Origin: Treponema sp.
GTDB lineage: Bacteria > Spirochaetota > Spirochaetia > Treponematales > Treponemataceae
Reading direction: 5' to 3'
NCBI GenBank assembly: GCA_017963165.1
Contig: JAGCTZ010000166.1
Span: 1-51,141 of the forward strand
Length of the DNA: 51,141 nucleotides
Shown here: one piece after another, positions 1 to 51,141 of the stretch
Position numbering within the stretch: the first letter of the stretch is position 1
How the letters are laid out: each line of letters starts with the position of its first letter
The notes under the pieces: generated by a model
Told to the model about the DNA's origin: nothing
Seen by the model: the letters and a program-made list of their open reading frames with translations, nothing else
Databases searched by the model: none
Position numbers and translations under genes: made by a program

Positions 1-100
1 ATTACTAAACGACCCAGCAAAATAGCTAAGTTTTTGTAAGAAAGTGCTTTTTGTCGTGCGTATGTACGGCTTATCATTTTTTTAGATTGAGGTCACTTGA

Positions 101-1291
101 ATGAAAGGAAGTCAGGTTACCATTGATCATGTATCCAAAAAATTTGGCGATTTTGTAGCCTTGGATGACATCAACTTTACTATTAAACCAGGAGAATTCT
201 TCTCTCTCCTTGGTCCTTCCGGTTGCGGAAAAACAACACTTCTCCGTATTATTGCAGGCTTTGAATTTCCAGATGATGGAATTGTTCTTTTTGATGATAA
301 GAACGTTATTCCATTGAATCCGGACAAGCGCGAGTCAAACACTGTTTTCCAGACTTATGCACTTTTTCCTCACATGACTGTTTATGAAAATGTTGCATTC
401 TCATTGCGTCTGAAAAAACTTCCAAAAGATGAAATTGACAAAAAGGTTCGCGAATATGTTCATCTTGTTCAGCTGGACCAGCATATTGATAAAAAACCAA
501 ATCAGCTTTCTGGTGGTCAGAAGCAGCGCGTTGCAATTGCACGTGCCCTTATTAACGAGCCAAAAGTTTTACTTCTGGACGAGCCTTTGTCTGCCCTGGA
601 TGCAAAACTCCGCGCCAATCTTTTGATTGACCTGGACCGTCTGCACGACCAGATTGGTATTACATTTATTTATGTAACTCACGACCAGAGCGAAGCCCTT
701 TCTGTAAGCGACCGCATTGCAGTTATGAATGCAGGCCACGTGCTTCAGATTGGTACTCCATACGAAATTTACGAAAGTCCTGCAACTCAGTTTGTAGCTC
801 AGTTTATTGGCGAAACAAATCTTTTTGATGCCGAAGTTGTTGACTGTGTACCTCATAAGGATGCAAACGGTAACGACGACTTTATGGCAACCCTTAGCAT
901 TCCTGAACTTGGAAAACAGGCTCCACTCGCCTCTGATACAGAAGCAACAGCAGCCCTTGACCGCTACATGCAGGTTACAGATTACGAAAATACAGACAAA
1001 GGACAGAAGGTTGCCTTTACAATCCGTCCTGAAAAAATCCGTATTACACTTGAACCGCCGGAAACTGGTGGACGCACAGATGTAAATGTATTCAGCGGTA
1101 TTGTAGAAGAGCCTATTTATTCCGGCTTCCAGTCAAAGTTTTATGTAAAGCTTGATACAGGAAAAATCATCAAAGTATTCAAGCAGCATACAGACTACAT
1201 GGACGATGGCCCGGTTATTCAGTGGAAGGACCGTGTATATGTTTCGTGGTCGGCAGAAGACGGCTATATTGTAGAAGACATCCTTAAATAG
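101..1291 (+). CDS. potA: Spermidine/putrescine ABC transporter ATP-binding protein PotA
   Basis: ATPase subunit that powers polyamine import through PotB/PotC, acting at the cytoplasmic face of the inner membrane. The 396-residue product has all ABC landmarks: Walker A GPSGCGKTT (residues 38-46), Q-loop Gln84, signature LSGGQ (136-140), Walker B VLLLDEP (156-162) and the switch His194. The C-terminal third is a TOBE-type regulatory region, as in the PotA/MalK group; E. coli PotA is 378 residues, so length is normal. A GAGG Shine-Dalgarno lies about 8 nt before the ATG. It is the first gene of a potABCD operon; potB follows after a short palindromic gap. Only 100 bp of upstream DNA is in the window and I see no convincing promoter there. 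Family and role are secure; exact polyamine preference is inferred from PotD. Confidence 0.96.
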   Translation: MKGSQVTIDHVSKKFGDFVALDDINFTIKPGEFFSLLGPSGCGKTTLLRIIAGFEFPDDGIVLFDDKNVIPLNPDKRESNTVFQTYALFPHMTVYENVAFSLRLKKLPKDEIDKKVREYVHLVQLDQHIDKKPNQLSGGQKQRVAIARALINEPKVLLLDEPLSALDAKLRANLLIDLDRLHDQIGITFIYVTHDQSEALSVSDRIAVMNAGHVLQIGTPYEIYESPATQFVAQFIGETNLFDAEVVDCVPHKDANGNDDFMATLSIPELGKQAPLASDTEATAALDRYMQVTDYENTDKGQKVAFTIRPEKIRITLEPPETGGRTDVNVFSGIVEEPIYSGFQSKFYVKLDTGKIIKVFKQHTDYMDDGPVIQWKDRVYVSWSAEDGYIVEDILK

Positions 1292-1320
1292 CTAATAGCT
1301 ATTAGCTTTAAGCTATTAGC
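1291..1320. repeat. Palindromic intercistronic repeat between potA and potB
   Basis: GCTAATAGCTATTAGC (1291-1306) is a perfect 16-bp palindrome, and AGCTATTAGC recurs at 1311-1320, so the transcript can fold in two alternative ways. It starts on the last base of the potA stop codon and ends 17 nt before the potB ATG. There is no U-tract, so it is not an intrinsic terminator; an mRNA-processing or stability role is possible but inferred. Confidence 0.55.
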
Positions 1321-1337
1321 CAACAGGTATCAGTATT

Positions 1338-2249
1338 ATGAATAAGAAACAACTTTCAAAAGATAAAGATAAATTATTGACCATGGGCTCTTTCTACGGC
1401 TGGCCTATGGGCTTGTGGTTTATGATATTTTTTGTTGCGCCACTCATCATCATTTTTATTTACAGCTTCCTTAAGAAAGGAACTTACGGCGGTGTTGAAT
1501 GGAAGCTTTCGTTTAAGGCATATAAGCAGATGTGCAAGCCGGAATATGGTTTGATTGTTCTGCGCACCCTTAAAATTACGATTCTTTCTACTATATTTAC
1601 AATTCTTGTTTCTATTCCAAGCGCTTACGCAATGGCAAGAAGCAAGCATCAGACATTGTTTTTGTTCCTGGTAATCATTCCGTTCTGGACAAACTCTCTT
1701 ATCCGCATTTTTGCCTGGATGAGCATTTTGAACAACGACGGTATTTTGAATCAGGTTTTGATGGCATTGCATCTTACAAAAGAATATGTTCCGTTCCTTT
1801 ACAATACAAAGGCGGTAATTCTTGTAAGTGTTTACATGTATATTCCTTATGCAATTCTGCCAATCTTTACTGCAGTAGACCGCTTTGATTTTTCACTGCT
1901 CGAAGCTGCACGCGACCTTGGAGCAACAAAGCCTCAGTCTATGTTTAAGGTTCTGATTCCCGGTATTAAAAGCGGTATTATTTCGGCTTTGATTTTTACT
2001 TTCATCCCGATTTTTGGTGCATATACTGTACCACTCCTCGTTGGTGGAAAAGACTCTTATATGCTCGGAAACATTATTGTTGACCAGGTTCAGAAGACAC
2101 GTAACTGGCCTCTGGCAGCAGCCTTCTCTATGGTTCTTACAATCATTTCTGTTGCCGGAATTGCATGGATTACACGCTCCAACACTCAGGATGCAAAGCT
2201 TAAGACAAAAAATACAAAAGAAGAAAACTACGTGGGAGGTACAAACTAA
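1338..2249 (+). CDS. potB: Spermidine/putrescine ABC transporter permease PotB
   Basis: First membrane permease of the polyamine importer. The 303-residue protein has about six hydrophobic segments (roughly 25-44, 73-98, 106-130, 158-179, 213-235 and 264-285) and the cytoplasmic EAA loop, EAARDLGATKPQSMFKV, near residues 189-206, which contacts PotA. A cytoplasmic N-terminus of about 20 residues is typical. Its stop codon overlaps the potC start by one base (TAATG), which suggests translational coupling. The Shine-Dalgarno is weak (AGG about 11 nt upstream), so translation may depend on coupling to potA or on the palindrome between them. The family assignment is firm. Confidence 0.95.
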   Translation: MNKKQLSKDKDKLLTMGSFYGWPMGLWFMIFFVAPLIIIFIYSFLKKGTYGGVEWKLSFKAYKQMCKPEYGLIVLRTLKITILSTIFTILVSIPSAYAMARSKHQTLFLFLVIIPFWTNSLIRIFAWMSILNNDGILNQVLMALHLTKEYVPFLYNTKAVILVSVYMYIPYAILPIFTAVDRFDFSLLEAARDLGATKPQSMFKVLIPGIKSGIISALIFTFIPIFGAYTVPLLVGGKDSYMLGNIIVDQVQKTRNWPLAAAFSMVLTIISVAGIAWITRSNTQDAKLKTKNTKEENYVGGTN

Positions 2250-3133
2250 TGGCAAAAAATCTTTTTATGCTTGCTGCAGATGCCATTCGCGGCAAAGGCA
2301 AGCCAACCTCCGAAAATGCACGTCATGCCCGCCGTTCCTGGAAAAAAGCCGGTCAGCATAAATGGTCTTTTTCTAAAACTGTTTTATGGATTACCCTTTT
2401 GTTCCTTTTTATTCCGCTGTTCGTTATTATCATTTATTCTTTCAACGACAGCAAGGGTGCAGAATTTACAAGCTTTAGCATGCGATGGTATAAAGAGCTT
2501 TTCTTTAAATCAAATGCCTTGTGGACAGCACTTTTAAATAGCTGTATTGTTGCTTTTTCTTCGGCACTTGTTTCTACTCTGCTTGGAACAATGGCTTCAA
2601 TCGGCGTAAACTGGTATAAGTTCAAGGGAAAGAAATTAATACAGACCCTCACATATCTTCCTATGGTTCTGCCGGAAGTTATCATTGGTATTTCTATGGT
2701 TATCTTCTTCAGCGGAATCCATCTGCCGTTGGGATTGTTTACGGTTTTTGCCGCACACACAACCTTCTGTCTTCCGTTTGTTTTCCTTATGGTAAATGCG
2801 CGTCTTGATGAATTTGATTATTCAATTATCGAAGCTTCGCACGACCTTGGAGCAACAGAACGCCAGACAATGCTTAAGGTAGTTGTTCCTGCAATTTTCC
2901 CTGGAATCCTTTCGGGCTTCCTTATGGCAATTACAATGTCTCTTGAAGACTTTGTAATTACCTTCTTTGTTTCGGGACCTGGTTCAACGACACTTCCATT
3001 GTACGTATATTCAATGATACGCTTTGGAGTTTCGCCTGTAATCAATTCCCTGTCGGTTGTAATGATTATCATTACCTGTACTATTGCATTTATCTGCCGC
3101 AAGGGATTAAAAGGCTTTGCGGCCGGACATTAA
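2249..3133 (+). CDS. potC: Spermidine/putrescine ABC transporter permease PotC
   Basis: Second permease subunit of the polyamine importer, 294 residues with about six membrane segments and an EAA loop, EASHDLGATERQTMLKV (about 195-211), nearly parallel to that of PotB. The N-terminal 40 residues are unusually hydrophilic and rich in Lys, Arg and Ala before the first membrane helix (about 43-63); E. coli PotC has a much shorter cytoplasmic start. The ATG overlaps the potB stop, so the long N-terminus is probably real, but an internal start cannot be excluded. potD follows after 29 nt. Confidence 0.94.
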   Translation: MAKNLFMLAADAIRGKGKPTSENARHARRSWKKAGQHKWSFSKTVLWITLLFLFIPLFVIIIYSFNDSKGAEFTSFSMRWYKELFFKSNALWTALLNSCIVAFSSALVSTLLGTMASIGVNWYKFKGKKLIQTLTYLPMVLPEVIIGISMVIFFSGIHLPLGLFTVFAAHTTFCLPFVFLMVNARLDEFDYSIIEASHDLGATERQTMLKVVVPAIFPGILSGFLMAITMSLEDFVITFFVSGPGSTTLPLYVYSMIRFGVSPVINSLSVVMIIITCTIAFICRKGLKGFAAGH

Positions 3134-3162
3134 TCTGAATCATTTTTTTAGGAGATATACTA

Positions 3163-4212
3163 ATGAAAAAATTTTTGCTTGCATTAGCTGCAACATTGTT
3201 GGTCGCTTCATCACTCACACTCACAAGCTGTAAAGATGAAGATGATGGAATTTTGTACCTTTATAACTGGACTTATTACACTCCAGATTCAGTACTTCAG
3301 GCTTTTGAAAAAGAATTTAATTGTACTGTTAAGGTAGATACCTTCGATTCAAACGAAGTTATGTATGCAAAGCTCAAGGCTGGTGCTAAGGGGTACGATA
3401 TTACATTCCCTTCACAGGACTATACTTCAATCATGATTAATCAGAAAATGCTTCAGCAGATTAATCAGGAAAAGTTCACAAACAAGAAATACATCAACCC
3501 TGCCTGCAAGCAGCTTATGACTTTTGATTCAGATATGACATGGCAGGTTCCATACTATCTTGGTATGGCTGGTATTGCTGTAAACAAGCAGAAGGTTACT
3601 AATTACGAAAAATCATGGAACATTTTTGCACGCACAGACCTTAAAGGCCACATGTCTATGATGGACGATATGCGCGAAGTTATTGGTGACGCACTTGCTT
3701 ACCAGGGACTTTCTGTAAACACAGTTGATGATGCAAAGCTTCAGGCTGCCACAGATTTAATCAACAATCAGTGGAAACCAAACCTTGTAAAGTTTGATGC
3801 AGAAGGCTTTGGAAAATCATTTGCAGCTGGTGACTTCTGGGTTTGCCAGGGTTATGCAGAAGTTGTATATGGCGAAGTTCCGGAAGATAAGCAGGAAGAT
3901 ATGATTGACTTCTTTATTCCAAAGGAAGGTGGTCCAATGTATCTTGACTCTATGGTTATCCTTAAGGGCGCAAAGCATTACGACAGAGCTATGGAATTCA
4001 TCAACTTTATCCATAGACCAGAAGTATATGCACTGTTCCTTGATGATTTCCGCTTCCCAGGCTTTGTAAACCTTGAAGCAGACAAGCTTCGTACAACTGT
4101 TCCTATGTATAAGGCAGAAGAAATGGCTGGCGGTGAGCTTAAGCTCGACGTTGGTGAAGATCTTGAAAAATTCAACGAGAAATGGGAAACAATTCGCTTT
4201 ACAGCAGACTAA
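3163..4212 (+). CDS. potD: Spermidine/putrescine-binding lipoprotein PotD
   Basis: Extracytoplasmic polyamine-binding component that delivers substrate to PotBC. The 349-residue product begins with a lipoprotein signal ending LTSC (Cys23), so it is membrane-anchored rather than free in the periplasm as in E. coli. The mature part starts LYNWTYYTPDSVL and continues with FDSNEVMYAKLKAG, hallmarks of the PotD/PotF solute-binding family. An AGGAG Shine-Dalgarno precedes the ATG. It is the fourth gene of the operon, and the pyrophosphorylase gene begins 6 nt after its stop. Family and role are well supported; putrescine versus spermidine preference cannot be read from the sequence by eye. Confidence 0.95.
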   Translation: MKKFLLALAATLLVASSLTLTSCKDEDDGILYLYNWTYYTPDSVLQAFEKEFNCTVKVDTFDSNEVMYAKLKAGAKGYDITFPSQDYTSIMINQKMLQQINQEKFTNKKYINPACKQLMTFDSDMTWQVPYYLGMAGIAVNKQKVTNYEKSWNIFARTDLKGHMSMMDDMREVIGDALAYQGLSVNTVDDAKLQAATDLINNQWKPNLVKFDAEGFGKSFAAGDFWVCQGYAEVVYGEVPEDKQEDMIDFFIPKEGGPMYLDSMVILKGAKHYDRAMEFINFIHRPEVYALFLDDFRFPGFVNLEADKLRTTVPMYKAEEMAGGELKLDVGEDLEKFNEKWETIRFTAD

Positions 4213-4218
4213 ACGCTT

Positions 4219-5445
4219 ATGATTACATTTGATGACGCAAAAAAATTATTGCAGGATAAAAATCAAGAGCAGGTTTTGCGCTATTTTGACAGTCTGAACG
4301 AGACAGCAAAACAGGAGCTCTTGAGACAGATTGAAAATATTAACTGGAATGACTTAGACAAAATTGGAAAGTCTTCACAATCACAGCGCGGAGAATTTGC
4401 TCCTCCACCTGCACTAAGCATTGACGAAATTGCAAAGAACAAAGCTGGTTACGAAAAGCTTGGTCTTGAAGCAATTAAGAAAAGCGAGGTTGCTGCAGTT
4501 CTTCTTGCAGGCGGCATGGGAACACGTCTTGGCTTTGATCTTCCAAAGGGCTGCTTTGACGTAGGACAAACACGTCACCTTTACATTTTTGAATGCCTCA
4601 TAAACAATCTGCTTGACGTTGTAAAAAAGGCAGGCGCTTATGTTCCTTTGTACATAATGACAAGCGAAAAGAATGACGAAGCAACTCAAAAATTCTTTGC
4701 AGAGCATAATTATTTCGGCTACAACAAAGATTTTGTTAAATTCTTTATTCAGGATATGGCCTGCGCTGTTGATTATGACGGAAAGCTTTTGCTTGAAGAA
4801 AAAGGAAGACTTGCAACCTCCCCTAACGGAAACGGCGGCTGGTTTACTTCAATGGTAAAAGCAGGTCTGGACAAAGATCTTCATGCACGCGGCGTTAAAT
4901 GGATTAATATTTTTGCAGTTGATAATGTACTGCAGAGAATTGCAGATCCTGTTTTTGTTGGTGCAACAATCGAAGGAAAATATCAGAGTGCTTCAAAAGT
5001 TGTACGAAAGGTAGAGCCTCATGAAAAAATGGGACTTTTATGTCTTGAAGACAACAAACCTTCAATCGTTGAATACTACGAAATGTCAAAAGAAATGGCC
5101 GAAGCAAAAGATTCAGATGGAAGCCTTACATACAAATTCGGCGTAATTTTGAACTACCTGTTTGCGCTCGATAAGCTTGAGCAGATTGTAAATGACAGCC
5201 TTGAAGTTCATGTTGTTGAAAAGAAGATTCCTTTTATTGATGCCGACGGCAACAAGGTTTCTCCAACAGAACCTAACGGATATAAATTCGAGCTGCTTGT
5301 TCTTGATATGGTTCACATGATGGACAACAACCTTGCTTTTGAGGTTAAACGCGAATCAGAATTTGCACCAATCAAAAACCTTCATGGAACAGACAGTGTA
5401 GATTCTGCAAGAGAATTGTTAAAACAGAATAACGTAGTCCTTTAA
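4219..5445 (+). CDS. UDP-sugar / UDP-N-acetylhexosamine pyrophosphorylase (UDPGP family)
   Basis: Nucleotidyltransferase that joins a hexose-1-phosphate to UTP. The UDPGP/AGX signature LLAGGMGTRLGFDLPKG lies at about residues 95-111 of 408 (Gly-rich nucleotide loop followed by the Lys of PKG). Further support comes from NGNGGWFTSM, the nucleotide- and sugar-site stretch IFAVDNVLQ, and PNGYKFELLVLDM towards the C-terminus. Overall shape is that of eukaryote-like UAP/AGX enzymes rather than bacterial GlmU or GalU, as is common in spirochaetes. It starts 6 nt after potD with no Shine-Dalgarno, so it is probably translated by coupling from the polyamine operon. The sugar (GlcNAc-1-P, Glc-1-P or Gal-1-P) cannot be fixed from the sequence. 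No strong terminator separates it from the convergent gene downstream. Confidence 0.85.
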   Translation: MITFDDAKKLLQDKNQEQVLRYFDSLNETAKQELLRQIENINWNDLDKIGKSSQSQRGEFAPPPALSIDEIAKNKAGYEKLGLEAIKKSEVAAVLLAGGMGTRLGFDLPKGCFDVGQTRHLYIFECLINNLLDVVKKAGAYVPLYIMTSEKNDEATQKFFAEHNYFGYNKDFVKFFIQDMACAVDYDGKLLLEEKGRLATSPNGNGGWFTSMVKAGLDKDLHARGVKWINIFAVDNVLQRIADPVFVGATIEGKYQSASKVVRKVEPHEKMGLLCLEDNKPSIVEYYEMSKEMAEAKDSDGSLTYKFGVILNYLFALDKLEQIVNDSLEVHVVEKKIPFIDADGNKVSPTEPNGYKFELLVLDMVHMMDNNLAFEVKRESEFAPIKNLHGTDSVDSARELLKQNNVVL

Positions 5446-5493
5446 GGATAGATTTCAGGAAAGTTTTAAGAAAAGTTTTCAGCAAAACAATCC

Positions 5494-5889
5494 CTAATTT
5501 ATCCGATATTCAACATATCTTACACGACCGGTTCTTACGGCTTCTTTAATTCCTTTTTCGTGGGAATTTAGCTGCGAAGAACCGGTTTTTACTTCTATCA
5601 ACAAAACTTCATCTGTCTGGTCTGTTTCAGCAAGCCCCGGAAAAGCTATATAATCTATGGGCTGACCTAAAAAATGTGCATCAGCGGGATTACAGGGAAA
5701 ATTTGGCAGAAATGGAGCCAGCTGTTCGGCTAATTGACCGCCTTTTACTGCAGTAGAGCGTTTTATTGCATCTTGACGGATTTTTTTAAGCTTGATTTTT
5801 ATTCTTATCTCTTGAAAAATTATCAAAAGTACAAGCAAAAATATGACGAAAAGTAAAAGTAACGTGCTTACAGAAATATTGTTTAACAT
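5494..5889 (-). CDS. Membrane-anchored Holliday-junction-resolvase-like endonuclease
   Basis: A 131-residue protein with one N-terminal membrane helix (about residues 8-27), a basic linker, and a small nuclease-like domain. The domain carries AVKGGQLAEQLAPFLP, then PIDYIAFPG and VLLIEVKTG, which fit the Asp...Glu-x-Lys core of the PD-(D/E)XK fold, and ends GRVRYVEYR. This matches a family of predicted secreted or membrane-bound endonucleases distantly related to archaeal Holliday junction resolvases; the biological role is unknown. It is divergent from the OmpA-family gene, with only 24 bp between start codons. On its own strand TATAAT ends 7 nt before the ATG with a TTGCTT -35 at 18 bp, and there is no Shine-Dalgarno, suggesting a leaderless mRNA. 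Confidence 0.75.
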   Translation of the reverse strand: MLNNISVSTLLLLFVIFLLVLLIIFQEIRIKIKLKKIRQDAIKRSTAVKGGQLAEQLAPFLPNFPCNPADAHFLGQPIDYIAFPGLAETDQTDEVLLIEVKTGSSQLNSHEKGIKEAVRTGRVRYVEYRIN

Positions 5890-5896
5890 ATAAGGA

Positions 5897-5926
5897 ATTA
5901 TAAGGGATATTTTATGAAAAAAGCAA
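5897..5926 (-). promoter_or_regulatory. Promoter of the endonuclease gene, leaderless layout
   Basis: Reading the minus strand: TTGCTT (5921-5926), an 18-bp spacer, TATAAT (5897-5902), then 7 nt to the ATG at 5889. The -35 lies inside the first codons of the divergent OmpA-family gene. No Shine-Dalgarno precedes the ATG, so transcription would start at or within a few nucleotides of the start codon. Confidence 0.55.
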
Positions 5927-7119
5927 TTTCTATTTTATCAATCTTATTATTTGCGGCAGTTCTTTCTGCACAGTCTGTTAAATTCGAATTCAAACAGAAG
6001 AAAGGCAATTCCGGCAGTTATATTTCTACTGTAGAAGAAGACGTTTATATCAACAATGTGCCAAGCCATCATGCCGAAATCATCAACCGTATTTCTTCCA
6101 AAATGACAAACGTTGCAGCCGACGGAGAAGCTTTTATTTACGCAACCTACATGACTACAGAAAACTCTATAAGCCAGCGTACCGGACGAAGCCTTACCTG
6201 GGGCGAAGAAACAACCTCTGTATTTTCACGAAAGAAAAACGGTGAGCTTACAATTTCTGATGATATTTATATGCCTACAGTCCGTAACGTTCCAGTTTTT
6301 CCTGATAAAAAAGTTAAGGTCGGCGAAACCTGGACAGCAAAAGGAAAAGAAGTTCAGGATGTACGCAAAGCCTTTAACATGGAAAAAGCACTTATCTTCC
6401 CTTTTGAAGCAAATTACACCTATAAGGAAGACAAAACAATAGACGGCAAAAAGCTCAATGTAATTCTTGTTGATTATGAATTTTCCTACGAAGCAACAGA
6501 CGAACAGCTTAATGCCGGCCAGACTCTTACACAATCTACAGGCTGGTCAAAACAGACTCTTTACTGGGACAACGACAAAGGCCTGTTAGATCATTATGAC
6601 GAAGAATTTCTTATAAAGATTAAGGATATTTACGGCAACCTTTATGTCTTTACTGGTACAGCACATGCAGAGCTTACAGAATTCAGTTCGCTTAATGATG
6701 ATACAACCGTAAAGCAGCTGAAAGATACATTTGACAAACTCAAGCTTGATAATATTTCTGTAAAAAAAGGCGACAAAGGCCTGACAATCAGTCTTGATAA
6801 TATTCAGTTCGAAGCAGATTCAGACAAGCTCCTTGATTCCGAAAAAGTAAAGCTTAAGAAAATTGGTGAACTGCTTAAAAAATATTCAAATGACCTTTTG
6901 ATTACCGGTCACTGTGCAGAACGAGGTACTGTAAGTGCACGCCAGAAGCTAAGCGAAGAACGTGCCGAAGCTGTTGCCTCTTATTTAATAGATCTTGGTG
7001 TCCGCGATGAATACCATATCTTTACGCAGGGAAAAGGTTCCAAAGAACCAGTTGCCTCAAACAGCACAGAAGAAGGCCGCGCAAAAAACAGGCGTGTAGA
7101 AATCACCATTATGGATTAG
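5914..7119 (+). CDS. OmpA-family outer-membrane/peptidoglycan-associated protein
   Basis: A 401-residue exported protein. Residues 1-19 form a Sec signal ending in LSAQ, without a lipobox Cys. The central 250 residues are a beta-rich domain I do not recognise. The last ~115 residues are an OmpA C-terminal peptidoglycan-binding domain: IQFEADSDKLL, then ITGHCAERGT, LSEERAEAVASYL, and GRAKNRRVEI. In this fold the conserved Asp and Arg residues hold diaminopimelate or ornithine of the stem peptide. An AAGGG Shine-Dalgarno sits about 7 nt before the ATG. The protein probably links the outer membrane or periplasm to the cell wall. It ends 16 bp before the convergent recQ stop. Confidence 0.88.
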   Translation: MKKAISILSILLFAAVLSAQSVKFEFKQKKGNSGSYISTVEEDVYINNVPSHHAEIINRISSKMTNVAADGEAFIYATYMTTENSISQRTGRSLTWGEETTSVFSRKKNGELTISDDIYMPTVRNVPVFPDKKVKVGETWTAKGKEVQDVRKAFNMEKALIFPFEANYTYKEDKTIDGKKLNVILVDYEFSYEATDEQLNAGQTLTQSTGWSKQTLYWDNDKGLLDHYDEEFLIKIKDIYGNLYVFTGTAHAELTEFSSLNDDTTVKQLKDTFDKLKLDNISVKKGDKGLTISLDNIQFEADSDKLLDSEKVKLKKIGELLKKYSNDLLITGHCAERGTVSARQKLSEERAEAVASYLIDLGVRDEYHIFTQGKGSKEPVASNSTEEGRAKNRRVEITIMD

Positions 7120-7135
7120 GATAAACCCTTACACC

Positions 7136-8641
7136 TCATTTTAGTTTCCCCTTCCATAAAATGCCGCTGTTTTTTATCCGTCCACTTTTTATAAGCTGGT
7201 TTATTGTTTCTACGCTGTCGTTATGTTCCCAGACATTAAGACCAATGATGTTTCGGAACCGTGTATTCATTCGTGTAGAAAGCTCCTCCTGTATTTCATC
7301 TTTGCTGTAAAAATTCCGATGACGCTTTATCATTTTGTAAGCCAACTCCCAGTCGCATAAATCGTATTTTATTCCCTGACAGATATCACAACCGCTGCAG
7401 GCTGCCTGTTCTGCTCCAAGTGCATCAAGCAAAACCTGTCGCCGGCACGTTGTAGATTCTGCAAAATCGCGCAAAGCTGCTTCACGCGAACCAGACTTAA
7501 AAACAGAATAATCAAGACCATCCTGAAGACTCCATAATAAAATAGCCTTTGCTATGCTTCCATCACGCCCTCCTCTTCCTGCCTCCTGAATATACGCTTC
7601 GGCTGTTGCAGACACTTCTAAATGAACAACGGTTTTAATGTCCTTCTTATCCACACCCATCCCGTAAGCGCATGTGGCGCACAAGATACCTTCACGACTT
7701 TTGTAAAACCATTTTTCTACAGCCTCCTTTTCTTCTTTTTCTAGGCCGGCATGATAAAACTGGGCTGTTCCACGGCTATAGCAAAAATTCAATTCACGCG
7801 CCATGTCTTCGCATTTTCCACGAGTGCCACAAAAAATAATCATTGGTCGTTGTTCTGTTGCGGCAAGCAATAAAGCTTCCTTTTTTTTCACAGCAGCCTT
7901 ACGCACATAATAATGAATATTCGGACGGTCACTTTCACTGCGGACAATATGCGCCTGACCTGCAAAAAGAATTTCGGCAACACGCGAAAGCACCGGTGGA
8001 GATGCAGTTGCAGTAAAAGCTGTAATCACAGGCGGGTTTATTTCTTTTATAACATCCCCAAGTCCAAGATACGAAGGTCTGAAAGAATCACCCCACTCCG
8101 AAACACAATGCGCTTCATCAATTGCAATATGACTTATTCCCACCGTTTTAAGCTGTTCAACAAGGCTTTTGCTTTGAAGCACTTCCGGATTCGCAAGAAT
8201 GATTTTTGCTCCAGCCTTGAGCTTACGAAAATTTTCTGCCCGTTCAGCTTCTGTCTGCCCACCACGAAACGTTACACTACGCAGACTGCCTTCTTCCATA
8301 CGTCTCTGCTGATCTGTCATAAGTGCCAGCAGCGGATAAATTACAAGCGTAGGTCCGTCAAGTAACAGCGCCGGAATCTGAAAACAAAGCGACTTCCCGG
8401 CTCCAGTTGGAAGCAGAACAATCTGTCGTCCCTTACAAAAAACATCATCTTCTGCTTCACTCAGCAAAGCGGCAATACCATCATTCCGGCGGATTGCTTC
8501 GTACGATTCCATGATATTTGAAATAACCATCCGCTGCCACGGAAACAGATACCTTATTCCAAAATTGTTATAAGCAGATTTTGCAACAGGATCATCTTCG
8601 TAAATAGAGTCATCTTCATCAATTTTAATTATTTCTTCCAT
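7136..8641 (-). CDS. RecQ-like ATP-dependent DNA helicase (short form)
   Basis: Superfamily 2 3'-to-5' DNA helicase of the RecQ type, about 501 residues. Visible motifs: LPTGAGKS (Walker A, about 78-84), AIDEAHCVSEWG (DEAH box plus the RecQ loop start, about 175-184), and YGMGVDKKDIKTVVHLE...YIQEAGRGGRDG (motifs V-VI). A zinc-binding cluster follows (CRRQ...CSGCDIC). There is no HRDC domain and only a reduced winged-helix region, so it is shorter than E. coli RecQ (about 610). I prefer the ATG at 8641; a TTG at 8686 in frame would add 15 hydrophobic residues. Neither has a Shine-Dalgarno. A 20-bp perfect palindrome lies 8 bp upstream of the ATG and is shared with the Rpn-like gene at 21012. 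Confidence 0.88.
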   Translation of the reverse strand: MEEIIKIDEDDSIYEDDPVAKSAYNNFGIRYLFPWQRMVISNIMESYEAIRRNDGIAALLSEAEDDVFCKGRQIVLLPTGAGKSLCFQIPALLLDGPTLVIYPLLALMTDQQRRMEEGSLRSVTFRGGQTEAERAENFRKLKAGAKIILANPEVLQSKSLVEQLKTVGISHIAIDEAHCVSEWGDSFRPSYLGLGDVIKEINPPVITAFTATASPPVLSRVAEILFAGQAHIVRSESDRPNIHYYVRKAAVKKKEALLLAATEQRPMIIFCGTRGKCEDMARELNFCYSRGTAQFYHAGLEKEEKEAVEKWFYKSREGILCATCAYGMGVDKKDIKTVVHLEVSATAEAYIQEAGRGGRDGSIAKAILLWSLQDGLDYSVFKSGSREAALRDFAESTTCRRQVLLDALGAEQAACSGCDICQGIKYDLCDWELAYKMIKRHRNFYSKDEIQEELSTRMNTRFRNIIGLNVWEHNDSVETINQLIKSGRIKNSGILWKGKLK

Positions 8642-8648
8642 GTAATAG

Positions 8649-8668
8649 TTAACAAAAAATTTTGTTAA
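8649..8668. promoter_or_regulatory. 20-bp perfect palindrome upstream of recQ
   Basis: TTAACAAAA and its exact complement TTTTGTTAA flank a 2-bp centre. Including flanking bases, a 21-bp stretch (8645-8665) is identical, in the same orientation relative to the downstream gene, to 20925-20945 upstream of the Rpn-like gene. On the recQ strand the TTAACTAT overlapping its edge could be the -10 region. Likely an operator or conserved promoter; no regulator is known. Confidence 0.5.
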
Positions 8669-8727
8669 AAGAGGAAGTAAATTCAAAGGATTTTATAAAA
8701 AAAGTTTGTATAGAAAAACTTAAAGAA

Positions 8728-8955
8728 TTAAGATTCGGAAGCCTCGCCTTGAGAAGCTTCTTTCTTTTCTTCGGCAGGTTTTGCAGGAGCTGCAGCAGGA
8801 GCAGCATTTCGTTTCTTTGATTTTCTTGGCTTCTTTTTATAAGTTATAATCACATTTGCTGCCCACATCACAAATAGCATTGCAACAAGAGTAACTATAA
8901 CACGCCAGTCCTTTATAACACTAACAACAAGTGCAAAAAAATCTTTGAACTTCAT
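8728..8955 (-). CDS. Small single-pass membrane protein with Lys/Ala/Pro/Glu tail
   Basis: A 75-residue protein starting MKFKDFFALV. It has one strong membrane helix (about residues 17-37, WRVIVTLVAMLFVMWAANVII), then a very basic stretch KKKPRKSKKR and a low-complexity Ala-Pro-Glu-Lys tail. The tail probably lies in the cytoplasm. I recognise no family; it resembles short conserved treponemal membrane proteins of unknown function. The start at 8955 is chosen because GATAAT lies 6 nt upstream (8962-8967), the same leaderless layout as other genes here. An in-frame ATG at 9015 would add 20 residues and overlap the hisH start. Confidence 0.6.
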   Translation of the reverse strand: MKFKDFFALVVSVIKDWRVIVTLVAMLFVMWAANVIITYKKKPRKSKKRNAAPAAAPAKPAEEKKEASQGEASES

Positions 8956-9000
8956 ATAAAGATTATCGGAAGAAATCTTCCCAAATACTACTTTTTTAAT

Positions 9001-9006
9001 TATAAT
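9001..9006 (+). promoter_or_regulatory. -10 box of hisH, leaderless layout
   Basis: A perfect TATAAT ends 7 nt before the hisH ATG at 9014. TTCCCA at 8978-8983 would be a weak -35 at a 17-bp spacing. There is no Shine-Dalgarno before the ATG, so the transcript probably begins at or next to the start codon. Confidence 0.5.
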
Positions 9007-9013
9007 CTTGAAC

Positions 9014-9637
9014 ATGGTTGGAATCATTGATTTTAATGCGGGAAACATTACAAGCCTTGAAAGAGCTTTAAAGTTTCTGAACATTCCGTTTATCCGCTCT
9101 AAAAAGCCGGAAGAGCTTACCGATTGCGATAGGTTTATGTTTCCTGGTGACGGCGACGATGCCTATGCAATGTCAGAGCTTAAAAAAAGCGGATTTGATG
9201 TTTTTGTACGTGAACAGGTTGCAGCAGGAAACCCACTGCTTGGAATCTGTGTTGGTTCTCAGATTATTTTTGAACACTCAGAAGAAGGCAACTCTGAATG
9301 TCTTGGACTTGTAAAAGGTGAAATAAGACATTTTTATTCAATTGAGACAGAGCTTAAAAACCAGAAAATGAAGGTTCCTCATATGGGCTGGAATAACATT
9401 ACTTTTCAGAACGGCGACTGCCCTATCCTTGCAGGAATTAAAAACGACTCTGATGTTTATTTTGTCCACTCCTACGTTATCTGCCCTACAGACTCAACAA
9501 TTGTAAAAGCAAGCGCAGAATATGGAATTAAGGTTCCTGCGGTAATTCAAGATGGAAATGTTTTTGCAACTCAATTCCACCCGGAAAAAAGCGGCGAAAC
9601 AGGTTTAAAGATTATTAAGAATTTTTGTGAGATATAA
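9014..9637 (+). CDS. hisH: Imidazole glycerol phosphate synthase glutaminase subunit HisH
   Basis: Class I glutamine amidotransferase, 207 residues, that makes ammonia from glutamine for HisF in histidine biosynthesis. The nucleophile is Cys79 in LLGICVGSQ and the His-Glu pair is His189/Glu191 in QFHPEKSG. The start VGIIDFNAGN matches the usual HisH N-terminus, which fixes the ATG at 9014 although no Shine-Dalgarno is present; a TATAAT ends 7 nt upstream. hisF follows after 3 nt. No other histidine gene is in the window, so the pair is a detached piece of the pathway or, less likely, a HisH/HisF-type amidation system for a surface sugar. Confidence 0.88.
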   Translation: MVGIIDFNAGNITSLERALKFLNIPFIRSKKPEELTDCDRFMFPGDGDDAYAMSELKKSGFDVFVREQVAAGNPLLGICVGSQIIFEHSEEGNSECLGLVKGEIRHFYSIETELKNQKMKVPHMGWNNITFQNGDCPILAGIKNDSDVYFVHSYVICPTDSTIVKASAEYGIKVPAVIQDGNVFATQFHPEKSGETGLKIIKNFCEI

Positions 9638-9640
9638 CAT

Positions 9641-10405
9641 ATGCTTAAAAAACGAATTATCATCTGTCTTGATGTAAAAGACGGACGAACAACAAAAGGT
9701 GTAAAATTTCAAAATAATATAGATATTGGTGACCCGGTCGAAATGGCGGCTGAATATTATCGTCAGGGCGTAGACGAACTTGTTTTTTATGACATCATCG
9801 CTTCTGCCCGAGGACGAGGGCCTATTCTTGATTTAATTTCGCGTGTTGCATCGCAAGTATTCATTCCTTTCTGTGTTGGCGGTGGAATTGGAACTATCGA
9901 AGATATCCGTTCTACAATTCTTGCTGGTGCCGAAAAGGTTTCACTCAACAGTCAGGCAGTAAAAAATCCCGGACTAATTACAGAAGGTGCAAGAGTATTC
10001 GGAAACCAGAGTATTGTTCTTGGAATGGATGTAAGACGCGATCCTACAAAACCAAGCGGCTACGGAACTACAATAAACGGCGGACGTGTTGATACAGGCC
10101 TTGATGCACTTGAATGGGCAAAAAAAGGTGTTTCTCTTGGTGCCGGCGAAATTGTTCTTAACTCCATGGATGCAGACGGAACAAAGAATGGTTATGACAT
10201 AGAGCTTACACGCCTTATTTCAGAAAATGTTCCTGTCCCTGTAATTGCAAGTGGCGGTGGTGGAACTCCTGCTCATCTGGCAGAAGCACTTACAGCCGGA
10301 AAAGCAGATGCAGCGTTAGTTGCAAGCATGGTTCACAACGGTACGTACACTGTAGGTCAAATCAAAGATGAACTTAACAGCCTTGGCGTTCCAATGAGAA
10401 TGTAG
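9641..10405 (+). CDS. hisF: Imidazole glycerol phosphate synthase cyclase subunit HisF
   Basis: TIM-barrel cyclase of 254 residues that uses HisH-derived ammonia to convert PRFAR to imidazole glycerol phosphate and AICAR. Both catalytic aspartates are present at the canonical positions, Asp11 (ICLDVKDGR) and Asp130 (VLGMDVRR). Other family hallmarks are [35 protein letters not shown] and the phosphate-binding IASGGGG. Length and motifs are normal. It is co-transcribed with hisH and ends before the chemoreceptor promoter. Confidence 0.92.
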
Positions 10406-10450
10406 TAAATTACGCTTCCACAGATAATTGCGCTTCCCCAGAAAATTTCA

Positions 10451-10479
10451 TTGTCAATGCATTTTTTGACTGTTATAAT
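10451..10479 (+). promoter_or_regulatory. Sigma-70-type promoter of the chemoreceptor gene
   Basis: TTGTCA (10451-10456), a 17-bp spacer, and TATAAT (10474-10479). The start of transcription would be near 10486. The AGAGG Shine-Dalgarno follows at 10488-10492 and the ATG at 10498, so the leader is short but normal. Confidence 0.75.
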
Positions 10480-10497
10480 ATTATTTCAGAGGTAAAT

Positions 10498-12315
10498 ATG
10501 CATTCCATAAGAACCAGATTCATTTTATTCTTTGGTATATTTTTGCTTCTTGCTTGTACTATAATGGGTGTTTTTTCGGGCTTAAGCATCATCAATACAG
10601 GAGTTGCCGTTTGCACAAATCATGGCATTCCTGCTGTAGAAAAAGCAAGCACATGCTTTGACCCCGACGAATTTGAAGCCTTCTGCAAAAATCCCAGCGA
10701 AGATGATCCTTTTTATGAAACAACCCGCCTTGCCCTTCTGGAAATTAAAAAGACTGTAAATTGTGAATATCTTTATACTATGATTCCTGTTTCCGGAACA
10801 GAGTTTATGTATATTATAGACGGTTCCTGCGACCCAAATGATGAAGAAAATTTTTCTCCGCTTGGAACAATAGAAGATATTTCGGAATACGGCGAAGGTC
10901 CATTAAGCGCAATGGCAGATGGCGGCGTCTACTCTTCCGGATTAGAGTATCAGGATGAATGGGGCTACACAATTTCGTCCTATAAAGGAATTGTAAATTC
11001 ACAGGGAAAAGTAATTGGTTTTATTGGCTGCGATTTTAATGTTGATGATATTCTTTTAATTTTGAAAAAACGTGTAATCAGCATTGCAATTGTAAGTCTT
11101 GTAACACTTGTTATCGGTATTCTTCTTGTTTTATTCTTTACCTCCCAGATTTTTGGAAGAATGAAAATCATTTCAAATGCGATGGAAGAAATATCTTCTG
11201 GAACTGCAGATTTAACTAACAGGATTCCGGAAAATGGAAATAACGAACTATCGCGACTTGCGGTAAACTGTAACGCCGTAATAAAGAGTCTTAATGATCT
11301 TATCATGAAGCTTCAGGGCGAAACAGGTGTCCTCCACGAAACAGGAAACGAACTTTCTACAAAAATGGAAAATCACCTTGGAGTACTTTCTACAACTGCT
11401 GCAACAATCTCTGACATTTCAGGAAATATTACAGAGCAGACAGAAAAGGTTGAAGCAATTACAACAGGCATGCAGTCGGTAGAAACAGAAATTGAAAGTC
11501 TTGGTAATAAGCTTTCCATGCAGTCAAAAGCAATTCAACAGTCTTCTTCTGTAATCGAGCAGATTACAGAAAACATTAAATCTGTTGATGCAAATGTAAA
11601 CGAAATTATCTCTGAATATAAACTGCTTGTTGCCGAAGCAGATGAAGGTCAGCAGCAGCAGAAAAGCGTTAGTGCTCAGATTGGAAACATTGAGCAGCAG
11701 AGTGAAAATCTTATGAATGCAAACTCTTCTATTGCCTCTATTGCAAAACAGACAAATCTTCTTGCAATGAATGCCGCAATCGAAGCATCTCACGCCGGAG
11801 AAGCAGGAAAAGGTTTTGCCGTTGTTGCCGCAGAAATCAGAACACTTGCAGAAACCTCGGCTAAACAATCAGAATCTATTTCAAGATTGCTTCAGGGAAT
11901 TAAAGAATCTATTGAAGGAATTGTTGATTCTTCTAAAAAATCTACATCTAATTTTGCCAGCGTTAGTCAGAAAATCAAACACCTTGAACAGCTTATTTCC
12001 GAAGTTCAGACAGGAATGAACGAAGAGCGTCGTGGAGCAGAAAACATCCTTAATGACATGCTTACCCTTGAAGGAACTACAAAAGATATTAATGCAGCCT
12101 CTTCTCAAATGAAGGGACAAAGCATTTCTGTATTTGAAGGAATAAGACTTTTAAAAGAGCTTGCCGAAAAAACCTTTGATCAGTCTAATGCAGTAACCTC
12201 GCATATGGAAGAAATGAAAAATACTGCACAGGCTGCAATGAATGCTTCGGATAGGAATCTTGCTGCCACAAACAAGGTTGCAGACATGATAAACGGTTTT
12301 GCTACAGAAAAGTAG
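10498..12315 (+). CDS. Methyl-accepting chemotaxis protein
   Basis: Transmembrane chemoreceptor of 605 residues that senses an extracytoplasmic ligand and controls CheA through CheW. Membrane helices lie at about 8-30 and 193-216, enclosing a ~160-residue periplasmic sensor domain rich in acidic residues that I cannot assign to a ligand. A HAMP linker follows (about 217-270), then a long coiled-coil signalling domain. The highly conserved hairpin tip [30 protein letters not shown] is at about 417-446. No C-terminal CheR-tethering pentapeptide is present. The gene is monocistronic with its own promoter and a separate asnS promoter downstream. Confidence 0.94.
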
Positions 12316-12318
12316 TAT

Positions 12319-12347
12319 TTGATACAACCCTTAAAAAATGATATTAT
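12319..12347 (+). promoter_or_regulatory. Sigma-70-type promoter of asnS
   Basis: TTGATA (12319-12324), a 17-bp spacer and TATTAT (12342-12347). A very purine-rich Shine-Dalgarno (AGGGGGG, about 12368-12374) follows before the ATG at 12382. No T-box-like leader fits in the 34-nt gap. Confidence 0.7.
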
Positions 12348-12381
12348 ATTCTCATACATTTCATTATAGGGGGGCCAGAAA

Positions 12382-13842
12382 ATGGTACCAGTATTAATTA
12401 AAGATTTATTATCTACTAAGCCGGAGGGACAGCAGGTTAAAGTTTGTGGCTGGATCCGTTCGGTTCGTGACTCAAAGGGTCTTGTCTTTATTCAGGTTAA
12501 CGATGGAAGCTGCTTTGCTAATATTCAGCTTACCTTTGACCGCAATAATCCTTCTAATAATGCAAATGTAAATAATATCGAAGAAACTCTTAAGGTTTTG
12601 AACACAGGTGCAAGTGTTCGCGCAGTTGGAACTCTTATTGAATCTCCTGCAAGCGGACAGGCTGTTGAAGTTACTCTCGAAAGCATTGAATGTCTTGGAA
12701 AATGTAATCCGGATGAATATCCATTACAGAAAAACAAGATGTCTATGGAATATCTTCGTGATATTGCTCACCTTCGTGCACGTACAAACACTTTTGGTGC
12801 TGTTTATCGTGTTCGTAACCAGATGGCATTTGCCGTTCATTCATTCTTTCAGGAACGCGGCTTCCAGTACATAAACGCACCTGAAATCACCTGCTCAGAC
12901 TGCGAAGGTGCCGGCGAAATGTTCCAGGTAACAACATTGAGCATGGAAAAAATTGCAGAAATGGGTGTAAAAGCCGGTGCCGGTGGAATGAAACCGGAAG
13001 ATGCTTATAAGATTGTTGACTACAAGAAGGACTTTTTTGGAAAGAAAGCATCGCTCACTGTATCAGGCCAGCTCGAAGCAGAAACTTTGGCTACAGCCTT
13101 GAGCCGTGTTTATACATTCGGACCAACCTTCCGTGCGGAAAATTCAAATACACCTCGTCACCTTGCAGAATTCTGGATGATTGAACCAGAAATGGCTTTC
13201 TATGATCTTGACGACGACATGGACATTCAGGAGGATTTTGTAAAATATCTTTTGAACTGGGCTTTGACAAAGTGCCGCGAAGATCTTGAATTCTTTGACA
13301 AAAGAATTCAGCCAGGTCTTATTGAAAGCCTTACAAAGGTTGCAAATGCAAAGTTCACACGTATTAGTTATACACAGGCAATTGAAGACTTGGAAAAGGC
13401 CGCTTCCGCAGGACACAAGTTTGAATTCAAGCCATACTGGGGCTGCGACATTGCAACAGAGCACGAGCGTTATCTTACAGAACAGATTTACAACGGTCCT
13501 GTAATGGTATTCAACTATCCAAAGGAAATCAAATCCTTCTATATGAAACAGAATGAGGATGGAAAAACTGTAAAGGCAGTAGACGTACTTGTTCCTGGAA
13601 TCGGCGAACTTATCGGTGGTTCAGAACGTGAAGAAGATTACGATAAGCTGCTCGCAGAAATCAACCGCCGTGGAATGGACGAAAGCATTTACGATTGGTA
13701 TCTTGATTTGCGTAAGTTTGGTACAGTTCCTCATTCAGGCTTTGGTCTTGGATTTGAACGCCTTATGCGCTATGTAACAGGTATGGAAAACATCCGTGAT
13801 GTAATTCCATATCCAAGAGCTCCAAAATTGGCAGACTTCTAA
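12382..13842 (+). CDS. asnS: Asparaginyl-tRNA synthetase
   Basis: Class IIb aminoacyl-tRNA synthetase of 486 residues that charges tRNA-Asn. It begins with an OB-fold anticodon-binding domain (VKVCGWIRSVRDSKGLVFIQVNDGS, about 19-43). The catalytic core shows motif 2, TFRAENSNTPRHLAEFWMIEPEMAF (about 249-273), and motif 3, GFGLGFERLMRY (about 453-464). The RHLAEFWM form and the absence of the aspartyl-specific GAD insertion support Asn rather than Asp. A strong promoter and Shine-Dalgarno precede it. A paired REP-like palindrome lies directly after the stop. Confidence 0.95.
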   Translation: MVPVLIKDLLSTKPEGQQVKVCGWIRSVRDSKGLVFIQVNDGSCFANIQLTFDRNNPSNNANVNNIEETLKVLNTGASVRAVGTLIESPASGQAVEVTLESIECLGKCNPDEYPLQKNKMSMEYLRDIAHLRARTNTFGAVYRVRNQMAFAVHSFFQERGFQYINAPEITCSDCEGAGEMFQVTTLSMEKIAEMGVKAGAGGMKPEDAYKIVDYKKDFFGKKASLTVSGQLEAETLATALSRVYTFGPTFRAENSNTPRHLAEFWMIEPEMAFYDLDDDMDIQEDFVKYLLNWALTKCREDLEFFDKRIQPGLIESLTKVANAKFTRISYTQAIEDLEKAASAGHKFEFKPYWGCDIATEHERYLTEQIYNGPVMVFNYPKEIKSFYMKQNEDGKTVKAVDVLVPGIGELIGGSEREEDYDKLLAEINRRGMDESIYDWYLDLRKFGTVPHSGFGLGFERLMRYVTGMENIRDVIPYPRAPKLADF

Positions 13843-13853
13843 AACATATTGGC

Positions 13854-13934
13854 CCCTTCGACAGGCTCAGGGACCACATCCATTCATTGTGGTTCACATG
13901 CTTTCATTGTGGTTCCTGAGCCTGTCGAAGGACC
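13854..13934. repeat. REP-like palindromic element, paired arms (copy 1)
   Basis: The two arms, CCTTCGACAGGCTCAGG at the left and CCTGAGCCTGTCGAAGG at the right, are exact inverted copies, and the complementarity continues into GGGACCAC and GTGGTTCC. Between them CATTGTGGTTC occurs twice (13885-13895, 13905-13915), a 20-bp direct period. It fills most of the asnS-yihY gap and would form a large hairpin in RNA. Confidence 0.85.
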
Positions 13935-13952
13935 ATATTACATGGACTTACA

Positions 13953-15242
13953 ATGAGAAAAAAGGTTGCTGCACCAAAGATTAAGATCAAACTCAAACGT
14001 TCTCAACGACTTACAAAAATTGGACAGATAATTTATCTTACCTGCACAAACTTTGGAAGCAATAATCTTTTGGAAAGCGCTTCGGCTTGTTCCTTTGGTT
14101 TTATTTTTTCATTTGTTCCCCTTGCCCTGATTATTTTTACAGTACTTGTCGGAATAATCAGAGTATCGCCGGGTATTCTGGAATTTGTAAATGCCTTTGG
14201 TGCCGAAATTGAATCTATTGTAGATATCCGACCTTTTATAAACAACATCCTTAACAAAAAGAACTTTCACTTTTTTGATATTTTCTTAGGTGTATGGATT
14301 ATCTGGATGGCCCGAAAAATGTTCCTTTCGATAATCCGTGCAATGGCAATAATTTTTAAAACTGACAAAAAACGCCGTGGCATTCTGAACCAGGCAATGA
14401 TGTTCATTTCCGAATTCATTCTTGTAATTGTAATTGCCGCTATCATAATTTTTATGTTTGGTTTTAATCAGTTAGTATCTGCTAACTACTTTGAACCACT
14501 TCGGGAATATCTTCCAGCAATTGTAAATCAAAATTCTCACACAATCGTTTCTTTTGCAATGTACTTTGTAATTTTTGTTTTCACGTTCTTTGCGTATAGA
14601 GTTTTGTCGAGCACCAAGCCGCCTATGTTCCTTTGCTTTATCTACGGCCTTTTAGATTCGCTTTGTTTCTATTTTATTTCAAACTGGGTTACAAAGTTCA
14701 TGAACCTTACGAATTACAACATTGTCTACGGAACAATCAGCACAATCATTGTTCTTATGATGAAGGTTTATTTCTTTTTTATTTTCTTCCTTTTCTTTGC
14801 CCAGATGATTTATGTTACTCAATATTTTGAGTTATTACTTAAGTGCGAAGTATATCTGCTGCCAGATAGCGAACACCGTGGCTGGATGGTAAAATTACGA
14901 CGCATGCTTTTTATAAACCCTGCTGCCCTCAAAACTGCAACTAACACAAAAACTATTCAACAAGGTGAAGTAATTTTCAACGCCGACGACAAGGCCGACT
15001 CTGTTTACTACATAAGAATTGGTACAATCACAGAACAATTCGAAAATGGTGAAAGTCAGATTTATGAAAAAGGTTCTTTTGTTGGTGACACGTTGTGCCT
15101 TCTTGATGAACGCTTTAGAGGAACAGGAGTTGCCTCTAAAGACTGCAAGCTCATAATTTTTTCTGCGGTAGAATTTAAGGAACTAATGAAAAGTTCTCAA
15201 AAGGCTGCATCAAAAGCTCTGTCTAAACTGGCAGAAATTTAA
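13953..15242 (+). CDS. YihY/RNase BN-like membrane protein fused to a cyclic-nucleotide-binding-type domain
   Basis: A 429-residue protein. The first ~300 residues form a six-helix YihY/virulence-factor-BrkB type membrane domain (formerly labelled ribonuclease BN), with helices near 52-70, 105-125, 145-172, 195-215, 225-245 and 260-285. From about residue 325 a soluble domain begins: IQQGEVIFNADDKADSVYYI, then EKGSFVGDTLCLLDE, matching the beta-barrel of the cNMP-binding/CRP superfamily. The usual phosphate-binding Arg motif is not evident, so it may bind another ligand or none. The start lacks a clear Shine-Dalgarno, and a 4-codon ORF (ATG at 13942) overlaps it. Function unknown; the fusion suggests a regulated membrane protein. 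Confidence 0.8.
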   Translation: MRKKVAAPKIKIKLKRSQRLTKIGQIIYLTCTNFGSNNLLESASACSFGFIFSFVPLALIIFTVLVGIIRVSPGILEFVNAFGAEIESIVDIRPFINNILNKKNFHFFDIFLGVWIIWMARKMFLSIIRAMAIIFKTDKKRRGILNQAMMFISEFILVIVIAAIIIFMFGFNQLVSANYFEPLREYLPAIVNQNSHTIVSFAMYFVIFVFTFFAYRVLSSTKPPMFLCFIYGLLDSLCFYFISNWVTKFMNLTNYNIVYGTISTIIVLMMKVYFFFIFFLFFAQMIYVTQYFELLLKCEVYLLPDSEHRGWMVKLRRMLFINPAALKTATNTKTIQQGEVIFNADDKADSVYYIRIGTITEQFENGESQIYEKGSFVGDTLCLLDERFRGTGVASKDCKLIIFSAVEFKELMKSSQKAASKALSKLAEI

Positions 15243-15296
15243 GCTTCGCTCTTAAAGTAAAAAATATCAACATATGCGAAATTTTCAACTATTTGC

Positions 15297-15325
15297 TTGA
15301 TTATACCTCGTTTTTAAAGTATATT
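15297..15325 (+). promoter_or_regulatory. Promoter of the DEAD-box helicase gene, leaderless layout
   Basis: TTGATT (15297-15302), a 17-bp spacer and TATATT (15320-15325). Only 9 nt separate the -10 from the ATG at 15335 and there is no Shine-Dalgarno. The start of transcription would fall within about 3 nt of the start codon. Confidence 0.55.
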
Positions 15326-15334
15326 GTAATCTCT

Positions 15335-17443
15335 ATGACTGAAGAATTTAACAACGAAACAGAAGAACAGATTATTGAAACTCAGACAGATAATGAAACT
15401 GCTGACGGCATTTTGGAAAATGATGAAACTACGGCCGATACAGATTCAGATGAAATTTCTTTTGAAGATTTAGGACTTGATGAATATGCTCTTGCAGCTG
15501 TAATCAAAAAGGGCTTTGTAACACCCTCACCTATTCAGGTGCTTGCGATTCCACGCCTTTTGAATGGTGATTCAAACCTTATTGCACGGGCACGAACCGG
15601 TACTGGAAAAACTGCCGCTTTTGGTTTGCCAATCATTCAAAATATTCATGATAAATCAGATCACGTAGAAGCACTCATTTTGGAACCAACCCGCGAGCTT
15701 GCAATGCAAACCTGCGAAGAAATGAAATCTTTTACAAGCGAAAAATTTCCACGAACTACTGTACTTTATGGTGGCGCTTCTTATGCCGCTCAGATTCGTG
15801 AACTCAAAGCAGGCTGCGAAATTGTTGTAGGAACACCTGGACGTATTAAAGATCACCTTGAACGCAAAACGCTTGATCTTAGCAAGATTAAATATTTTAT
15901 TCTTGATGAAGGCGACGAAATGCTGGACATGGGCTTTATTGATGATATCCGCGAGATTTTCGAAAAGTCAAATATTGATGCGCGCATTCTTTTATTCAGT
16001 GCTACAATGCCTGCTCCTATCCTTAAAATTGCCGCAGATTTTATGGGCGAATATGACATTATCGAAGAGGAAAATGTTGTTGATGAAGCACTGCTAATTG
16101 ACCAGAAATACTGGTTTGTAAAAGAAAGCGAAAAAACAGAAGCACTTGTCCGCCTGATTGATTCTTCGCCTGATTTTTACGGACTTGTTTTTACAATGAC
16201 AAAAATGGATGCAGACCGCGTTACCCGCGAGCTTGATATGCGAGGTTATGAAGCTGCAGCCTTGCACGGTGACATTATGCAGAACCAGCGAGAAAAGGTT
16301 CTGGAGCGATTCCGTTTAAAGAAGACACGCATTCTTGTTGCAACCGACGTTGCTGCCCGCGGTATTGATATTTCCGGGTTGTCACACGTTGTAAATTATT
16401 CTCTTCCTTTTGATACTGCAACTTATGTTCACAGAATTGGTCGTACCGGCCGCGCTGGAACTACAGGAATTGCAGTTACCTTTGTACGTCCAGAAGAACG
16501 CCGAAAGCTTGGATATTTTATTAAAAATGCAGAACGGGCTACAAAGAAAAAGCTGACAGAAGAAAAAGTGCCGACTGTAAATGAGGTGCTTACACTTAAA
16601 GAACAACGCGTGATGAATGAACTGAAGGAGCGTCTATTTCAGGAGGTCCTTCGACAAGCTCAGGAACCACAAGAATACAATGTTCAGGAACCACAGGAAT
16701 ACAGTGTTCAGGAACCACAAAATGACAATACTCAGGAACCACAAGAAGGTGTACTCCCTGAGCCTGTCGAAGGGCCAGAAGATGTCACAACAACTCCTTC
16801 TTTTGTCCTTCGTCCTATTCCAGAAAAATTCACTTCACTGGCACAGGAAATCTGCAAAGACCAGGAGCCGCAGGCTGTTGTTGCTTCCTTACTTTCTATA
16901 ATGTACGGCGAAAAACTCAGTCCAAAGCATTACGGAAAAATCAGCACAAAAGATATGGGACCTCACGGGGATCAGCTTCGTATATTTGTTTCTCTTGGAA
17001 AAAAAGACGGTTACCGTGCACGCGAACTTGCAGATTACTTTAGTAATCTTCTTCATATTCCGGGCCGCATGGTTGATGACATTGATGTTGCACAGCAGTT
17101 CTCTCTTGTAAGTCTTCCGGCAGCCTCTGCAAAAAAAGCTGTTGAAATGTCACGCAGCAATAAAAAACTTCCACACATGCACATTGACATAAAAGAAGAA
17201 GGCAGCGGTCGCAAACGAAATGCACGCCGCCATGCAGAGGATATTCTACAGGGAGAAAGCAAAAAATCACACAGAAACTCTGACGGACGTTCAAAAAAGC
17301 AGGATGGATTTAAAGAAGAAAAATCTCGTTCGCGAAAATCAAGCAAGCCGAATGTACATAATCAGACGGAACGCTCTTCTTCAAGAAAATCTAATAATGC
17401 AAGTGCATTTGTAAAGAAAGGAAAGAAGGCAGAAAGATTTTAG
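15335..17443 (+). CDS. DEAD-box ATP-dependent RNA helicase with DbpA-type RNA-binding domain
   Basis: RNA helicase of about 702 residues, CsdA/DbpA-like, likely involved in ribosome assembly or RNA unwinding. An acidic N-terminus precedes the core: ARTGTGKTAAFGLP (motif I), PTRELAMQ (Ia), LDEGDEMLDMGF (motif II, DEGD instead of DEAD), SATMP (III) and HRIGRTGRAG (VI). Near the C-terminus GPHGDQLRIFVSLGKKDGY marks a DbpA RNA-binding domain, followed by a Lys/Arg/Ser-rich tail. Between core and RNA-binding domain a REP-like element is inserted in frame (about residues 438-481), giving a repetitive QEPQEY linker. I chose the ATG at 15335; a TTG at 15293 is unlikely because it lies upstream of the promoter. 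Confidence 0.9.
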   Translation: MTEEFNNETEEQIIETQTDNETADGILENDETTADTDSDEISFEDLGLDEYALAAVIKKGFVTPSPIQVLAIPRLLNGDSNLIARARTGTGKTAAFGLPIIQNIHDKSDHVEALILEPTRELAMQTCEEMKSFTSEKFPRTTVLYGGASYAAQIRELKAGCEIVVGTPGRIKDHLERKTLDLSKIKYFILDEGDEMLDMGFIDDIREIFEKSNIDARILLFSATMPAPILKIAADFMGEYDIIEEENVVDEALLIDQKYWFVKESEKTEALVRLIDSSPDFYGLVFTMTKMDADRVTRELDMRGYEAAALHGDIMQNQREKVLERFRLKKTRILVATDVAARGIDISGLSHVVNYSLPFDTATYVHRIGRTGRAGTTGIAVTFVRPEERRKLGYFIKNAERATKKKLTEEKVPTVNEVLTLKEQRVMNELKERLFQEVLRQAQEPQEYNVQEPQEYSVQEPQNDNTQEPQEGVLPEPVEGPEDVTTTPSFVLRPIPEKFTSLAQEICKDQEPQAVVASLLSIMYGEKLSPKHYGKISTKDMGPHGDQLRIFVSLGKKDGYRARELADYFSNLLHIPGRMVDDIDVAQQFSLVSLPAASAKKAVEMSRSNKKLPHMHIDIKEEGSGRKRNARRHAEDILQGESKKSHRNSDGRSKKQDGFKEEKSRSRKSSKPNVHNQTERSSSRKSNNASAFVKKGKKAERF
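16648..16776. repeat. In-frame REP-like element inside the DEAD-box helicase gene (copy 2)
   Basis: Left arm CCTTCGACAAGCTCAGG (16648-16664) and right arm CCTGAGCCTGTCGAAGG are inverted copies. Between them the tail CAGGAACCACA recurs four times with a 24-bp period. The element is translated as a QEPQEYNV-type linker and contains no stop in the reading frame. Confidence 0.88.
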
Positions 17444-17453
17444 AGCAACCAGC

Positions 17454-18635
17454 CTAAAATTTATTGCAAATAACTCCGCCACCCAAGATTAATCCATCTT
17501 TGTACAAAACAACAGATTGTCCTGGGGCAACTGCTCTTTGAGACTCTTCAAAGGTAACCTTCCAGGCAGTACCACGATATTCAGTTTCATCACTAACATC
17601 AGCGCGTTCTACAAAAGCTTTTACAGGTTTACTTGCAAGGCGGATTTTTACCATTGCTTCTATTGGAGTTTCAGATTCAGGCGGCTCAACATCACCAGCC
17701 CAGACAAAATCATCTGCAATCAAACCGTTTGAATCAAGCGCATTATTTGGAGCAAGAACAACTACATTATTTTTTGGATCAATCGAATGTACATAAACAG
17801 GATAGCTTACTGCAACTCCAAGTCCACGTCGCTGACCAATTGTATAATGTTCAATTCCGCGATGCTGTCCAAGCACATGACCATCAAGATCGATTATATC
17901 GCCGGGCTTTGACGGAACATCGGCAAAAAGCAAATCAAAATATTCAGAGCTTATAAAATCCTGACTTTCGGCACGGTCGGCTGCTTCAAGACCAAGCTCG
18001 CGGGCAAGCTCAAACACTTCTGATTTTTTCATCAGGGCAAGCGGAAACCTTACCTTCTCCAGTACGTCAGACGGAACACGGTAAACAAAATAAGTCTGAT
18101 CTTTAGAAACATCTGTCGCAGTCGCAATCATTGCAGGTCGAACCTCTGTTCCATAAAGACCTTCGTTCGGGCGGACAATCTTTGCATAATGGCCGGTACA
18201 GAAATAATCAAAGTTTATTCCAAGTGCTTCAACACCTTTTAAAAGTGCGCCAAATTTAATCATTCTGTTACAGCGGATACAAGGATTGGGCGTACGTCCG
18301 GCGCGATATTCTGCCTTAAAATATTCTATTACTTCTTTTTTATACTGTTCTTTTACATCAATTACGTGATACTCAATATCATATTTGGCGCAGAACCTTT
18401 TGCATTCTTCTATATCATCTGCTTCGCCAGGACCAAAGCATGCATCCTTTATTGCTTTATTTTCTGCCGGCTGAAGCACCGGGAATGAATCATCCCACAA
18501 GGACATTGTCACGCCAATAACCTTGCAGCCGCGTGATTTGAGCATATACGCTGTAAGAGTTGAATCAACACCGCCGGACATTCCTACAACAACAGTGTCG
18601 CCGCTTTTTGGAAGCTCTAATTCTGTAAAGGTCAT
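17454..18635 (-). CDS. mnmA: tRNA-specific 2-thiouridylase MnmA, variant lacking the second catalytic Cys
   Basis: Adenylates and thiolates U34 of Lys, Glu and Gln tRNAs. The 393-residue protein has the PP-loop SGGVDS (20-25), TPNPCIRCNRMIKFG with Cys119 and Cys122, FCTGHYAKI, KDQTYFVY and YTIGQRRGLGV. In typical enzymes the second cysteine (Cys199 in E. coli) sits in a STGICFIGER or SQEICF segment; here the matching stretch AESQDFISSEY (222-232) has no Cys. Extra cysteines occur in ACFGPGEADDIEECKRFC. The ATG overlaps the stop of the Rrf2 gene by 4 bp. The chemistry may therefore differ, for example by using an Fe-S cluster, but that is inference. Confidence 0.88.
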   Translation of the reverse strand: MTFTELELPKSGDTVVVGMSGGVDSTLTAYMLKSRGCKVIGVTMSLWDDSFPVLQPAENKAIKDACFGPGEADDIEECKRFCAKYDIEYHVIDVKEQYKKEVIEYFKAEYRAGRTPNPCIRCNRMIKFGALLKGVEALGINFDYFCTGHYAKIVRPNEGLYGTEVRPAMIATATDVSKDQTYFVYRVPSDVLEKVRFPLALMKKSEVFELARELGLEAADRAESQDFISSEYFDLLFADVPSKPGDIIDLDGHVLGQHRGIEHYTIGQRRGLGVAVSYPVYVHSIDPKNNVVVLAPNNALDSNGLIADDFVWAGDVEPPESETPIEAMVKIRLASKPVKAFVERADVSDETEYRGTAWKVTFEESQRAVAPGQSVVLYKDGLILGGGVICNKF

Positions 18636-19039
18636 TTTGTCCTCATAAAGTCTGCAAGAGTTACACTGTCAAGATAACCGGAAACACGTGCATCAAGTTC
18701 TTTCCACAAAGGAAGAGTTCTGCAATGTGGAGCGCGTTCACATGGAGCAGCACCACATTCAAGACAGGCAACTGGAGCTAAAGTTCCTTCTGTAAGCCGC
18801 AGAATATCACCTATTTTGTATTCGGAAGGTTTGCGGTTAAGCTTATAGCCTCCACCCTTTCCATGAACTCCGGCAACGAAACCATTTTTGGAAAGGAGCG
18901 TCATTATTGCTTCGATATATTTTTGAGAAATCTGTTGTCGTTGTACAATGTCTTTTAATGGAACATATCCGTCTGCTGCCTGTTCGGCAAGATCAATCAT
19001 AACGCGAAGTGCGTAGCGGCCACGTGTTGAAACTATCAT
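18632..19039 (-). CDS. Rrf2-family transcriptional regulator with Fe-S-type cysteine cluster
   Basis: A 135-residue winged-helix regulator beginning MIVSTRGRYALRVMIDLAEQ, the standard Rrf2 start. The wing region GVHGKGGGYKLNRKPSEYKIGDILR is typical. Cysteines 92, 95, 100 and 106 (ACLECGAAPCERAPHC) lie where IscR binds its [2Fe-2S] cluster, whereas CymR-type members lack them, so this is probably an iron-sulfur or redox sensor. It overlaps mnmA by 4 bp, and no iscS or iscU lies alongside. On its strand TATACT ends 6 nt before the ATG and there is no Shine-Dalgarno, so the mRNA may be leaderless. Confidence 0.9.
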   Translation of the reverse strand: MIVSTRGRYALRVMIDLAEQAADGYVPLKDIVQRQQISQKYIEAIMTLLSKNGFVAGVHGKGGGYKLNRKPSEYKIGDILRLTEGTLAPVACLECGAAPCERAPHCRTLPLWKELDARVSGYLDSVTLADFMRTK

Positions 19040-19045
19040 AGCGTA

Positions 19046-19074
19046 AGTATAGCAGAGAAAAAGGATATCAACAA
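19046..19074 (-). promoter_or_regulatory. Promoter of the Rrf2-mnmA operon, leaderless layout
   Basis: Reading the minus strand: TTGTTG (19069-19074), 17 bp, TATACT (19046-19051), 6 nt, then the ATG at 19039. No Shine-Dalgarno is present. The region also contains the GATATC/GATATC pair that an Rrf2 dimer could use for autoregulation, which is speculative. Confidence 0.5.
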
Positions 19075-19128
19075 GATATCTAGTGAATTGATAGGCAAAA
19101 GTTTCTGTTTATGATTCCAGCTCTGATT

Positions 19129-20148
19129 CTAGCGTTGAATGCGTCCAGAACCATTACCTGCAGCTAACTTCTCTACTTCGTCTACAGAAACCATATTATA
19201 GTCGCCTTCGATAGTATGTTTCAGACAGCTTGCAGCTACGGCGAATTCAACAGCATCCTGTGTCGATTTACCATTCAACAGAGAATAGATTAAACCACCA
19301 CCAAAACTGTCACCACCACCAACGCGGTCTACAATATACATTTCGTATTCCTTGCTGAAGCAGTAATCTTTTCCATCGTATAAAAGTGCCGCCCAGTTAT
19401 TGCGGTTAGCGTTTATTGAAGTACGCAGAGTGATTGCAACCTTCTTAAAACCAAACTTGTCGGCAAGCTGTTTAGCAACAGATTTATAACCGTCCTTGTT
19501 TAACTTTCCGCCTGTAATATCTGTATTTTCGGCTTCGATTCCAAAAACATCTTTTGCATCTTCTTCGTTGGAAATACAAACATCAACATATTTACAGATT
19601 TGTGTCATAGCTTCGCGAGCCTGTTCACGAGTCCAGAGCTTTCCACGATAGTTTAAATCACAGCTTACAGTTGCACCTGCAGCTTTTGCAGCTTTACAGG
19701 CTTCTATACAAATCTGAACAAGATTACCACCAAGAGCCGGAGTAATACCTGTAAGATGGAACCATTTGCAATCCTTAAAAATTATATTCCAGTCAAAATC
19801 CTGTGGCTGAGCTTCGGCAATAGAAGAATGTGCACGGTCATAAATACATTTTGAACCACGCTGACTCGCACCACGTTCATTGTAATAAATGCCTACGCGA
19901 TCTCCGCCACGAACAATATATTCAGTATTTACACCATAACGGCGAAGACTGTTGATTGCAGCCTGTCCAATTTCATGCTTTGGAAGCTTTGTAACGTAAT
20001 ATGCATCCAGTCCATAGTTAGCAAGCGAAACAGCAACATTAGCCTCGCCGCCACCAAAGGTAGAAGTCATTTTATCAACCTGAACAAAACGGAAATATCC
20101 TTCAGGTTCTAATCTCAACATTATCTCGCCAAATGTAACTACTTTCAT
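19129..20148 (-). CDS. kdgK: 2-keto-3-deoxygluconate kinase (PfkB family)
   Basis: Sugar kinase of 339 residues that phosphorylates 2-keto-3-deoxygluconate to KDPG. It starts with the PfkB pattern VVTFGEIMLRLEP, has the GGGEANVAVSLANYG loop, and carries the C-terminal ATP/anion-hole motif as RVGGGDSFGGGL, where Asp is the catalytic base; the usual GAGD is GGGD here. An AAGGGGA Shine-Dalgarno lies between the two genes. It begins 3 nt after the KDPG aldolase stop, so the two act as an operon. Substrate is inferred from this neighbour and from uxaC elsewhere in the window; fructokinase-like activity is the main alternative. Confidence 0.87.
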   Translation of the reverse strand: MKVVTFGEIMLRLEPEGYFRFVQVDKMTSTFGGGEANVAVSLANYGLDAYYVTKLPKHEIGQAAINSLRRYGVNTEYIVRGGDRVGIYYNERGASQRGSKCIYDRAHSSIAEAQPQDFDWNIIFKDCKWFHLTGITPALGGNLVQICIEACKAAKAAGATVSCDLNYRGKLWTREQAREAMTQICKYVDVCISNEEDAKDVFGIEAENTDITGGKLNKDGYKSVAKQLADKFGFKKVAITLRTSINANRNNWAALLYDGKDYCFSKEYEMYIVDRVGGGDSFGGGLIYSLLNGKSTQDAVEFAVAASCLKHTIEGDYNMVSVDEVEKLAAGNGSGRIQR

Positions 20149-20151
20149 TTT

Positions 20152-20790
20152 TTATCCCCTTATTTCTTTTACAATTTCACTTGCTTCTTTAGTTAATCTT
20201 TCTATTTCTGCAAAATTACCTGCATTTATAAGGTCTCCCTTTACCATCCAGCTGCCACCACATGCTAAAATCTTATCGCAGGCAAGATAGTCACGAACAT
20301 TTGTAGCATTTATTCCGCCGGTAGGCATAAACTTCATCATTGTATAAGGAGCACTCATGGCTTTTATCATCTTAAGCCCGCCGGCATTTTCGGCAGGAAA
20401 GAATTTTACAACATCAAGACCAAAGCCAAGTGCAACTTCAAGCTCCGTTGGAGTCATGATTCCGGGAGTTATTGGATAATTATTTTTAAGACAGTATTCT
20501 ACAACCTTTGGATTAAGGCCCGGAGAAACAATGAACTTTGCCCCTGCCCCAATTGCACGGTCAACCTGTTCAATATTCAAAACAGTACCGGCACCTACAA
20601 ACATGTCGGGAAACTTTTTTGCAATTGCACGGATGCTTTCTTCGGCAGCATCGGTACGGAAAGTAACTTCGGCACAAGGAAGACCGCCAGTGATAAGTGC
20701 ACCAGCCAAAGGCTCCGCATCTTCAACACGATTCAAAACAACAACAGGCACAATACCTGTTTCACCTATCTTTTTTAATGTATCGTTCAT
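20152..20790 (-). CDS. eda: 2-keto-3-deoxy-6-phosphogluconate (KDPG) aldolase
   Basis: Class I aldolase of 212 residues that splits KDPG into pyruvate and glyceraldehyde 3-phosphate, the last step of uronate and Entner-Doudoroff catabolism. Catalytic Glu41 (AEVTFRT) and the Schiff-base Lys129 (VVKFFPAE) are in place, as are VGAGTV, FIVSPG, PGIMTPTE and the phosphate-binding MPTGGIN. Length is normal. An AGAGG Shine-Dalgarno precedes the ATG. It is the first gene of the kdgA-kdgK operon, and its promoter overlaps a palindromic operator also found at uxaC. Confidence 0.93.
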   Translation of the reverse strand: MNDTLKKIGETGIVPVVVLNRVEDAEPLAGALITGGLPCAEVTFRTDAAEESIRAIAKKFPDMFVGAGTVLNIEQVDRAIGAGAKFIVSPGLNPKVVEYCLKNNYPITPGIMTPTELEVALGFGLDVVKFFPAENAGGLKMIKAMSAPYTMMKFMPTGGINATNVRDYLACDKILACGGSWMVKGDLINAGNFAEIERLTKEASEIVKEIRG

Positions 20791-20812
20791 AACGACCTCT
20801 ATTTATCTCTTC

Positions 20813-20848
20813 TAATATACTAGTATACTAGATATTATCATTTTAACA
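20813..20848 (-). promoter_or_regulatory. kdgA/eda promoter with overlapping uronate-type operator
   Basis: On the minus strand: TTGTTA (-35, 20843-20848), a 16-bp spacer and TATACT (-10, 20821-20826). The -10 lies inside two overlapping perfect palindromes, ATACTAGTAT (20816-20825) and CTAGTATACTAG (20819-20830). The TAGTATACTA core resembles the GGTATACC-centred sites of GntR-family UxuR/ExuR regulators. A matching TACTAGTATAT overlaps the uxaC -10. Confidence 0.65.
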
Positions 20849-20921
20849 ATAATTTGTCATTAATTTATTATAGCGCATAAACAATTATTTTTTCACAAAT
20901 CCTCGTAAAAAACTTCCTTTT

Positions 20922-20941
20922 TTTACAAAATTTTTTGTTAA
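20922..20941. promoter_or_regulatory. Palindrome shared with recQ, upstream of the Rpn-like gene
   Basis: TTTACAAAA-TT-TTTTGTTAA, a 20-bp palindrome with one mismatch. With flanking bases, 20925-20945 is identical over 21 bp to the site before recQ. It lies about 70 bp before the ATG, so here the downstream leader carries a normal Shine-Dalgarno (CAGGAG). Confidence 0.5.
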
Positions 20942-21011
20942 CTATAGTAAGGAATTTTATTCCTGCCGGGCGGTATGCCTTGAGCAATTCATTATATCAG
21001 GAGATTTATTT

Positions 21012-21995
21012 ATGGAAGAAATCAGGGATGAAACTACGGAAGAACAATCTTTCAAACCACAGTATCCGGCTGAGCTATACACAAAACGGCCGAATGACAC
21101 TGCTCTTTTAAGTCCAATTTATGATTACACCTTCAAGGGTATTTTTACACAAGATACAGAAGAATCAAATCTTGCACTAAGATGTTTCCTTTCGGCTGTA
21201 CTCAATCGGAAAATATCAAAAGTCACACTTAAACCTAATGAACCAGTTGTAGAAACATCAGAACAAAAGAAAATGATTTTTGATGTAAGCGTAGAATTTG
21301 ATAACGGCGAACTGGCTGATATTGAGATGCAGGCTAGAAGTCAAAATTACAATTATGGTGTTCGCGCAGAAATAATGGCCGCAAGGCTTTTAACAAACAA
21401 TGCAAAACAGGGACAGGACTGGGCAGCTTCAAAAGTATATCAAATTTCAGTTCTTAATTTTCATTACAAAAACAATGACAAGAAAGAAATGCGGTGGTAT
21501 ACTATGTCCGATGATTCAAATGAAAAGCTGGAAGAAAGACTTAATATTATCTTTATTGACCTTGTAACTATACGTAAACTAAAAGATAAACCTGTAAACC
21601 AGCTTACACCATTAGAAAAATGGGGTCTTTTCTTTTCATATGTAGACAAAGAAAATGCGAAAGACTATATAAACAGTATAATAGAATCGGAGCAAGGAAT
21701 TATGGAAGCAGAAAAAATAGTAAAGACAATGAGTGAATCCGATGATAACTGGTTCGTGCAAAATTCTCTTTGGGTTGCAGAAAGAGACCGTACCGCAAGT
21801 CTTGTAAACGCAAAGAAACAAGGACTCGAAGAAGGTATACAACAAGGATTACAACAGGGTATACAACAAAAAGCCGAAGAAGATGCAATAGCATTGCTTA
21901 AAGAAGAAATACCTGTCGAAACCATAGCCAGAAGCGTAAAATTACCAATAGAAGAAATCTTAGAACTTCAGAAATCTTTATCTAAAGAAGCTTAA
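21012..21995 (+). CDS. Rpn/PD-(D/E)XK nuclease-family transposase-like protein
   Basis: A 327-residue protein of the PD-(D/E)XK 'transposase' family related to E. coli Rpn, whose members cut DNA and stimulate recombination. The family opening LLSPIYDYTFKGIF is at about 33-46, and the catalytic core is FDVSVEFDNGELADIEMQA, with Asp91, Glu105 and Gln107 in the D...E-x-Q arrangement normal for this group. Near the C-terminus a short Gly-Leu-Gln-rich coil (EEGIQQGLQQGIQQ) precedes a helical tail. A CAGGAG Shine-Dalgarno fixes the ATG. No terminal repeats flank it, so it is not evidently part of a mobile element now. Such genes are usually multicopy in treponemes. Confidence 0.88.
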   Translation: MEEIRDETTEEQSFKPQYPAELYTKRPNDTALLSPIYDYTFKGIFTQDTEESNLALRCFLSAVLNRKISKVTLKPNEPVVETSEQKKMIFDVSVEFDNGELADIEMQARSQNYNYGVRAEIMAARLLTNNAKQGQDWAASKVYQISVLNFHYKNNDKKEMRWYTMSDDSNEKLEERLNIIFIDLVTIRKLKDKPVNQLTPLEKWGLFFSYVDKENAKDYINSIIESEQGIMEAEKIVKTMSESDDNWFVQNSLWVAERDRTASLVNAKKQGLEEGIQQGLQQGIQQKAEEDAIALLKEEIPVETIARSVKLPIEEILELQKSLSKEA

Positions 21996-22044
21996 TTAGC
22001 CTTACGCCCTCCACTCTTACATGAAATATCAATGATAAAAACAC

Positions 22045-22094
22045 AACCCCTTTAGTAGAAGCGTCCTGCAAAAGGACACGCTACTAAAGGGGTT
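22045..22094 (-). terminator. Intrinsic terminator of the giant lipoprotein gene
   Basis: A long hairpin: AACCCCTTTAGTAG pairs with CTACTAAAGGGGTT, and GCGTCCT pairs with AGGACACGC through a small bulge. On the minus strand it is followed by TGTGTTTTTATC, a U-rich tract. It lies 27 bp after the stop at 22121, between two convergent genes, and may act weakly in both directions. Confidence 0.8.
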
Positions 22095-22120
22095 GGATTT
22101 AAGTTTATACACCTGGTGTA

Positions 22121-25100
22121 TTATTGATAAACCTTATTCTGGCAGATACGGAAGCCAACGTCATAAGCTTTGCGAGTTGCAACACAATTATTCAAACGGA
22201 ATGCAATTGTATATGCACTTGAACACCATGCACCACCCTTATAAATAATATTAGAATTAGATCTGTATGATGAATCATAAGTAACAGTGAAATTGGTTGA
22301 AGTAACCGCTGGAACAGAGTTACTTGCCCAATCATTTGTCAATTCCCAAACGTTACCAGACATATCATATATACCTAAAACATTAGAAGTTTTCGTACCG
22401 ACATTTTGAATCGAAGAACAGTTTCCAGAATACCATCCAACATCTCCTAAAGTACTACTACCAGAATAAGTATAATTCCACTTAGTACTATCAGTTATAG
22501 CACTTCCACTAAATGTTTTATAGCCACCACGAGCTGCAAATTCCCACTGATATTCGGTTGGCAAATGATAACCGTTCTTTGAGAAGTCACAAGTTGCATT
22601 ATTCCAATCGGCATTTGAAGATGTTGGAACCTGATCATAAGTAAATGTCGACCAAGAACTGTTTGCAATAGAACCAATTGTATAACATGGTTCAAGTCCA
22701 AGCAAAGCACTAAGTTTATTACAGAAAGCAATTGCATCATACCAGGAAATACTAGTAACTGGAGCATAATTTTTCTGAGTGGTACTTGGATTTATTCCCA
22801 TTACCGTTTCGAATAATTGTTGAGTTACATTGTATTTACCAATAGAATACTTTGTAAGTGTAATAGAATTACCGGCAGTAAAGGAACCATTAGTACTAAT
22901 ATCTTTACCAATCGTTACACTTGATGTAGCAACATTGGCAAGACTGGAATAACTATATGTAGTGCCATTAATAGTAATATTACCACTGGAATTTATATAA
23001 GTATATGTACACGGTGCTCCATAAGTTTCGTTTTGATAATATGAAGCCCATGATGGAGAACCATATTCATTACCCCTTTGTCCGATATATGATCTTCCCT
23101 TTATTGTATAAGAATTACCGCGCGTGTAATTTGGAATGGTTACAACTTTTGTTCCTGTTGTTCCAGCAGAGAAGCTGGTATAACCAACGTATACATCATC
23201 GACAAAGAAGTCTACCGAAACACCAGTACTGCTAGGGGCAGTACAATTTAATGTAACAACACCCATACCATCATCACATTTTAATGTCATGTTTGCTAAT
23301 GGCACAGGCGGCGTCTTGAATGTAACAGTTGTACAGAAAGCTGAAGGATAATCAATACCATAAGAAGAATTATAATAATTTGAAGCTACCCTAAAGTCAT
23401 ATGAAACATTTCTTTCCAAACCAAGACCAGCAAGTGACTTATAATTATAAGAAGAACTTACATATTTTGTTTCCCACGCATCATCCGAATCAGATGACTT
23501 CTTATATTGAACTTTATATTCATTATGAACTCCAGAGGCATGTGTCCATGTAAGCATTACATCTCCATTATAAGCATGTGCAACAAGATTTGTAACCGTA
23601 TTTAATGTTGGAGTTGTAATATTAGTTATTTCACTTGATTTTGAAGATTCATAAACACTTGAACCTGTACTATAACCAACAGGGACAGCTGTTAAATATG
23701 CTTTATAAACAACGCCAGATTCCAAATTTGAGAGCGTATATGATGTTGTACCACCAGCCAAAGTTATTGGACCAGAATATGATGAAGCTGAACTCTTCTT
23801 ATAGTACAAGAAATAGCCATCATATATTCCAGAAGAAGGTTTTGTTATAGTATATTTTATACTGTTTTCTGTTCTACTACTATAGGTAAGAGTTGGAGCA
23901 GCTGGTCTCGTATAGAAGAAGCCATCAGAACTACTATAACTAGTTAAGTTTGTTTTTATAGGAGTTGTTACATCTGTAAATCCACTCTTAGAAACAACAA
24001 TTCGTGCATTATAACGGTTGCCAGGTGTTAAATCACTAATCGTATAAGTTTTTGTGGCATTTGGAGTCAATATTGACGATTCAAATGTAGCATAAGTTGT
24101 CCAGTTAGAACCACTATCTAATTTGTACTGTAATTTTAATGTATATGAGCCGGCAGGATTAACCCAGCTACAAGTCATAGAAGTAGGAGTTATATCACTT
24201 GGTGTAGTAATAAAATTACTTGCAGGCTGTAAAGTTGTTGTTACAGAGAATATATTAGAGTAATCAGAATAAATAATATTATCATTTGTAGTTCTGATTG
24301 CATACCTATAAGTAGTACCCGGTGTCATATCAGAGAAATAATATTGAGAAGTAGAATGATCAGTAATTGTTCCTATATAAGTAGTAGTAGAGTTTGTAGC
24401 AGTTGTTGCAGAAGCAGAAACAGAATACAATCGGACATCGTTCCAATAACTTGTATCAGATGGATTTGTCCAATAAACATAGAAGTTCTTGTATGGCATA
24501 GGATTGTATGTAGTTGCACCGACATTTGAAACAGCTGCAGGTTTTGTTCTTACGGTACCAACACTTAAAGATGCTGTTTTTTCTTCACCACTTACAGTTT
24601 TATATGTTTGAATAGAATAGGTATATTGATGATTTGGTAAAACAGTTTTATCTTCCCAAGAATATGAAGCATTAGCCGTTTTTTGAGTCGTAGAAGTGTA
24701 TACAGGATCTGTCTGGTCACTACGGTAAATTCTAATTCCATCTACTGACATATTAGGATTTACCCAAGATACAGTTACCTGTGTAGCAGAATTTACGGTT
24801 ACACTACGACTGGCAACAGGGTCAATTGCAAGAGAACAACAGATTACATCTGAGTAGCCATATTGAACTTGTGGTGTAGCTGCAGAGTTAGAAACAATTG
24901 TTGTAATCTTAAAATAATAAGTTAAACCTGCTCCAACTTCATATTGTTTTTCGGTAGTAGTATCATTGTACTCGAAAGTTTGTGAAACCGTGCCTGTAAA
25001 ATTTTCATTTGTACTACGCACAAGCATTATTCTGGCATAATTACCTTCTGGTTTTGTCCAGTAAACACGAACATGACTACTATCTTCTTTCACAACTCTA

Positions 25101-28100
25101 AAATCAGTTACAGGATTTGGCAAAATTAACCAAGGGCTTGAATTTGACACAAAGCTACTTCGTCTAACTGAATCATCACCAACCTGAGCACAAATGCTAA
25201 AGTTATATGACTTTCCTGCATCAAGTCCCTCTACCGTATACGAAGTAGCATCTTTGTCATCAATAATTATTTCAGAACCATATGAAGATGCAGTAGATTC
25301 TTTATATTGAATGATATAACAAGAATAATTACCAGCAGGTTTAGCCCAGGTTGCTGTAAAGCTGCTATTTGTTACTGCAGAACAAGCAAGATTTGTTACA
25401 GAAGCTGTCTTTGTATAACCAACATTTCCAGAGGTTTCTGTATAATTATCTTCACTTAAATAATAAGAAATATATTTTATGTAATATTCCGTTCCCTGTT
25501 TCAAATAATCCTGATACCAGATACCGTAAGCATTAATACCCGAAGGAGCATCATCTATGGATGCTGACCAGGTCTCCTGTACATAATTCGGGTCATAAGT
25601 ATTTTCATTATAATTCTCAGAGTCTGGACCATAAAGGGCATCATACTCTGCTTTAGTTTCTGCATTTTTGAATTGAGGATTTAAAGAATACAGAATCTTT
25701 ATACCGGTAAACGCACTATTAGGTGTGTAATATCTACATCTTATAGTAGTCGGATCGTATGATTCCAATAGATAAGGATATACAGCCAGTGGTCGCGTGT
25801 AATAAACTGGTAATGCACCACTAACTTTATAGGCAGGGCTTTCTTTAGCTATTACATCATCATTTTCATCTGTACCATATTCAACGTAAGTTCTAACTTC
25901 AAATTCATATTGTGCACCATAATTAAGACCGTCAATATCACAATACAAATAACCATCTATTTCATCATTGGTTAATAACGTCCATTCATCATCAGAATCT
26001 TTCTCTCTATAGTATACCCTTGTTTCATTATATTTCAGGTCGGCTAATTCATATTCCAGAGTAAATGAATCTTCAAAAGGTCCTTCGGAAGGAAGAATTA
26101 CATCAGCAGGAATACTAGGTGTTGTAAAATCATCAAGGTTATATGTTCTTTGATTACCGGCATAATCTTCTATTACAACATCAATAGAATAATGTTGAGA
26201 ACTATCAAGGTTCGTCAATGAACACAATCTATTGGTTATTTGAGTTGAAGAAAGCTGAGTTAAATTAATTTCCGGGAGTGCTTCATAAACAAGAGAATTG
26301 TCGGCATGGTATCTTACAAACATTTTATATAAATCGATACCCCAGTTATAATCTGCTTCCTGCCAGGTAATATCAAGATTTTTTTCTTTTCCTGCATCAG
26401 AAACAAGGAGATTCTTTACAGAAGGAGCAGTACTTTCAAATGCAAGATAATACTTTTGTGTTGGAGTTGTCTGTCCTGAAGCAGTAGGTGGATAAGTTAT
26501 AGTATGACCACTAAGATCTTTAAACTCAAACCACATTTCATATAAACCACCATTACCTTGCAGTCCCGAGATATCAATATTACTTGGCAGATTAGCACTT
26601 AATCCCATTACAGAAGCATAATCAACTACATAAGAATAAATAGTATCATAATCGTTAGCTGCCTGATATCCTGCTGTATACAAATGTCTATACTTAAGAG
26701 TAAATGTTGATGCCATTCCTCCATCACCATCAACAATTGTTCCCTCAAGATTTATTAATACCTGATTATCATTTCTTTGTATAAAGGTAAAATTAGACAT
26801 ACCACCTGTTGATAAAGCTACAGTTGGACGGGTTCTAGTATTCTCTGGATTTACCAACCACTCTTCCCATTCACCGCCATGACGTGTAATACCTGACAAC
26901 TTAAATGGATTCTGTAACGGATTATTATTTTCATCAACGTCCAGAATTTCAGGAGACTCAGAATCTGTTCTATTGCTTACCTGATATACCCATTTTTTAG
27001 AACCATTCATCGAAATTTTCTTATTATCTTTTAAATAAAAGAAATCTCCATCAATAGTAACTACAACCTGTGTATATGCAGGAAGTGGGTTACTTGGATT
27101 AGTTTTTATAGTAAGGGTTCTAGGAGTATCAAAAGAAGGCTCTATAAAGTATCTGTTAAGGTTTGCTTCATCTTTATTGTTTTTAATAGATATATTCTTA
27201 AAATATGTTCCATTTTCATCTGTATATCCGTAGTATCTTCGTCTACCACCTTTCATAAAAGAAAGTAATTTATTCGGACTTGTCTCTGGAGCATAATCAT
27301 CCTCATTCATTCCTAAGGTTTCTATTAATGTATCCAATTCAGCATCAGTATAATAAATAGATTCCTCGTCCATATTATAGTCAAACATTACCTGAATTGA
27401 CGAATCCTTAAGAGCACCTTCTGCCTGATACATTGGAGAATATGAAAAAACTTGAGGACGTTCTGTTAAAACAGGACGTATAGTAAGTTTTATTTCAGTC
27501 TCGTCTTCATTAGTAGGAGCATCTGGAACTCTTACAACCGCAAAACTTGTTCGTTCTGCTTTCAAATCTTTAATTGTAATGTAGTCGGCATTATTAAATT
27601 CTTCGCCTGTTTCTGCATCATAAATCTGCCAGCGAAGGAATTCATAACCACCATCAGGTTCAAATGTAAGAGAATCAAATATTTTTTCTTTGATTCGATA
27701 TGTACCAATTGCAGGAGAGAACTTTCCGTTTGAACCATCAATTGTTACATAAGCTGCCGGAATCGGAACAATAACAGGGCTTACTTCCAGAGTTTTATCA
27801 AAATATTCATCTACAGTAATTGTAGCCTGTGCTAATTTAGTTACAGATTCATAACCATAACTTGCTTCATTATCATCGTATGCTACAGAAAGACCAATTG
27901 TTTCCAGATTATCAGTTGTAAATGTATTTTGAGAATAAGTTACATAATCCGTATCTTCTGGCGTTTCCTTATATTTTACACTCCATCCCTTAAAATAATA
28001 ATCCTCGTTTGTAAGACGGAATCTTAAATTAACAGATTTTCCAGGTCGGATTTCCTGTTCGGAACCGGTTGCTACAATTCCATCAATTTTGAATTCCCCA

Positions 28101-31100
28101 GTATATGAATAATCATCATCTACAAGGAACTTAATCTTTGTTTTCTGAATTGGAGCAATAACTGGTTTTATAGAAAGTTCTCCATCTATAGGACTGTTTA
28201 CAGTTAATGTAATTTGAGATGGATCTGTTATATCTTCATAATCAAGACCAAGATTAAAGGTTTCAAGATTTTCGGCGGTAAAATCGTTGTTTGCAAAGGT
28301 TGTTGTCTGGGTGCCGCCTGTTCCAGAAGTTTTTGTGATGCTCCAGCCGTTGAAAGTATAGTCTTCGCTCAGGGCAAGTCTATATTTAAGAATTATTGTT
28401 TTTCCAACACTGTATTCCACTGCCCTATCATCAGGGGCTTCGTTGTTTACGCGAAGCTGACCGGCAGAGGTGTAATTATCATCTACAAAAGCTTTGATTT
28501 TTGTTTTCTTGATTGTTTCGGAATCGATTGTGTATGTATATACGATATCAGAACTGTTCTTAACTTTTACATTCTTGTCGGTAATTGTGTAATATATATT
28601 GCCGGCTGGAATTGTAACGGTAACAGTTCTGGTTGCATTCTGTGTTACAGGAATATAACCGCTTGAAGCAATTGTAAGTATATTATTTGTTATAGAAGGA
28701 TTTGCAAAATAATTTTCTGCTCCAGAGATACCAAGAACTTTTATAGAAATTTGGCTTAAATCTTCGGAAGCTATACTTTTATTAAAGGTAAATTTAACAT
28801 CGTTGTCGCGTTCGTAAATTGTTTCTGCATCATCAAGGTTAAAGCTGCTTACTGCAAGGCTTTCATAACAAAGCGGCTGGATTTTTACTGTTCCGGCGAT
28901 GCTGTTGTTTACTGTAAGCTGGAGCTGAGCGTAGCCCTTAGAAGCATCAAAGCCGTTGGAATCTGCACCTGTTTCTACTGTTGCAGAAAGATTAATTGCG
29001 GCAAGGGCATCTTCTGTCAATGCAATTGAATCTGTTACTGTTGCTCCGCTTGTATTTGTATAAGTTCTTGTGATTTCCCATCCACAGAAGGTGAAATTTG
29101 CTTTTGGTGTATATTTTAACGAAATTGTTTTTCCTACGCTGTAATTTACTCTCTGATTATCACGGGTTGCGTCATCTACTTTGAGAACACCATTTGTATC
29201 GGAAATTACATATTCAATTGTTGTTTTGTTTACGGTTTCTGAATTTATTGTGTATGTATAAGTTATATCAGAAGAATTATAAATCTTTGTATTATCGTCG
29301 GTAAGGTAATAAATTTTTCCGGCTGGAATTGTTACGGTAACTGTTCGAGTTGCATTCTGGGCAACTGGGATGTAGCCTTTAGAAAGGTTTGGCGAAATAG
29401 TAAATACCTTACCATTTATAGTTGCTGCCTTGAAATAAGTACCGGCACCTTCGATTCCAGGAATCTTTATTGTAACGTTGTTTGAATCCTGAGCAACTAC
29501 ATCCTGCTTAAAGGTAAACTTAATTTCACTGTCGCGCTCATAAATTTTTTCTACATCATCAAGGTTAAAGTCTGTTAATAAAAGACTTTCGTAACAAAGC
29601 GGCTGGATTTTTACTGTGCCGGAAATGCTGTTGTTTACAGTGAGCTGAAGCTGTGCGTAGCCTTTAGAAGCATCATAGCCGTTTGCATCTGCACCTGTTT
29701 CTACTGCTGCAGAAAGGTTGATTTCTGCAAGTGCTTCTTCTGTAAGGGCAATTGTATCTGTTGCGGCTGCACCATTGGCGCCTGTATAACTTCTTGTGAT
29801 TTCCCAACCACAGAAGGTGTAATTTGCTTTTGGTGTATATTTTAATGAAATTGTTTTTCCTACGCTGTAATTTACCCTCTGATTATCGCGGGTTGCGTCA
29901 TCAACTTTAAGTACACCGTTTGTATCAGAAATTACATATTCAATTGCTGTCTTGTTTACTGTCTCTGAATTGATTGTGTATGTATAAGTTATATCAGATG
30001 AATTGTAAATCTTTGTATTGTTTTCAGTGCGGTAATAAACTTTTCCGGCTGGAATTGTTACGGTAACTGTTCGAGTTGCATTCTGGGCAACTGGGATGTA
30101 GCCTTTAGAAAGGTTTGGAGTAATAGTAAATACTTTACCATTTATAGTAGCTGCCTTAAAATATGTTCCGGCACCTTCTATACCAGGAATCTTTATTGTA
30201 ACGTTGTTTGAATCCTGGACAAATACATTCTGCTTAAAGGTAAATTTAATTTCACTGTCGCGCTCGTAAATTGTTTCTACGTCATTAAGATTAAAGTCTG
30301 TTACTGTAAGGCTTTCGTAACAAAGCGGCTGGATTTTTACTGTTCCGCTTATGCTGTTGTTTACTGTAAGCTGCAGCTGTGCGTAGCCTTTAGAAGAATC
30401 ATAACCGTTTGCATCTGCACCATCTTCGACAGTCTTTGTAAGATTTATTGCTGCAAGAGCTGCTTCGGTTAAAGCAATTGTATCTGTTTTATCTTTACCG
30501 TCTGTGCCTTTGTAAGTTCTTGTTACATTCCAGCAACAGAAGGTATAACCAGATTTTGGTGTATATTTTAAGGAAACTGTTTTTCCAACGCTGTATTCTA
30601 CAGACTGATTATCGCGTGAACTGTCATCAACTTTAAGAATACCGTTTGAATCGGAAACAACATATTCGATTTTTGTTTTGTTTGCTGTTTCGGAATTGAT
30701 TGTATATGTATAAGAAATATCAGAAGTAATATAAACCTTTATATTTCCATCCGAAGTTGTGTAATAAATTTTGTTTGCAGGAATTGTTACAGTTACTGTT
30801 CTTGTTGCATTCTGAGGCACAGGAATATAGCCTTTAGAAAGATCTGGTGTAAGAGTAACAACATTTTTATTAAGCGAAGCTTCTTTATAATAACTTGAAG
30901 CGCCTTCTACACCAGGAATAATAAGGCTTATTTCTCTTGCACATTCTGCAGCGATGTTTTTATTAAAGGTTAATTTGATTTCGCTGTCGCATGCATAAAT
31001 TTTTCCAGGATCATCAAGACTGAATTTTGAAACGCTAAGACTCTGATAACACAATGGCTGAATTTTTATAACGCCATCAATACTGTCCATTACAGTTACT

Positions 31101-32533
31101 TTTGCAAGAGCATACCCCTTTGATGAATCATAACCATAATTTGCTTCTGTACCCTCTTCGTAATCAATACTTAAATTGATATTTTCAATCTGATTTACAG
31201 GATATACAACTGTTTTTTCTACACCATCTTCATCTGTAAAGGTACGTGAAAATTCCCAGCCGCAGAAGGTGTAATCTGCTTTTGGTGTGTATTTTAATGT
31301 GATGAGTTTTCCAACACTATAAGAAAGCTTTTGACCAGTCTGCAAAACGTCATCAACCTTTAACGAACCGGCGTTATCATCTTCAAGAGTAAAGCGGATT
31401 TCGGCTTTGTTAAGGGTTTCGGAATTTACGGTGTATGATTTGATTTCTTCTGAATCGAGATAAATTTTGTATGGCTCAGAATAATCATTGTTAATATAAT
31501 AAATTGTATTTGCAGGAATGATTACATTAACTTTAAGACTCTTGCCCTGCTCTACAGGAATAAGTCCGCCATTTTCTTCTGAATCTGTATTTGGAAGAAT
31601 ACTGATTTTGTCGCGTCTTTCGTTAAGAACCGGGCGCTGGAAGTAAATACTTGTGTATAAGTCTGGCTCTGAAGGTTCTTCTGGTTCAGGCTCTGGTTCT
31701 TCGGTTTCTTCAGGATCTTCTGTTGTTTCCGGATCTTCTGTGTCATCAGGATTAATCAGTTCTGTTTCAGAAGGATTTTCCTGTTCTCCATCATCATCGT
31801 CGACATCAACATCAACTGTAGTTTCTGTACCTTCGGAATCGGGATTTTCTGTTTCACCACCATTTTCATTATTTGTGATTGTATCATCCAAAGGCTCTGT
31901 AGAATCAATATTTCCGATTTCGTCAGCATCAAGGGAAATATCAGGAGCAACAAGCACAACATCGTCAGGCAGCTTTGGTATTTCTACTGTAATTTTATTT
32001 ATACCATCTGCGGCAATAGGCTTGTTAAATGAAAGTTCAATAGATTTATTTCGTTCGTATTCTTTTTCGCTGTCGTCAAGATTGAAATTAACAGTAAGTT
32101 TTTCCGGACAAACAGGACGAATTATAATAGAAGAACTTGCCTTTTTAAAAGTAACCTTTGTTTCAAGACTTTCGGCATCTTCAAATTCAATATAATCGCT
32201 GACTCTTTCGCCGGCTTTCATATTTCTTACAACAGCTTCCCACTTGATAAATTTGTGGTCGCTCTTTGGTTCAAATTTTACGGTAAAAACGTCGGTAACC
32301 TTTTTCTGGATTTCGCCGTTTGCAGGGATTTTTATGCTTCCCCCGTCAAGCGCATCTACCTGAATTGAATATGACGGGGCATTATTATAATCAATAGCCT
32401 TGGTGATTTCGTTTTTTATGTCTTCGCCTTTAAGGAAGTTTTCGCAACTTGTAAAAGAAAAGATAAGTGATATTGCCATAAAAACTACAGCAAAAACATT
32501 GGACTGATGAAAAGCAACACGTCTTTTATTCAT
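22121..32533 (-). CDS. Giant surface lipoprotein with repeats, fibronectin III-like array and C-terminal FGE-sulfatase-type domain
   Basis: A 3470-residue exported lipoprotein. The signal ends FTSC (Cys30). Several domains follow in order. An N-terminal beta domain comes first, then an acidic Pro/Glu/Thr-rich spacer (about 215-295). Next is a set of ~240-residue repeats with anchors near 495, 739, 981 and 1222, each pairing an Ig-like module (NLDDVEKIYERDSEIKFTF) with an InlB-like module (YTPKANYTFCGWEI). After a middle beta-rich part comes a run of fibronectin type III-like modules (about 2200-3150). Residues ~3225-3470 form a formylglycine-generating-enzyme/SUMF1-type fold: HLPTEYQWEFAARGG, YDMSGNVWELTNDW, YKGGAWCSS and VGFRICQ. 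It probably projects from the outer surface for adhesion or binding; enzymatic activity is not evident. It has its own promoter and terminator. Confidence 0.9.
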   Translation of the reverse strand: MNKRRVAFHQSNVFAVVFMAISLIFSFTSCENFLKGEDIKNEITKAIDYNNAPSYSIQVDALDGGSIKIPANGEIQKKVTDVFTVKFEPKSDHKFIKWEAVVRNMKAGERVSDYIEFEDAESLETKVTFKKASSSIIIRPVCPEKLTVNFNLDDSEKEYERNKSIELSFNKPIAADGINKITVEIPKLPDDVVLVAPDISLDADEIGNIDSTEPLDDTITNNENGGETENPDSEGTETTVDVDVDDDDGEQENPSETELINPDDTEDPETTEDPEETEEPEPEPEEPSEPDLYTSIYFQRPVLNERRDKISILPNTDSEENGGLIPVEQGKSLKVNVIIPANTIYYINNDYSEPYKIYLDSEEIKSYTVNSETLNKAEIRFTLEDDNAGSLKVDDVLQTGQKLSYSVGKLITLKYTPKADYTFCGWEFSRTFTDEDGVEKTVVYPVNQIENINLSIDYEEGTEANYGYDSSKGYALAKVTVMDSIDGVIKIQPLCYQSLSVSKFSLDDPGKIYACDSEIKLTFNKNIAAECAREISLIIPGVEGASSYYKEASLNKNVVTLTPDLSKGYIPVPQNATRTVTVTIPANKIYYTTSDGNIKVYITSDISYTYTINSETANKTKIEYVVSDSNGILKVDDSSRDNQSVEYSVGKTVSLKYTPKSGYTFCCWNVTRTYKGTDGKDKTDTIALTEAALAAINLTKTVEDGADANGYDSSKGYAQLQLTVNNSISGTVKIQPLCYESLTVTDFNLNDVETIYERDSEIKFTFKQNVFVQDSNNVTIKIPGIEGAGTYFKAATINGKVFTITPNLSKGYIPVAQNATRTVTVTIPAGKVYYRTENNTKIYNSSDITYTYTINSETVNKTAIEYVISDTNGVLKVDDATRDNQRVNYSVGKTISLKYTPKANYTFCGWEITRSYTGANGAAATDTIALTEEALAEINLSAAVETGADANGYDASKGYAQLQLTVNNSISGTVKIQPLCYESLLLTDFNLDDVEKIYERDSEIKFTFKQDVVAQDSNNVTIKIPGIEGAGTYFKAATINGKVFTISPNLSKGYIPVAQNATRTVTVTIPAGKIYYLTDDNTKIYNSSDITYTYTINSETVNKTTIEYVISDTNGVLKVDDATRDNQRVNYSVGKTISLKYTPKANFTFCGWEITRTYTNTSGATVTDSIALTEDALAAINLSATVETGADSNGFDASKGYAQLQLTVNNSIAGTVKIQPLCYESLAVSSFNLDDAETIYERDNDVKFTFNKSIASEDLSQISIKVLGISGAENYFANPSITNNILTIASSGYIPVTQNATRTVTVTIPAGNIYYTITDKNVKVKNSSDIVYTYTIDSETIKKTKIKAFVDDNYTSAGQLRVNNEAPDDRAVEYSVGKTIILKYRLALSEDYTFNGWSITKTSGTGGTQTTTFANNDFTAENLETFNLGLDYEDITDPSQITLTVNSPIDGELSIKPVIAPIQKTKIKFLVDDDYSYTGEFKIDGIVATGSEQEIRPGKSVNLRFRLTNEDYYFKGWSVKYKETPEDTDYVTYSQNTFTTDNLETIGLSVAYDDNEASYGYESVTKLAQATITVDEYFDKTLEVSPVIVPIPAAYVTIDGSNGKFSPAIGTYRIKEKIFDSLTFEPDGGYEFLRWQIYDAETGEEFNNADYITIKDLKAERTSFAVVRVPDAPTNEDETEIKLTIRPVLTERPQVFSYSPMYQAEGALKDSSIQVMFDYNMDEESIYYTDAELDTLIETLGMNEDDYAPETSPNKLLSFMKGGRRRYYGYTDENGTYFKNISIKNNKDEANLNRYFIEPSFDTPRTLTIKTNPSNPLPAYTQVVVTIDGDFFYLKDNKKISMNGSKKWVYQVSNRTDSESPEILDVDENNNPLQNPFKLSGITRHGGEWEEWLVNPENTRTRPTVALSTGGMSNFTFIQRNDNQVLINLEGTIVDGDGGMASTFTLKYRHLYTAGYQAANDYDTIYSYVVDYASVMGLSANLPSNIDISGLQGNGGLYEMWFEFKDLSGHTITYPPTASGQTTPTQKYYLAFESTAPSVKNLLVSDAGKEKNLDITWQEADYNWGIDLYKMFVRYHADNSLVYEALPEINLTQLSSTQITNRLCSLTNLDSSQHYSIDVVIEDYAGNQRTYNLDDFTTPSIPADVILPSEGPFEDSFTLEYELADLKYNETRVYYREKDSDDEWTLLTNDEIDGYLYCDIDGLNYGAQYEFEVRTYVEYGTDENDDVIAKESPAYKVSGALPVYYTRPLAVYPYLLESYDPTTIRCRYYTPNSAFTGIKILYSLNPQFKNAETKAEYDALYGPDSENYNENTYDPNYVQETWSASIDDAPSGINAYGIWYQDYLKQGTEYYIKYISYYLSEDNYTETSGNVGYTKTASVTNLACSAVTNSSFTATWAKPAGNYSCYIIQYKESTASSYGSEIIIDDKDATSYTVEGLDAGKSYNFSICAQVGDDSVRRSSFVSNSSPWLILPNPVTDFRVVKEDSSHVRVYWTKPEGNYARIMLVRSTNENFTGTVSQTFEYNDTTTEKQYEVGAGLTYYFKITTIVSNSAATPQVQYGYSDVICCSLAIDPVASRSVTVNSATQVTVSWVNPNMSVDGIRIYRSDQTDPVYTSTTQKTANASYSWEDKTVLPNHQYTYSIQTYKTVSGEEKTASLSVGTVRTKPAAVSNVGATTYNPMPYKNFYVYWTNPSDTSYWNDVRLYSVSASATTATNSTTTYIGTITDHSTSQYYFSDMTPGTTYRYAIRTTNDNIIYSDYSNIFSVTTTLQPASNFITTPSDITPTSMTCSWVNPAGSYTLKLQYKLDSGSNWTTYATFESSILTPNATKTYTISDLTPGNRYNARIVVSKSGFTDVTTPIKTNLTSYSSSDGFFYTRPAAPTLTYSSRTENSIKYTITKPSSGIYDGYFLYYKKSSASSYSGPITLAGGTTSYTLSNLESGVVYKAYLTAVPVGYSTGSSVYESSKSSEITNITTPTLNTVTNLVAHAYNGDVMLTWTHASGVHNEYKVQYKKSSDSDDAWETKYVSSSYNYKSLAGLGLERNVSYDFRVASNYYNSSYGIDYPSAFCTTVTFKTPPVPLANMTLKCDDGMGVVTLNCTAPSSTGVSVDFFVDDVYVGYTSFSAGTTGTKVVTIPNYTRGNSYTIKGRSYIGQRGNEYGSPSWASYYQNETYGAPCTYTYINSSGNITINGTTYSYSSLANVATSSVTIGKDISTNGSFTAGNSITLTKYSIGKYNVTQQLFETVMGINPSTTQKNYAPVTSISWYDAIAFCNKLSALLGLEPCYTIGSIANSSWSTFTYDQVPTSSNADWNNATCDFSKNGYHLPTEYQWEFAARGGYKTFSGSAITDSTKWNYTYSGSSTLGDVGWYSGNCSSIQNVGTKTSNVLGIYDMSGNVWELTNDWASNSVPAVTSTNFTVTYDSSYRSNSNIIYKGGAWCSSAYTIAFRLNNCVATRKAYDVGFRICQNKVYQ
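28780..31400 (-). repeat. ~725-bp intragenic repeats in the giant lipoprotein gene
   Basis: The anchor encoding SLxxQPLCYESL-type sequence (plus strand AACAAAGCGGCTGGATTTTT or close variant) lies at about 28865, 29588, 30314 and 31047, a period near 725 bp (about 241 codons). The two central units (about 29100-30560) are the most alike, with long identical DNA runs, so they are prone to recombination and copy-number change. Confidence 0.8.
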
Positions 32534-32587
32534 AAGAATTCACCTCTTAAAGAATAAAATAAATAAGTTTAAATAAACTCCGTGTTA

Positions 32588-32616
32588 ATTATCCTATCGG
32601 GTGATACATTTGTCAA
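32588..32616 (-). promoter_or_regulatory. Promoter of the giant lipoprotein gene
   Basis: On the minus strand: consensus TTGACA (32611-32616), a 17-bp spacer and GATAAT (32588-32593). A 50-nt leader and an AAGAGGTG Shine-Dalgarno (32541-32548) precede the ATG at 32533. Confidence 0.78.
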
Positions 32617-32633
32617 CCCACAACAATGAAAAA

Positions 32634-33539
32634 TTAATACGACCAGAATTCTTGTGCGTTTGAGGTGATTTGATTTTTATTATACACAGCTGTGCTGTCG
32701 AATCCGGGAGGTACAAGTTTGATGTAATATGGGCCAAAAACGTTTGTGCCATCTTCGTTGTATTCTGATTCAAGGCCAAAGGTATAAACTGTATAAAGTT
32801 CAAACCAGTAAAGATTTTTTGTCCAGTAAGCTTTTAAGTATTTTTTTCCACTGTCCTTTGCAACCCAGGATGATTCCAAACCAGGCAGAACATTTATTGT
32901 AAATTCCTTATCATTCTGAATATATTCGCGCATTTCCTGAAGAGAAAGAGGAATGTCATCTTTGCCGGTAACATATTCCACCATGTCGGAATCGAGCATT
33001 GCCCATTTATTAAGTTCCGGCAGCCAGATTACATTTACAACATGACAGTCGCCGTCATTTTCATCATACGGAAGACATGTTACAAAGTGATTTCTTATTC
33101 CTATAGAAAGCAAAAGTTCGCTCAAAAGGGTTGCATGCCAGCGGCAGTTAAAGCCTGTAGGAACACGACGTGAATATTCCCAAAGCGTTATTGCGTTTCT
33201 GTGTACAAGAAATTCTTTTTGATTATTATGTGGAATATTTTTTGCAACAAAAACAGCGAGTTCAATTGACTTTTCCCAGGTTGTCTTTGAAGAAGCGGCA
33301 AGTTCATCAAGATTAAGAGCGGTATTTTCCTTAAAGTATTCGCGAATTTCTGCGGCACGGGCTTGATCTACACGATATTCTTTTTTAATTTCCGGGCCGT
33401 CTGAGGTATATTGCTCACAGTTTTTTATATAATTAAGATTTATTTCGTAATTATCTTCTATATAATTAGAGCTTTTACACGCATTAAACAGAAAAACACT
33501 AGCTGCAACTGCAATAATAAAAAGAAATGATTTTTTCAT
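32634..33539 (-). CDS. Transglutaminase-like lipoprotein
   Basis: A 301-residue exported protein with a lipoprotein signal ending FNAC (Cys21). It has a transglutaminase/cysteine-protease core: Cys132 in FNCRWHATLLSELL, His166 in DCHVVNVIW and Asp183 or Asp185 in AMLDSDMV, a plausible Cys-His-Asp triad. Family members cross-link or cleave proteins and peptidoglycan peptides; the substrate here is unknown. It begins 16 nt after the uxaC stop on the same strand and is likely read from uxaC or a promoter between them. The giant lipoprotein gene lies downstream with its own promoter, so the two may be only neighbours. Confidence 0.82.
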   Translation of the reverse strand: MKKSFLFIIAVAASVFLFNACKSSNYIEDNYEINLNYIKNCEQYTSDGPEIKKEYRVDQARAAEIREYFKENTALNLDELAASSKTTWEKSIELAVFVAKNIPHNNQKEFLVHRNAITLWEYSRRVPTGFNCRWHATLLSELLLSIGIRNHFVTCLPYDENDGDCHVVNVIWLPELNKWAMLDSDMVEYVTGKDDIPLSLQEMREYIQNDKEFTINVLPGLESSWVAKDSGKKYLKAYWTKNLYWFELYTVYTFGLESEYNEDGTNVFGPYYIKLVPPGFDSTAVYNKNQITSNAQEFWSY

Positions 33540-33555
33540 GTCTTAAAGAGTAATG

Positions 33556-35034
33556 TTATACACTAAAAAAATCTACTGCATTCTTATAGCAGATGTTTTT
33601 TACAAGTGCGCCAAGCGCTTCTTCCTGCCATGGGAATTCGCCCTGCTCTACCTGATTACCTATAAAATTACAAAGTATTCTGCGGAAATATTCATGCCTT
33701 GGATATGAAAGGAAGCTTCGGCTGTCGGTAAGCATTCCTACATAACGGCCAAGTGTCGAAGTTCTGGCATAAACGCGAATCTGTTCTTCTATTCCATCTT
33801 TGTGATCATTAAACCACCAGGCAGGTCCAAACTGACAGTTACGGAAATTAGCAGCCATTGTTGCAAGAGCTTCGTTGTCTTTTGGATTAAGATTATAAAG
33901 AATAACACGTGGAGAATTTTGCGGTCCCTGAGCTGTTTGCGGTCCCTGAGCCTGTCGAAGGGCGGCAGAATAAATTCCATCCAGCACAGCGGCAATTTGT
34001 GGTGCAAAATTAAAATCATTAAGGCTGTCTTCGCCAATATTTTTTCCTGCCTGATTGAACATTGCTGTGTTGTTGTCGCGCAGTGCACCAATATGGATTT
34101 GCATTACAAAGCCTTTCTGTGCATAAAGCTTTCCAAGCTCTGTAAGAACCCAGCCCTTATATTTTGCAATATCTTCGGGCTTGAGTTTTTTACCAATCCA
34201 GGCTTTTTCAAAAATGTAGTTTACATCGTCGTAATTTGTCGGAAGATAAAAATCACTTTCCAGAGAATGATCACTTACAACAGAGTCGTTCTGTTTAAAA
34301 TAATCCATACGGCGGCCAAGTGCTGCAATCATATCATTTATTGTTTTGAATTTTGTGCCATCAATTTCCTGCAGACGGCTTATATATTCCGGGAATGCCG
34401 GATTTTCAGGCGAAAGAGGAATGTCAGGCCGGAACGATGGTCGAACAGTTATTTTTTTGGTTCCTGAGCTGTTTGGGGTCCCTGAGCTGTTTGGGGTCCC
34501 TGAGCCTGTCGAAGGGCCACCTTCTGCCAACTTCTTATGCCATTCAAGACTATCCAGCGGATCATCAGTCGTACACAACTCGCGGACATTCATTTTTTTA
34601 AGAAGTCCCTGCGGCGCAAAATCAGGCTGAGCAAGCAGCGCATTACATTTATCCCAAACTTCGCGGGCATTTGCTTCGGTTACAGGTTCTGTAATTCCAA
34701 AGTATCGGGCAAGTTCCAAATGACTCCAGTGATAAAGAGGATTTCCTACGCAAAGCTGAAGTGTGCGGACAAAGGCAAGATAGCGGGAATAATCGTCCCC
34801 ATGACCTGTAATCAAATCTTCGGGGATACCTGCGGCACGCATTGCACGCCATTTGTAGTGGTCATGATCAAGCCAGGCATTTGCAAGATTACCAAGCGGC
34901 TTATTTTCATAAATCTCCTGTGGAATCAGATGATTATGAAAATCAAAAATCGGTTCATTTTCTGCATATTTATGGAATAAAATCTGAGCAGGTTCGCTCT
35001 GTAAAAGAAAATCTTTATCAAGGAATTTTTTCAT
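33556..35034 (-). CDS. uxaC: Glucuronate/galacturonate isomerase UxaC
   Basis: Uronate isomerase that converts D-glucuronate to D-fructuronate and D-galacturonate to D-tagaturonate, the entry step to KDG. The start MKKFLDKDFLLQSEPAQILFHKYA and the metal-site FDFHNHLIP are characteristic, with GWVLTELGKLYAQKGFVMQIHIGALRDNN and the C-terminal YVGMLTDSRSFLSYPRHEYFRRI. At 492 residues it is longer than E. coli UxaC (470). Most of the excess is two in-frame REP-like inserts: residues ~173-192 (GPSTGSGTPNSSGT...) and ~358-372 (LRQAQGPQTAQGPQN). A GAGG Shine-Dalgarno lies before the ATG, and the promoter overlaps a palindromic operator shared with eda/kdgK. Confidence 0.94.
   Translation of the reverse strand: MKKFLDKDFLLQSEPAQILFHKYAENEPIFDFHNHLIPQEIYENKPLGNLANAWLDHDHYKWRAMRAAGIPEDLITGHGDDYSRYLAFVRTLQLCVGNPLYHWSHLELARYFGITEPVTEANAREVWDKCNALLAQPDFAPQGLLKKMNVRELCTTDDPLDSLEWHKKLAEGGPSTGSGTPNSSGTPNSSGTKKITVRPSFRPDIPLSPENPAFPEYISRLQEIDGTKFKTINDMIAALGRRMDYFKQNDSVVSDHSLESDFYLPTNYDDVNYIFEKAWIGKKLKPEDIAKYKGWVLTELGKLYAQKGFVMQIHIGALRDNNTAMFNQAGKNIGEDSLNDFNFAPQIAAVLDGIYSAALRQAQGPQTAQGPQNSPRVILYNLNPKDNEALATMAANFRNCQFGPAWWFNDHKDGIEEQIRVYARTSTLGRYVGMLTDSRSFLSYPRHEYFRRILCNFIGNQVEQGEFPWQEEALGALVKNICYKNAVDFFSV
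33919..33962. repeat. In-frame REP-like element in uxaC, downstream site (copy 3)
   Basis: On the minus strand the core CCTTCGACAGGCTCAGG is followed by a tail CTCAGGGACCGCAAACAG repeated with an 18-bp period. It is read in the frame giving LRQAQGPQ. Only one arm of the palindrome is present. Confidence 0.85.
34459..34518. repeat. In-frame REP-like element in uxaC, upstream site (copy 4)
   Basis: On the minus strand the core CCTTCGACAGGCTCAGG is followed by CTCAGGGACCCCAAACAG units with an 18-bp period, about three copies. It is read in a different frame from copy 3, giving GPSTGSGTPNSSGT, so the same DNA yields different peptides at the two uxaC sites. Confidence 0.85.
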
Positions 35035-35047
35035 TTCTTACCTCGAG

Positions 35048-35080
35048 TACTAGTATATCACAATAAGTGAATTCTGTCAT
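35048..35080 (-). promoter_or_regulatory. uxaC promoter with overlapping TACTAGTA operator
   Basis: On the minus strand: ATGACA (-35, 35075-35080), a 17-bp spacer and TATACT (-10, 35052-35057). The -10 is part of ATATACTAGTA, whose central TACTAGTA is a perfect palindrome. The same 11-mer overlaps the eda -10, so one repressor could control both. Confidence 0.6.
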
Positions 35081-36348
35081 TTAGAGATAAGCTTTCGATT
35101 CCTCATTGAGATAAGCTTTCGATTCCTCATTGCAAAAGCGGCAATTACAACTCCGACGGCACAAACAATTGTTCCTGTCAAAAGCATCTGTTTAATTCCA
35201 AGATTATCAAGAATAACACCGCTTATAAGATTAGAAAAAACTCCGCCAATAGTAATTGCACTTGTTATATATGCCTGACCTTTTACCTGATCAAGTTCTT
35301 CCATATTTTGACTTACATAATAAGCAGCAGCCGGAATAAAAATTGCATACGCAAAAAGTTGAATTGATTGACTGAAATAGAAGACAGCCATATTTCCAGC
35401 AACAAGCATAATAAGGATTTTTACAAAAAAAGCGCCGCCCGAAAAAACCAGCAGATTACGGGAAGAAATCTTTTTAAGCACAAAACCAATAAGAGCCATA
35501 ACAGGAAGCTCTAAAATTGCCTGAAGGAAATTAGAATACCCCAGTTCCTTTTCGCCGCCGCCAAGTCCCCTTATAATTTGAATCATAAAATCATTTATCA
35601 TATTATGGGCAAAGAAAAAGCATATTGTTCCGACAAGGAAAAGCATAAACGCAGGATAGGTGCGCGCAAAATCAGAAATTTTGTTATGTGCAACGGCCTG
35701 ATTTTTATTTTCCATAGCTTCTGTAGTTTTTGAAGCTCCTGCGTCAGCTTTTGGGATTGTTCCCTCTTGCGGCACAGGTTCAGTTGCAGGTTTCTTAAAA
35801 GTAAAAATCACAACTGCCGACAAAAACATCACTATTATGTTTACTACAAGAAGAACATTCACTCCCCTTTTTTCTACAAAGCCGCCTATAAAAGCAGAAG
35901 TAAACGCAAAGCTTGCAGAACCAAGACCACGTGCAAGTCCATAATAAATCGGGCAACCAGCTTTCTGATATTCAAAGCAAAGCGCAGTCATTACCGGTTG
36001 ATACGTAAACTGAATCATATAGATAAGCGCGTAAACAATAAAAATCAGAACCTTGCTTTGATTAAAAAACAAAAGCAGCAGCGAGCCAGCAAGAATTATT
36101 AAAACAGAAATTAAAATAAAACGTCTATTTGTAAGCGGACCAGGTTTATCAATTATGCCTGCAATAAACGGCTGGAACACTGCAGAAATAATATTTGCCA
36201 CTGCAAGCAATATTCCAACCTGAGTATTTGTAAAACCATTTGCAAGCAGATATACCGCCGCATAAGCATGAACGGTACAAAAGGCTGCAAAATAAGTTGC
36301 ATTTATAAGAGTATAACGCAATGTCCACGAAAAGCTTTTGCTGTTCAT
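35077..36348 (-). CDS. MFS sugar transporter (LacY/PPP-type oligosaccharide symporter family)
   Basis: A 423-residue inner-membrane protein with about 12 hydrophobic helices in two halves, separated by a charged cytoplasmic loop rich in Glu, Lys and Ala near residues 190-225. The start SWTLRYTLINATYFAAFCTVHAYAAVYLLANGFTNTQVG fits the LacY/phenylpropionate-type MFS group. Context (beta-helix enzyme upstream, uxaC downstream) suggests uptake of a uronate or uronate-containing oligosaccharide. The start lies 9 nt after the beta-helix gene, with an AAGGGA Shine-Dalgarno. The last 16 residues are a duplicated MRNRKLIS octapeptide encoded by a perfect 24-bp tandem repeat. Confidence 0.82.
   Translation of the reverse strand: MNSKSFSWTLRYTLINATYFAAFCTVHAYAAVYLLANGFTNTQVGILLAVANIISAVFQPFIAGIIDKPGPLTNRRFILISVLIILAGSLLLLFFNQSKVLIFIVYALIYMIQFTYQPVMTALCFEYQKAGCPIYYGLARGLGSASFAFTSAFIGGFVEKRGVNVLLVVNIIVMFLSAVVIFTFKKPATEPVPQEGTIPKADAGASKTTEAMENKNQAVAHNKISDFARTYPAFMLFLVGTICFFFAHNMINDFMIQIIRGLGGGEKELGYSNFLQAILELPVMALIGFVLKKISSRNLLVFSGGAFFVKILIMLVAGNMAVFYFSQSIQLFAYAIFIPAAAYYVSQNMEELDQVKGQAYITSAITIGGVFSNLISGVILDNLGIKQMLLTGTIVCAVGVVIAAFAMRNRKLISMRNRKLISK
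35084..35131. repeat. Perfect 24-bp tandem duplication at the 3' end of the MFS gene
   Basis: 35084-35107 and 35108-35131 are identical. The unit encodes the octapeptide MRNRKLIS in frame, so the gene ends with this peptide twice before its stop codon. It looks like a recent slippage event. Confidence 0.9.
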
Positions 36349-36357
36349 CAGATTCCC

Positions 36358-38424
36358 TTACAACACTTTAATTTCTTCTGCAAGTTCGGCAAAAGGCCCC
36401 GGAATAACATGTGTTCCACGATGATTTCCAAAGAAATCTTCATTAAAGATGATATCTGTGCCGTCGCGGTTTTCGAACTTCTGTTCCGGTTCAAAAGCAG
36501 CTCCAAGCAACGCTGTTGAAATTACGCCTGTTTTGTATTCACCAATGAGTTCTGCAAGATTGCTTTTGAGCACCCCACCTTTTAAGCTGATTTTTGCCTT
36601 AGTTGATTTTGCTCCGGTTAGATTATCTTTTTCGTGTTTACAGATTGTAGCGCCATTAAAGTAAGCATTTCCGCCAACCCATACAGGAAGATGTCCAAAA
36701 TGATACTGCGCAAGAGGTCCCATGTCTGGCTCTTTGTCCATCATAAAGTTAGCAATCCATTCCTCGTAAGTTGGGAAAATATCAAATGGTGCTGTACCAA
36801 CAACTTCGTAATCTGGAGCTTCGGCAGTTTTGTTTTTATCACTAACTGCAGCAACCTGTGCAAAAATATTATTGTAAATTCTGTCATCGCCATGAAGGAT
36901 TGTCATAAAGCCGGCAACCTCTGTTCTGTGGCGGATATGATATGGAGTATAACGAGGTTCGCGCTGACCATTTACAATGCTGTCTACGCCAGAATTAATA
37001 AGACTGAAGGCGCCAAGGATAAGGTTATGAACAACAGCAATTCCTTCGCTTGGAATTGTAATAGAAACTTTTGAAAGCAAAAGATTGTTGTCAATTGTTG
37101 TCGGGCCATGTCCAACTTCTATAAATACGTCGGTACTGAACATTGCGCCTTTGGCAGCTTCACGGCCGGCAGGACGCTCGTTATTGTACATAAGGTTTTG
37201 TGTAATACGTGCACCCTGTGCTTCCCAATCTAGCCATACACCCATAATACAATCGTGAATATGATTGCGGCGGATTAAAACATCAATTGCGGCATGAAGC
37301 TTAATTCCTGCTGTTTCTGCTCCACCAAGCTGTTGAGAATTACAAACATGATGAATATGACAGTCTTCAATAGTAGAAAAAACTGCACCCATTCGGCCGA
37401 CAATTCCAGTCTGCTCACAATGATGAACATGACAGCGGCGAACTGTATGAGATCCAACATTTTCTTTTGTCCATCCGTGATACTGACCACGACAAACTGC
37501 ATCGCGTTCCATTTGAGTCGGGCTTTTAAGATGCTTTGTATAGAAATACATATCGTTTTCATCGTCGCGATATTTTCCAAGAGAGATTCCGCAGCAACGG
37601 CTGTTACAAACTTCAAGATCTTCGAAAATCCAGCCTTTGCTCCAGTGTGGACCAATAAGTCCATCCTGATAAGCAGCCGGTGGTGCCCAGGTTGTGGCGC
37701 CGTTACAGATTTTAAATCCGCTTACTGTTATGTAATTAAGACCATTCTGTTCAGGCATAAAGCAGTTTCGGCGGACAAGGATTTCTACCTTCTGCTTGTT
37801 AGGATCAAGGCCCTTAAAATTACAATAGAAAACTGTATAGCGGCCTGTTTTAATTTCCTTTGCCTGTGCGTTGATTATATATTCCGATTTGTAAGGTCCA
37901 CACGCGTTGTACTGAGGTGTTGGAGCCTCGCCTTCCTGTTCGCAGTACCATTTAAATTCAGATTCCTTCTGATTCCAGGCGCATGGATCTGCTTTACCGG
38001 CAACGCATTCTTCTAACGTTGTTGTTTCGTACATCATCAAGTCGTTCAAAACTACGCTTCCTGTATGACGTACTGTTGGTGCAAAATACCAGTCGCCGCA
38101 AACATAACTTGTATATGGATTGTAGCCGCCAAAAATAGAGTTATCGACTTTTGCAGTCCAGACATCGCCCTTAAACTTTTTCCAGCCTTTAAGGACTTCG
38201 GAGCCTGTAATAACTGCACCAAGCGGTTTTTCTGATTTATAAATGATTGGATTTTCCTGAGTACCACCAAAGCGTGGAACTACCTGTTCGCGGTAAATGC
38301 CGGGTGCAACACGAACTTCGTCGCCGGCCTGTGCAATTGCAGCAGCCTGATTTATAGTTTTAAAAGGAAAGTCTTTGCTTCCATTTCCGTTTGATTTTGT
38401 TTTTGCGTTTACATAAAAGATCAT
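36358..38424 (-). CDS. Right-handed parallel beta-helix protein, probable carbohydrate-active enzyme
   Basis: A 688-residue protein without a signal peptide. Its opening, IFYVNAKTKSNGNGSKDFPFKTINQAAAIAQAGDEVRVAPGIYRE, is the DUF1565/pectate-lyase-like start of right-handed beta-helices. Runs such as HTVRRCHVHHCEQTGIVG, STIEDCHIHHVC and VLIRRNHIHDCIMGVWLDWEAQG are the coil-by-coil helix repeats, rich in His and Asp. I cannot assign a glycoside hydrolase or lyase family or point to a proven catalytic residue. GGAGGA at 38432-38437 fixes the ATG at 38424. The MFS transporter gene follows after 9 nt, and uxaC comes next, so it probably acts on an imported uronate-containing sugar in the cytoplasm. 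Confidence 0.78.
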   Translation of the reverse strand: MIFYVNAKTKSNGNGSKDFPFKTINQAAAIAQAGDEVRVAPGIYREQVVPRFGGTQENPIIYKSEKPLGAVITGSEVLKGWKKFKGDVWTAKVDNSIFGGYNPYTSYVCGDWYFAPTVRHTGSVVLNDLMMYETTTLEECVAGKADPCAWNQKESEFKWYCEQEGEAPTPQYNACGPYKSEYIINAQAKEIKTGRYTVFYCNFKGLDPNKQKVEILVRRNCFMPEQNGLNYITVSGFKICNGATTWAPPAAYQDGLIGPHWSKGWIFEDLEVCNSRCCGISLGKYRDDENDMYFYTKHLKSPTQMERDAVCRGQYHGWTKENVGSHTVRRCHVHHCEQTGIVGRMGAVFSTIEDCHIHHVCNSQQLGGAETAGIKLHAAIDVLIRRNHIHDCIMGVWLDWEAQGARITQNLMYNNERPAGREAAKGAMFSTDVFIEVGHGPTTIDNNLLLSKVSITIPSEGIAVVHNLILGAFSLINSGVDSIVNGQREPRYTPYHIRHRTEVAGFMTILHGDDRIYNNIFAQVAAVSDKNKTAEAPDYEVVGTAPFDIFPTYEEWIANFMMDKEPDMGPLAQYHFGHLPVWVGGNAYFNGATICKHEKDNLTGAKSTKAKISLKGGVLKSNLAELIGEYKTGVISTALLGAAFEPEQKFENRDGTDIIFNEDFFGNHRGTHVIPGPFAELAEEIKVL

Positions 38425-38541
38425 AAAAAAATCCTCCAATTATTATAGACATTATAAACACAGATTTTTCTCTAATGTTGAAATTTTATCTATAATAATA
38501 GGAGGAATTTATATTAGAGTACCCTGCGTTCTTTTGTTCCG

Positions 38542-38590
38542 GCCCTTCGACAAGCTCAGGGACCCCATGCAACGCAGGGACCCCATGCGG
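38542..38590. repeat. REP-like element downstream of purA (copy 5)
   Basis: Core CCTTCGACAAGCTCAGG, followed by a tail CAGGGACCCCATGC that recurs with an 18-bp period. An additional ACCCTGCGTT/AACGCAGGG inverted pair (38521-38530, 38571-38579) brackets part of it. It lies between purA (stop at 38605) and the promoter region of the beta-helix gene. Confidence 0.78.
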
Positions 38591-38604
38591 CTCATGGTCT
38601 CTTC

Positions 38605-39831
38605 CTATTTAATCCAAGGATTTCTTCTGATGAATGTATCCTGGCGCTCGTAACCTACAGAGATAATTGTTACAGGAGTTTCACAATAATCTTCTATATA
38701 TTTGATATATGCGCGGGCATTTTCCGGAAGTTCATCATAAGAACGGCAGTTTTTGAGCTCTGTCTTCCAGCCTGTAAATTTTTCAAGAACCGGCTTAGCA
38801 TTTTCAAGATCCTTTACATTTGCAGGGAAATCGGTAACCTTCTGGCCGTTGATTTCGTAAGCAACACAAGCTTCAATCTGATCCATTGCATCGTAAATAT
38901 CAAGGTGTGTAAGAACAAGTCCGTCAAGAGAGTTAACACGACATGCATAGCGAAGAGCAACAAGGTCAAGGTAACCGCAGCGTCTTGCTCGACCAGTTGT
39001 AACACCATATTCACGACCAGTGTCGCGAACATACTGACAAAGTTCGCCTTCACTTTCGTTATTGAATTCAGAAGGCATTGGACCGTTTCCAACACGAGTT
39101 TCGTAAGCCTTGAAAACACCTACAATCTGATCAAGATCATGAGGACCGATTCCACAACCACTTGCAGCACCGGCAGCACAAGAAGCACCAGAACTTACAT
39201 AAGGATAAGTTCCGCTGTCAAGGTCGAGCATTGCTCCCTGAGCACCTTCAAAAAGAATATTTTCACCGCGAACCTTGTACATTTCTGCAGCCATATTAAC
39301 ACGCATACTCATAAGGCGGTCGCGATATTTATCAAGATATTCCTTATCTTCTCCATCAAATTCTGCCATTTTTTCTGGCCAGTCAAGATCGGCAAGACGA
39401 ACACCGTCACGATGTGCCTTTTCGGCATAAGCGATTCCCATTCCGCGTCCTGTAGTTCCAATAGGGCGTTTACGTGCAGCATCTCTATCTTTATCCATCT
39501 GACGATAGCGTGGCAGAATGAGCTGAGCTCTGTCCGAAATAAATACTCTGCCTTCCCAATCGATTCCGTTATCCTTGAGCATCTGGAGTTCATTAAAAAA
39601 TGCTTCGGCATCAATTACCATACCAGAACCAAGAAAAACTTTTTTATCGGCATAAAGGATTCCAGAAGGAACCTGATGAAGCGCATACTGCTTACCGTCT
39701 ACAACAATTGTATGTCCGGCATTTGGTCCGCCTGCATAGCGAACTACATACTTTGCATCTTCTGCAAGGTAATCAACAATTTTACCCTTTCCTTCATCTC
39801 CCCACTGGGCGCCAATTACAACTACATTCAT
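38605..39831 (-). CDS. purA: Adenylosuccinate synthetase
   Basis: Catalyses GTP-dependent addition of aspartate to IMP, the first committed step to AMP. The 408-residue protein has the catalytic GDEGKGK loop with Asp12, NAGHT with His40, the IMP-binding GTTGRGMGIAYAEK, and FEGAQGAMLDLDSGTYPYVSSG, RVGNGPMPSE and TGRARRCGYLDL. Length is close to the bacterial norm of about 430. A GGAGGAAAA Shine-Dalgarno lies before the ATG. It follows queD on the same strand but has its own promoter in the queD 3' end. Confidence 0.96.
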   Translation of the reverse strand: MNVVVIGAQWGDEGKGKIVDYLAEDAKYVVRYAGGPNAGHTIVVDGKQYALHQVPSGILYADKKVFLGSGMVIDAEAFFNELQMLKDNGIDWEGRVFISDRAQLILPRYRQMDKDRDAARKRPIGTTGRGMGIAYAEKAHRDGVRLADLDWPEKMAEFDGEDKEYLDKYRDRLMSMRVNMAAEMYKVRGENILFEGAQGAMLDLDSGTYPYVSSGASCAAGAASGCGIGPHDLDQIVGVFKAYETRVGNGPMPSEFNNESEGELCQYVRDTGREYGVTTGRARRCGYLDLVALRYACRVNSLDGLVLTHLDIYDAMDQIEACVAYEINGQKVTDFPANVKDLENAKPVLEKFTGWKTELKNCRSYDELPENARAYIKYIEDYCETPVTIISVGYERQDTFIRRNPWIK

Positions 39832-39870
39832 GTTATTTTTCCTCCGCGGATTTCAAAAAATCGCACGCAT

Positions 39871-39900
39871 ATTATACAGTAAGTCCAATTCAAAATTCAA
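39871..39900 (-). promoter_or_regulatory. purA promoter inside the queD 3' end
   Basis: On the minus strand: TTGAAT (39895-39900), an 18-bp spacer and TATAAT (39871-39876). The -35 overlaps the last codons and stop region of queD. A leader of about 30 nt leads to the Shine-Dalgarno GGAGGA and the ATG at 39831. Confidence 0.6.
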
Positions 39901-40294
39901 TAGAATATCTTGCTCTGGAAGTTTCTGTTTCGAAGACATCAACACAATAAAGATATGGTGAGTCGCTGTCTTTTTGATAAGTTAAATCAATTCCTTCTTT
40001 TTTAAGCACAGAAACAATGCCGTCAAAAATATACATGGCAATGCGCTCGGCACTTGGATTCTGGTCAAAAACCTGCATATCATTTAAGTTAGTGTGATCT
40101 AACTGCTTGCAGACTTCACGCAAGGCGCCTTTTAGCTTTGAAAAATCAATAAGCATTCCGCCTTCGTTTAGTTTGTTTCCCCTAACATGCGCATATACCT
40201 TATAATTATGACCGTGCAGATTTTCGCACTTTCCGTTGTAATCTCTTAAAAAATGAGCGGCCGCAAAATCGGCAGTAACACGAACTTCAAACAT
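39890..40294 (-). CDS. queD: 6-carboxy-5,6,7,8-tetrahydropterin synthase QueD (PTPS family)
   Basis: PTPS/QueD-family enzyme of 134 residues in the queuosine (preQ0) pathway. Zinc ligands are His14 (AAAHFL), His27 and His29 (NLHGH); catalytic Cys23 lies in GKCENLHGH, the CxxxHGH form typical of QueD. LDHTNLND and the C-terminal VFETETSRARY complete the family pattern. I chose the ATG at 40294 because MFEVRVTADFAAAHFL is the family N-terminus; an upstream in-frame start gives an unlikely 17-residue extension. TATAGT ends 6 nt before this ATG and there is no Shine-Dalgarno, so it is probably leaderless. Other queuosine genes are not in the window. Confidence 0.9.
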   Translation of the reverse strand: MFEVRVTADFAAAHFLRDYNGKCENLHGHNYKVYAHVRGNKLNEGGMLIDFSKLKGALREVCKQLDHTNLNDMQVFDQNPSAERIAMYIFDGIVSVLKKEGIDLTYQKDSDSPYLYCVDVFETETSRARYSIEF

Positions 40295-40300
40295 GTAGTA

Positions 40301-40329
40301 ACTATAACATGTTTTAGAAATTATAGCAA
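40301..40329 (-). promoter_or_regulatory. queD promoter, leaderless layout
   Basis: On the minus strand: TTGCTA (40324-40329), 17 bp, TATAGT (40301-40306), 6 nt, ATG at 40294. A second TATAAT on the same strand partly overlaps the -35. No Shine-Dalgarno is present. Confidence 0.55.
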
Positions 40330-40332
40330 AGC

Positions 40333-40412
40333 GCCCTTCGATCAATCGACAGGAGGCCCTTCGACAGGAGGCCCTTTAACAGGTAGCCCTTCGACAGGCT
40401 CAGGGATCCCAA
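40333..40412. repeat. REP-like element with amplified head between queD and murE (copy 6)
   Basis: Here it is the head of the element that is repeated: GCCCTTCGACAGGAG-type units of about 15 bp occur three times with variants, ending in the full core CCTTCGACAGGCTCAGG (40389-40405). It lies between divergent promoters. Confidence 0.78.
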
Positions 40413-40469
40413 ACTTTCTCTCATAAATTGAATTGTTCTATATCACTTTTATATTTTTGCGCAAACAGT

Positions 40470-40475
40470 TATAAT
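40470..40475 (+). promoter_or_regulatory. -10 box of murE, leaderless layout
   Basis: A perfect TATAAT ends 6 nt before the murE ATG at 40482. No good -35 is found at 16-18 bp and there is no Shine-Dalgarno. Confidence 0.45.
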
Positions 40476-40481
40476 ATAAGA

Positions 40482-42263
40482 ATGAAAAAACTTCTTTCAC
40501 AAATTCTGCCGGCTTTTAAAAATACTATAACAGCTGTAGACGGCACAATAATCGACGATTTATCAGAAATCAATAATATTCCAATTTCCAACCTTGTTTT
40601 TGATTCCCGCGAAGCAACAAAGGATTCACTTTATTTTGCTTTACCGGGCACTCACACAGATGGAAATAATTTTATAGAACAGGCAATTCTTGCAGGCGCA
40701 AATGCAGTAGTTTATCAGGGAAAGCTTACACCTTCGCAGCAGCAGGATGTTGCAGAAGCAATAATCAAACGAACAATGAACAATGCGCTTTCTGATGACA
40801 CTCCAAAGTTTGCACCGGTGCTTATAAATGTACCGGACGCACGTTTTGCAATGGCTCCCCTTTCTGCACGCTTTTACGACAATCCAAGTGAACGGCTTAT
40901 TGTAATAGGCGTTACAGGTACAGAAGGAAAATCAAGCACCGTAAGCTTTATATGGCAGTTGCTCCGTGCCTGTGGAGAAAAAGCAGGTTTTATAAGCACA
41001 GTAGAATATTCTTTTGGTGGCGACGCGCTTCCAAATCCACAGCATCAGACAACACCAGAAGCTCCAATCATTCAGCATCACTTAAACGAAATGCTCGAAA
41101 ATCAATGTAAATATGCAGTTGTCGAAACATCTTCTCATGGACTTTCAACAAAGCTCAACCGCTGCGGAAACATCCTTTTTGATTGCGGCGTATTTATGAA
41201 CGTTACGCTGGAGCATCTTGAATTTCATAAAAACTTTGAAACCTACAGAAGCGATAAAGCAAATCTGTTCCGCGCCCTTGATAAACATAATCACATAAAA
41301 ACAATTGCAGGCGAAAAACAGAAAATCAATTCTATTGGAATAGTAAATCTGGAAGACCCTTCTGCAGAATATTTTATTCAGGCAACAAAGCACAATGTTT
41401 ACGGTTTTACAACGGAAGGAAAAGCTGGAAAAGCAGCAGCCGAAACAGGCGGAAATGCAACTCCGCTTCCACCAATTCCAGACAATCTTCGTTATATGAC
41501 TGCAAGAAACATTGCTTCGGCAACTTACGGACTTACATTTGATGTAGATGCAGACGGCACTACTGCTGTTTATCCAGAAAATTATGATCCTGTACAGCCA
41601 AGAGACAAAAGTCATTTTAGTGTAAGAGCCTCGCTCCCGGGCGCCTTTAATGCTTACAATCTTATGGCAGCAGTTACAGCAGTAAGCAGCGTTACAGGAT
41701 TAACATTCGAAGAAGTTGCTTCAAAGATTCCAGAGCTTACTCCAATCAAAGGACGAATGACAGTAATTGATGAAGGCCAGCCTTTTGAAGTAATTGTTGA
41801 TTATGCTCACACCCCTTCGAGCTTTGAAACAATTTTCCCGCCAATCCGCAAGCGTTGCAATGGAAGAATTTTTGCATTGTTTGGAAGCGGCGGCGAACGA
41901 GACCTTACAAAGCGTCCGCTCCAGGGACAGATTGCAGCAAAGTTTTGTGATGTAGTTGTTCTTGCAGACGAAGACCCTCGTGGAGAAGATCCGGTAGAAC
42001 TGCTAAAAATGATTGCAGCCGGTGCCGAAAAAGAAGATAAGGTCATGGGTGAAAATCTGTTTATAATTCACGATAGACCTCAGGCAATTCGCGAAACTTT
42101 TAAAATGGCTCAAAAAGGCGACATTGTTCTGCTTTTAGGCAAATCGCACGAAAACAGCATAATATACAAAGATTATACAATGCCTTATGATGAAATTAGT
42201 GAAGCAAAAAAAGCATTAAAAGAAATGGCCCTTAGACAGGCTCAGGGACCACAAGGGGAATAA
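40482..42263 (+). CDS. murE: UDP-N-acetylmuramyl-tripeptide synthetase MurE
   Basis: Mur ligase that adds the third amino acid to UDP-MurNAc-L-Ala-D-Glu in peptidoglycan synthesis. The 593-residue protein shows the ATP loop VTGTEGKSST, the NPQHQTTPEAP segment, and YAVVETSSHGLSTKL...FMNVTLEHLEFH. The substrate-specificity motif is DEDPR, against DNPR in meso-DAP enzymes; treponemal peptidoglycan is known to contain L-ornithine, which would fit a changed motif, but this is inference. It is about 100 residues longer than E. coli MurE, with an insertion near EGKAGKAAAETGG. The last codons (ALRQAQGPQGE) come from a REP-like element. ddl starts 1 nt after the stop. Confidence 0.92.
   Translation: MKKLLSQILPAFKNTITAVDGTIIDDLSEINNIPISNLVFDSREATKDSLYFALPGTHTDGNNFIEQAILAGANAVVYQGKLTPSQQQDVAEAIIKRTMNNALSDDTPKFAPVLINVPDARFAMAPLSARFYDNPSERLIVIGVTGTEGKSSTVSFIWQLLRACGEKAGFISTVEYSFGGDALPNPQHQTTPEAPIIQHHLNEMLENQCKYAVVETSSHGLSTKLNRCGNILFDCGVFMNVTLEHLEFHKNFETYRSDKANLFRALDKHNHIKTIAGEKQKINSIGIVNLEDPSAEYFIQATKHNVYGFTTEGKAGKAAAETGGNATPLPPIPDNLRYMTARNIASATYGLTFDVDADGTTAVYPENYDPVQPRDKSHFSVRASLPGAFNAYNLMAAVTAVSSVTGLTFEEVASKIPELTPIKGRMTVIDEGQPFEVIVDYAHTPSSFETIFPPIRKRCNGRIFALFGSGGERDLTKRPLQGQIAAKFCDVVVLADEDPRGEDPVELLKMIAAGAEKEDKVMGENLFIIHDRPQAIRETFKMAQKGDIVLLLGKSHENSIIYKDYTMPYDEISEAKKALKEMALRQAQGPQGE
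42229..42257. repeat. REP-like element forming the murE 3' end (copy 7)
   Basis: CCCTTAGACAGGCTCAGG and its GGACCAC continuation are read as LRQAQGPQ at the end of MurE. The AAGGGGA that follows directly serves as the Shine-Dalgarno of ddl. One arm only, no tail amplification. Confidence 0.8.
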
Positions 42264-42264
42264 T

Positions 42265-43392
42265 ATGAACATAGCAGTAATATATGGTGGACGTTCCGGC
42301 GAGCACGAAATAAGTTTGATTTCGGCAGCAGCAATTGCACGCGGAATCAAAAAAGAAAACAACGTAATTCTTATAGGAATTACAAAAGCCGGCAAATGGT
42401 ATTTACAGCCGGAAGATGAATATAAAAGAATCTGCAGCGATGAAAAAGCAGTATTCACAATTAAGGAAGGTGAAACAAATGCAGTAAGCGTAGTGCCTGG
42501 TGCAAAGAAAAACGCTTTTACAGTTGCCGGTACTCCGCTTGATATTGATGTAGTTTTCCCTGCCCTTCACGGAACTTACGGAGAAGACGGAACAATTCAG
42601 GGACTTTTTGAAATGGCAGATATTCCTTATGTTGGCTGTACACATCTTGCTTCGGCAATAACAATGGATAAAGAAAAAACAAAAATGATATGGCAGAGCG
42701 TTGGACTTCCGGTTGTACCTTATGTCTGCATAAAACGCTCGGTTGTCCTGGACAGCATAGTTTACGATGCAGTGATTGAAGAAACAGAAAAAGAATTAAG
42801 TTATCCGATGTTTGTAAAACCATGCTGTGCAGGAAGTTCAAACGGTGCTGCAAAAGCAACTAACCGCAAGGAACTTGATTTTGCAATTATGGAAGCCTTT
42901 TCGTGGGATGATAAAGTTTTAATAGAAAAATCTATCAACGCCCGCGAAATTGAATGCAGCGTAACAGGCAACTCTGTAACATTCCCTGCCGACAGCGATG
43001 TAGAAGAAGTTACAGCTTATATTCCAGGCGAAATTGCACCAAGCCATACTTTCTATGATTTTGATGCAAAATACAACGATCCGGACGGCGCAAAGCTTAT
43101 AATACCTGCAGAGCTTTCTGAAAACGATCTTGAAAAAATCAGAAAGACAGCCTGTGCCGCCTACAAGGTTTTGGACGCAACAGGACTTGCACGCGTAGAC
43201 TTTTTTATAGATAAAGATTCAAAGGCAGTTTACCTTAACGAAATAAACACAATGCCTGGCTTTACACAAATAAGCATGTTCCCAAAAATGTGCAATGCAG
43301 CGGGATTAAAGTTTGAAGCGCTGGTAGATTTGCTGATTAAAGAAGCTGTTGCAAGATACGAAGCAAAGCAGAAATTAAGCACAAGCAGATAA
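42265..43392 (+). CDS. ddl: D-alanine--D-alanine ligase
   Basis: ATP-grasp ligase of 375 residues that makes the D-Ala-D-Ala dipeptide for MurF. Conserved parts are YGGRSGEHEISLISAAAIA (substrate-binding start), PALHGTYGEDGTIQGLFEMADIPYVG, PMFVKPCCAGSSNGA, REIECSVTGN and the metal-binding end LARVDFFIDKDSKAVYLNEINTMPGFTQISMFP. Length is normal for the family. The ATG lies 1 nt after the murE stop, with AAGGGGA as Shine-Dalgarno, so murE-ddl form an operon for cell-wall precursors. A strong terminator follows at 43401. D-Ala-D-Lac activity is not suggested. Confidence 0.95.
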   Translation: MNIAVIYGGRSGEHEISLISAAAIARGIKKENNVILIGITKAGKWYLQPEDEYKRICSDEKAVFTIKEGETNAVSVVPGAKKNAFTVAGTPLDIDVVFPALHGTYGEDGTIQGLFEMADIPYVGCTHLASAITMDKEKTKMIWQSVGLPVVPYVCIKRSVVLDSIVYDAVIEETEKELSYPMFVKPCCAGSSNGAAKATNRKELDFAIMEAFSWDDKVLIEKSINAREIECSVTGNSVTFPADSDVEEVTAYIPGEIAPSHTFYDFDAKYNDPDGAKLIIPAELSENDLEKIRKTACAAYKVLDATGLARVDFFIDKDSKAVYLNEINTMPGFTQISMFPKMCNAAGLKFEALVDLLIKEAVARYEAKQKLSTSR

Positions 43393-43400
43393 AAAAAGAA

Positions 43401-43486
43401 CCGGAAGATTTTTTGATAGCGAACGAACAGAACAAAAATGATATTCGCCCGTTATCAGAAAATCTTCCGGCACATTCCTTTTTTTA
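43401..43486. terminator. Bidirectional intrinsic terminator between ddl and the small membrane protein gene
   Basis: A stem of about 20 bp: CCGGAAGATTTT (43401-43412) and TGATAGCG pair with CGCCCGTTATCA and AAAATCTTCCGG (ending 43470). A T-run follows at 43479-43485, and an A-run precedes it at 43391-43397, so it can stop transcription from both convergent genes. Confidence 0.85.
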
Positions 43487-43501
43487 TTTACCAGTAAAAT
43501 C

Positions 43502-43723
43502 CTAGCAATTCAAAACGCGGAGAATTTTTCCGTTCAAAATCATCAGGATTAAGTCAATAATCCAAATGATATTCCAACCAAATAACAGACGGATAATACC
43601 TGCTACGATTTTTCCTTCCTTAAATCTGGTAAGCCATCCCAAAAGCCAGGCAGTTACAGGAATAATTGCAAGAATAATACTTACAAGTCTTCCCAATCCA
43701 AAGTAATCCTTTCCTTTTGCCAT
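43502..43723 (-). CDS. Small two-helix membrane protein of unknown function
   Basis: A 73-residue protein, MAKGKDYFGLGRLVSII, with two hydrophobic segments (about 11-30 and 41-63) separated by a short basic loop LTRFKEGK. It resembles short conserved membrane proteins found in spirochaetes and Firmicutes. I cannot name a function. AAGGAG about 8 nt before the ATG supports the start, and TATAAT further upstream on the same strand is a plausible -10. It stands alone between the shared terminator and the MITE-like element. Confidence 0.7.
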   Translation of the reverse strand: MAKGKDYFGLGRLVSIILAIIPVTAWLLGWLTRFKEGKIVAGIIRLLFGWNIIWIIDLILMILNGKILRVLNC

Positions 43724-43800
43724 AATATAAACTCCTTTATAAAGTAGATACCATAATTATAAACCATATTTTTAAAAAAGGAAGAATTTTTTTATTTATT

Positions 43801-44026
43801 CTCGGAACCTCCATATTATAAACCGTGAGATATTAACTATGAAAAAATGCTCCCGTGGGGAACCTGTCTTTGTTCCGCCGAGTACGCTGAATAGAAATTA
43901 TTCTACCGTGCAAATCTGCCTGCGGCAGCTTTGCACTTCCAGCGTACTATGCTCCACAAAGCCAGAACCCCCACTCCGCATTTTTTATAATTAAATTTCA
44001 TTCTTTTATAATGTGGAGGTTCTGAG
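43801..44026. mobile_element. 226-bp MITE-like palindromic element
   Basis: Terminal inverted repeats of 22 bp match at 20 positions (left 43801-43822, right 44005-44026; shared GAACCTCCAYATTATAAA). The copies are flanked by identical ATTTATT direct repeats (43794-43800 and 44027-44033), a possible target duplication. Inside are further nested inverted pairs: AAAAAATGC, AGTACGCT/AGCGTACT (43881-43888, 43941-43948), and a tip hairpin GTGCAAATCTGCC/GGCAGCTTTGCAC (43908-43936). There is no ORF. It occupies most of the only gap over 300 bp in the window (43724-44157). Confidence 0.65.
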
Positions 44027-44028
44027 AT

Positions 44029-44083
44029 TTATTTCAAAATGTAAAACGTTTTTATTTCAAAATGTAAAACGTTTTTATTGCAA
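44029..44083. repeat. Two 23-bp tandem repeats, operator-like, directly upstream of a promoter
   Basis: TTATTTCAAAATGTAAAACG followed by TTT occurs twice in exact tandem (44029-44074 approximately), then a third degenerate start (TTATTGCAAAC) overlaps the -35. Each unit contains the palindrome AAAACGTTTT, with the ACGT centre common in LacI-type operators. Likely regulator sites for the giant lipoprotein gene downstream. Confidence 0.6.
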
Positions 44084-44106
44084 ACTGATATAGGTGGTGT
44101 TATAAT
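44078..44106 (+). promoter_or_regulatory. Promoter of the 2221-residue lipoprotein gene
   Basis: TTGCAA (44078-44083), a 17-bp spacer and consensus TATAAT (44101-44106). The leader of about 45 nt carries GAGGAGG (44144-44150) 7 nt before the ATG at 44158. Confidence 0.78.
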
Positions 44107-44157
44107 GGAAAAATGTTTTCATGACATATTTAAAAAAAACTGAGAGGAGGTTTATTC

Positions 44158-47100
44158 ATGAAAAAAAGGTTAGTATCGCTGCTATCCGTAGCGATTCTTT
44201 TGGCTTCTTCAGTCCTTATCGGCTGTAAGAATGAAACGTCGGAGGGAGCAACCGCTCCAGAACTTTATTCTGAGAAGGCTGCACCAACAGGTTACGTAAT
44301 GGGTTATGTAGTAGATAACCGCGGCGAACCTGTAAAGGATGCAACCGTAACTCTTGGAAATAAAACTGCAACTACAAATGCCGGTGGTGAATTCCAGATC
44401 ACTGGTGTAAGTGCAAACGATCTTAAAAAGTTAAGTAATTACTATCCTACAGGAACACAAGCTACACCAGCTGGTTCCACATCTGCAACATCTGCAACAA
44501 CAGATTTAACAGGAAGTTCTACTGCCTACGCAATTACAGCAACAAAGAAAGGATATCTTTCTGCTGTAGTTCCTGCTATTTATGTTGCTTCACAGGAAAC
44601 TGAAACAGAAGCTGCTAAGAACTACAAGTCAATGCTCAGCGATTTGTCAAAGCAGTTCAATGCTATTCTTGGTGCTTATGCAGGTGCCACTGCTACTACT
44701 GGTACAAATGGCGCTTCTACAGGACTTGGAACAACAACAACATCAACAACTTCAAGCAATGGTGATTCTGTTATAGATAAAACTGTAACAACAACAAGCA
44801 ATGCCGAAGATGTAATGAAAATCATCGCAAAAGCAATGGCAGACCTTGCAGATGAAGCTGCTTATGATGCAACTTACAGAGAATTCTATTCAACATTCGC
44901 AAAGGCTGTATTGATTCCTTTGGATGCTTCTTTCTCTGGTAAGATTGAACTCCAGCTTAAGACAAAGGATGCAACAACTTACGATGCAACAACTTATGTT
45001 CCAACTTCTAAGCCTGTTGTACGTGCATCATATACACCAGCAATTCCAGCAGGAAATAGTGGTGTAAACACAGGTTACTTGGGTGCTGGTAATCAAATAC
45101 TTTCAAATACTGCTGCTGGTACATACACATATACAGCACAGGTAGACCAAAATGGAAAATTCACTTTTGAAGGTCTTCCTTCTGGTGTTCCACTGTCTTT
45201 CTCTGTAGATTCATTCTTTGAAACTGTTAATGACAAAGAATACATATTCTCAAGCGAATCAGCAGAATTAAAGATTACAAACAACGGCACACTTCAAGAT
45301 GTTGTTAATCTGACAGTTACAAATACTTCTGGAAATGTTTCAACAACAACAACAACAAAAGTTAAGTTAAATGGTACTAACAACAGTTTATCTGCTGTAT
45401 TCCTTCTCTATGCTCAGAACGACAAGATTGCAGTAACAGCTACAAATGTTGATTCAATTTCTTCAGGCAAACTTCTTACAACAAAGGATGCTCTTGAATT
45501 TACATTCAGCAAGCCAATGCTTAATCTTTCTGTAGAAAATAAGAGTGCTTCTAGTTCTTCTAGTTCTTCTGGTTCTACTACTCCAGCTACTACTTCTTCT
45601 CTCAAAGACCTTGGCACAGGCGAATATACAATCGAATGGAGTACAGACAAAACAAAGGCAACAATCACTCCTGTTGCTGGTTACTGGACAGTAGAAGGTA
45701 CTCCTACAATTAAACTTAGCGGTGAAGCCGTAGATGGTGCAAAAAAATTCCTTAATGATGAGTTTGATTTGTACTTCGATACAAAGGTTTGGGTATCTAT
45801 TTCTACAAAGACCCTTAACGACTACAATGACTACATCGATCTTAAGGATCCAATCGTTCTTGAATTCTCAAAGCCAATGAACGAAAAAATTGCTCTTACA
45901 CTTTCAGGAACAAATACAGCTTACGACGAAGCTTGGAACGAAGACAGGACAGAGCTTACTATTACTCCTGTACTTGAATTCTGGAAGGTAACTGGACAAG
46001 CAGGCGATTCAACTACAACTCCTGCCGTTGATGCAATTCCTAACAAAGTTACTATCAAAGTAAAAGAAAACAGTGGTTCTTCTAAAGAATTCTACAACAA
46101 AGATTTCAGCTACTGGAAGACAGGTGCTGCATCTGACGGAAGTGCTCTTGAAGTATTCTTTGACAACTATATTGATGTAAAAGTTGAAAAGGCTACAATT
46201 ACAGGAAAAGAAGGATTTACTTTGACTTTTGATAAGCCACTTAAATCATTCTCAAAAGCAAATAATATTACATCAATTAAGTGTGGTGACGATACAGTTG
46301 AAGACTACATAGCTTCTATTGATTCAACAAATACTATTGTAACAATTGAATCTTTAAATCCTATCTTCAAGTATGAAGGTCGCTACGAAATCACACTTAA
46401 AGGTCTTGAAGCTAAAGACGGAAGTACTTATGTTCGCGAACTTGGTGATAAGGAAGATGCAACTCCTAGTGTACAAAACGACTTCAAAGCAACTACAAAC
46501 TTTGCTTTCGACGGTGCTTATCTTGATGTATTAGTTGAAGATGCAAGCACAGCTACTGAAGAAGCAATCAAGTTGACCTTCAGCAAGAAGCTTAAGGCTT
46601 TTGATGAAGACAATATTACTTCAATCAACGTTGTCACCATCAATGGAAACAACGTCACTGTTGGTAATGCTGTAAATGACTACATCTATACTCTTGATAC
46701 AACAGGCAAAGTATTAACAATTACTTCTAAGAATCCTGAATTCAAAGAGAATGGTCGATATTACATTGCTCTCAAAGATCTTGAAGCAGAAGATGGAAGC
46801 GTTAAGCTTCGCGAAATCAACAAAGTTGGAGCTGTTACAAGCACATCTAGCACAGAAAAGAAAATCAATTTAATTACTGACTTTAGCTTCAAGGGACTCA
46901 CCCTTAAGATATTGGACGTTGATGTAATTGATAGACTTCCTGCTAATGCCGTAGCTTCTCGTTCTATTGTTGATGTAAAGCCTTCTGATGTTCTTAAGGT
47001 TACATTCAACATGCCAATCTACAAATCAGAAATGACTGTAGGAGTTGGTACAGTTACAACTCAAAACCCTGCAAGTTCACCAAAGAACTACATTGACAGT

Positions 47101-50100
47101 ACTGATGCATCTATCGTTTACGTTCCACTTTCTGATGTAGGAACAGTTAACGATACAATTGTTCTTGGTAATTTCACAAATGTAATCGCTGAAGATGGAA
47201 CAACAGGAGACACAAATACTTCAGCCTCTTGGACAAAGTGGTCAAAAGACACACAGTACCGCATCTATGCTGCAATTACACTGGTAGACACAAGCCTTGT
47301 AGCATTGAATAACACTGCAAGTGATATTCCATATTATGACCTTGCAAATGTAATTGACGCTTCTACTCCAATGACATTCACATTCAGTGCTGCTCCTGAT
47401 AAGGTTTACTACACATTGTACAGATACGATGGTAACGGAAATACAGCTGTTAAGGTTGACGACGGACAGGCTACATTAACAGGTGCAACAGCAACAGTTT
47501 CTGCTGCTAACCTTATCCCAGTTGCTGACAAATCAACTGGTGATGCAAAGCGAGAAACAGAATACTTCATCGATATCAATGCTGTAAACACAGCCGATGT
47601 AACATTGTTCTCTACAACAAATGCATGGACATACAACGCTTCATCTGATTTCGAAGGCGATAACACAGTTAAGGCTTTGTTTGATAAGCCAGGCGATACT
47701 TCAGAATCAAAGCTCGGCTTTGGAACAATCAAGTTGTATGTAAAGCCTCTTTCTCTCATAGGAACAAACATCTATGACGAAAATGCTGAAGGTACAGCTA
47801 AGATTGCAACATTTGAACCAAAATCTGCACTTACATTCACATTTGATGCTGACCTTCCAGCAGCTTCTGTTGTGGAATACACACTCTTCGACAGCACAGG
47901 TGACGAAATCAGCAATGGAACAGCAACAAAGACAGGTGCTACAGCAACTGTTAATGATGCAAACCTCATCTATGATGAAGACCATGCAGCAGCAGCATCT
48001 CGTATTTCTACATACTTTGTTGCTCTTACAATTAAAGAATCTGCAGAAGAAGATGCAGCAATTCTCTTCAGCACAGAAAAGAACTTCCCTCTTACTGCTA
48101 GTGACACATTTGAAAATGATATCATTACAGACAAGGGTATCTTTACTGCAAACGACAAGGGTCTTAAACTCTTCATTAAGCCTCTCACTCTCGTAGGAAC
48201 AAACCTCTATGACGAAGAAGCTGATACCATTGCAACATTTGAACCAAAATCTGCACTTACATTCACATTTGATTCTGAACTTCCAGCAGATTCTGTTATT
48301 GAATACTCTATCTTCGACAGCAGCACCAGCACTACCCCAATCAGTACTGGAACTGGAACAAAGTCTGAGGCAACAGTAACTATAAATGATGCAAACCTCA
48401 TCTATGATGAAGACAATGCAGCAACAGCAACTCGTGTTTCTACATATTTTGTTGCTCTTACAATCAAAGAATCTGCAGAAGAAGATGCAGCAATTCTCTT
48501 CAGCACAGAAAATAAATTCCCTCTTACTGCTAGTGACACATTCGAAAAGGATACCATTACCGGTAAGCAAATGTTTACTGCAAACAAGGGTCTTAAATTC
48601 TACATCAAGCCTCTCACTCTCATAGGAACAAACCTCTATGATGAAGATGCAGATGCTATTGCTAGTTTTGAACCAAAGTCTGCACTTACATTCACATTTG
48701 ATTCTGCTCTTCCAGCAGCTTCTGTTGTAGAATACGCTCTCTACGATAGCTCTACCAGCACTACACCAATCAGTACTGGAACAGCAACAAAGAATGGTGC
48801 AACTGTAACTGTTAATGATGAAAATCTTATCATCGATGATACAGCTAACACAGCAACAGGAACAGCAACATACTACATTGCACTTACTGTTAAAGAATCT
48901 GCAGAAGAAGATGCAGCAATTCTCTTCAACACAGCAGAAAAATTCCCTCTCTCTGGATCTGATGATTCATTCGAAAAGGATACAATTTCTGGTAAGAGTA
49001 TCTTTACAGCAAACGACAATGGTCTTAAAGTTATAATCAAACCTTACACAATCATTGCTGCAGAACAGCTTGCTACAGTAACACAGTCTTGGGGAGAAGA
49101 TGTTGTTAATTACAACTTCGATCCTCTCCTTCCAGGAACACCTGTCGATGTTAAATTCTCTAGCACAATTCCAGCTGATTCAAAGATCAAGTGGGAAATC
49201 TATGACAGTTCAGACAATGTTCTTAGTGCTGAAAATGTAACACCTGTTAATACAGCAACAGACACATTCAGAATTTCTTCTGATGTTATGATTGCTGAAC
49301 CAAATGCTGACACAACTTACAAAGTTTGGATTCAGGTTGAAGATGCAGATGGAAACATCTTGTTCTCAACAGAAAACAAAACATTCGGTACTACTACAGA
49401 CTCATTCGAAGATACTCTCAAAGATGGTGGATATGTAGTTTCAGCAGGAACTGGCACAGATCCTAAGTATCTTGCAGTTAAGATTATTGGTACAAAGGTA
49501 GTTACAGAAGACAGTACATTACGTACAAACACTTCTGCTCCAACTCCAGATTACTTGACATCTTACAAGCAGCCTATCGTTCTTAAGTTTACTCATCCTG
49601 TAGACGGCTATAAGGCAGTATTGTACACTCCTAATTATGACGACAGAATATATACAAAACCAATAGGTTCTGTTACAACATTACCAGTTCTTACAGATGC
49701 TGATTATGATGAATGGACAGTTGCTGCAAGTGAATACATCTACGAAAGTACATACACTTTCAACACAGAAAAAGATGAAATCACAATTACTCCAACAAAC
49801 TACTTTGGAGCAAATGCGCCTATAAACGTTGCTCTGTTCGATGAAAATGGAATCTACACAGACATTCACTATGATGACACAGCTTCATCAAGTCTTGTTT
49901 ATGCAACTGCTCCTGCTACAAATGCTTCAAATCTTAACATCAATGAAATGCTCGAGGATAGTTCTATCGTTACAGAACTTGAGTATGTAACAAATGCGAC
50001 AGCAAGTGGTATTACAACTTCTGTTAATGATGTTGGAAACGGAAGATCACTGGCATTCAGATTCGCAACTGCTTATAGTACTGAAACAAGATCATTTGCT

Positions 50101-50823
50101 AAATATACAGTATTCGTAAAGACAGCTGAATCTGAGGATTATGTTCTTCAGGGAACACGTGGTATTGTTGGTAAAAACAAATATAATGACAATATTACTG
50201 TTCCAAACTACAGACTTTACCAAGAAGACAATGACAAGACATTCCTTGAAGCAACATTGGGCGACGATGCATTCCGCTATGGTGATTCAACAGTTGAAGT
50301 AGTAATTCTTAAAGAATTCAATGGTGTAAGAACTCTTTACCACAAGGTTCTTGAAGATAAGTCTGCTAACACAATCGCCAGTGGCAAACTTGACATTACA
50401 ATTGCCGGTATTACTGGTAGTACACTACAAAATGCTACAGGTGCTACTGCTCAAGAGACAGACCTTGAATTTGTTGGAACAGGTGCTAATCCTAAGACCG
50501 AAGATGATGGTTTAGGTGGAACAACAAACAACACTGTAACTGCTCTTGGCAACATTACTATCACAATCTCAAATGATGAATGGATTAAACGTGTAACAGT
50601 ACAGTATATTGGTCAGACAAATGAAAACCTCACAGCAGATAATGTATCTGGCGCAGACAACAACACACCAAGAGTACAATACCAGGCTGATTCAAATGAA
50701 AGACCTGTAGGAGCTACTGCAACTCTTCAAAATGTTAGTATGTACGAAGGTGATGCTATTAAGGTATCTGTAACAGATACTTCTGACAACACAATCGAAT
50801 ATACTTACACAATCAAGCACTAA
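44158..50823 (+). CDS. Large repeat-containing surface lipoprotein
   Basis: A 2221-residue exported lipoprotein with a signal ending LIGC (Cys23). Residues ~45-85 (VMGYVVDNRGEPVKDATVTLGNKTATTNAGGEFQITGV) form a carboxypeptidase-regulatory-like beta-sandwich often found in surface proteins. Thr/Ser-rich stretches follow, including a poly-Ser run near residue 463. A series of Ig-like modules comes next (LTFSKPMLNLSV, IVLEFSKPMNEKIALTL, FTLTFDKPLKSF). Three near-identical ~142-residue modules lie at about 1197-1627 (IGTNLYDEEADTIATFEPKSALTFTF...). The remainder is beta-rich to the C-terminus. I find no catalytic motif; a structural or adhesive surface role is likely. It has a strong promoter, adjacent tandem operator-like repeats, and an IS element just beyond its end. 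Confidence 0.88.
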   Translation: MKKRLVSLLSVAILLASSVLIGCKNETSEGATAPELYSEKAAPTGYVMGYVVDNRGEPVKDATVTLGNKTATTNAGGEFQITGVSANDLKKLSNYYPTGTQATPAGSTSATSATTDLTGSSTAYAITATKKGYLSAVVPAIYVASQETETEAAKNYKSMLSDLSKQFNAILGAYAGATATTGTNGASTGLGTTTTSTTSSNGDSVIDKTVTTTSNAEDVMKIIAKAMADLADEAAYDATYREFYSTFAKAVLIPLDASFSGKIELQLKTKDATTYDATTYVPTSKPVVRASYTPAIPAGNSGVNTGYLGAGNQILSNTAAGTYTYTAQVDQNGKFTFEGLPSGVPLSFSVDSFFETVNDKEYIFSSESAELKITNNGTLQDVVNLTVTNTSGNVSTTTTTKVKLNGTNNSLSAVFLLYAQNDKIAVTATNVDSISSGKLLTTKDALEFTFSKPMLNLSVENKSASSSSSSSGSTTPATTSSLKDLGTGEYTIEWSTDKTKATITPVAGYWTVEGTPTIKLSGEAVDGAKKFLNDEFDLYFDTKVWVSISTKTLNDYNDYIDLKDPIVLEFSKPMNEKIALTLSGTNTAYDEAWNEDRTELTITPVLEFWKVTGQAGDSTTTPAVDAIPNKVTIKVKENSGSSKEFYNKDFSYWKTGAASDGSALEVFFDNYIDVKVEKATITGKEGFTLTFDKPLKSFSKANNITSIKCGDDTVEDYIASIDSTNTIVTIESLNPIFKYEGRYEITLKGLEAKDGSTYVRELGDKEDATPSVQNDFKATTNFAFDGAYLDVLVEDASTATEEAIKLTFSKKLKAFDEDNITSINVVTINGNNVTVGNAVNDYIYTLDTTGKVLTITSKNPEFKENGRYYIALKDLEAEDGSVKLREINKVGAVTSTSSTEKKINLITDFSFKGLTLKILDVDVIDRLPANAVASRSIVDVKPSDVLKVTFNMPIYKSEMTVGVGTVTTQNPASSPKNYIDSTDASIVYVPLSDVGTVNDTIVLGNFTNVIAEDGTTGDTNTSASWTKWSKDTQYRIYAAITLVDTSLVALNNTASDIPYYDLANVIDASTPMTFTFSAAPDKVYYTLYRYDGNGNTAVKVDDGQATLTGATATVSAANLIPVADKSTGDAKRETEYFIDINAVNTADVTLFSTTNAWTYNASSDFEGDNTVKALFDKPGDTSESKLGFGTIKLYVKPLSLIGTNIYDENAEGTAKIATFEPKSALTFTFDADLPAASVVEYTLFDSTGDEISNGTATKTGATATVNDANLIYDEDHAAAASRISTYFVALTIKESAEEDAAILFSTEKNFPLTASDTFENDIITDKGIFTANDKGLKLFIKPLTLVGTNLYDEEADTIATFEPKSALTFTFDSELPADSVIEYSIFDSSTSTTPISTGTGTKSEATVTINDANLIYDEDNAATATRVSTYFVALTIKESAEEDAAILFSTENKFPLTASDTFEKDTITGKQMFTANKGLKFYIKPLTLIGTNLYDEDADAIASFEPKSALTFTFDSALPAASVVEYALYDSSTSTTPISTGTATKNGATVTVNDENLIIDDTANTATGTATYYIALTVKESAEEDAAILFNTAEKFPLSGSDDSFEKDTISGKSIFTANDNGLKVIIKPYTIIAAEQLATVTQSWGEDVVNYNFDPLLPGTPVDVKFSSTIPADSKIKWEIYDSSDNVLSAENVTPVNTATDTFRISSDVMIAEPNADTTYKVWIQVEDADGNILFSTENKTFGTTTDSFEDTLKDGGYVVSAGTGTDPKYLAVKIIGTKVVTEDSTLRTNTSAPTPDYLTSYKQPIVLKFTHPVDGYKAVLYTPNYDDRIYTKPIGSVTTLPVLTDADYDEWTVAASEYIYESTYTFNTEKDEITITPTNYFGANAPINVALFDENGIYTDIHYDDTASSSLVYATAPATNASNLNINEMLEDSSIVTELEYVTNATASGITTSVNDVGNGRSLAFRFATAYSTETRSFAKYTVFVKTAESEDYVLQGTRGIVGKNKYNDNITVPNYRLYQEDNDKTFLEATLGDDAFRYGDSTVEVVILKEFNGVRTLYHKVLEDKSANTIASGKLDITIAGITGSTLQNATGATAQETDLEFVGTGANPKTEDDGLGGTTNNTVTALGNITITISNDEWIKRVTVQYIGQTNENLTADNVSGADNNTPRVQYQADSNERPVGATATLQNVSMYEGDAIKVSVTDTSDNTIEYTYTIKH
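47748..49041 (+). repeat. ~430-bp intragenic repeats in the large lipoprotein gene
   Basis: Units start near 47748, 48181 and 48607, with a degenerate fourth from about 49042. Long runs of the first three are identical at the DNA level (for example the stretch encoding KESAEEDAAILFST), so they can recombine. They encode ~142-residue modules. Confidence 0.85.
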
Positions 50824-50831
50824 TTGGTCTT

Positions 50832-50858
50832 ATACCACTGGTTAAATTCCAGCGGTAT
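50832..50858 (+). terminator. Hairpin after the large lipoprotein gene, possible terminator
   Basis: ATACCACTGG pairs with CCAGCGGTAT with one mismatch, 9 nt after the stop codon. No clear U-tract follows directly, so termination may rely on the next hairpin at the insertion sequence end. Confidence 0.45.
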
Positions 50859-50877
50859 ATTGTAACTTGTTAAAAAA

Positions 50878-51141
50878 GGGGCTGTCCCAAAAGTATGGGG
50901 CAGCCCTTATTATTTTTAAATTTACAAGTGAATGCAAATCTGCTAAAATTTAAATATGAGCAGAGGCGTAAGCGATAAAATCACATACAAACCATATAGT
51001 CAGGGCGAGCAGTGGCTCCTGCCACCAAGTCTGGACGAACTGGTTCCACAAAATCATTTTGTAAGAATTGTCAGCAAAACAGTAGATGAACTCGAAATTA
51101 AAGAAGTATTTGCCCGAAATACAAAAGGTGGCGGAGCAAGC
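50878..51141 (+). mobile_element. Left end of an IS1182-type insertion sequence, cut by the window edge
   Basis: GGGGCTGTCCC (50878-50888) and GGGGCAGCCC (50897-50906) form a hairpin at what is probably the left terminus; ends of the form GGGGCTGTCCCAAAAG are typical of this IS group. A T-rich tract follows. The transposase gene starts at 50956. The right end and any target duplication lie outside the window. Confidence 0.75.
50956..51141 (+). CDS. IS1182-family transposase, N-terminal part only
   Basis: The first 62 residues of a transposase, MSRGVSDKITYKPYSQGEQWLL, continuing PPSLDELVPQNHFVRIVS, which is the characteristic DUF772/IS1182 start. The reading frame is open to the last base, so the catalytic DDE core lies beyond the window. 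It is too short for a complete-ORF search at the edge, but the match to the family opening is clear. A hairpin at the IS terminus lies 50 bp upstream. Whether the element is intact cannot be judged here. Confidence 0.85.
   Translation, partial: MSRGVSDKITYKPYSQGEQWLLPPSLDELVPQNHFVRIVSKTVDELEIKEVFARNTKGGGAS

Follow-up and report, generated by a model that had tools for sequence, protein, structure and literature searches.

A short REP-like element in some rumen Treponema genomes enters genes in frame and carries locus-specific tandem arrays at a minority of its copies

The repeats dispersed over the window analysed here, a 51,141-nucleotide contig of Treponema sp., represent one and the same short REP-like element. 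The initial annotation of this DNA had proposed a multi-copy family of this kind, entering coding sequence in frame and bearing locus-specific tandem tails, and the data from related genomes support that description. The explanation which we consider probable is a single REP-like element that is filtered for reading frame inside genes, whose arrays arise by duplications breaking near the centre of a hairpin, and whose dispersal probably does not depend on a resident RAYT.

Scanning of the whole window on both strands with the core query CCTTCGACAGGCTCAGG, allowing up to three mismatches, yielded nine matches, as compared to a mean of 0.02 and a maximum of 1 in 100 dinucleotide shuffles, and recovered all seven loci for which a common core had been described. 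An intergenic inverted pair (13855..13931) consists of core copies at 13855-13871 (+) and 13915-13931 (-); the spacer between them contains a tandem repeat of 20 bp (13875-13915). A second inverted pair (16648..16773) is located within the ORF of a DEAD-box helicase with a DbpA RNA-binding domain (15293..17443, + strand); it comprises cores at 16648-16664 (+) and 16757-16773 (-) and a 24-bp tail array at 16660-16747, and the insert reads VLRQAQEPQEYN...PEPVEG. The tails of both pairs point inward, an arrangement overlooked in the initial annotation. The uxaC gene, coding for glucuronate isomerase (33556..35034, - strand), contains two elements on the minus strand, one in loop 3 (33918..33961; core 33945-33961 and an 18-bp tail array at approximately 33918-33951, reading ALRQAQGPQTAQGPQ) and one in loop 2 (34459..34515; core 34499-34515 and an 18-bp tail array at 34459-34505, reading PSTGSGTPNSSGTPNSSG). 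Two further elements on the plus strand are intergenic: that at 38544..38588 combines a core (38544-38560) with an 18-bp tail array (approximately 38557-38588), and that at 40346..40404 has a 15-bp head array (40346-40398) 5' of its core (40388-40404), in agreement with the earlier description of one locus at which the head is repeated instead of the tail. A lone core with one mismatch (42230..42246, + strand) lies at the 3' terminus of an ORF for a Mur ligase (40428-42263) and reads ALRQAQGPQGE-stop; its mismatch differs from that of the copies at 16648 and 38544, which carry A in place of G. Tail repeats had been reported for five loci, four of which were found, the 20-bp repeat at 13875-13915 being part of the pair spacer and not starting with CAGGGACC. 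The reported unit lengths of 24 bp in the helicase gene and 18 bp at both uxaC sites hold, but the array at 38544, likewise of 18 bp, is intergenic according to the ORF list, so multiples of three in the window are not restricted to coding loci.

The consensus spans about 26 bases, GGC-CCTTCGACARGCTCAGG-GACC[C/A/G]C[A/G], and permits a possible, weak hairpin with an 11-nt loop and a stem of 4 bp and 2 bp separated by a bulged A. In a covariation test on sampled copies, the outer stem pair (-1/+17) was preserved in 93% as compared to an expected 75% (z 6.4), with no strong covariation beyond it (next z 2.8). The fold of single copies is no more stable than that of shuffled sequence, and a hairpin-driven process is therefore not obvious for them; one inverted pair, by comparison, folds at -35.4 kcal/mol (z -12.6). 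An Rfam scan of the window at gathering scores gave no match. The core motif strings are absent from the open-access texts searched, in which shorter strings match only papers with unrelated titles.

Genome-wide data refer to relatives of the source of the window rather than to the source genome itself, and derive mostly from draft MAGs. Sixteen of 200 Treponema genomes, termed rich in the following, contain 15 to 206 copies of the exact core, whereas 141 contain none. At up to one mismatch, 82-230 copies occur in five relatives, compared with 0-10 in eleven others, and the backward core used as a control scored 0 in every genome listed. Stretches of these genomes were sampled because they hold listed copies, and hence do not represent a random sample of the genomes. 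Among the sampled copies, 49 close neighbour pairs comprise 36 in +- orientation, 4 in -+, 3 in ++ and 6 in --; the +- pairs account for 72 of 252 copies and have locus-specific spacers varying from 14 to 169 nt, and many copies are singlets. Exact core matches also occur in distant bacteria. The core was found in none of 19 searched genomes from which other UxaC loci come, which limits claims on the breadth of the family.

Called ORFs hold 159 of the 252 sampled copies. The other 93 are intergenic or at an ORF edge, an excess given that noncoding DNA makes up about 6% of the called sequence. Five of the six frames of the core had been described as open, and all five are used among the 134 internal copies, while the frame with TGA is never used. 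The PEPVEG frame is preferred (62/134), and the copies reside in unrelated genes, in both orientations, specifying five different peptides.

A local tandem repeat accompanies 75 of 251 sampled copies (30%), the remaining 176 having none; tail amplification is real, yet it is a minority state. Two expectations of the initial annotation thus fail, namely that tails are tandem at most loci and that their amplification is a constant property of the element. Nor is the tail the sole amplifying part, since among the 75 arrays 43 involve the tail, 16 the head, and 16 the whole element or other parts. The expected bias of coding copies towards lengths divisible by three was observed: in the non-redundant set the period is a multiple of three in 39 of 42 coding but only 12 of 23 intergenic arrays (Fisher p 2.7e-4). 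The factor of three is not a property of the element, as intergenic periods span 8 to 24 without it; its retention in coding arrays and not in intergenic ones indicates a coding filter. Judged against a uniform expectation, the left array edges cluster, 31 of 65 arrays having theirs at core offset 10-13, and 12 head arrays end at offset 7-8, next to the hairpin dyad centre at offset 8.

These arrays could instead reflect ordinary minisatellite slippage in naturally variable loops and spacers, with no special duplication property of the element, a reading that we regard as possible though not the likelier one. It is in accord with the tandem repeats present at 210 of 5000 random sites (4.2%), 70% of which have periods that are multiples of three, and with length differences among the UxaC loops of genomes that lack the element. 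However, arrays at element copies are about seven-fold more frequent than at the random sites, albeit these controls were not matched for loop variability, and the array edges cluster near the hairpin centre.

At some orthologous sites, the number of units differs between genomes G001 and G002, with 5 of 10 comparisons showing no change in length. Close relatives possess empty sites with close flanks, relative to which filled sites have bases added or replaced, as judged by eye between species. Target duplication was not evident by eye in 11 such alignments, which compare species and not strains. This pattern is consistent with templated insertion of hairpin DNA coupled to repair, or with a mover that works in trans or has since disappeared. 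In relatives, the site corresponding to 13855..13931 is empty or occupied by CGTC-type hairpins. Of 50 empty orthologous sites, 13 carry such hairpins, as compared to 0.55 expected; the true excess is smaller, because the expectation uses mean density and these hairpins seem to be mostly intergenic. Their abundance does not track the core family: 10 were counted in 193 kb of copy-poor loci, 1 in 90 kb of stretches from genome G129, and none in the window.

A RAYT (Y1 transposase) able to move the copies had been suggested as a candidate to look for. Y1_Tnp domains were found in 61 of 200 Treponema genomes, though not in G001-G005, and the 16 rich genomes contain only two, of 135 and 139 aa, and none of RAYT length; these are draft MAGs of unstated completeness, so that a RAYT could be absent from single assemblies. 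Raising the threshold to E up to 10 added only weak matches in the rich genomes; the one in G106 (a 242-aa frame, E 0.41) was discarded, as it overlaps an HD/GAF gene. No core was found in the sequence flanking any of 61 distinct Y1 genes. The distribution of Y1_Tnp in Treponema (2/16 rich versus 59/184 other genomes, p 0.16) reveals neither a positive link nor significant avoidance, and in the separate class to which G202 belongs, which also includes genomes with the core, the domain does not discriminate either, being present in 18 of 20 genomes rich in the core and in 15 of 20 that lack it. A PDDEXK_2 (Rpn-type) nuclease encoded in the window (21012-21995) was considered as well; all 16 rich genomes have it, but so do 180 of the full set of 200, and hence it does not discriminate. 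A resident RAYT or other Y1 transposase is thus unsupported as mover and is probably not the route of dispersal. A broader version, in which a classical REP/REPIN family was moved by a RAYT that has since disappeared, works in trans, or escaped assembly, would account for the REPIN-like inverted doublets (36/49), the imperfect hairpin with one covarying pair, the high and uneven copy number, and the occurrence of Y1_Tnp in Treponema and in 33 of the 40 genomes tested from the class of G202. The variable, locus-specific spacers and the lack of a conserved GTAG tag, together with the searches described above, argue against it, and we consider it rather unlikely.

A cellular role that would keep the copies in place, whether as linkers in proteins or as hairpins in RNA, is improbable. 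The preference for the PEPVEG frame and the intergenic excess would be in line with such a role, but the use of five frames, both orientations and unrelated genes, the weak fold of single copies, and the empty sites in close relatives speak against it, as does the UxaC loop, where relatives carry the element in opposite orientation or not at all. That the matches are accidental or arose in assembly, which only the use of draft assemblies could suggest, is refuted by the shuffles, the backward control and the orthologous copies common to separate genomes.

According to the REP-like, frame-filtered explanation that we favour, the element has become abundant in some Treponema and would persist where a gene tolerates a copy. 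Selection would retain copies that keep the frame and lie in loops, linkers or termini, where tandem changes must be multiples of three. Local duplication with an edge near the dyad centre may then copy the 5' arm, the 3' arm with its locus-specific tail, or the whole element, presumably by hairpin-provoked slippage at the apex or template switching during replication or repair. Dispersal might proceed through hairpin DNA serving as the template for insertions during repair, or through a mover that acts in trans or has been lost. The family lends itself to tests, being abundant and largely intragenic, with breakpoints at preferred positions and with copies whose occurrence and number of units differ from one close species to another. 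It also shows how a short repeat supplies frame-filtered variation in length to loops of housekeeping enzymes, UxaC among them. More speculatively, and in our view doubtfully, it could belong to a third, untagged REP superfamily across distant phyla that has no transposase of its own, its hairpin DNA being copied into breaks during repair and duplicating from the apex, with CGTC-type hairpins sharing the same route and sites; bacteria would then continually acquire loop extensions that preserve the frame.

Among known families, MITEs have terminal inverted repeats and target duplications; no duplication was evident here by eye in the 11 alignments with empty sites. With generic REPs the element shares a short sequence at high copy number (82-230 copies in the five relatives), but those are extragenic, whereas the copies described here are mostly not. 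REPs are also palindromic; in the element the outer pair covaries, while the fold of single copies does not exceed that of shuffles. CGTC-tagged REPs, including RPE-4 and RPE-6 of Rickettsia, are short palindromes of several phyla including Spirochaetes, often form inverted dimers, are sometimes intragenic, and have no dedicated transposase reported (Di Nocera et al. 2013, PMC3733652). The element resembles them in shortness, inverted dimers and intragenic copies, and has shown no link to Y1 genes, but their stems of 8-9 bp with loops of 4-5 nt contrast with its 4+2 bp and 11 nt; moreover, CGTC or GACG occurs in at most 5 of 252 copies per side and strand, indicating no conserved tag at the core, and TGTC is absent from the consensus flanks. 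GTAG-tagged REPs, which are associated with RAYTs, are short hairpins occurring as singlets, dimers and clusters, some of them intragenic (PMC3733652); short length, singlets, dimers, clusters and intragenic copies are shared, as is a putative hairpin, but GTAG or CTAC is found in at most 6 of 252 copies per side and strand and is not conserved at the core, and rich genomes yielded no RAYT. REPINs (PMC3116915) are inverted doublets forming a long hairpin, to which the +- pairs may correspond; variable spacers, many singlets, a location mostly in called ORFs and the lack of a RAYT in the rich genomes set the element apart from REPINs. Rickettsia palindromic elements (PMC10969869) measure about 150 bp, encode one conserved peptide and insert in frame into host genes that stay open. 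In-frame insertion into unrelated, still-open genes is shared by the 134 internal copies, which, unlike those elements, are about 26 bp long and read in five frames, giving five peptides. The general kind is known and the variant is new: the family is an untagged, transposase-orphan variant of the REP/RPE kind.

The CCTTCGACAGGCTCAGG core, allowing up to 3 mismatches, has nine matches in the window against 0.02 expected by chance, and these fall at the seven loci claimed by the initial annotation. The genes occupied are a DEAD-box helicase, uxaC (at two loci) and a Mur ligase ORF, the last at its 3′ end. Tail repeats have periods of 24 bp at locus 16648 and of 18 bp at loci 33945, 34499 and 38544; a head repeat of 15 bp occupies 40346–40398, and a 20-bp repeat (13875–13915) lies in the spacer between the two copies of an inverted pair. 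Such pairs, with tails pointing inward, make up two of the seven loci. Tandem repeats unrelated to the core are found at 35077–35132 (24 bp, where an MFS transporter ORF ends) and at 44028–44084 (23 bp), ahead of a 2221-aa ORF (44158–50823) which itself contains a 429-bp tandem repeat and is nearly devoid of Pfam matches. A 3470-aa ORF at 22121–32533 encodes fn3 as well as FGE-sulfatase domains and contains repeats some 726 bp long.

The consensus of 183 copies from five sources (the window, the core-rich Treponema relatives G001, G002 and G003, and a further source, G129) is GGC-CCTTCGACARGCTCAGG-GACC[CAG]C[AG]; with G004, another core-rich relative, the set comprises 252 copies. The element can fold into a stem of 4+2 bp that has a bulged A and encloses a loop of 11 nt. 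Lone elements do not fold better than shuffles; the folding energy of one inverted pair is −35.4 kcal/mol (z −12.6). The base pair directly outside the core covaries, being complementary in 93% vs 75% expected (z 6.4). Among neighbouring copies up to 200 bp apart, the orientation +− predominates (36, vs 4 −+, 3 ++ and 6 −−), and +− pairs take in 72 of the 252 copies. At L165:9880 and in similar copies of G001, G002 and G003, the core is located where a longer hairpin, ATTGTCGGG...CGACAAT, has its loop; at one such site, relatives have the plain hairpin without the core.

According to a greedy ORF call, which spans 94% of the sequence and is likely to overestimate coding, 134 copies are internal to genes and 89 intergenic; 15 lie close to a C-terminus, 10 close to an N-terminus, and 4 at edges. 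The internal copies are read as PEPVEG (62), LRQAQG (28), PSTGSG (27), SLSLSKG (11) or FDKLR (6); the TGA-bearing sixth frame is never used among the 134. An element peptide occurs in 19 UxaC homologues among the best 120 of 7998 scored, in the same three loops. In the closest homologue listed (87% identical), the loop 2 element is reversed and loop 3 has no such peptide.

Of 251 copies (one more was removed because its flanks were too short), 75 are touched by tandem repeats (coding 50/159, intergenic 25/92), as compared to 2.5 coding and 0.4 intergenic with shuffled flanks. Of 5000 random sites in the same stretches, 210 showed tandem repeats, with periods divisible by three in 70% of cases. 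In the non-redundant set of 65 arrays, periods are divisible by three in 39 of 42 coding but 12 of 23 intergenic arrays (p 2.7e-4), the coding exceptions being 16, 20 and 37. Of the 65, 31 have their left edge at core offset 10–13, and 12 head arrays end at offset 7–8, positions which flank the dyad centre at offset 8. Orthologous elements of G001 and G002 were equal in length in five of ten comparisons; single cases differed by exactly one 18-bp unit (flanks 97–99% identical), by 21 bp, by 66 bp, by an 18-bp gap within the array plus an upstream change, and by a reversed element with a different tail. Head and tail repeats are both present in L287, a locus from outside Treponema, in the class of G202. 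The observation of the initial annotation is largely right. Amplification is real, but it affects a minority of copies and takes the form of local duplication, filtered by frame and with its edges close to the centre of the hairpin, rather than of a tail-specific programme.

Where orthologous sites were compared at a flank identity of 86% or more, the element was present in 31 comparisons and absent in 11, sites viewed from both sides being counted twice; G001 vs G002 alone gave 18 and 8, and a looser comparison 102 and 51. At empty sites the difference frequently goes beyond the element itself. CGTC-type hairpins occur at 13 of 50 distinct empty sites, the expectation of 0.55 being too low as it is based on mean density. 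Such hairpins, e.g. TGTCATTGTCGGGCTTGACCCGACAAT, are found in stretches L147–L254 (G001–G004, one in G129), in some cases where a relative carries the core element; the window has none.

A UxaC scan for relatives yielded 80 loci, the top-ranked from Treponema, including T. bryantii. With up to one mismatch, G001 to G005 contain 230, 176, 91, 211 and 82 core copies, and eleven further genomes 0 to 10; the core is absent from nineteen other genomes searched, and a reversed core pattern, used as control, gave 0 in every genome row counted. The exact core is present in 59 of 200 Treponema genomes, 16 of which are rich (at least 15 copies), and, outside the genus, the class to which G202 belongs has it in 92 of the 345 genomes sampled. 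In the UxaC tree, core-rich genomes occupy two or more places, with G003 (L017) inside a mostly copy-poor clade (support 0.97), away from G001, G002, G004 and G005; the window's own position has weak support (0.45). A plasmid search (E ≤10) matched 44 records, from Sphingobium, Moraxella, Microbacterium and others, with an identity of ≥99% in 40 cases; the 30 listed have exact stretches of 19–24 nt and E-values of 3e-3 to 6. Exact copies of the 23-nt element are present in seven viral-collection contigs (L255–L261), in L256 as three whole tandem copies with a 23-bp period.

Neither Y1_Tnp nor the RAYT (REP-associated transposase) model matched in G001–G005. The Y1_Tnp domain occurs in 61 of the 200 Treponema genomes but in two of the 16 rich ones, in proteins of 135 and 139 aa, which is not RAYT length. 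Easing the Y1_Tnp search to E 10 added just matches of E 0.01 or worse; the one in a 242-aa frame overlaps an HD/GAF gene. The core (≤3 mismatches) is absent from the flanks of 66 Y1_Tnp loci representing 61 distinct genes. PDDEXK_2 nucleases are encoded in 180 of the 200 Treponema genomes; the window contains one such (Rpn-type) gene at 21012–21995.

According to PMC3733652, most REPs are GTAG-tagged, and tied to RAYTs, or CGTC-tagged, apparently without a dedicated transposase, and intragenic copies are known for both. The Treponema family has pairs, intragenic copies and breadth in common with these classes as described there, but neither tag, nor the CGTC stem and loop sizes. Doublets are shared with REPINs (PMC3116915), whereas no RAYT was found in the rich Treponema genomes. 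In-frame insertion is shared with RPEs (PMC10969869), which are longer and have a conserved peptide. Because of this partial likeness to, and these differences from, tagged REPs, REPINs and RPEs, the Treponema family is classed here as a new REP/RPE variant.
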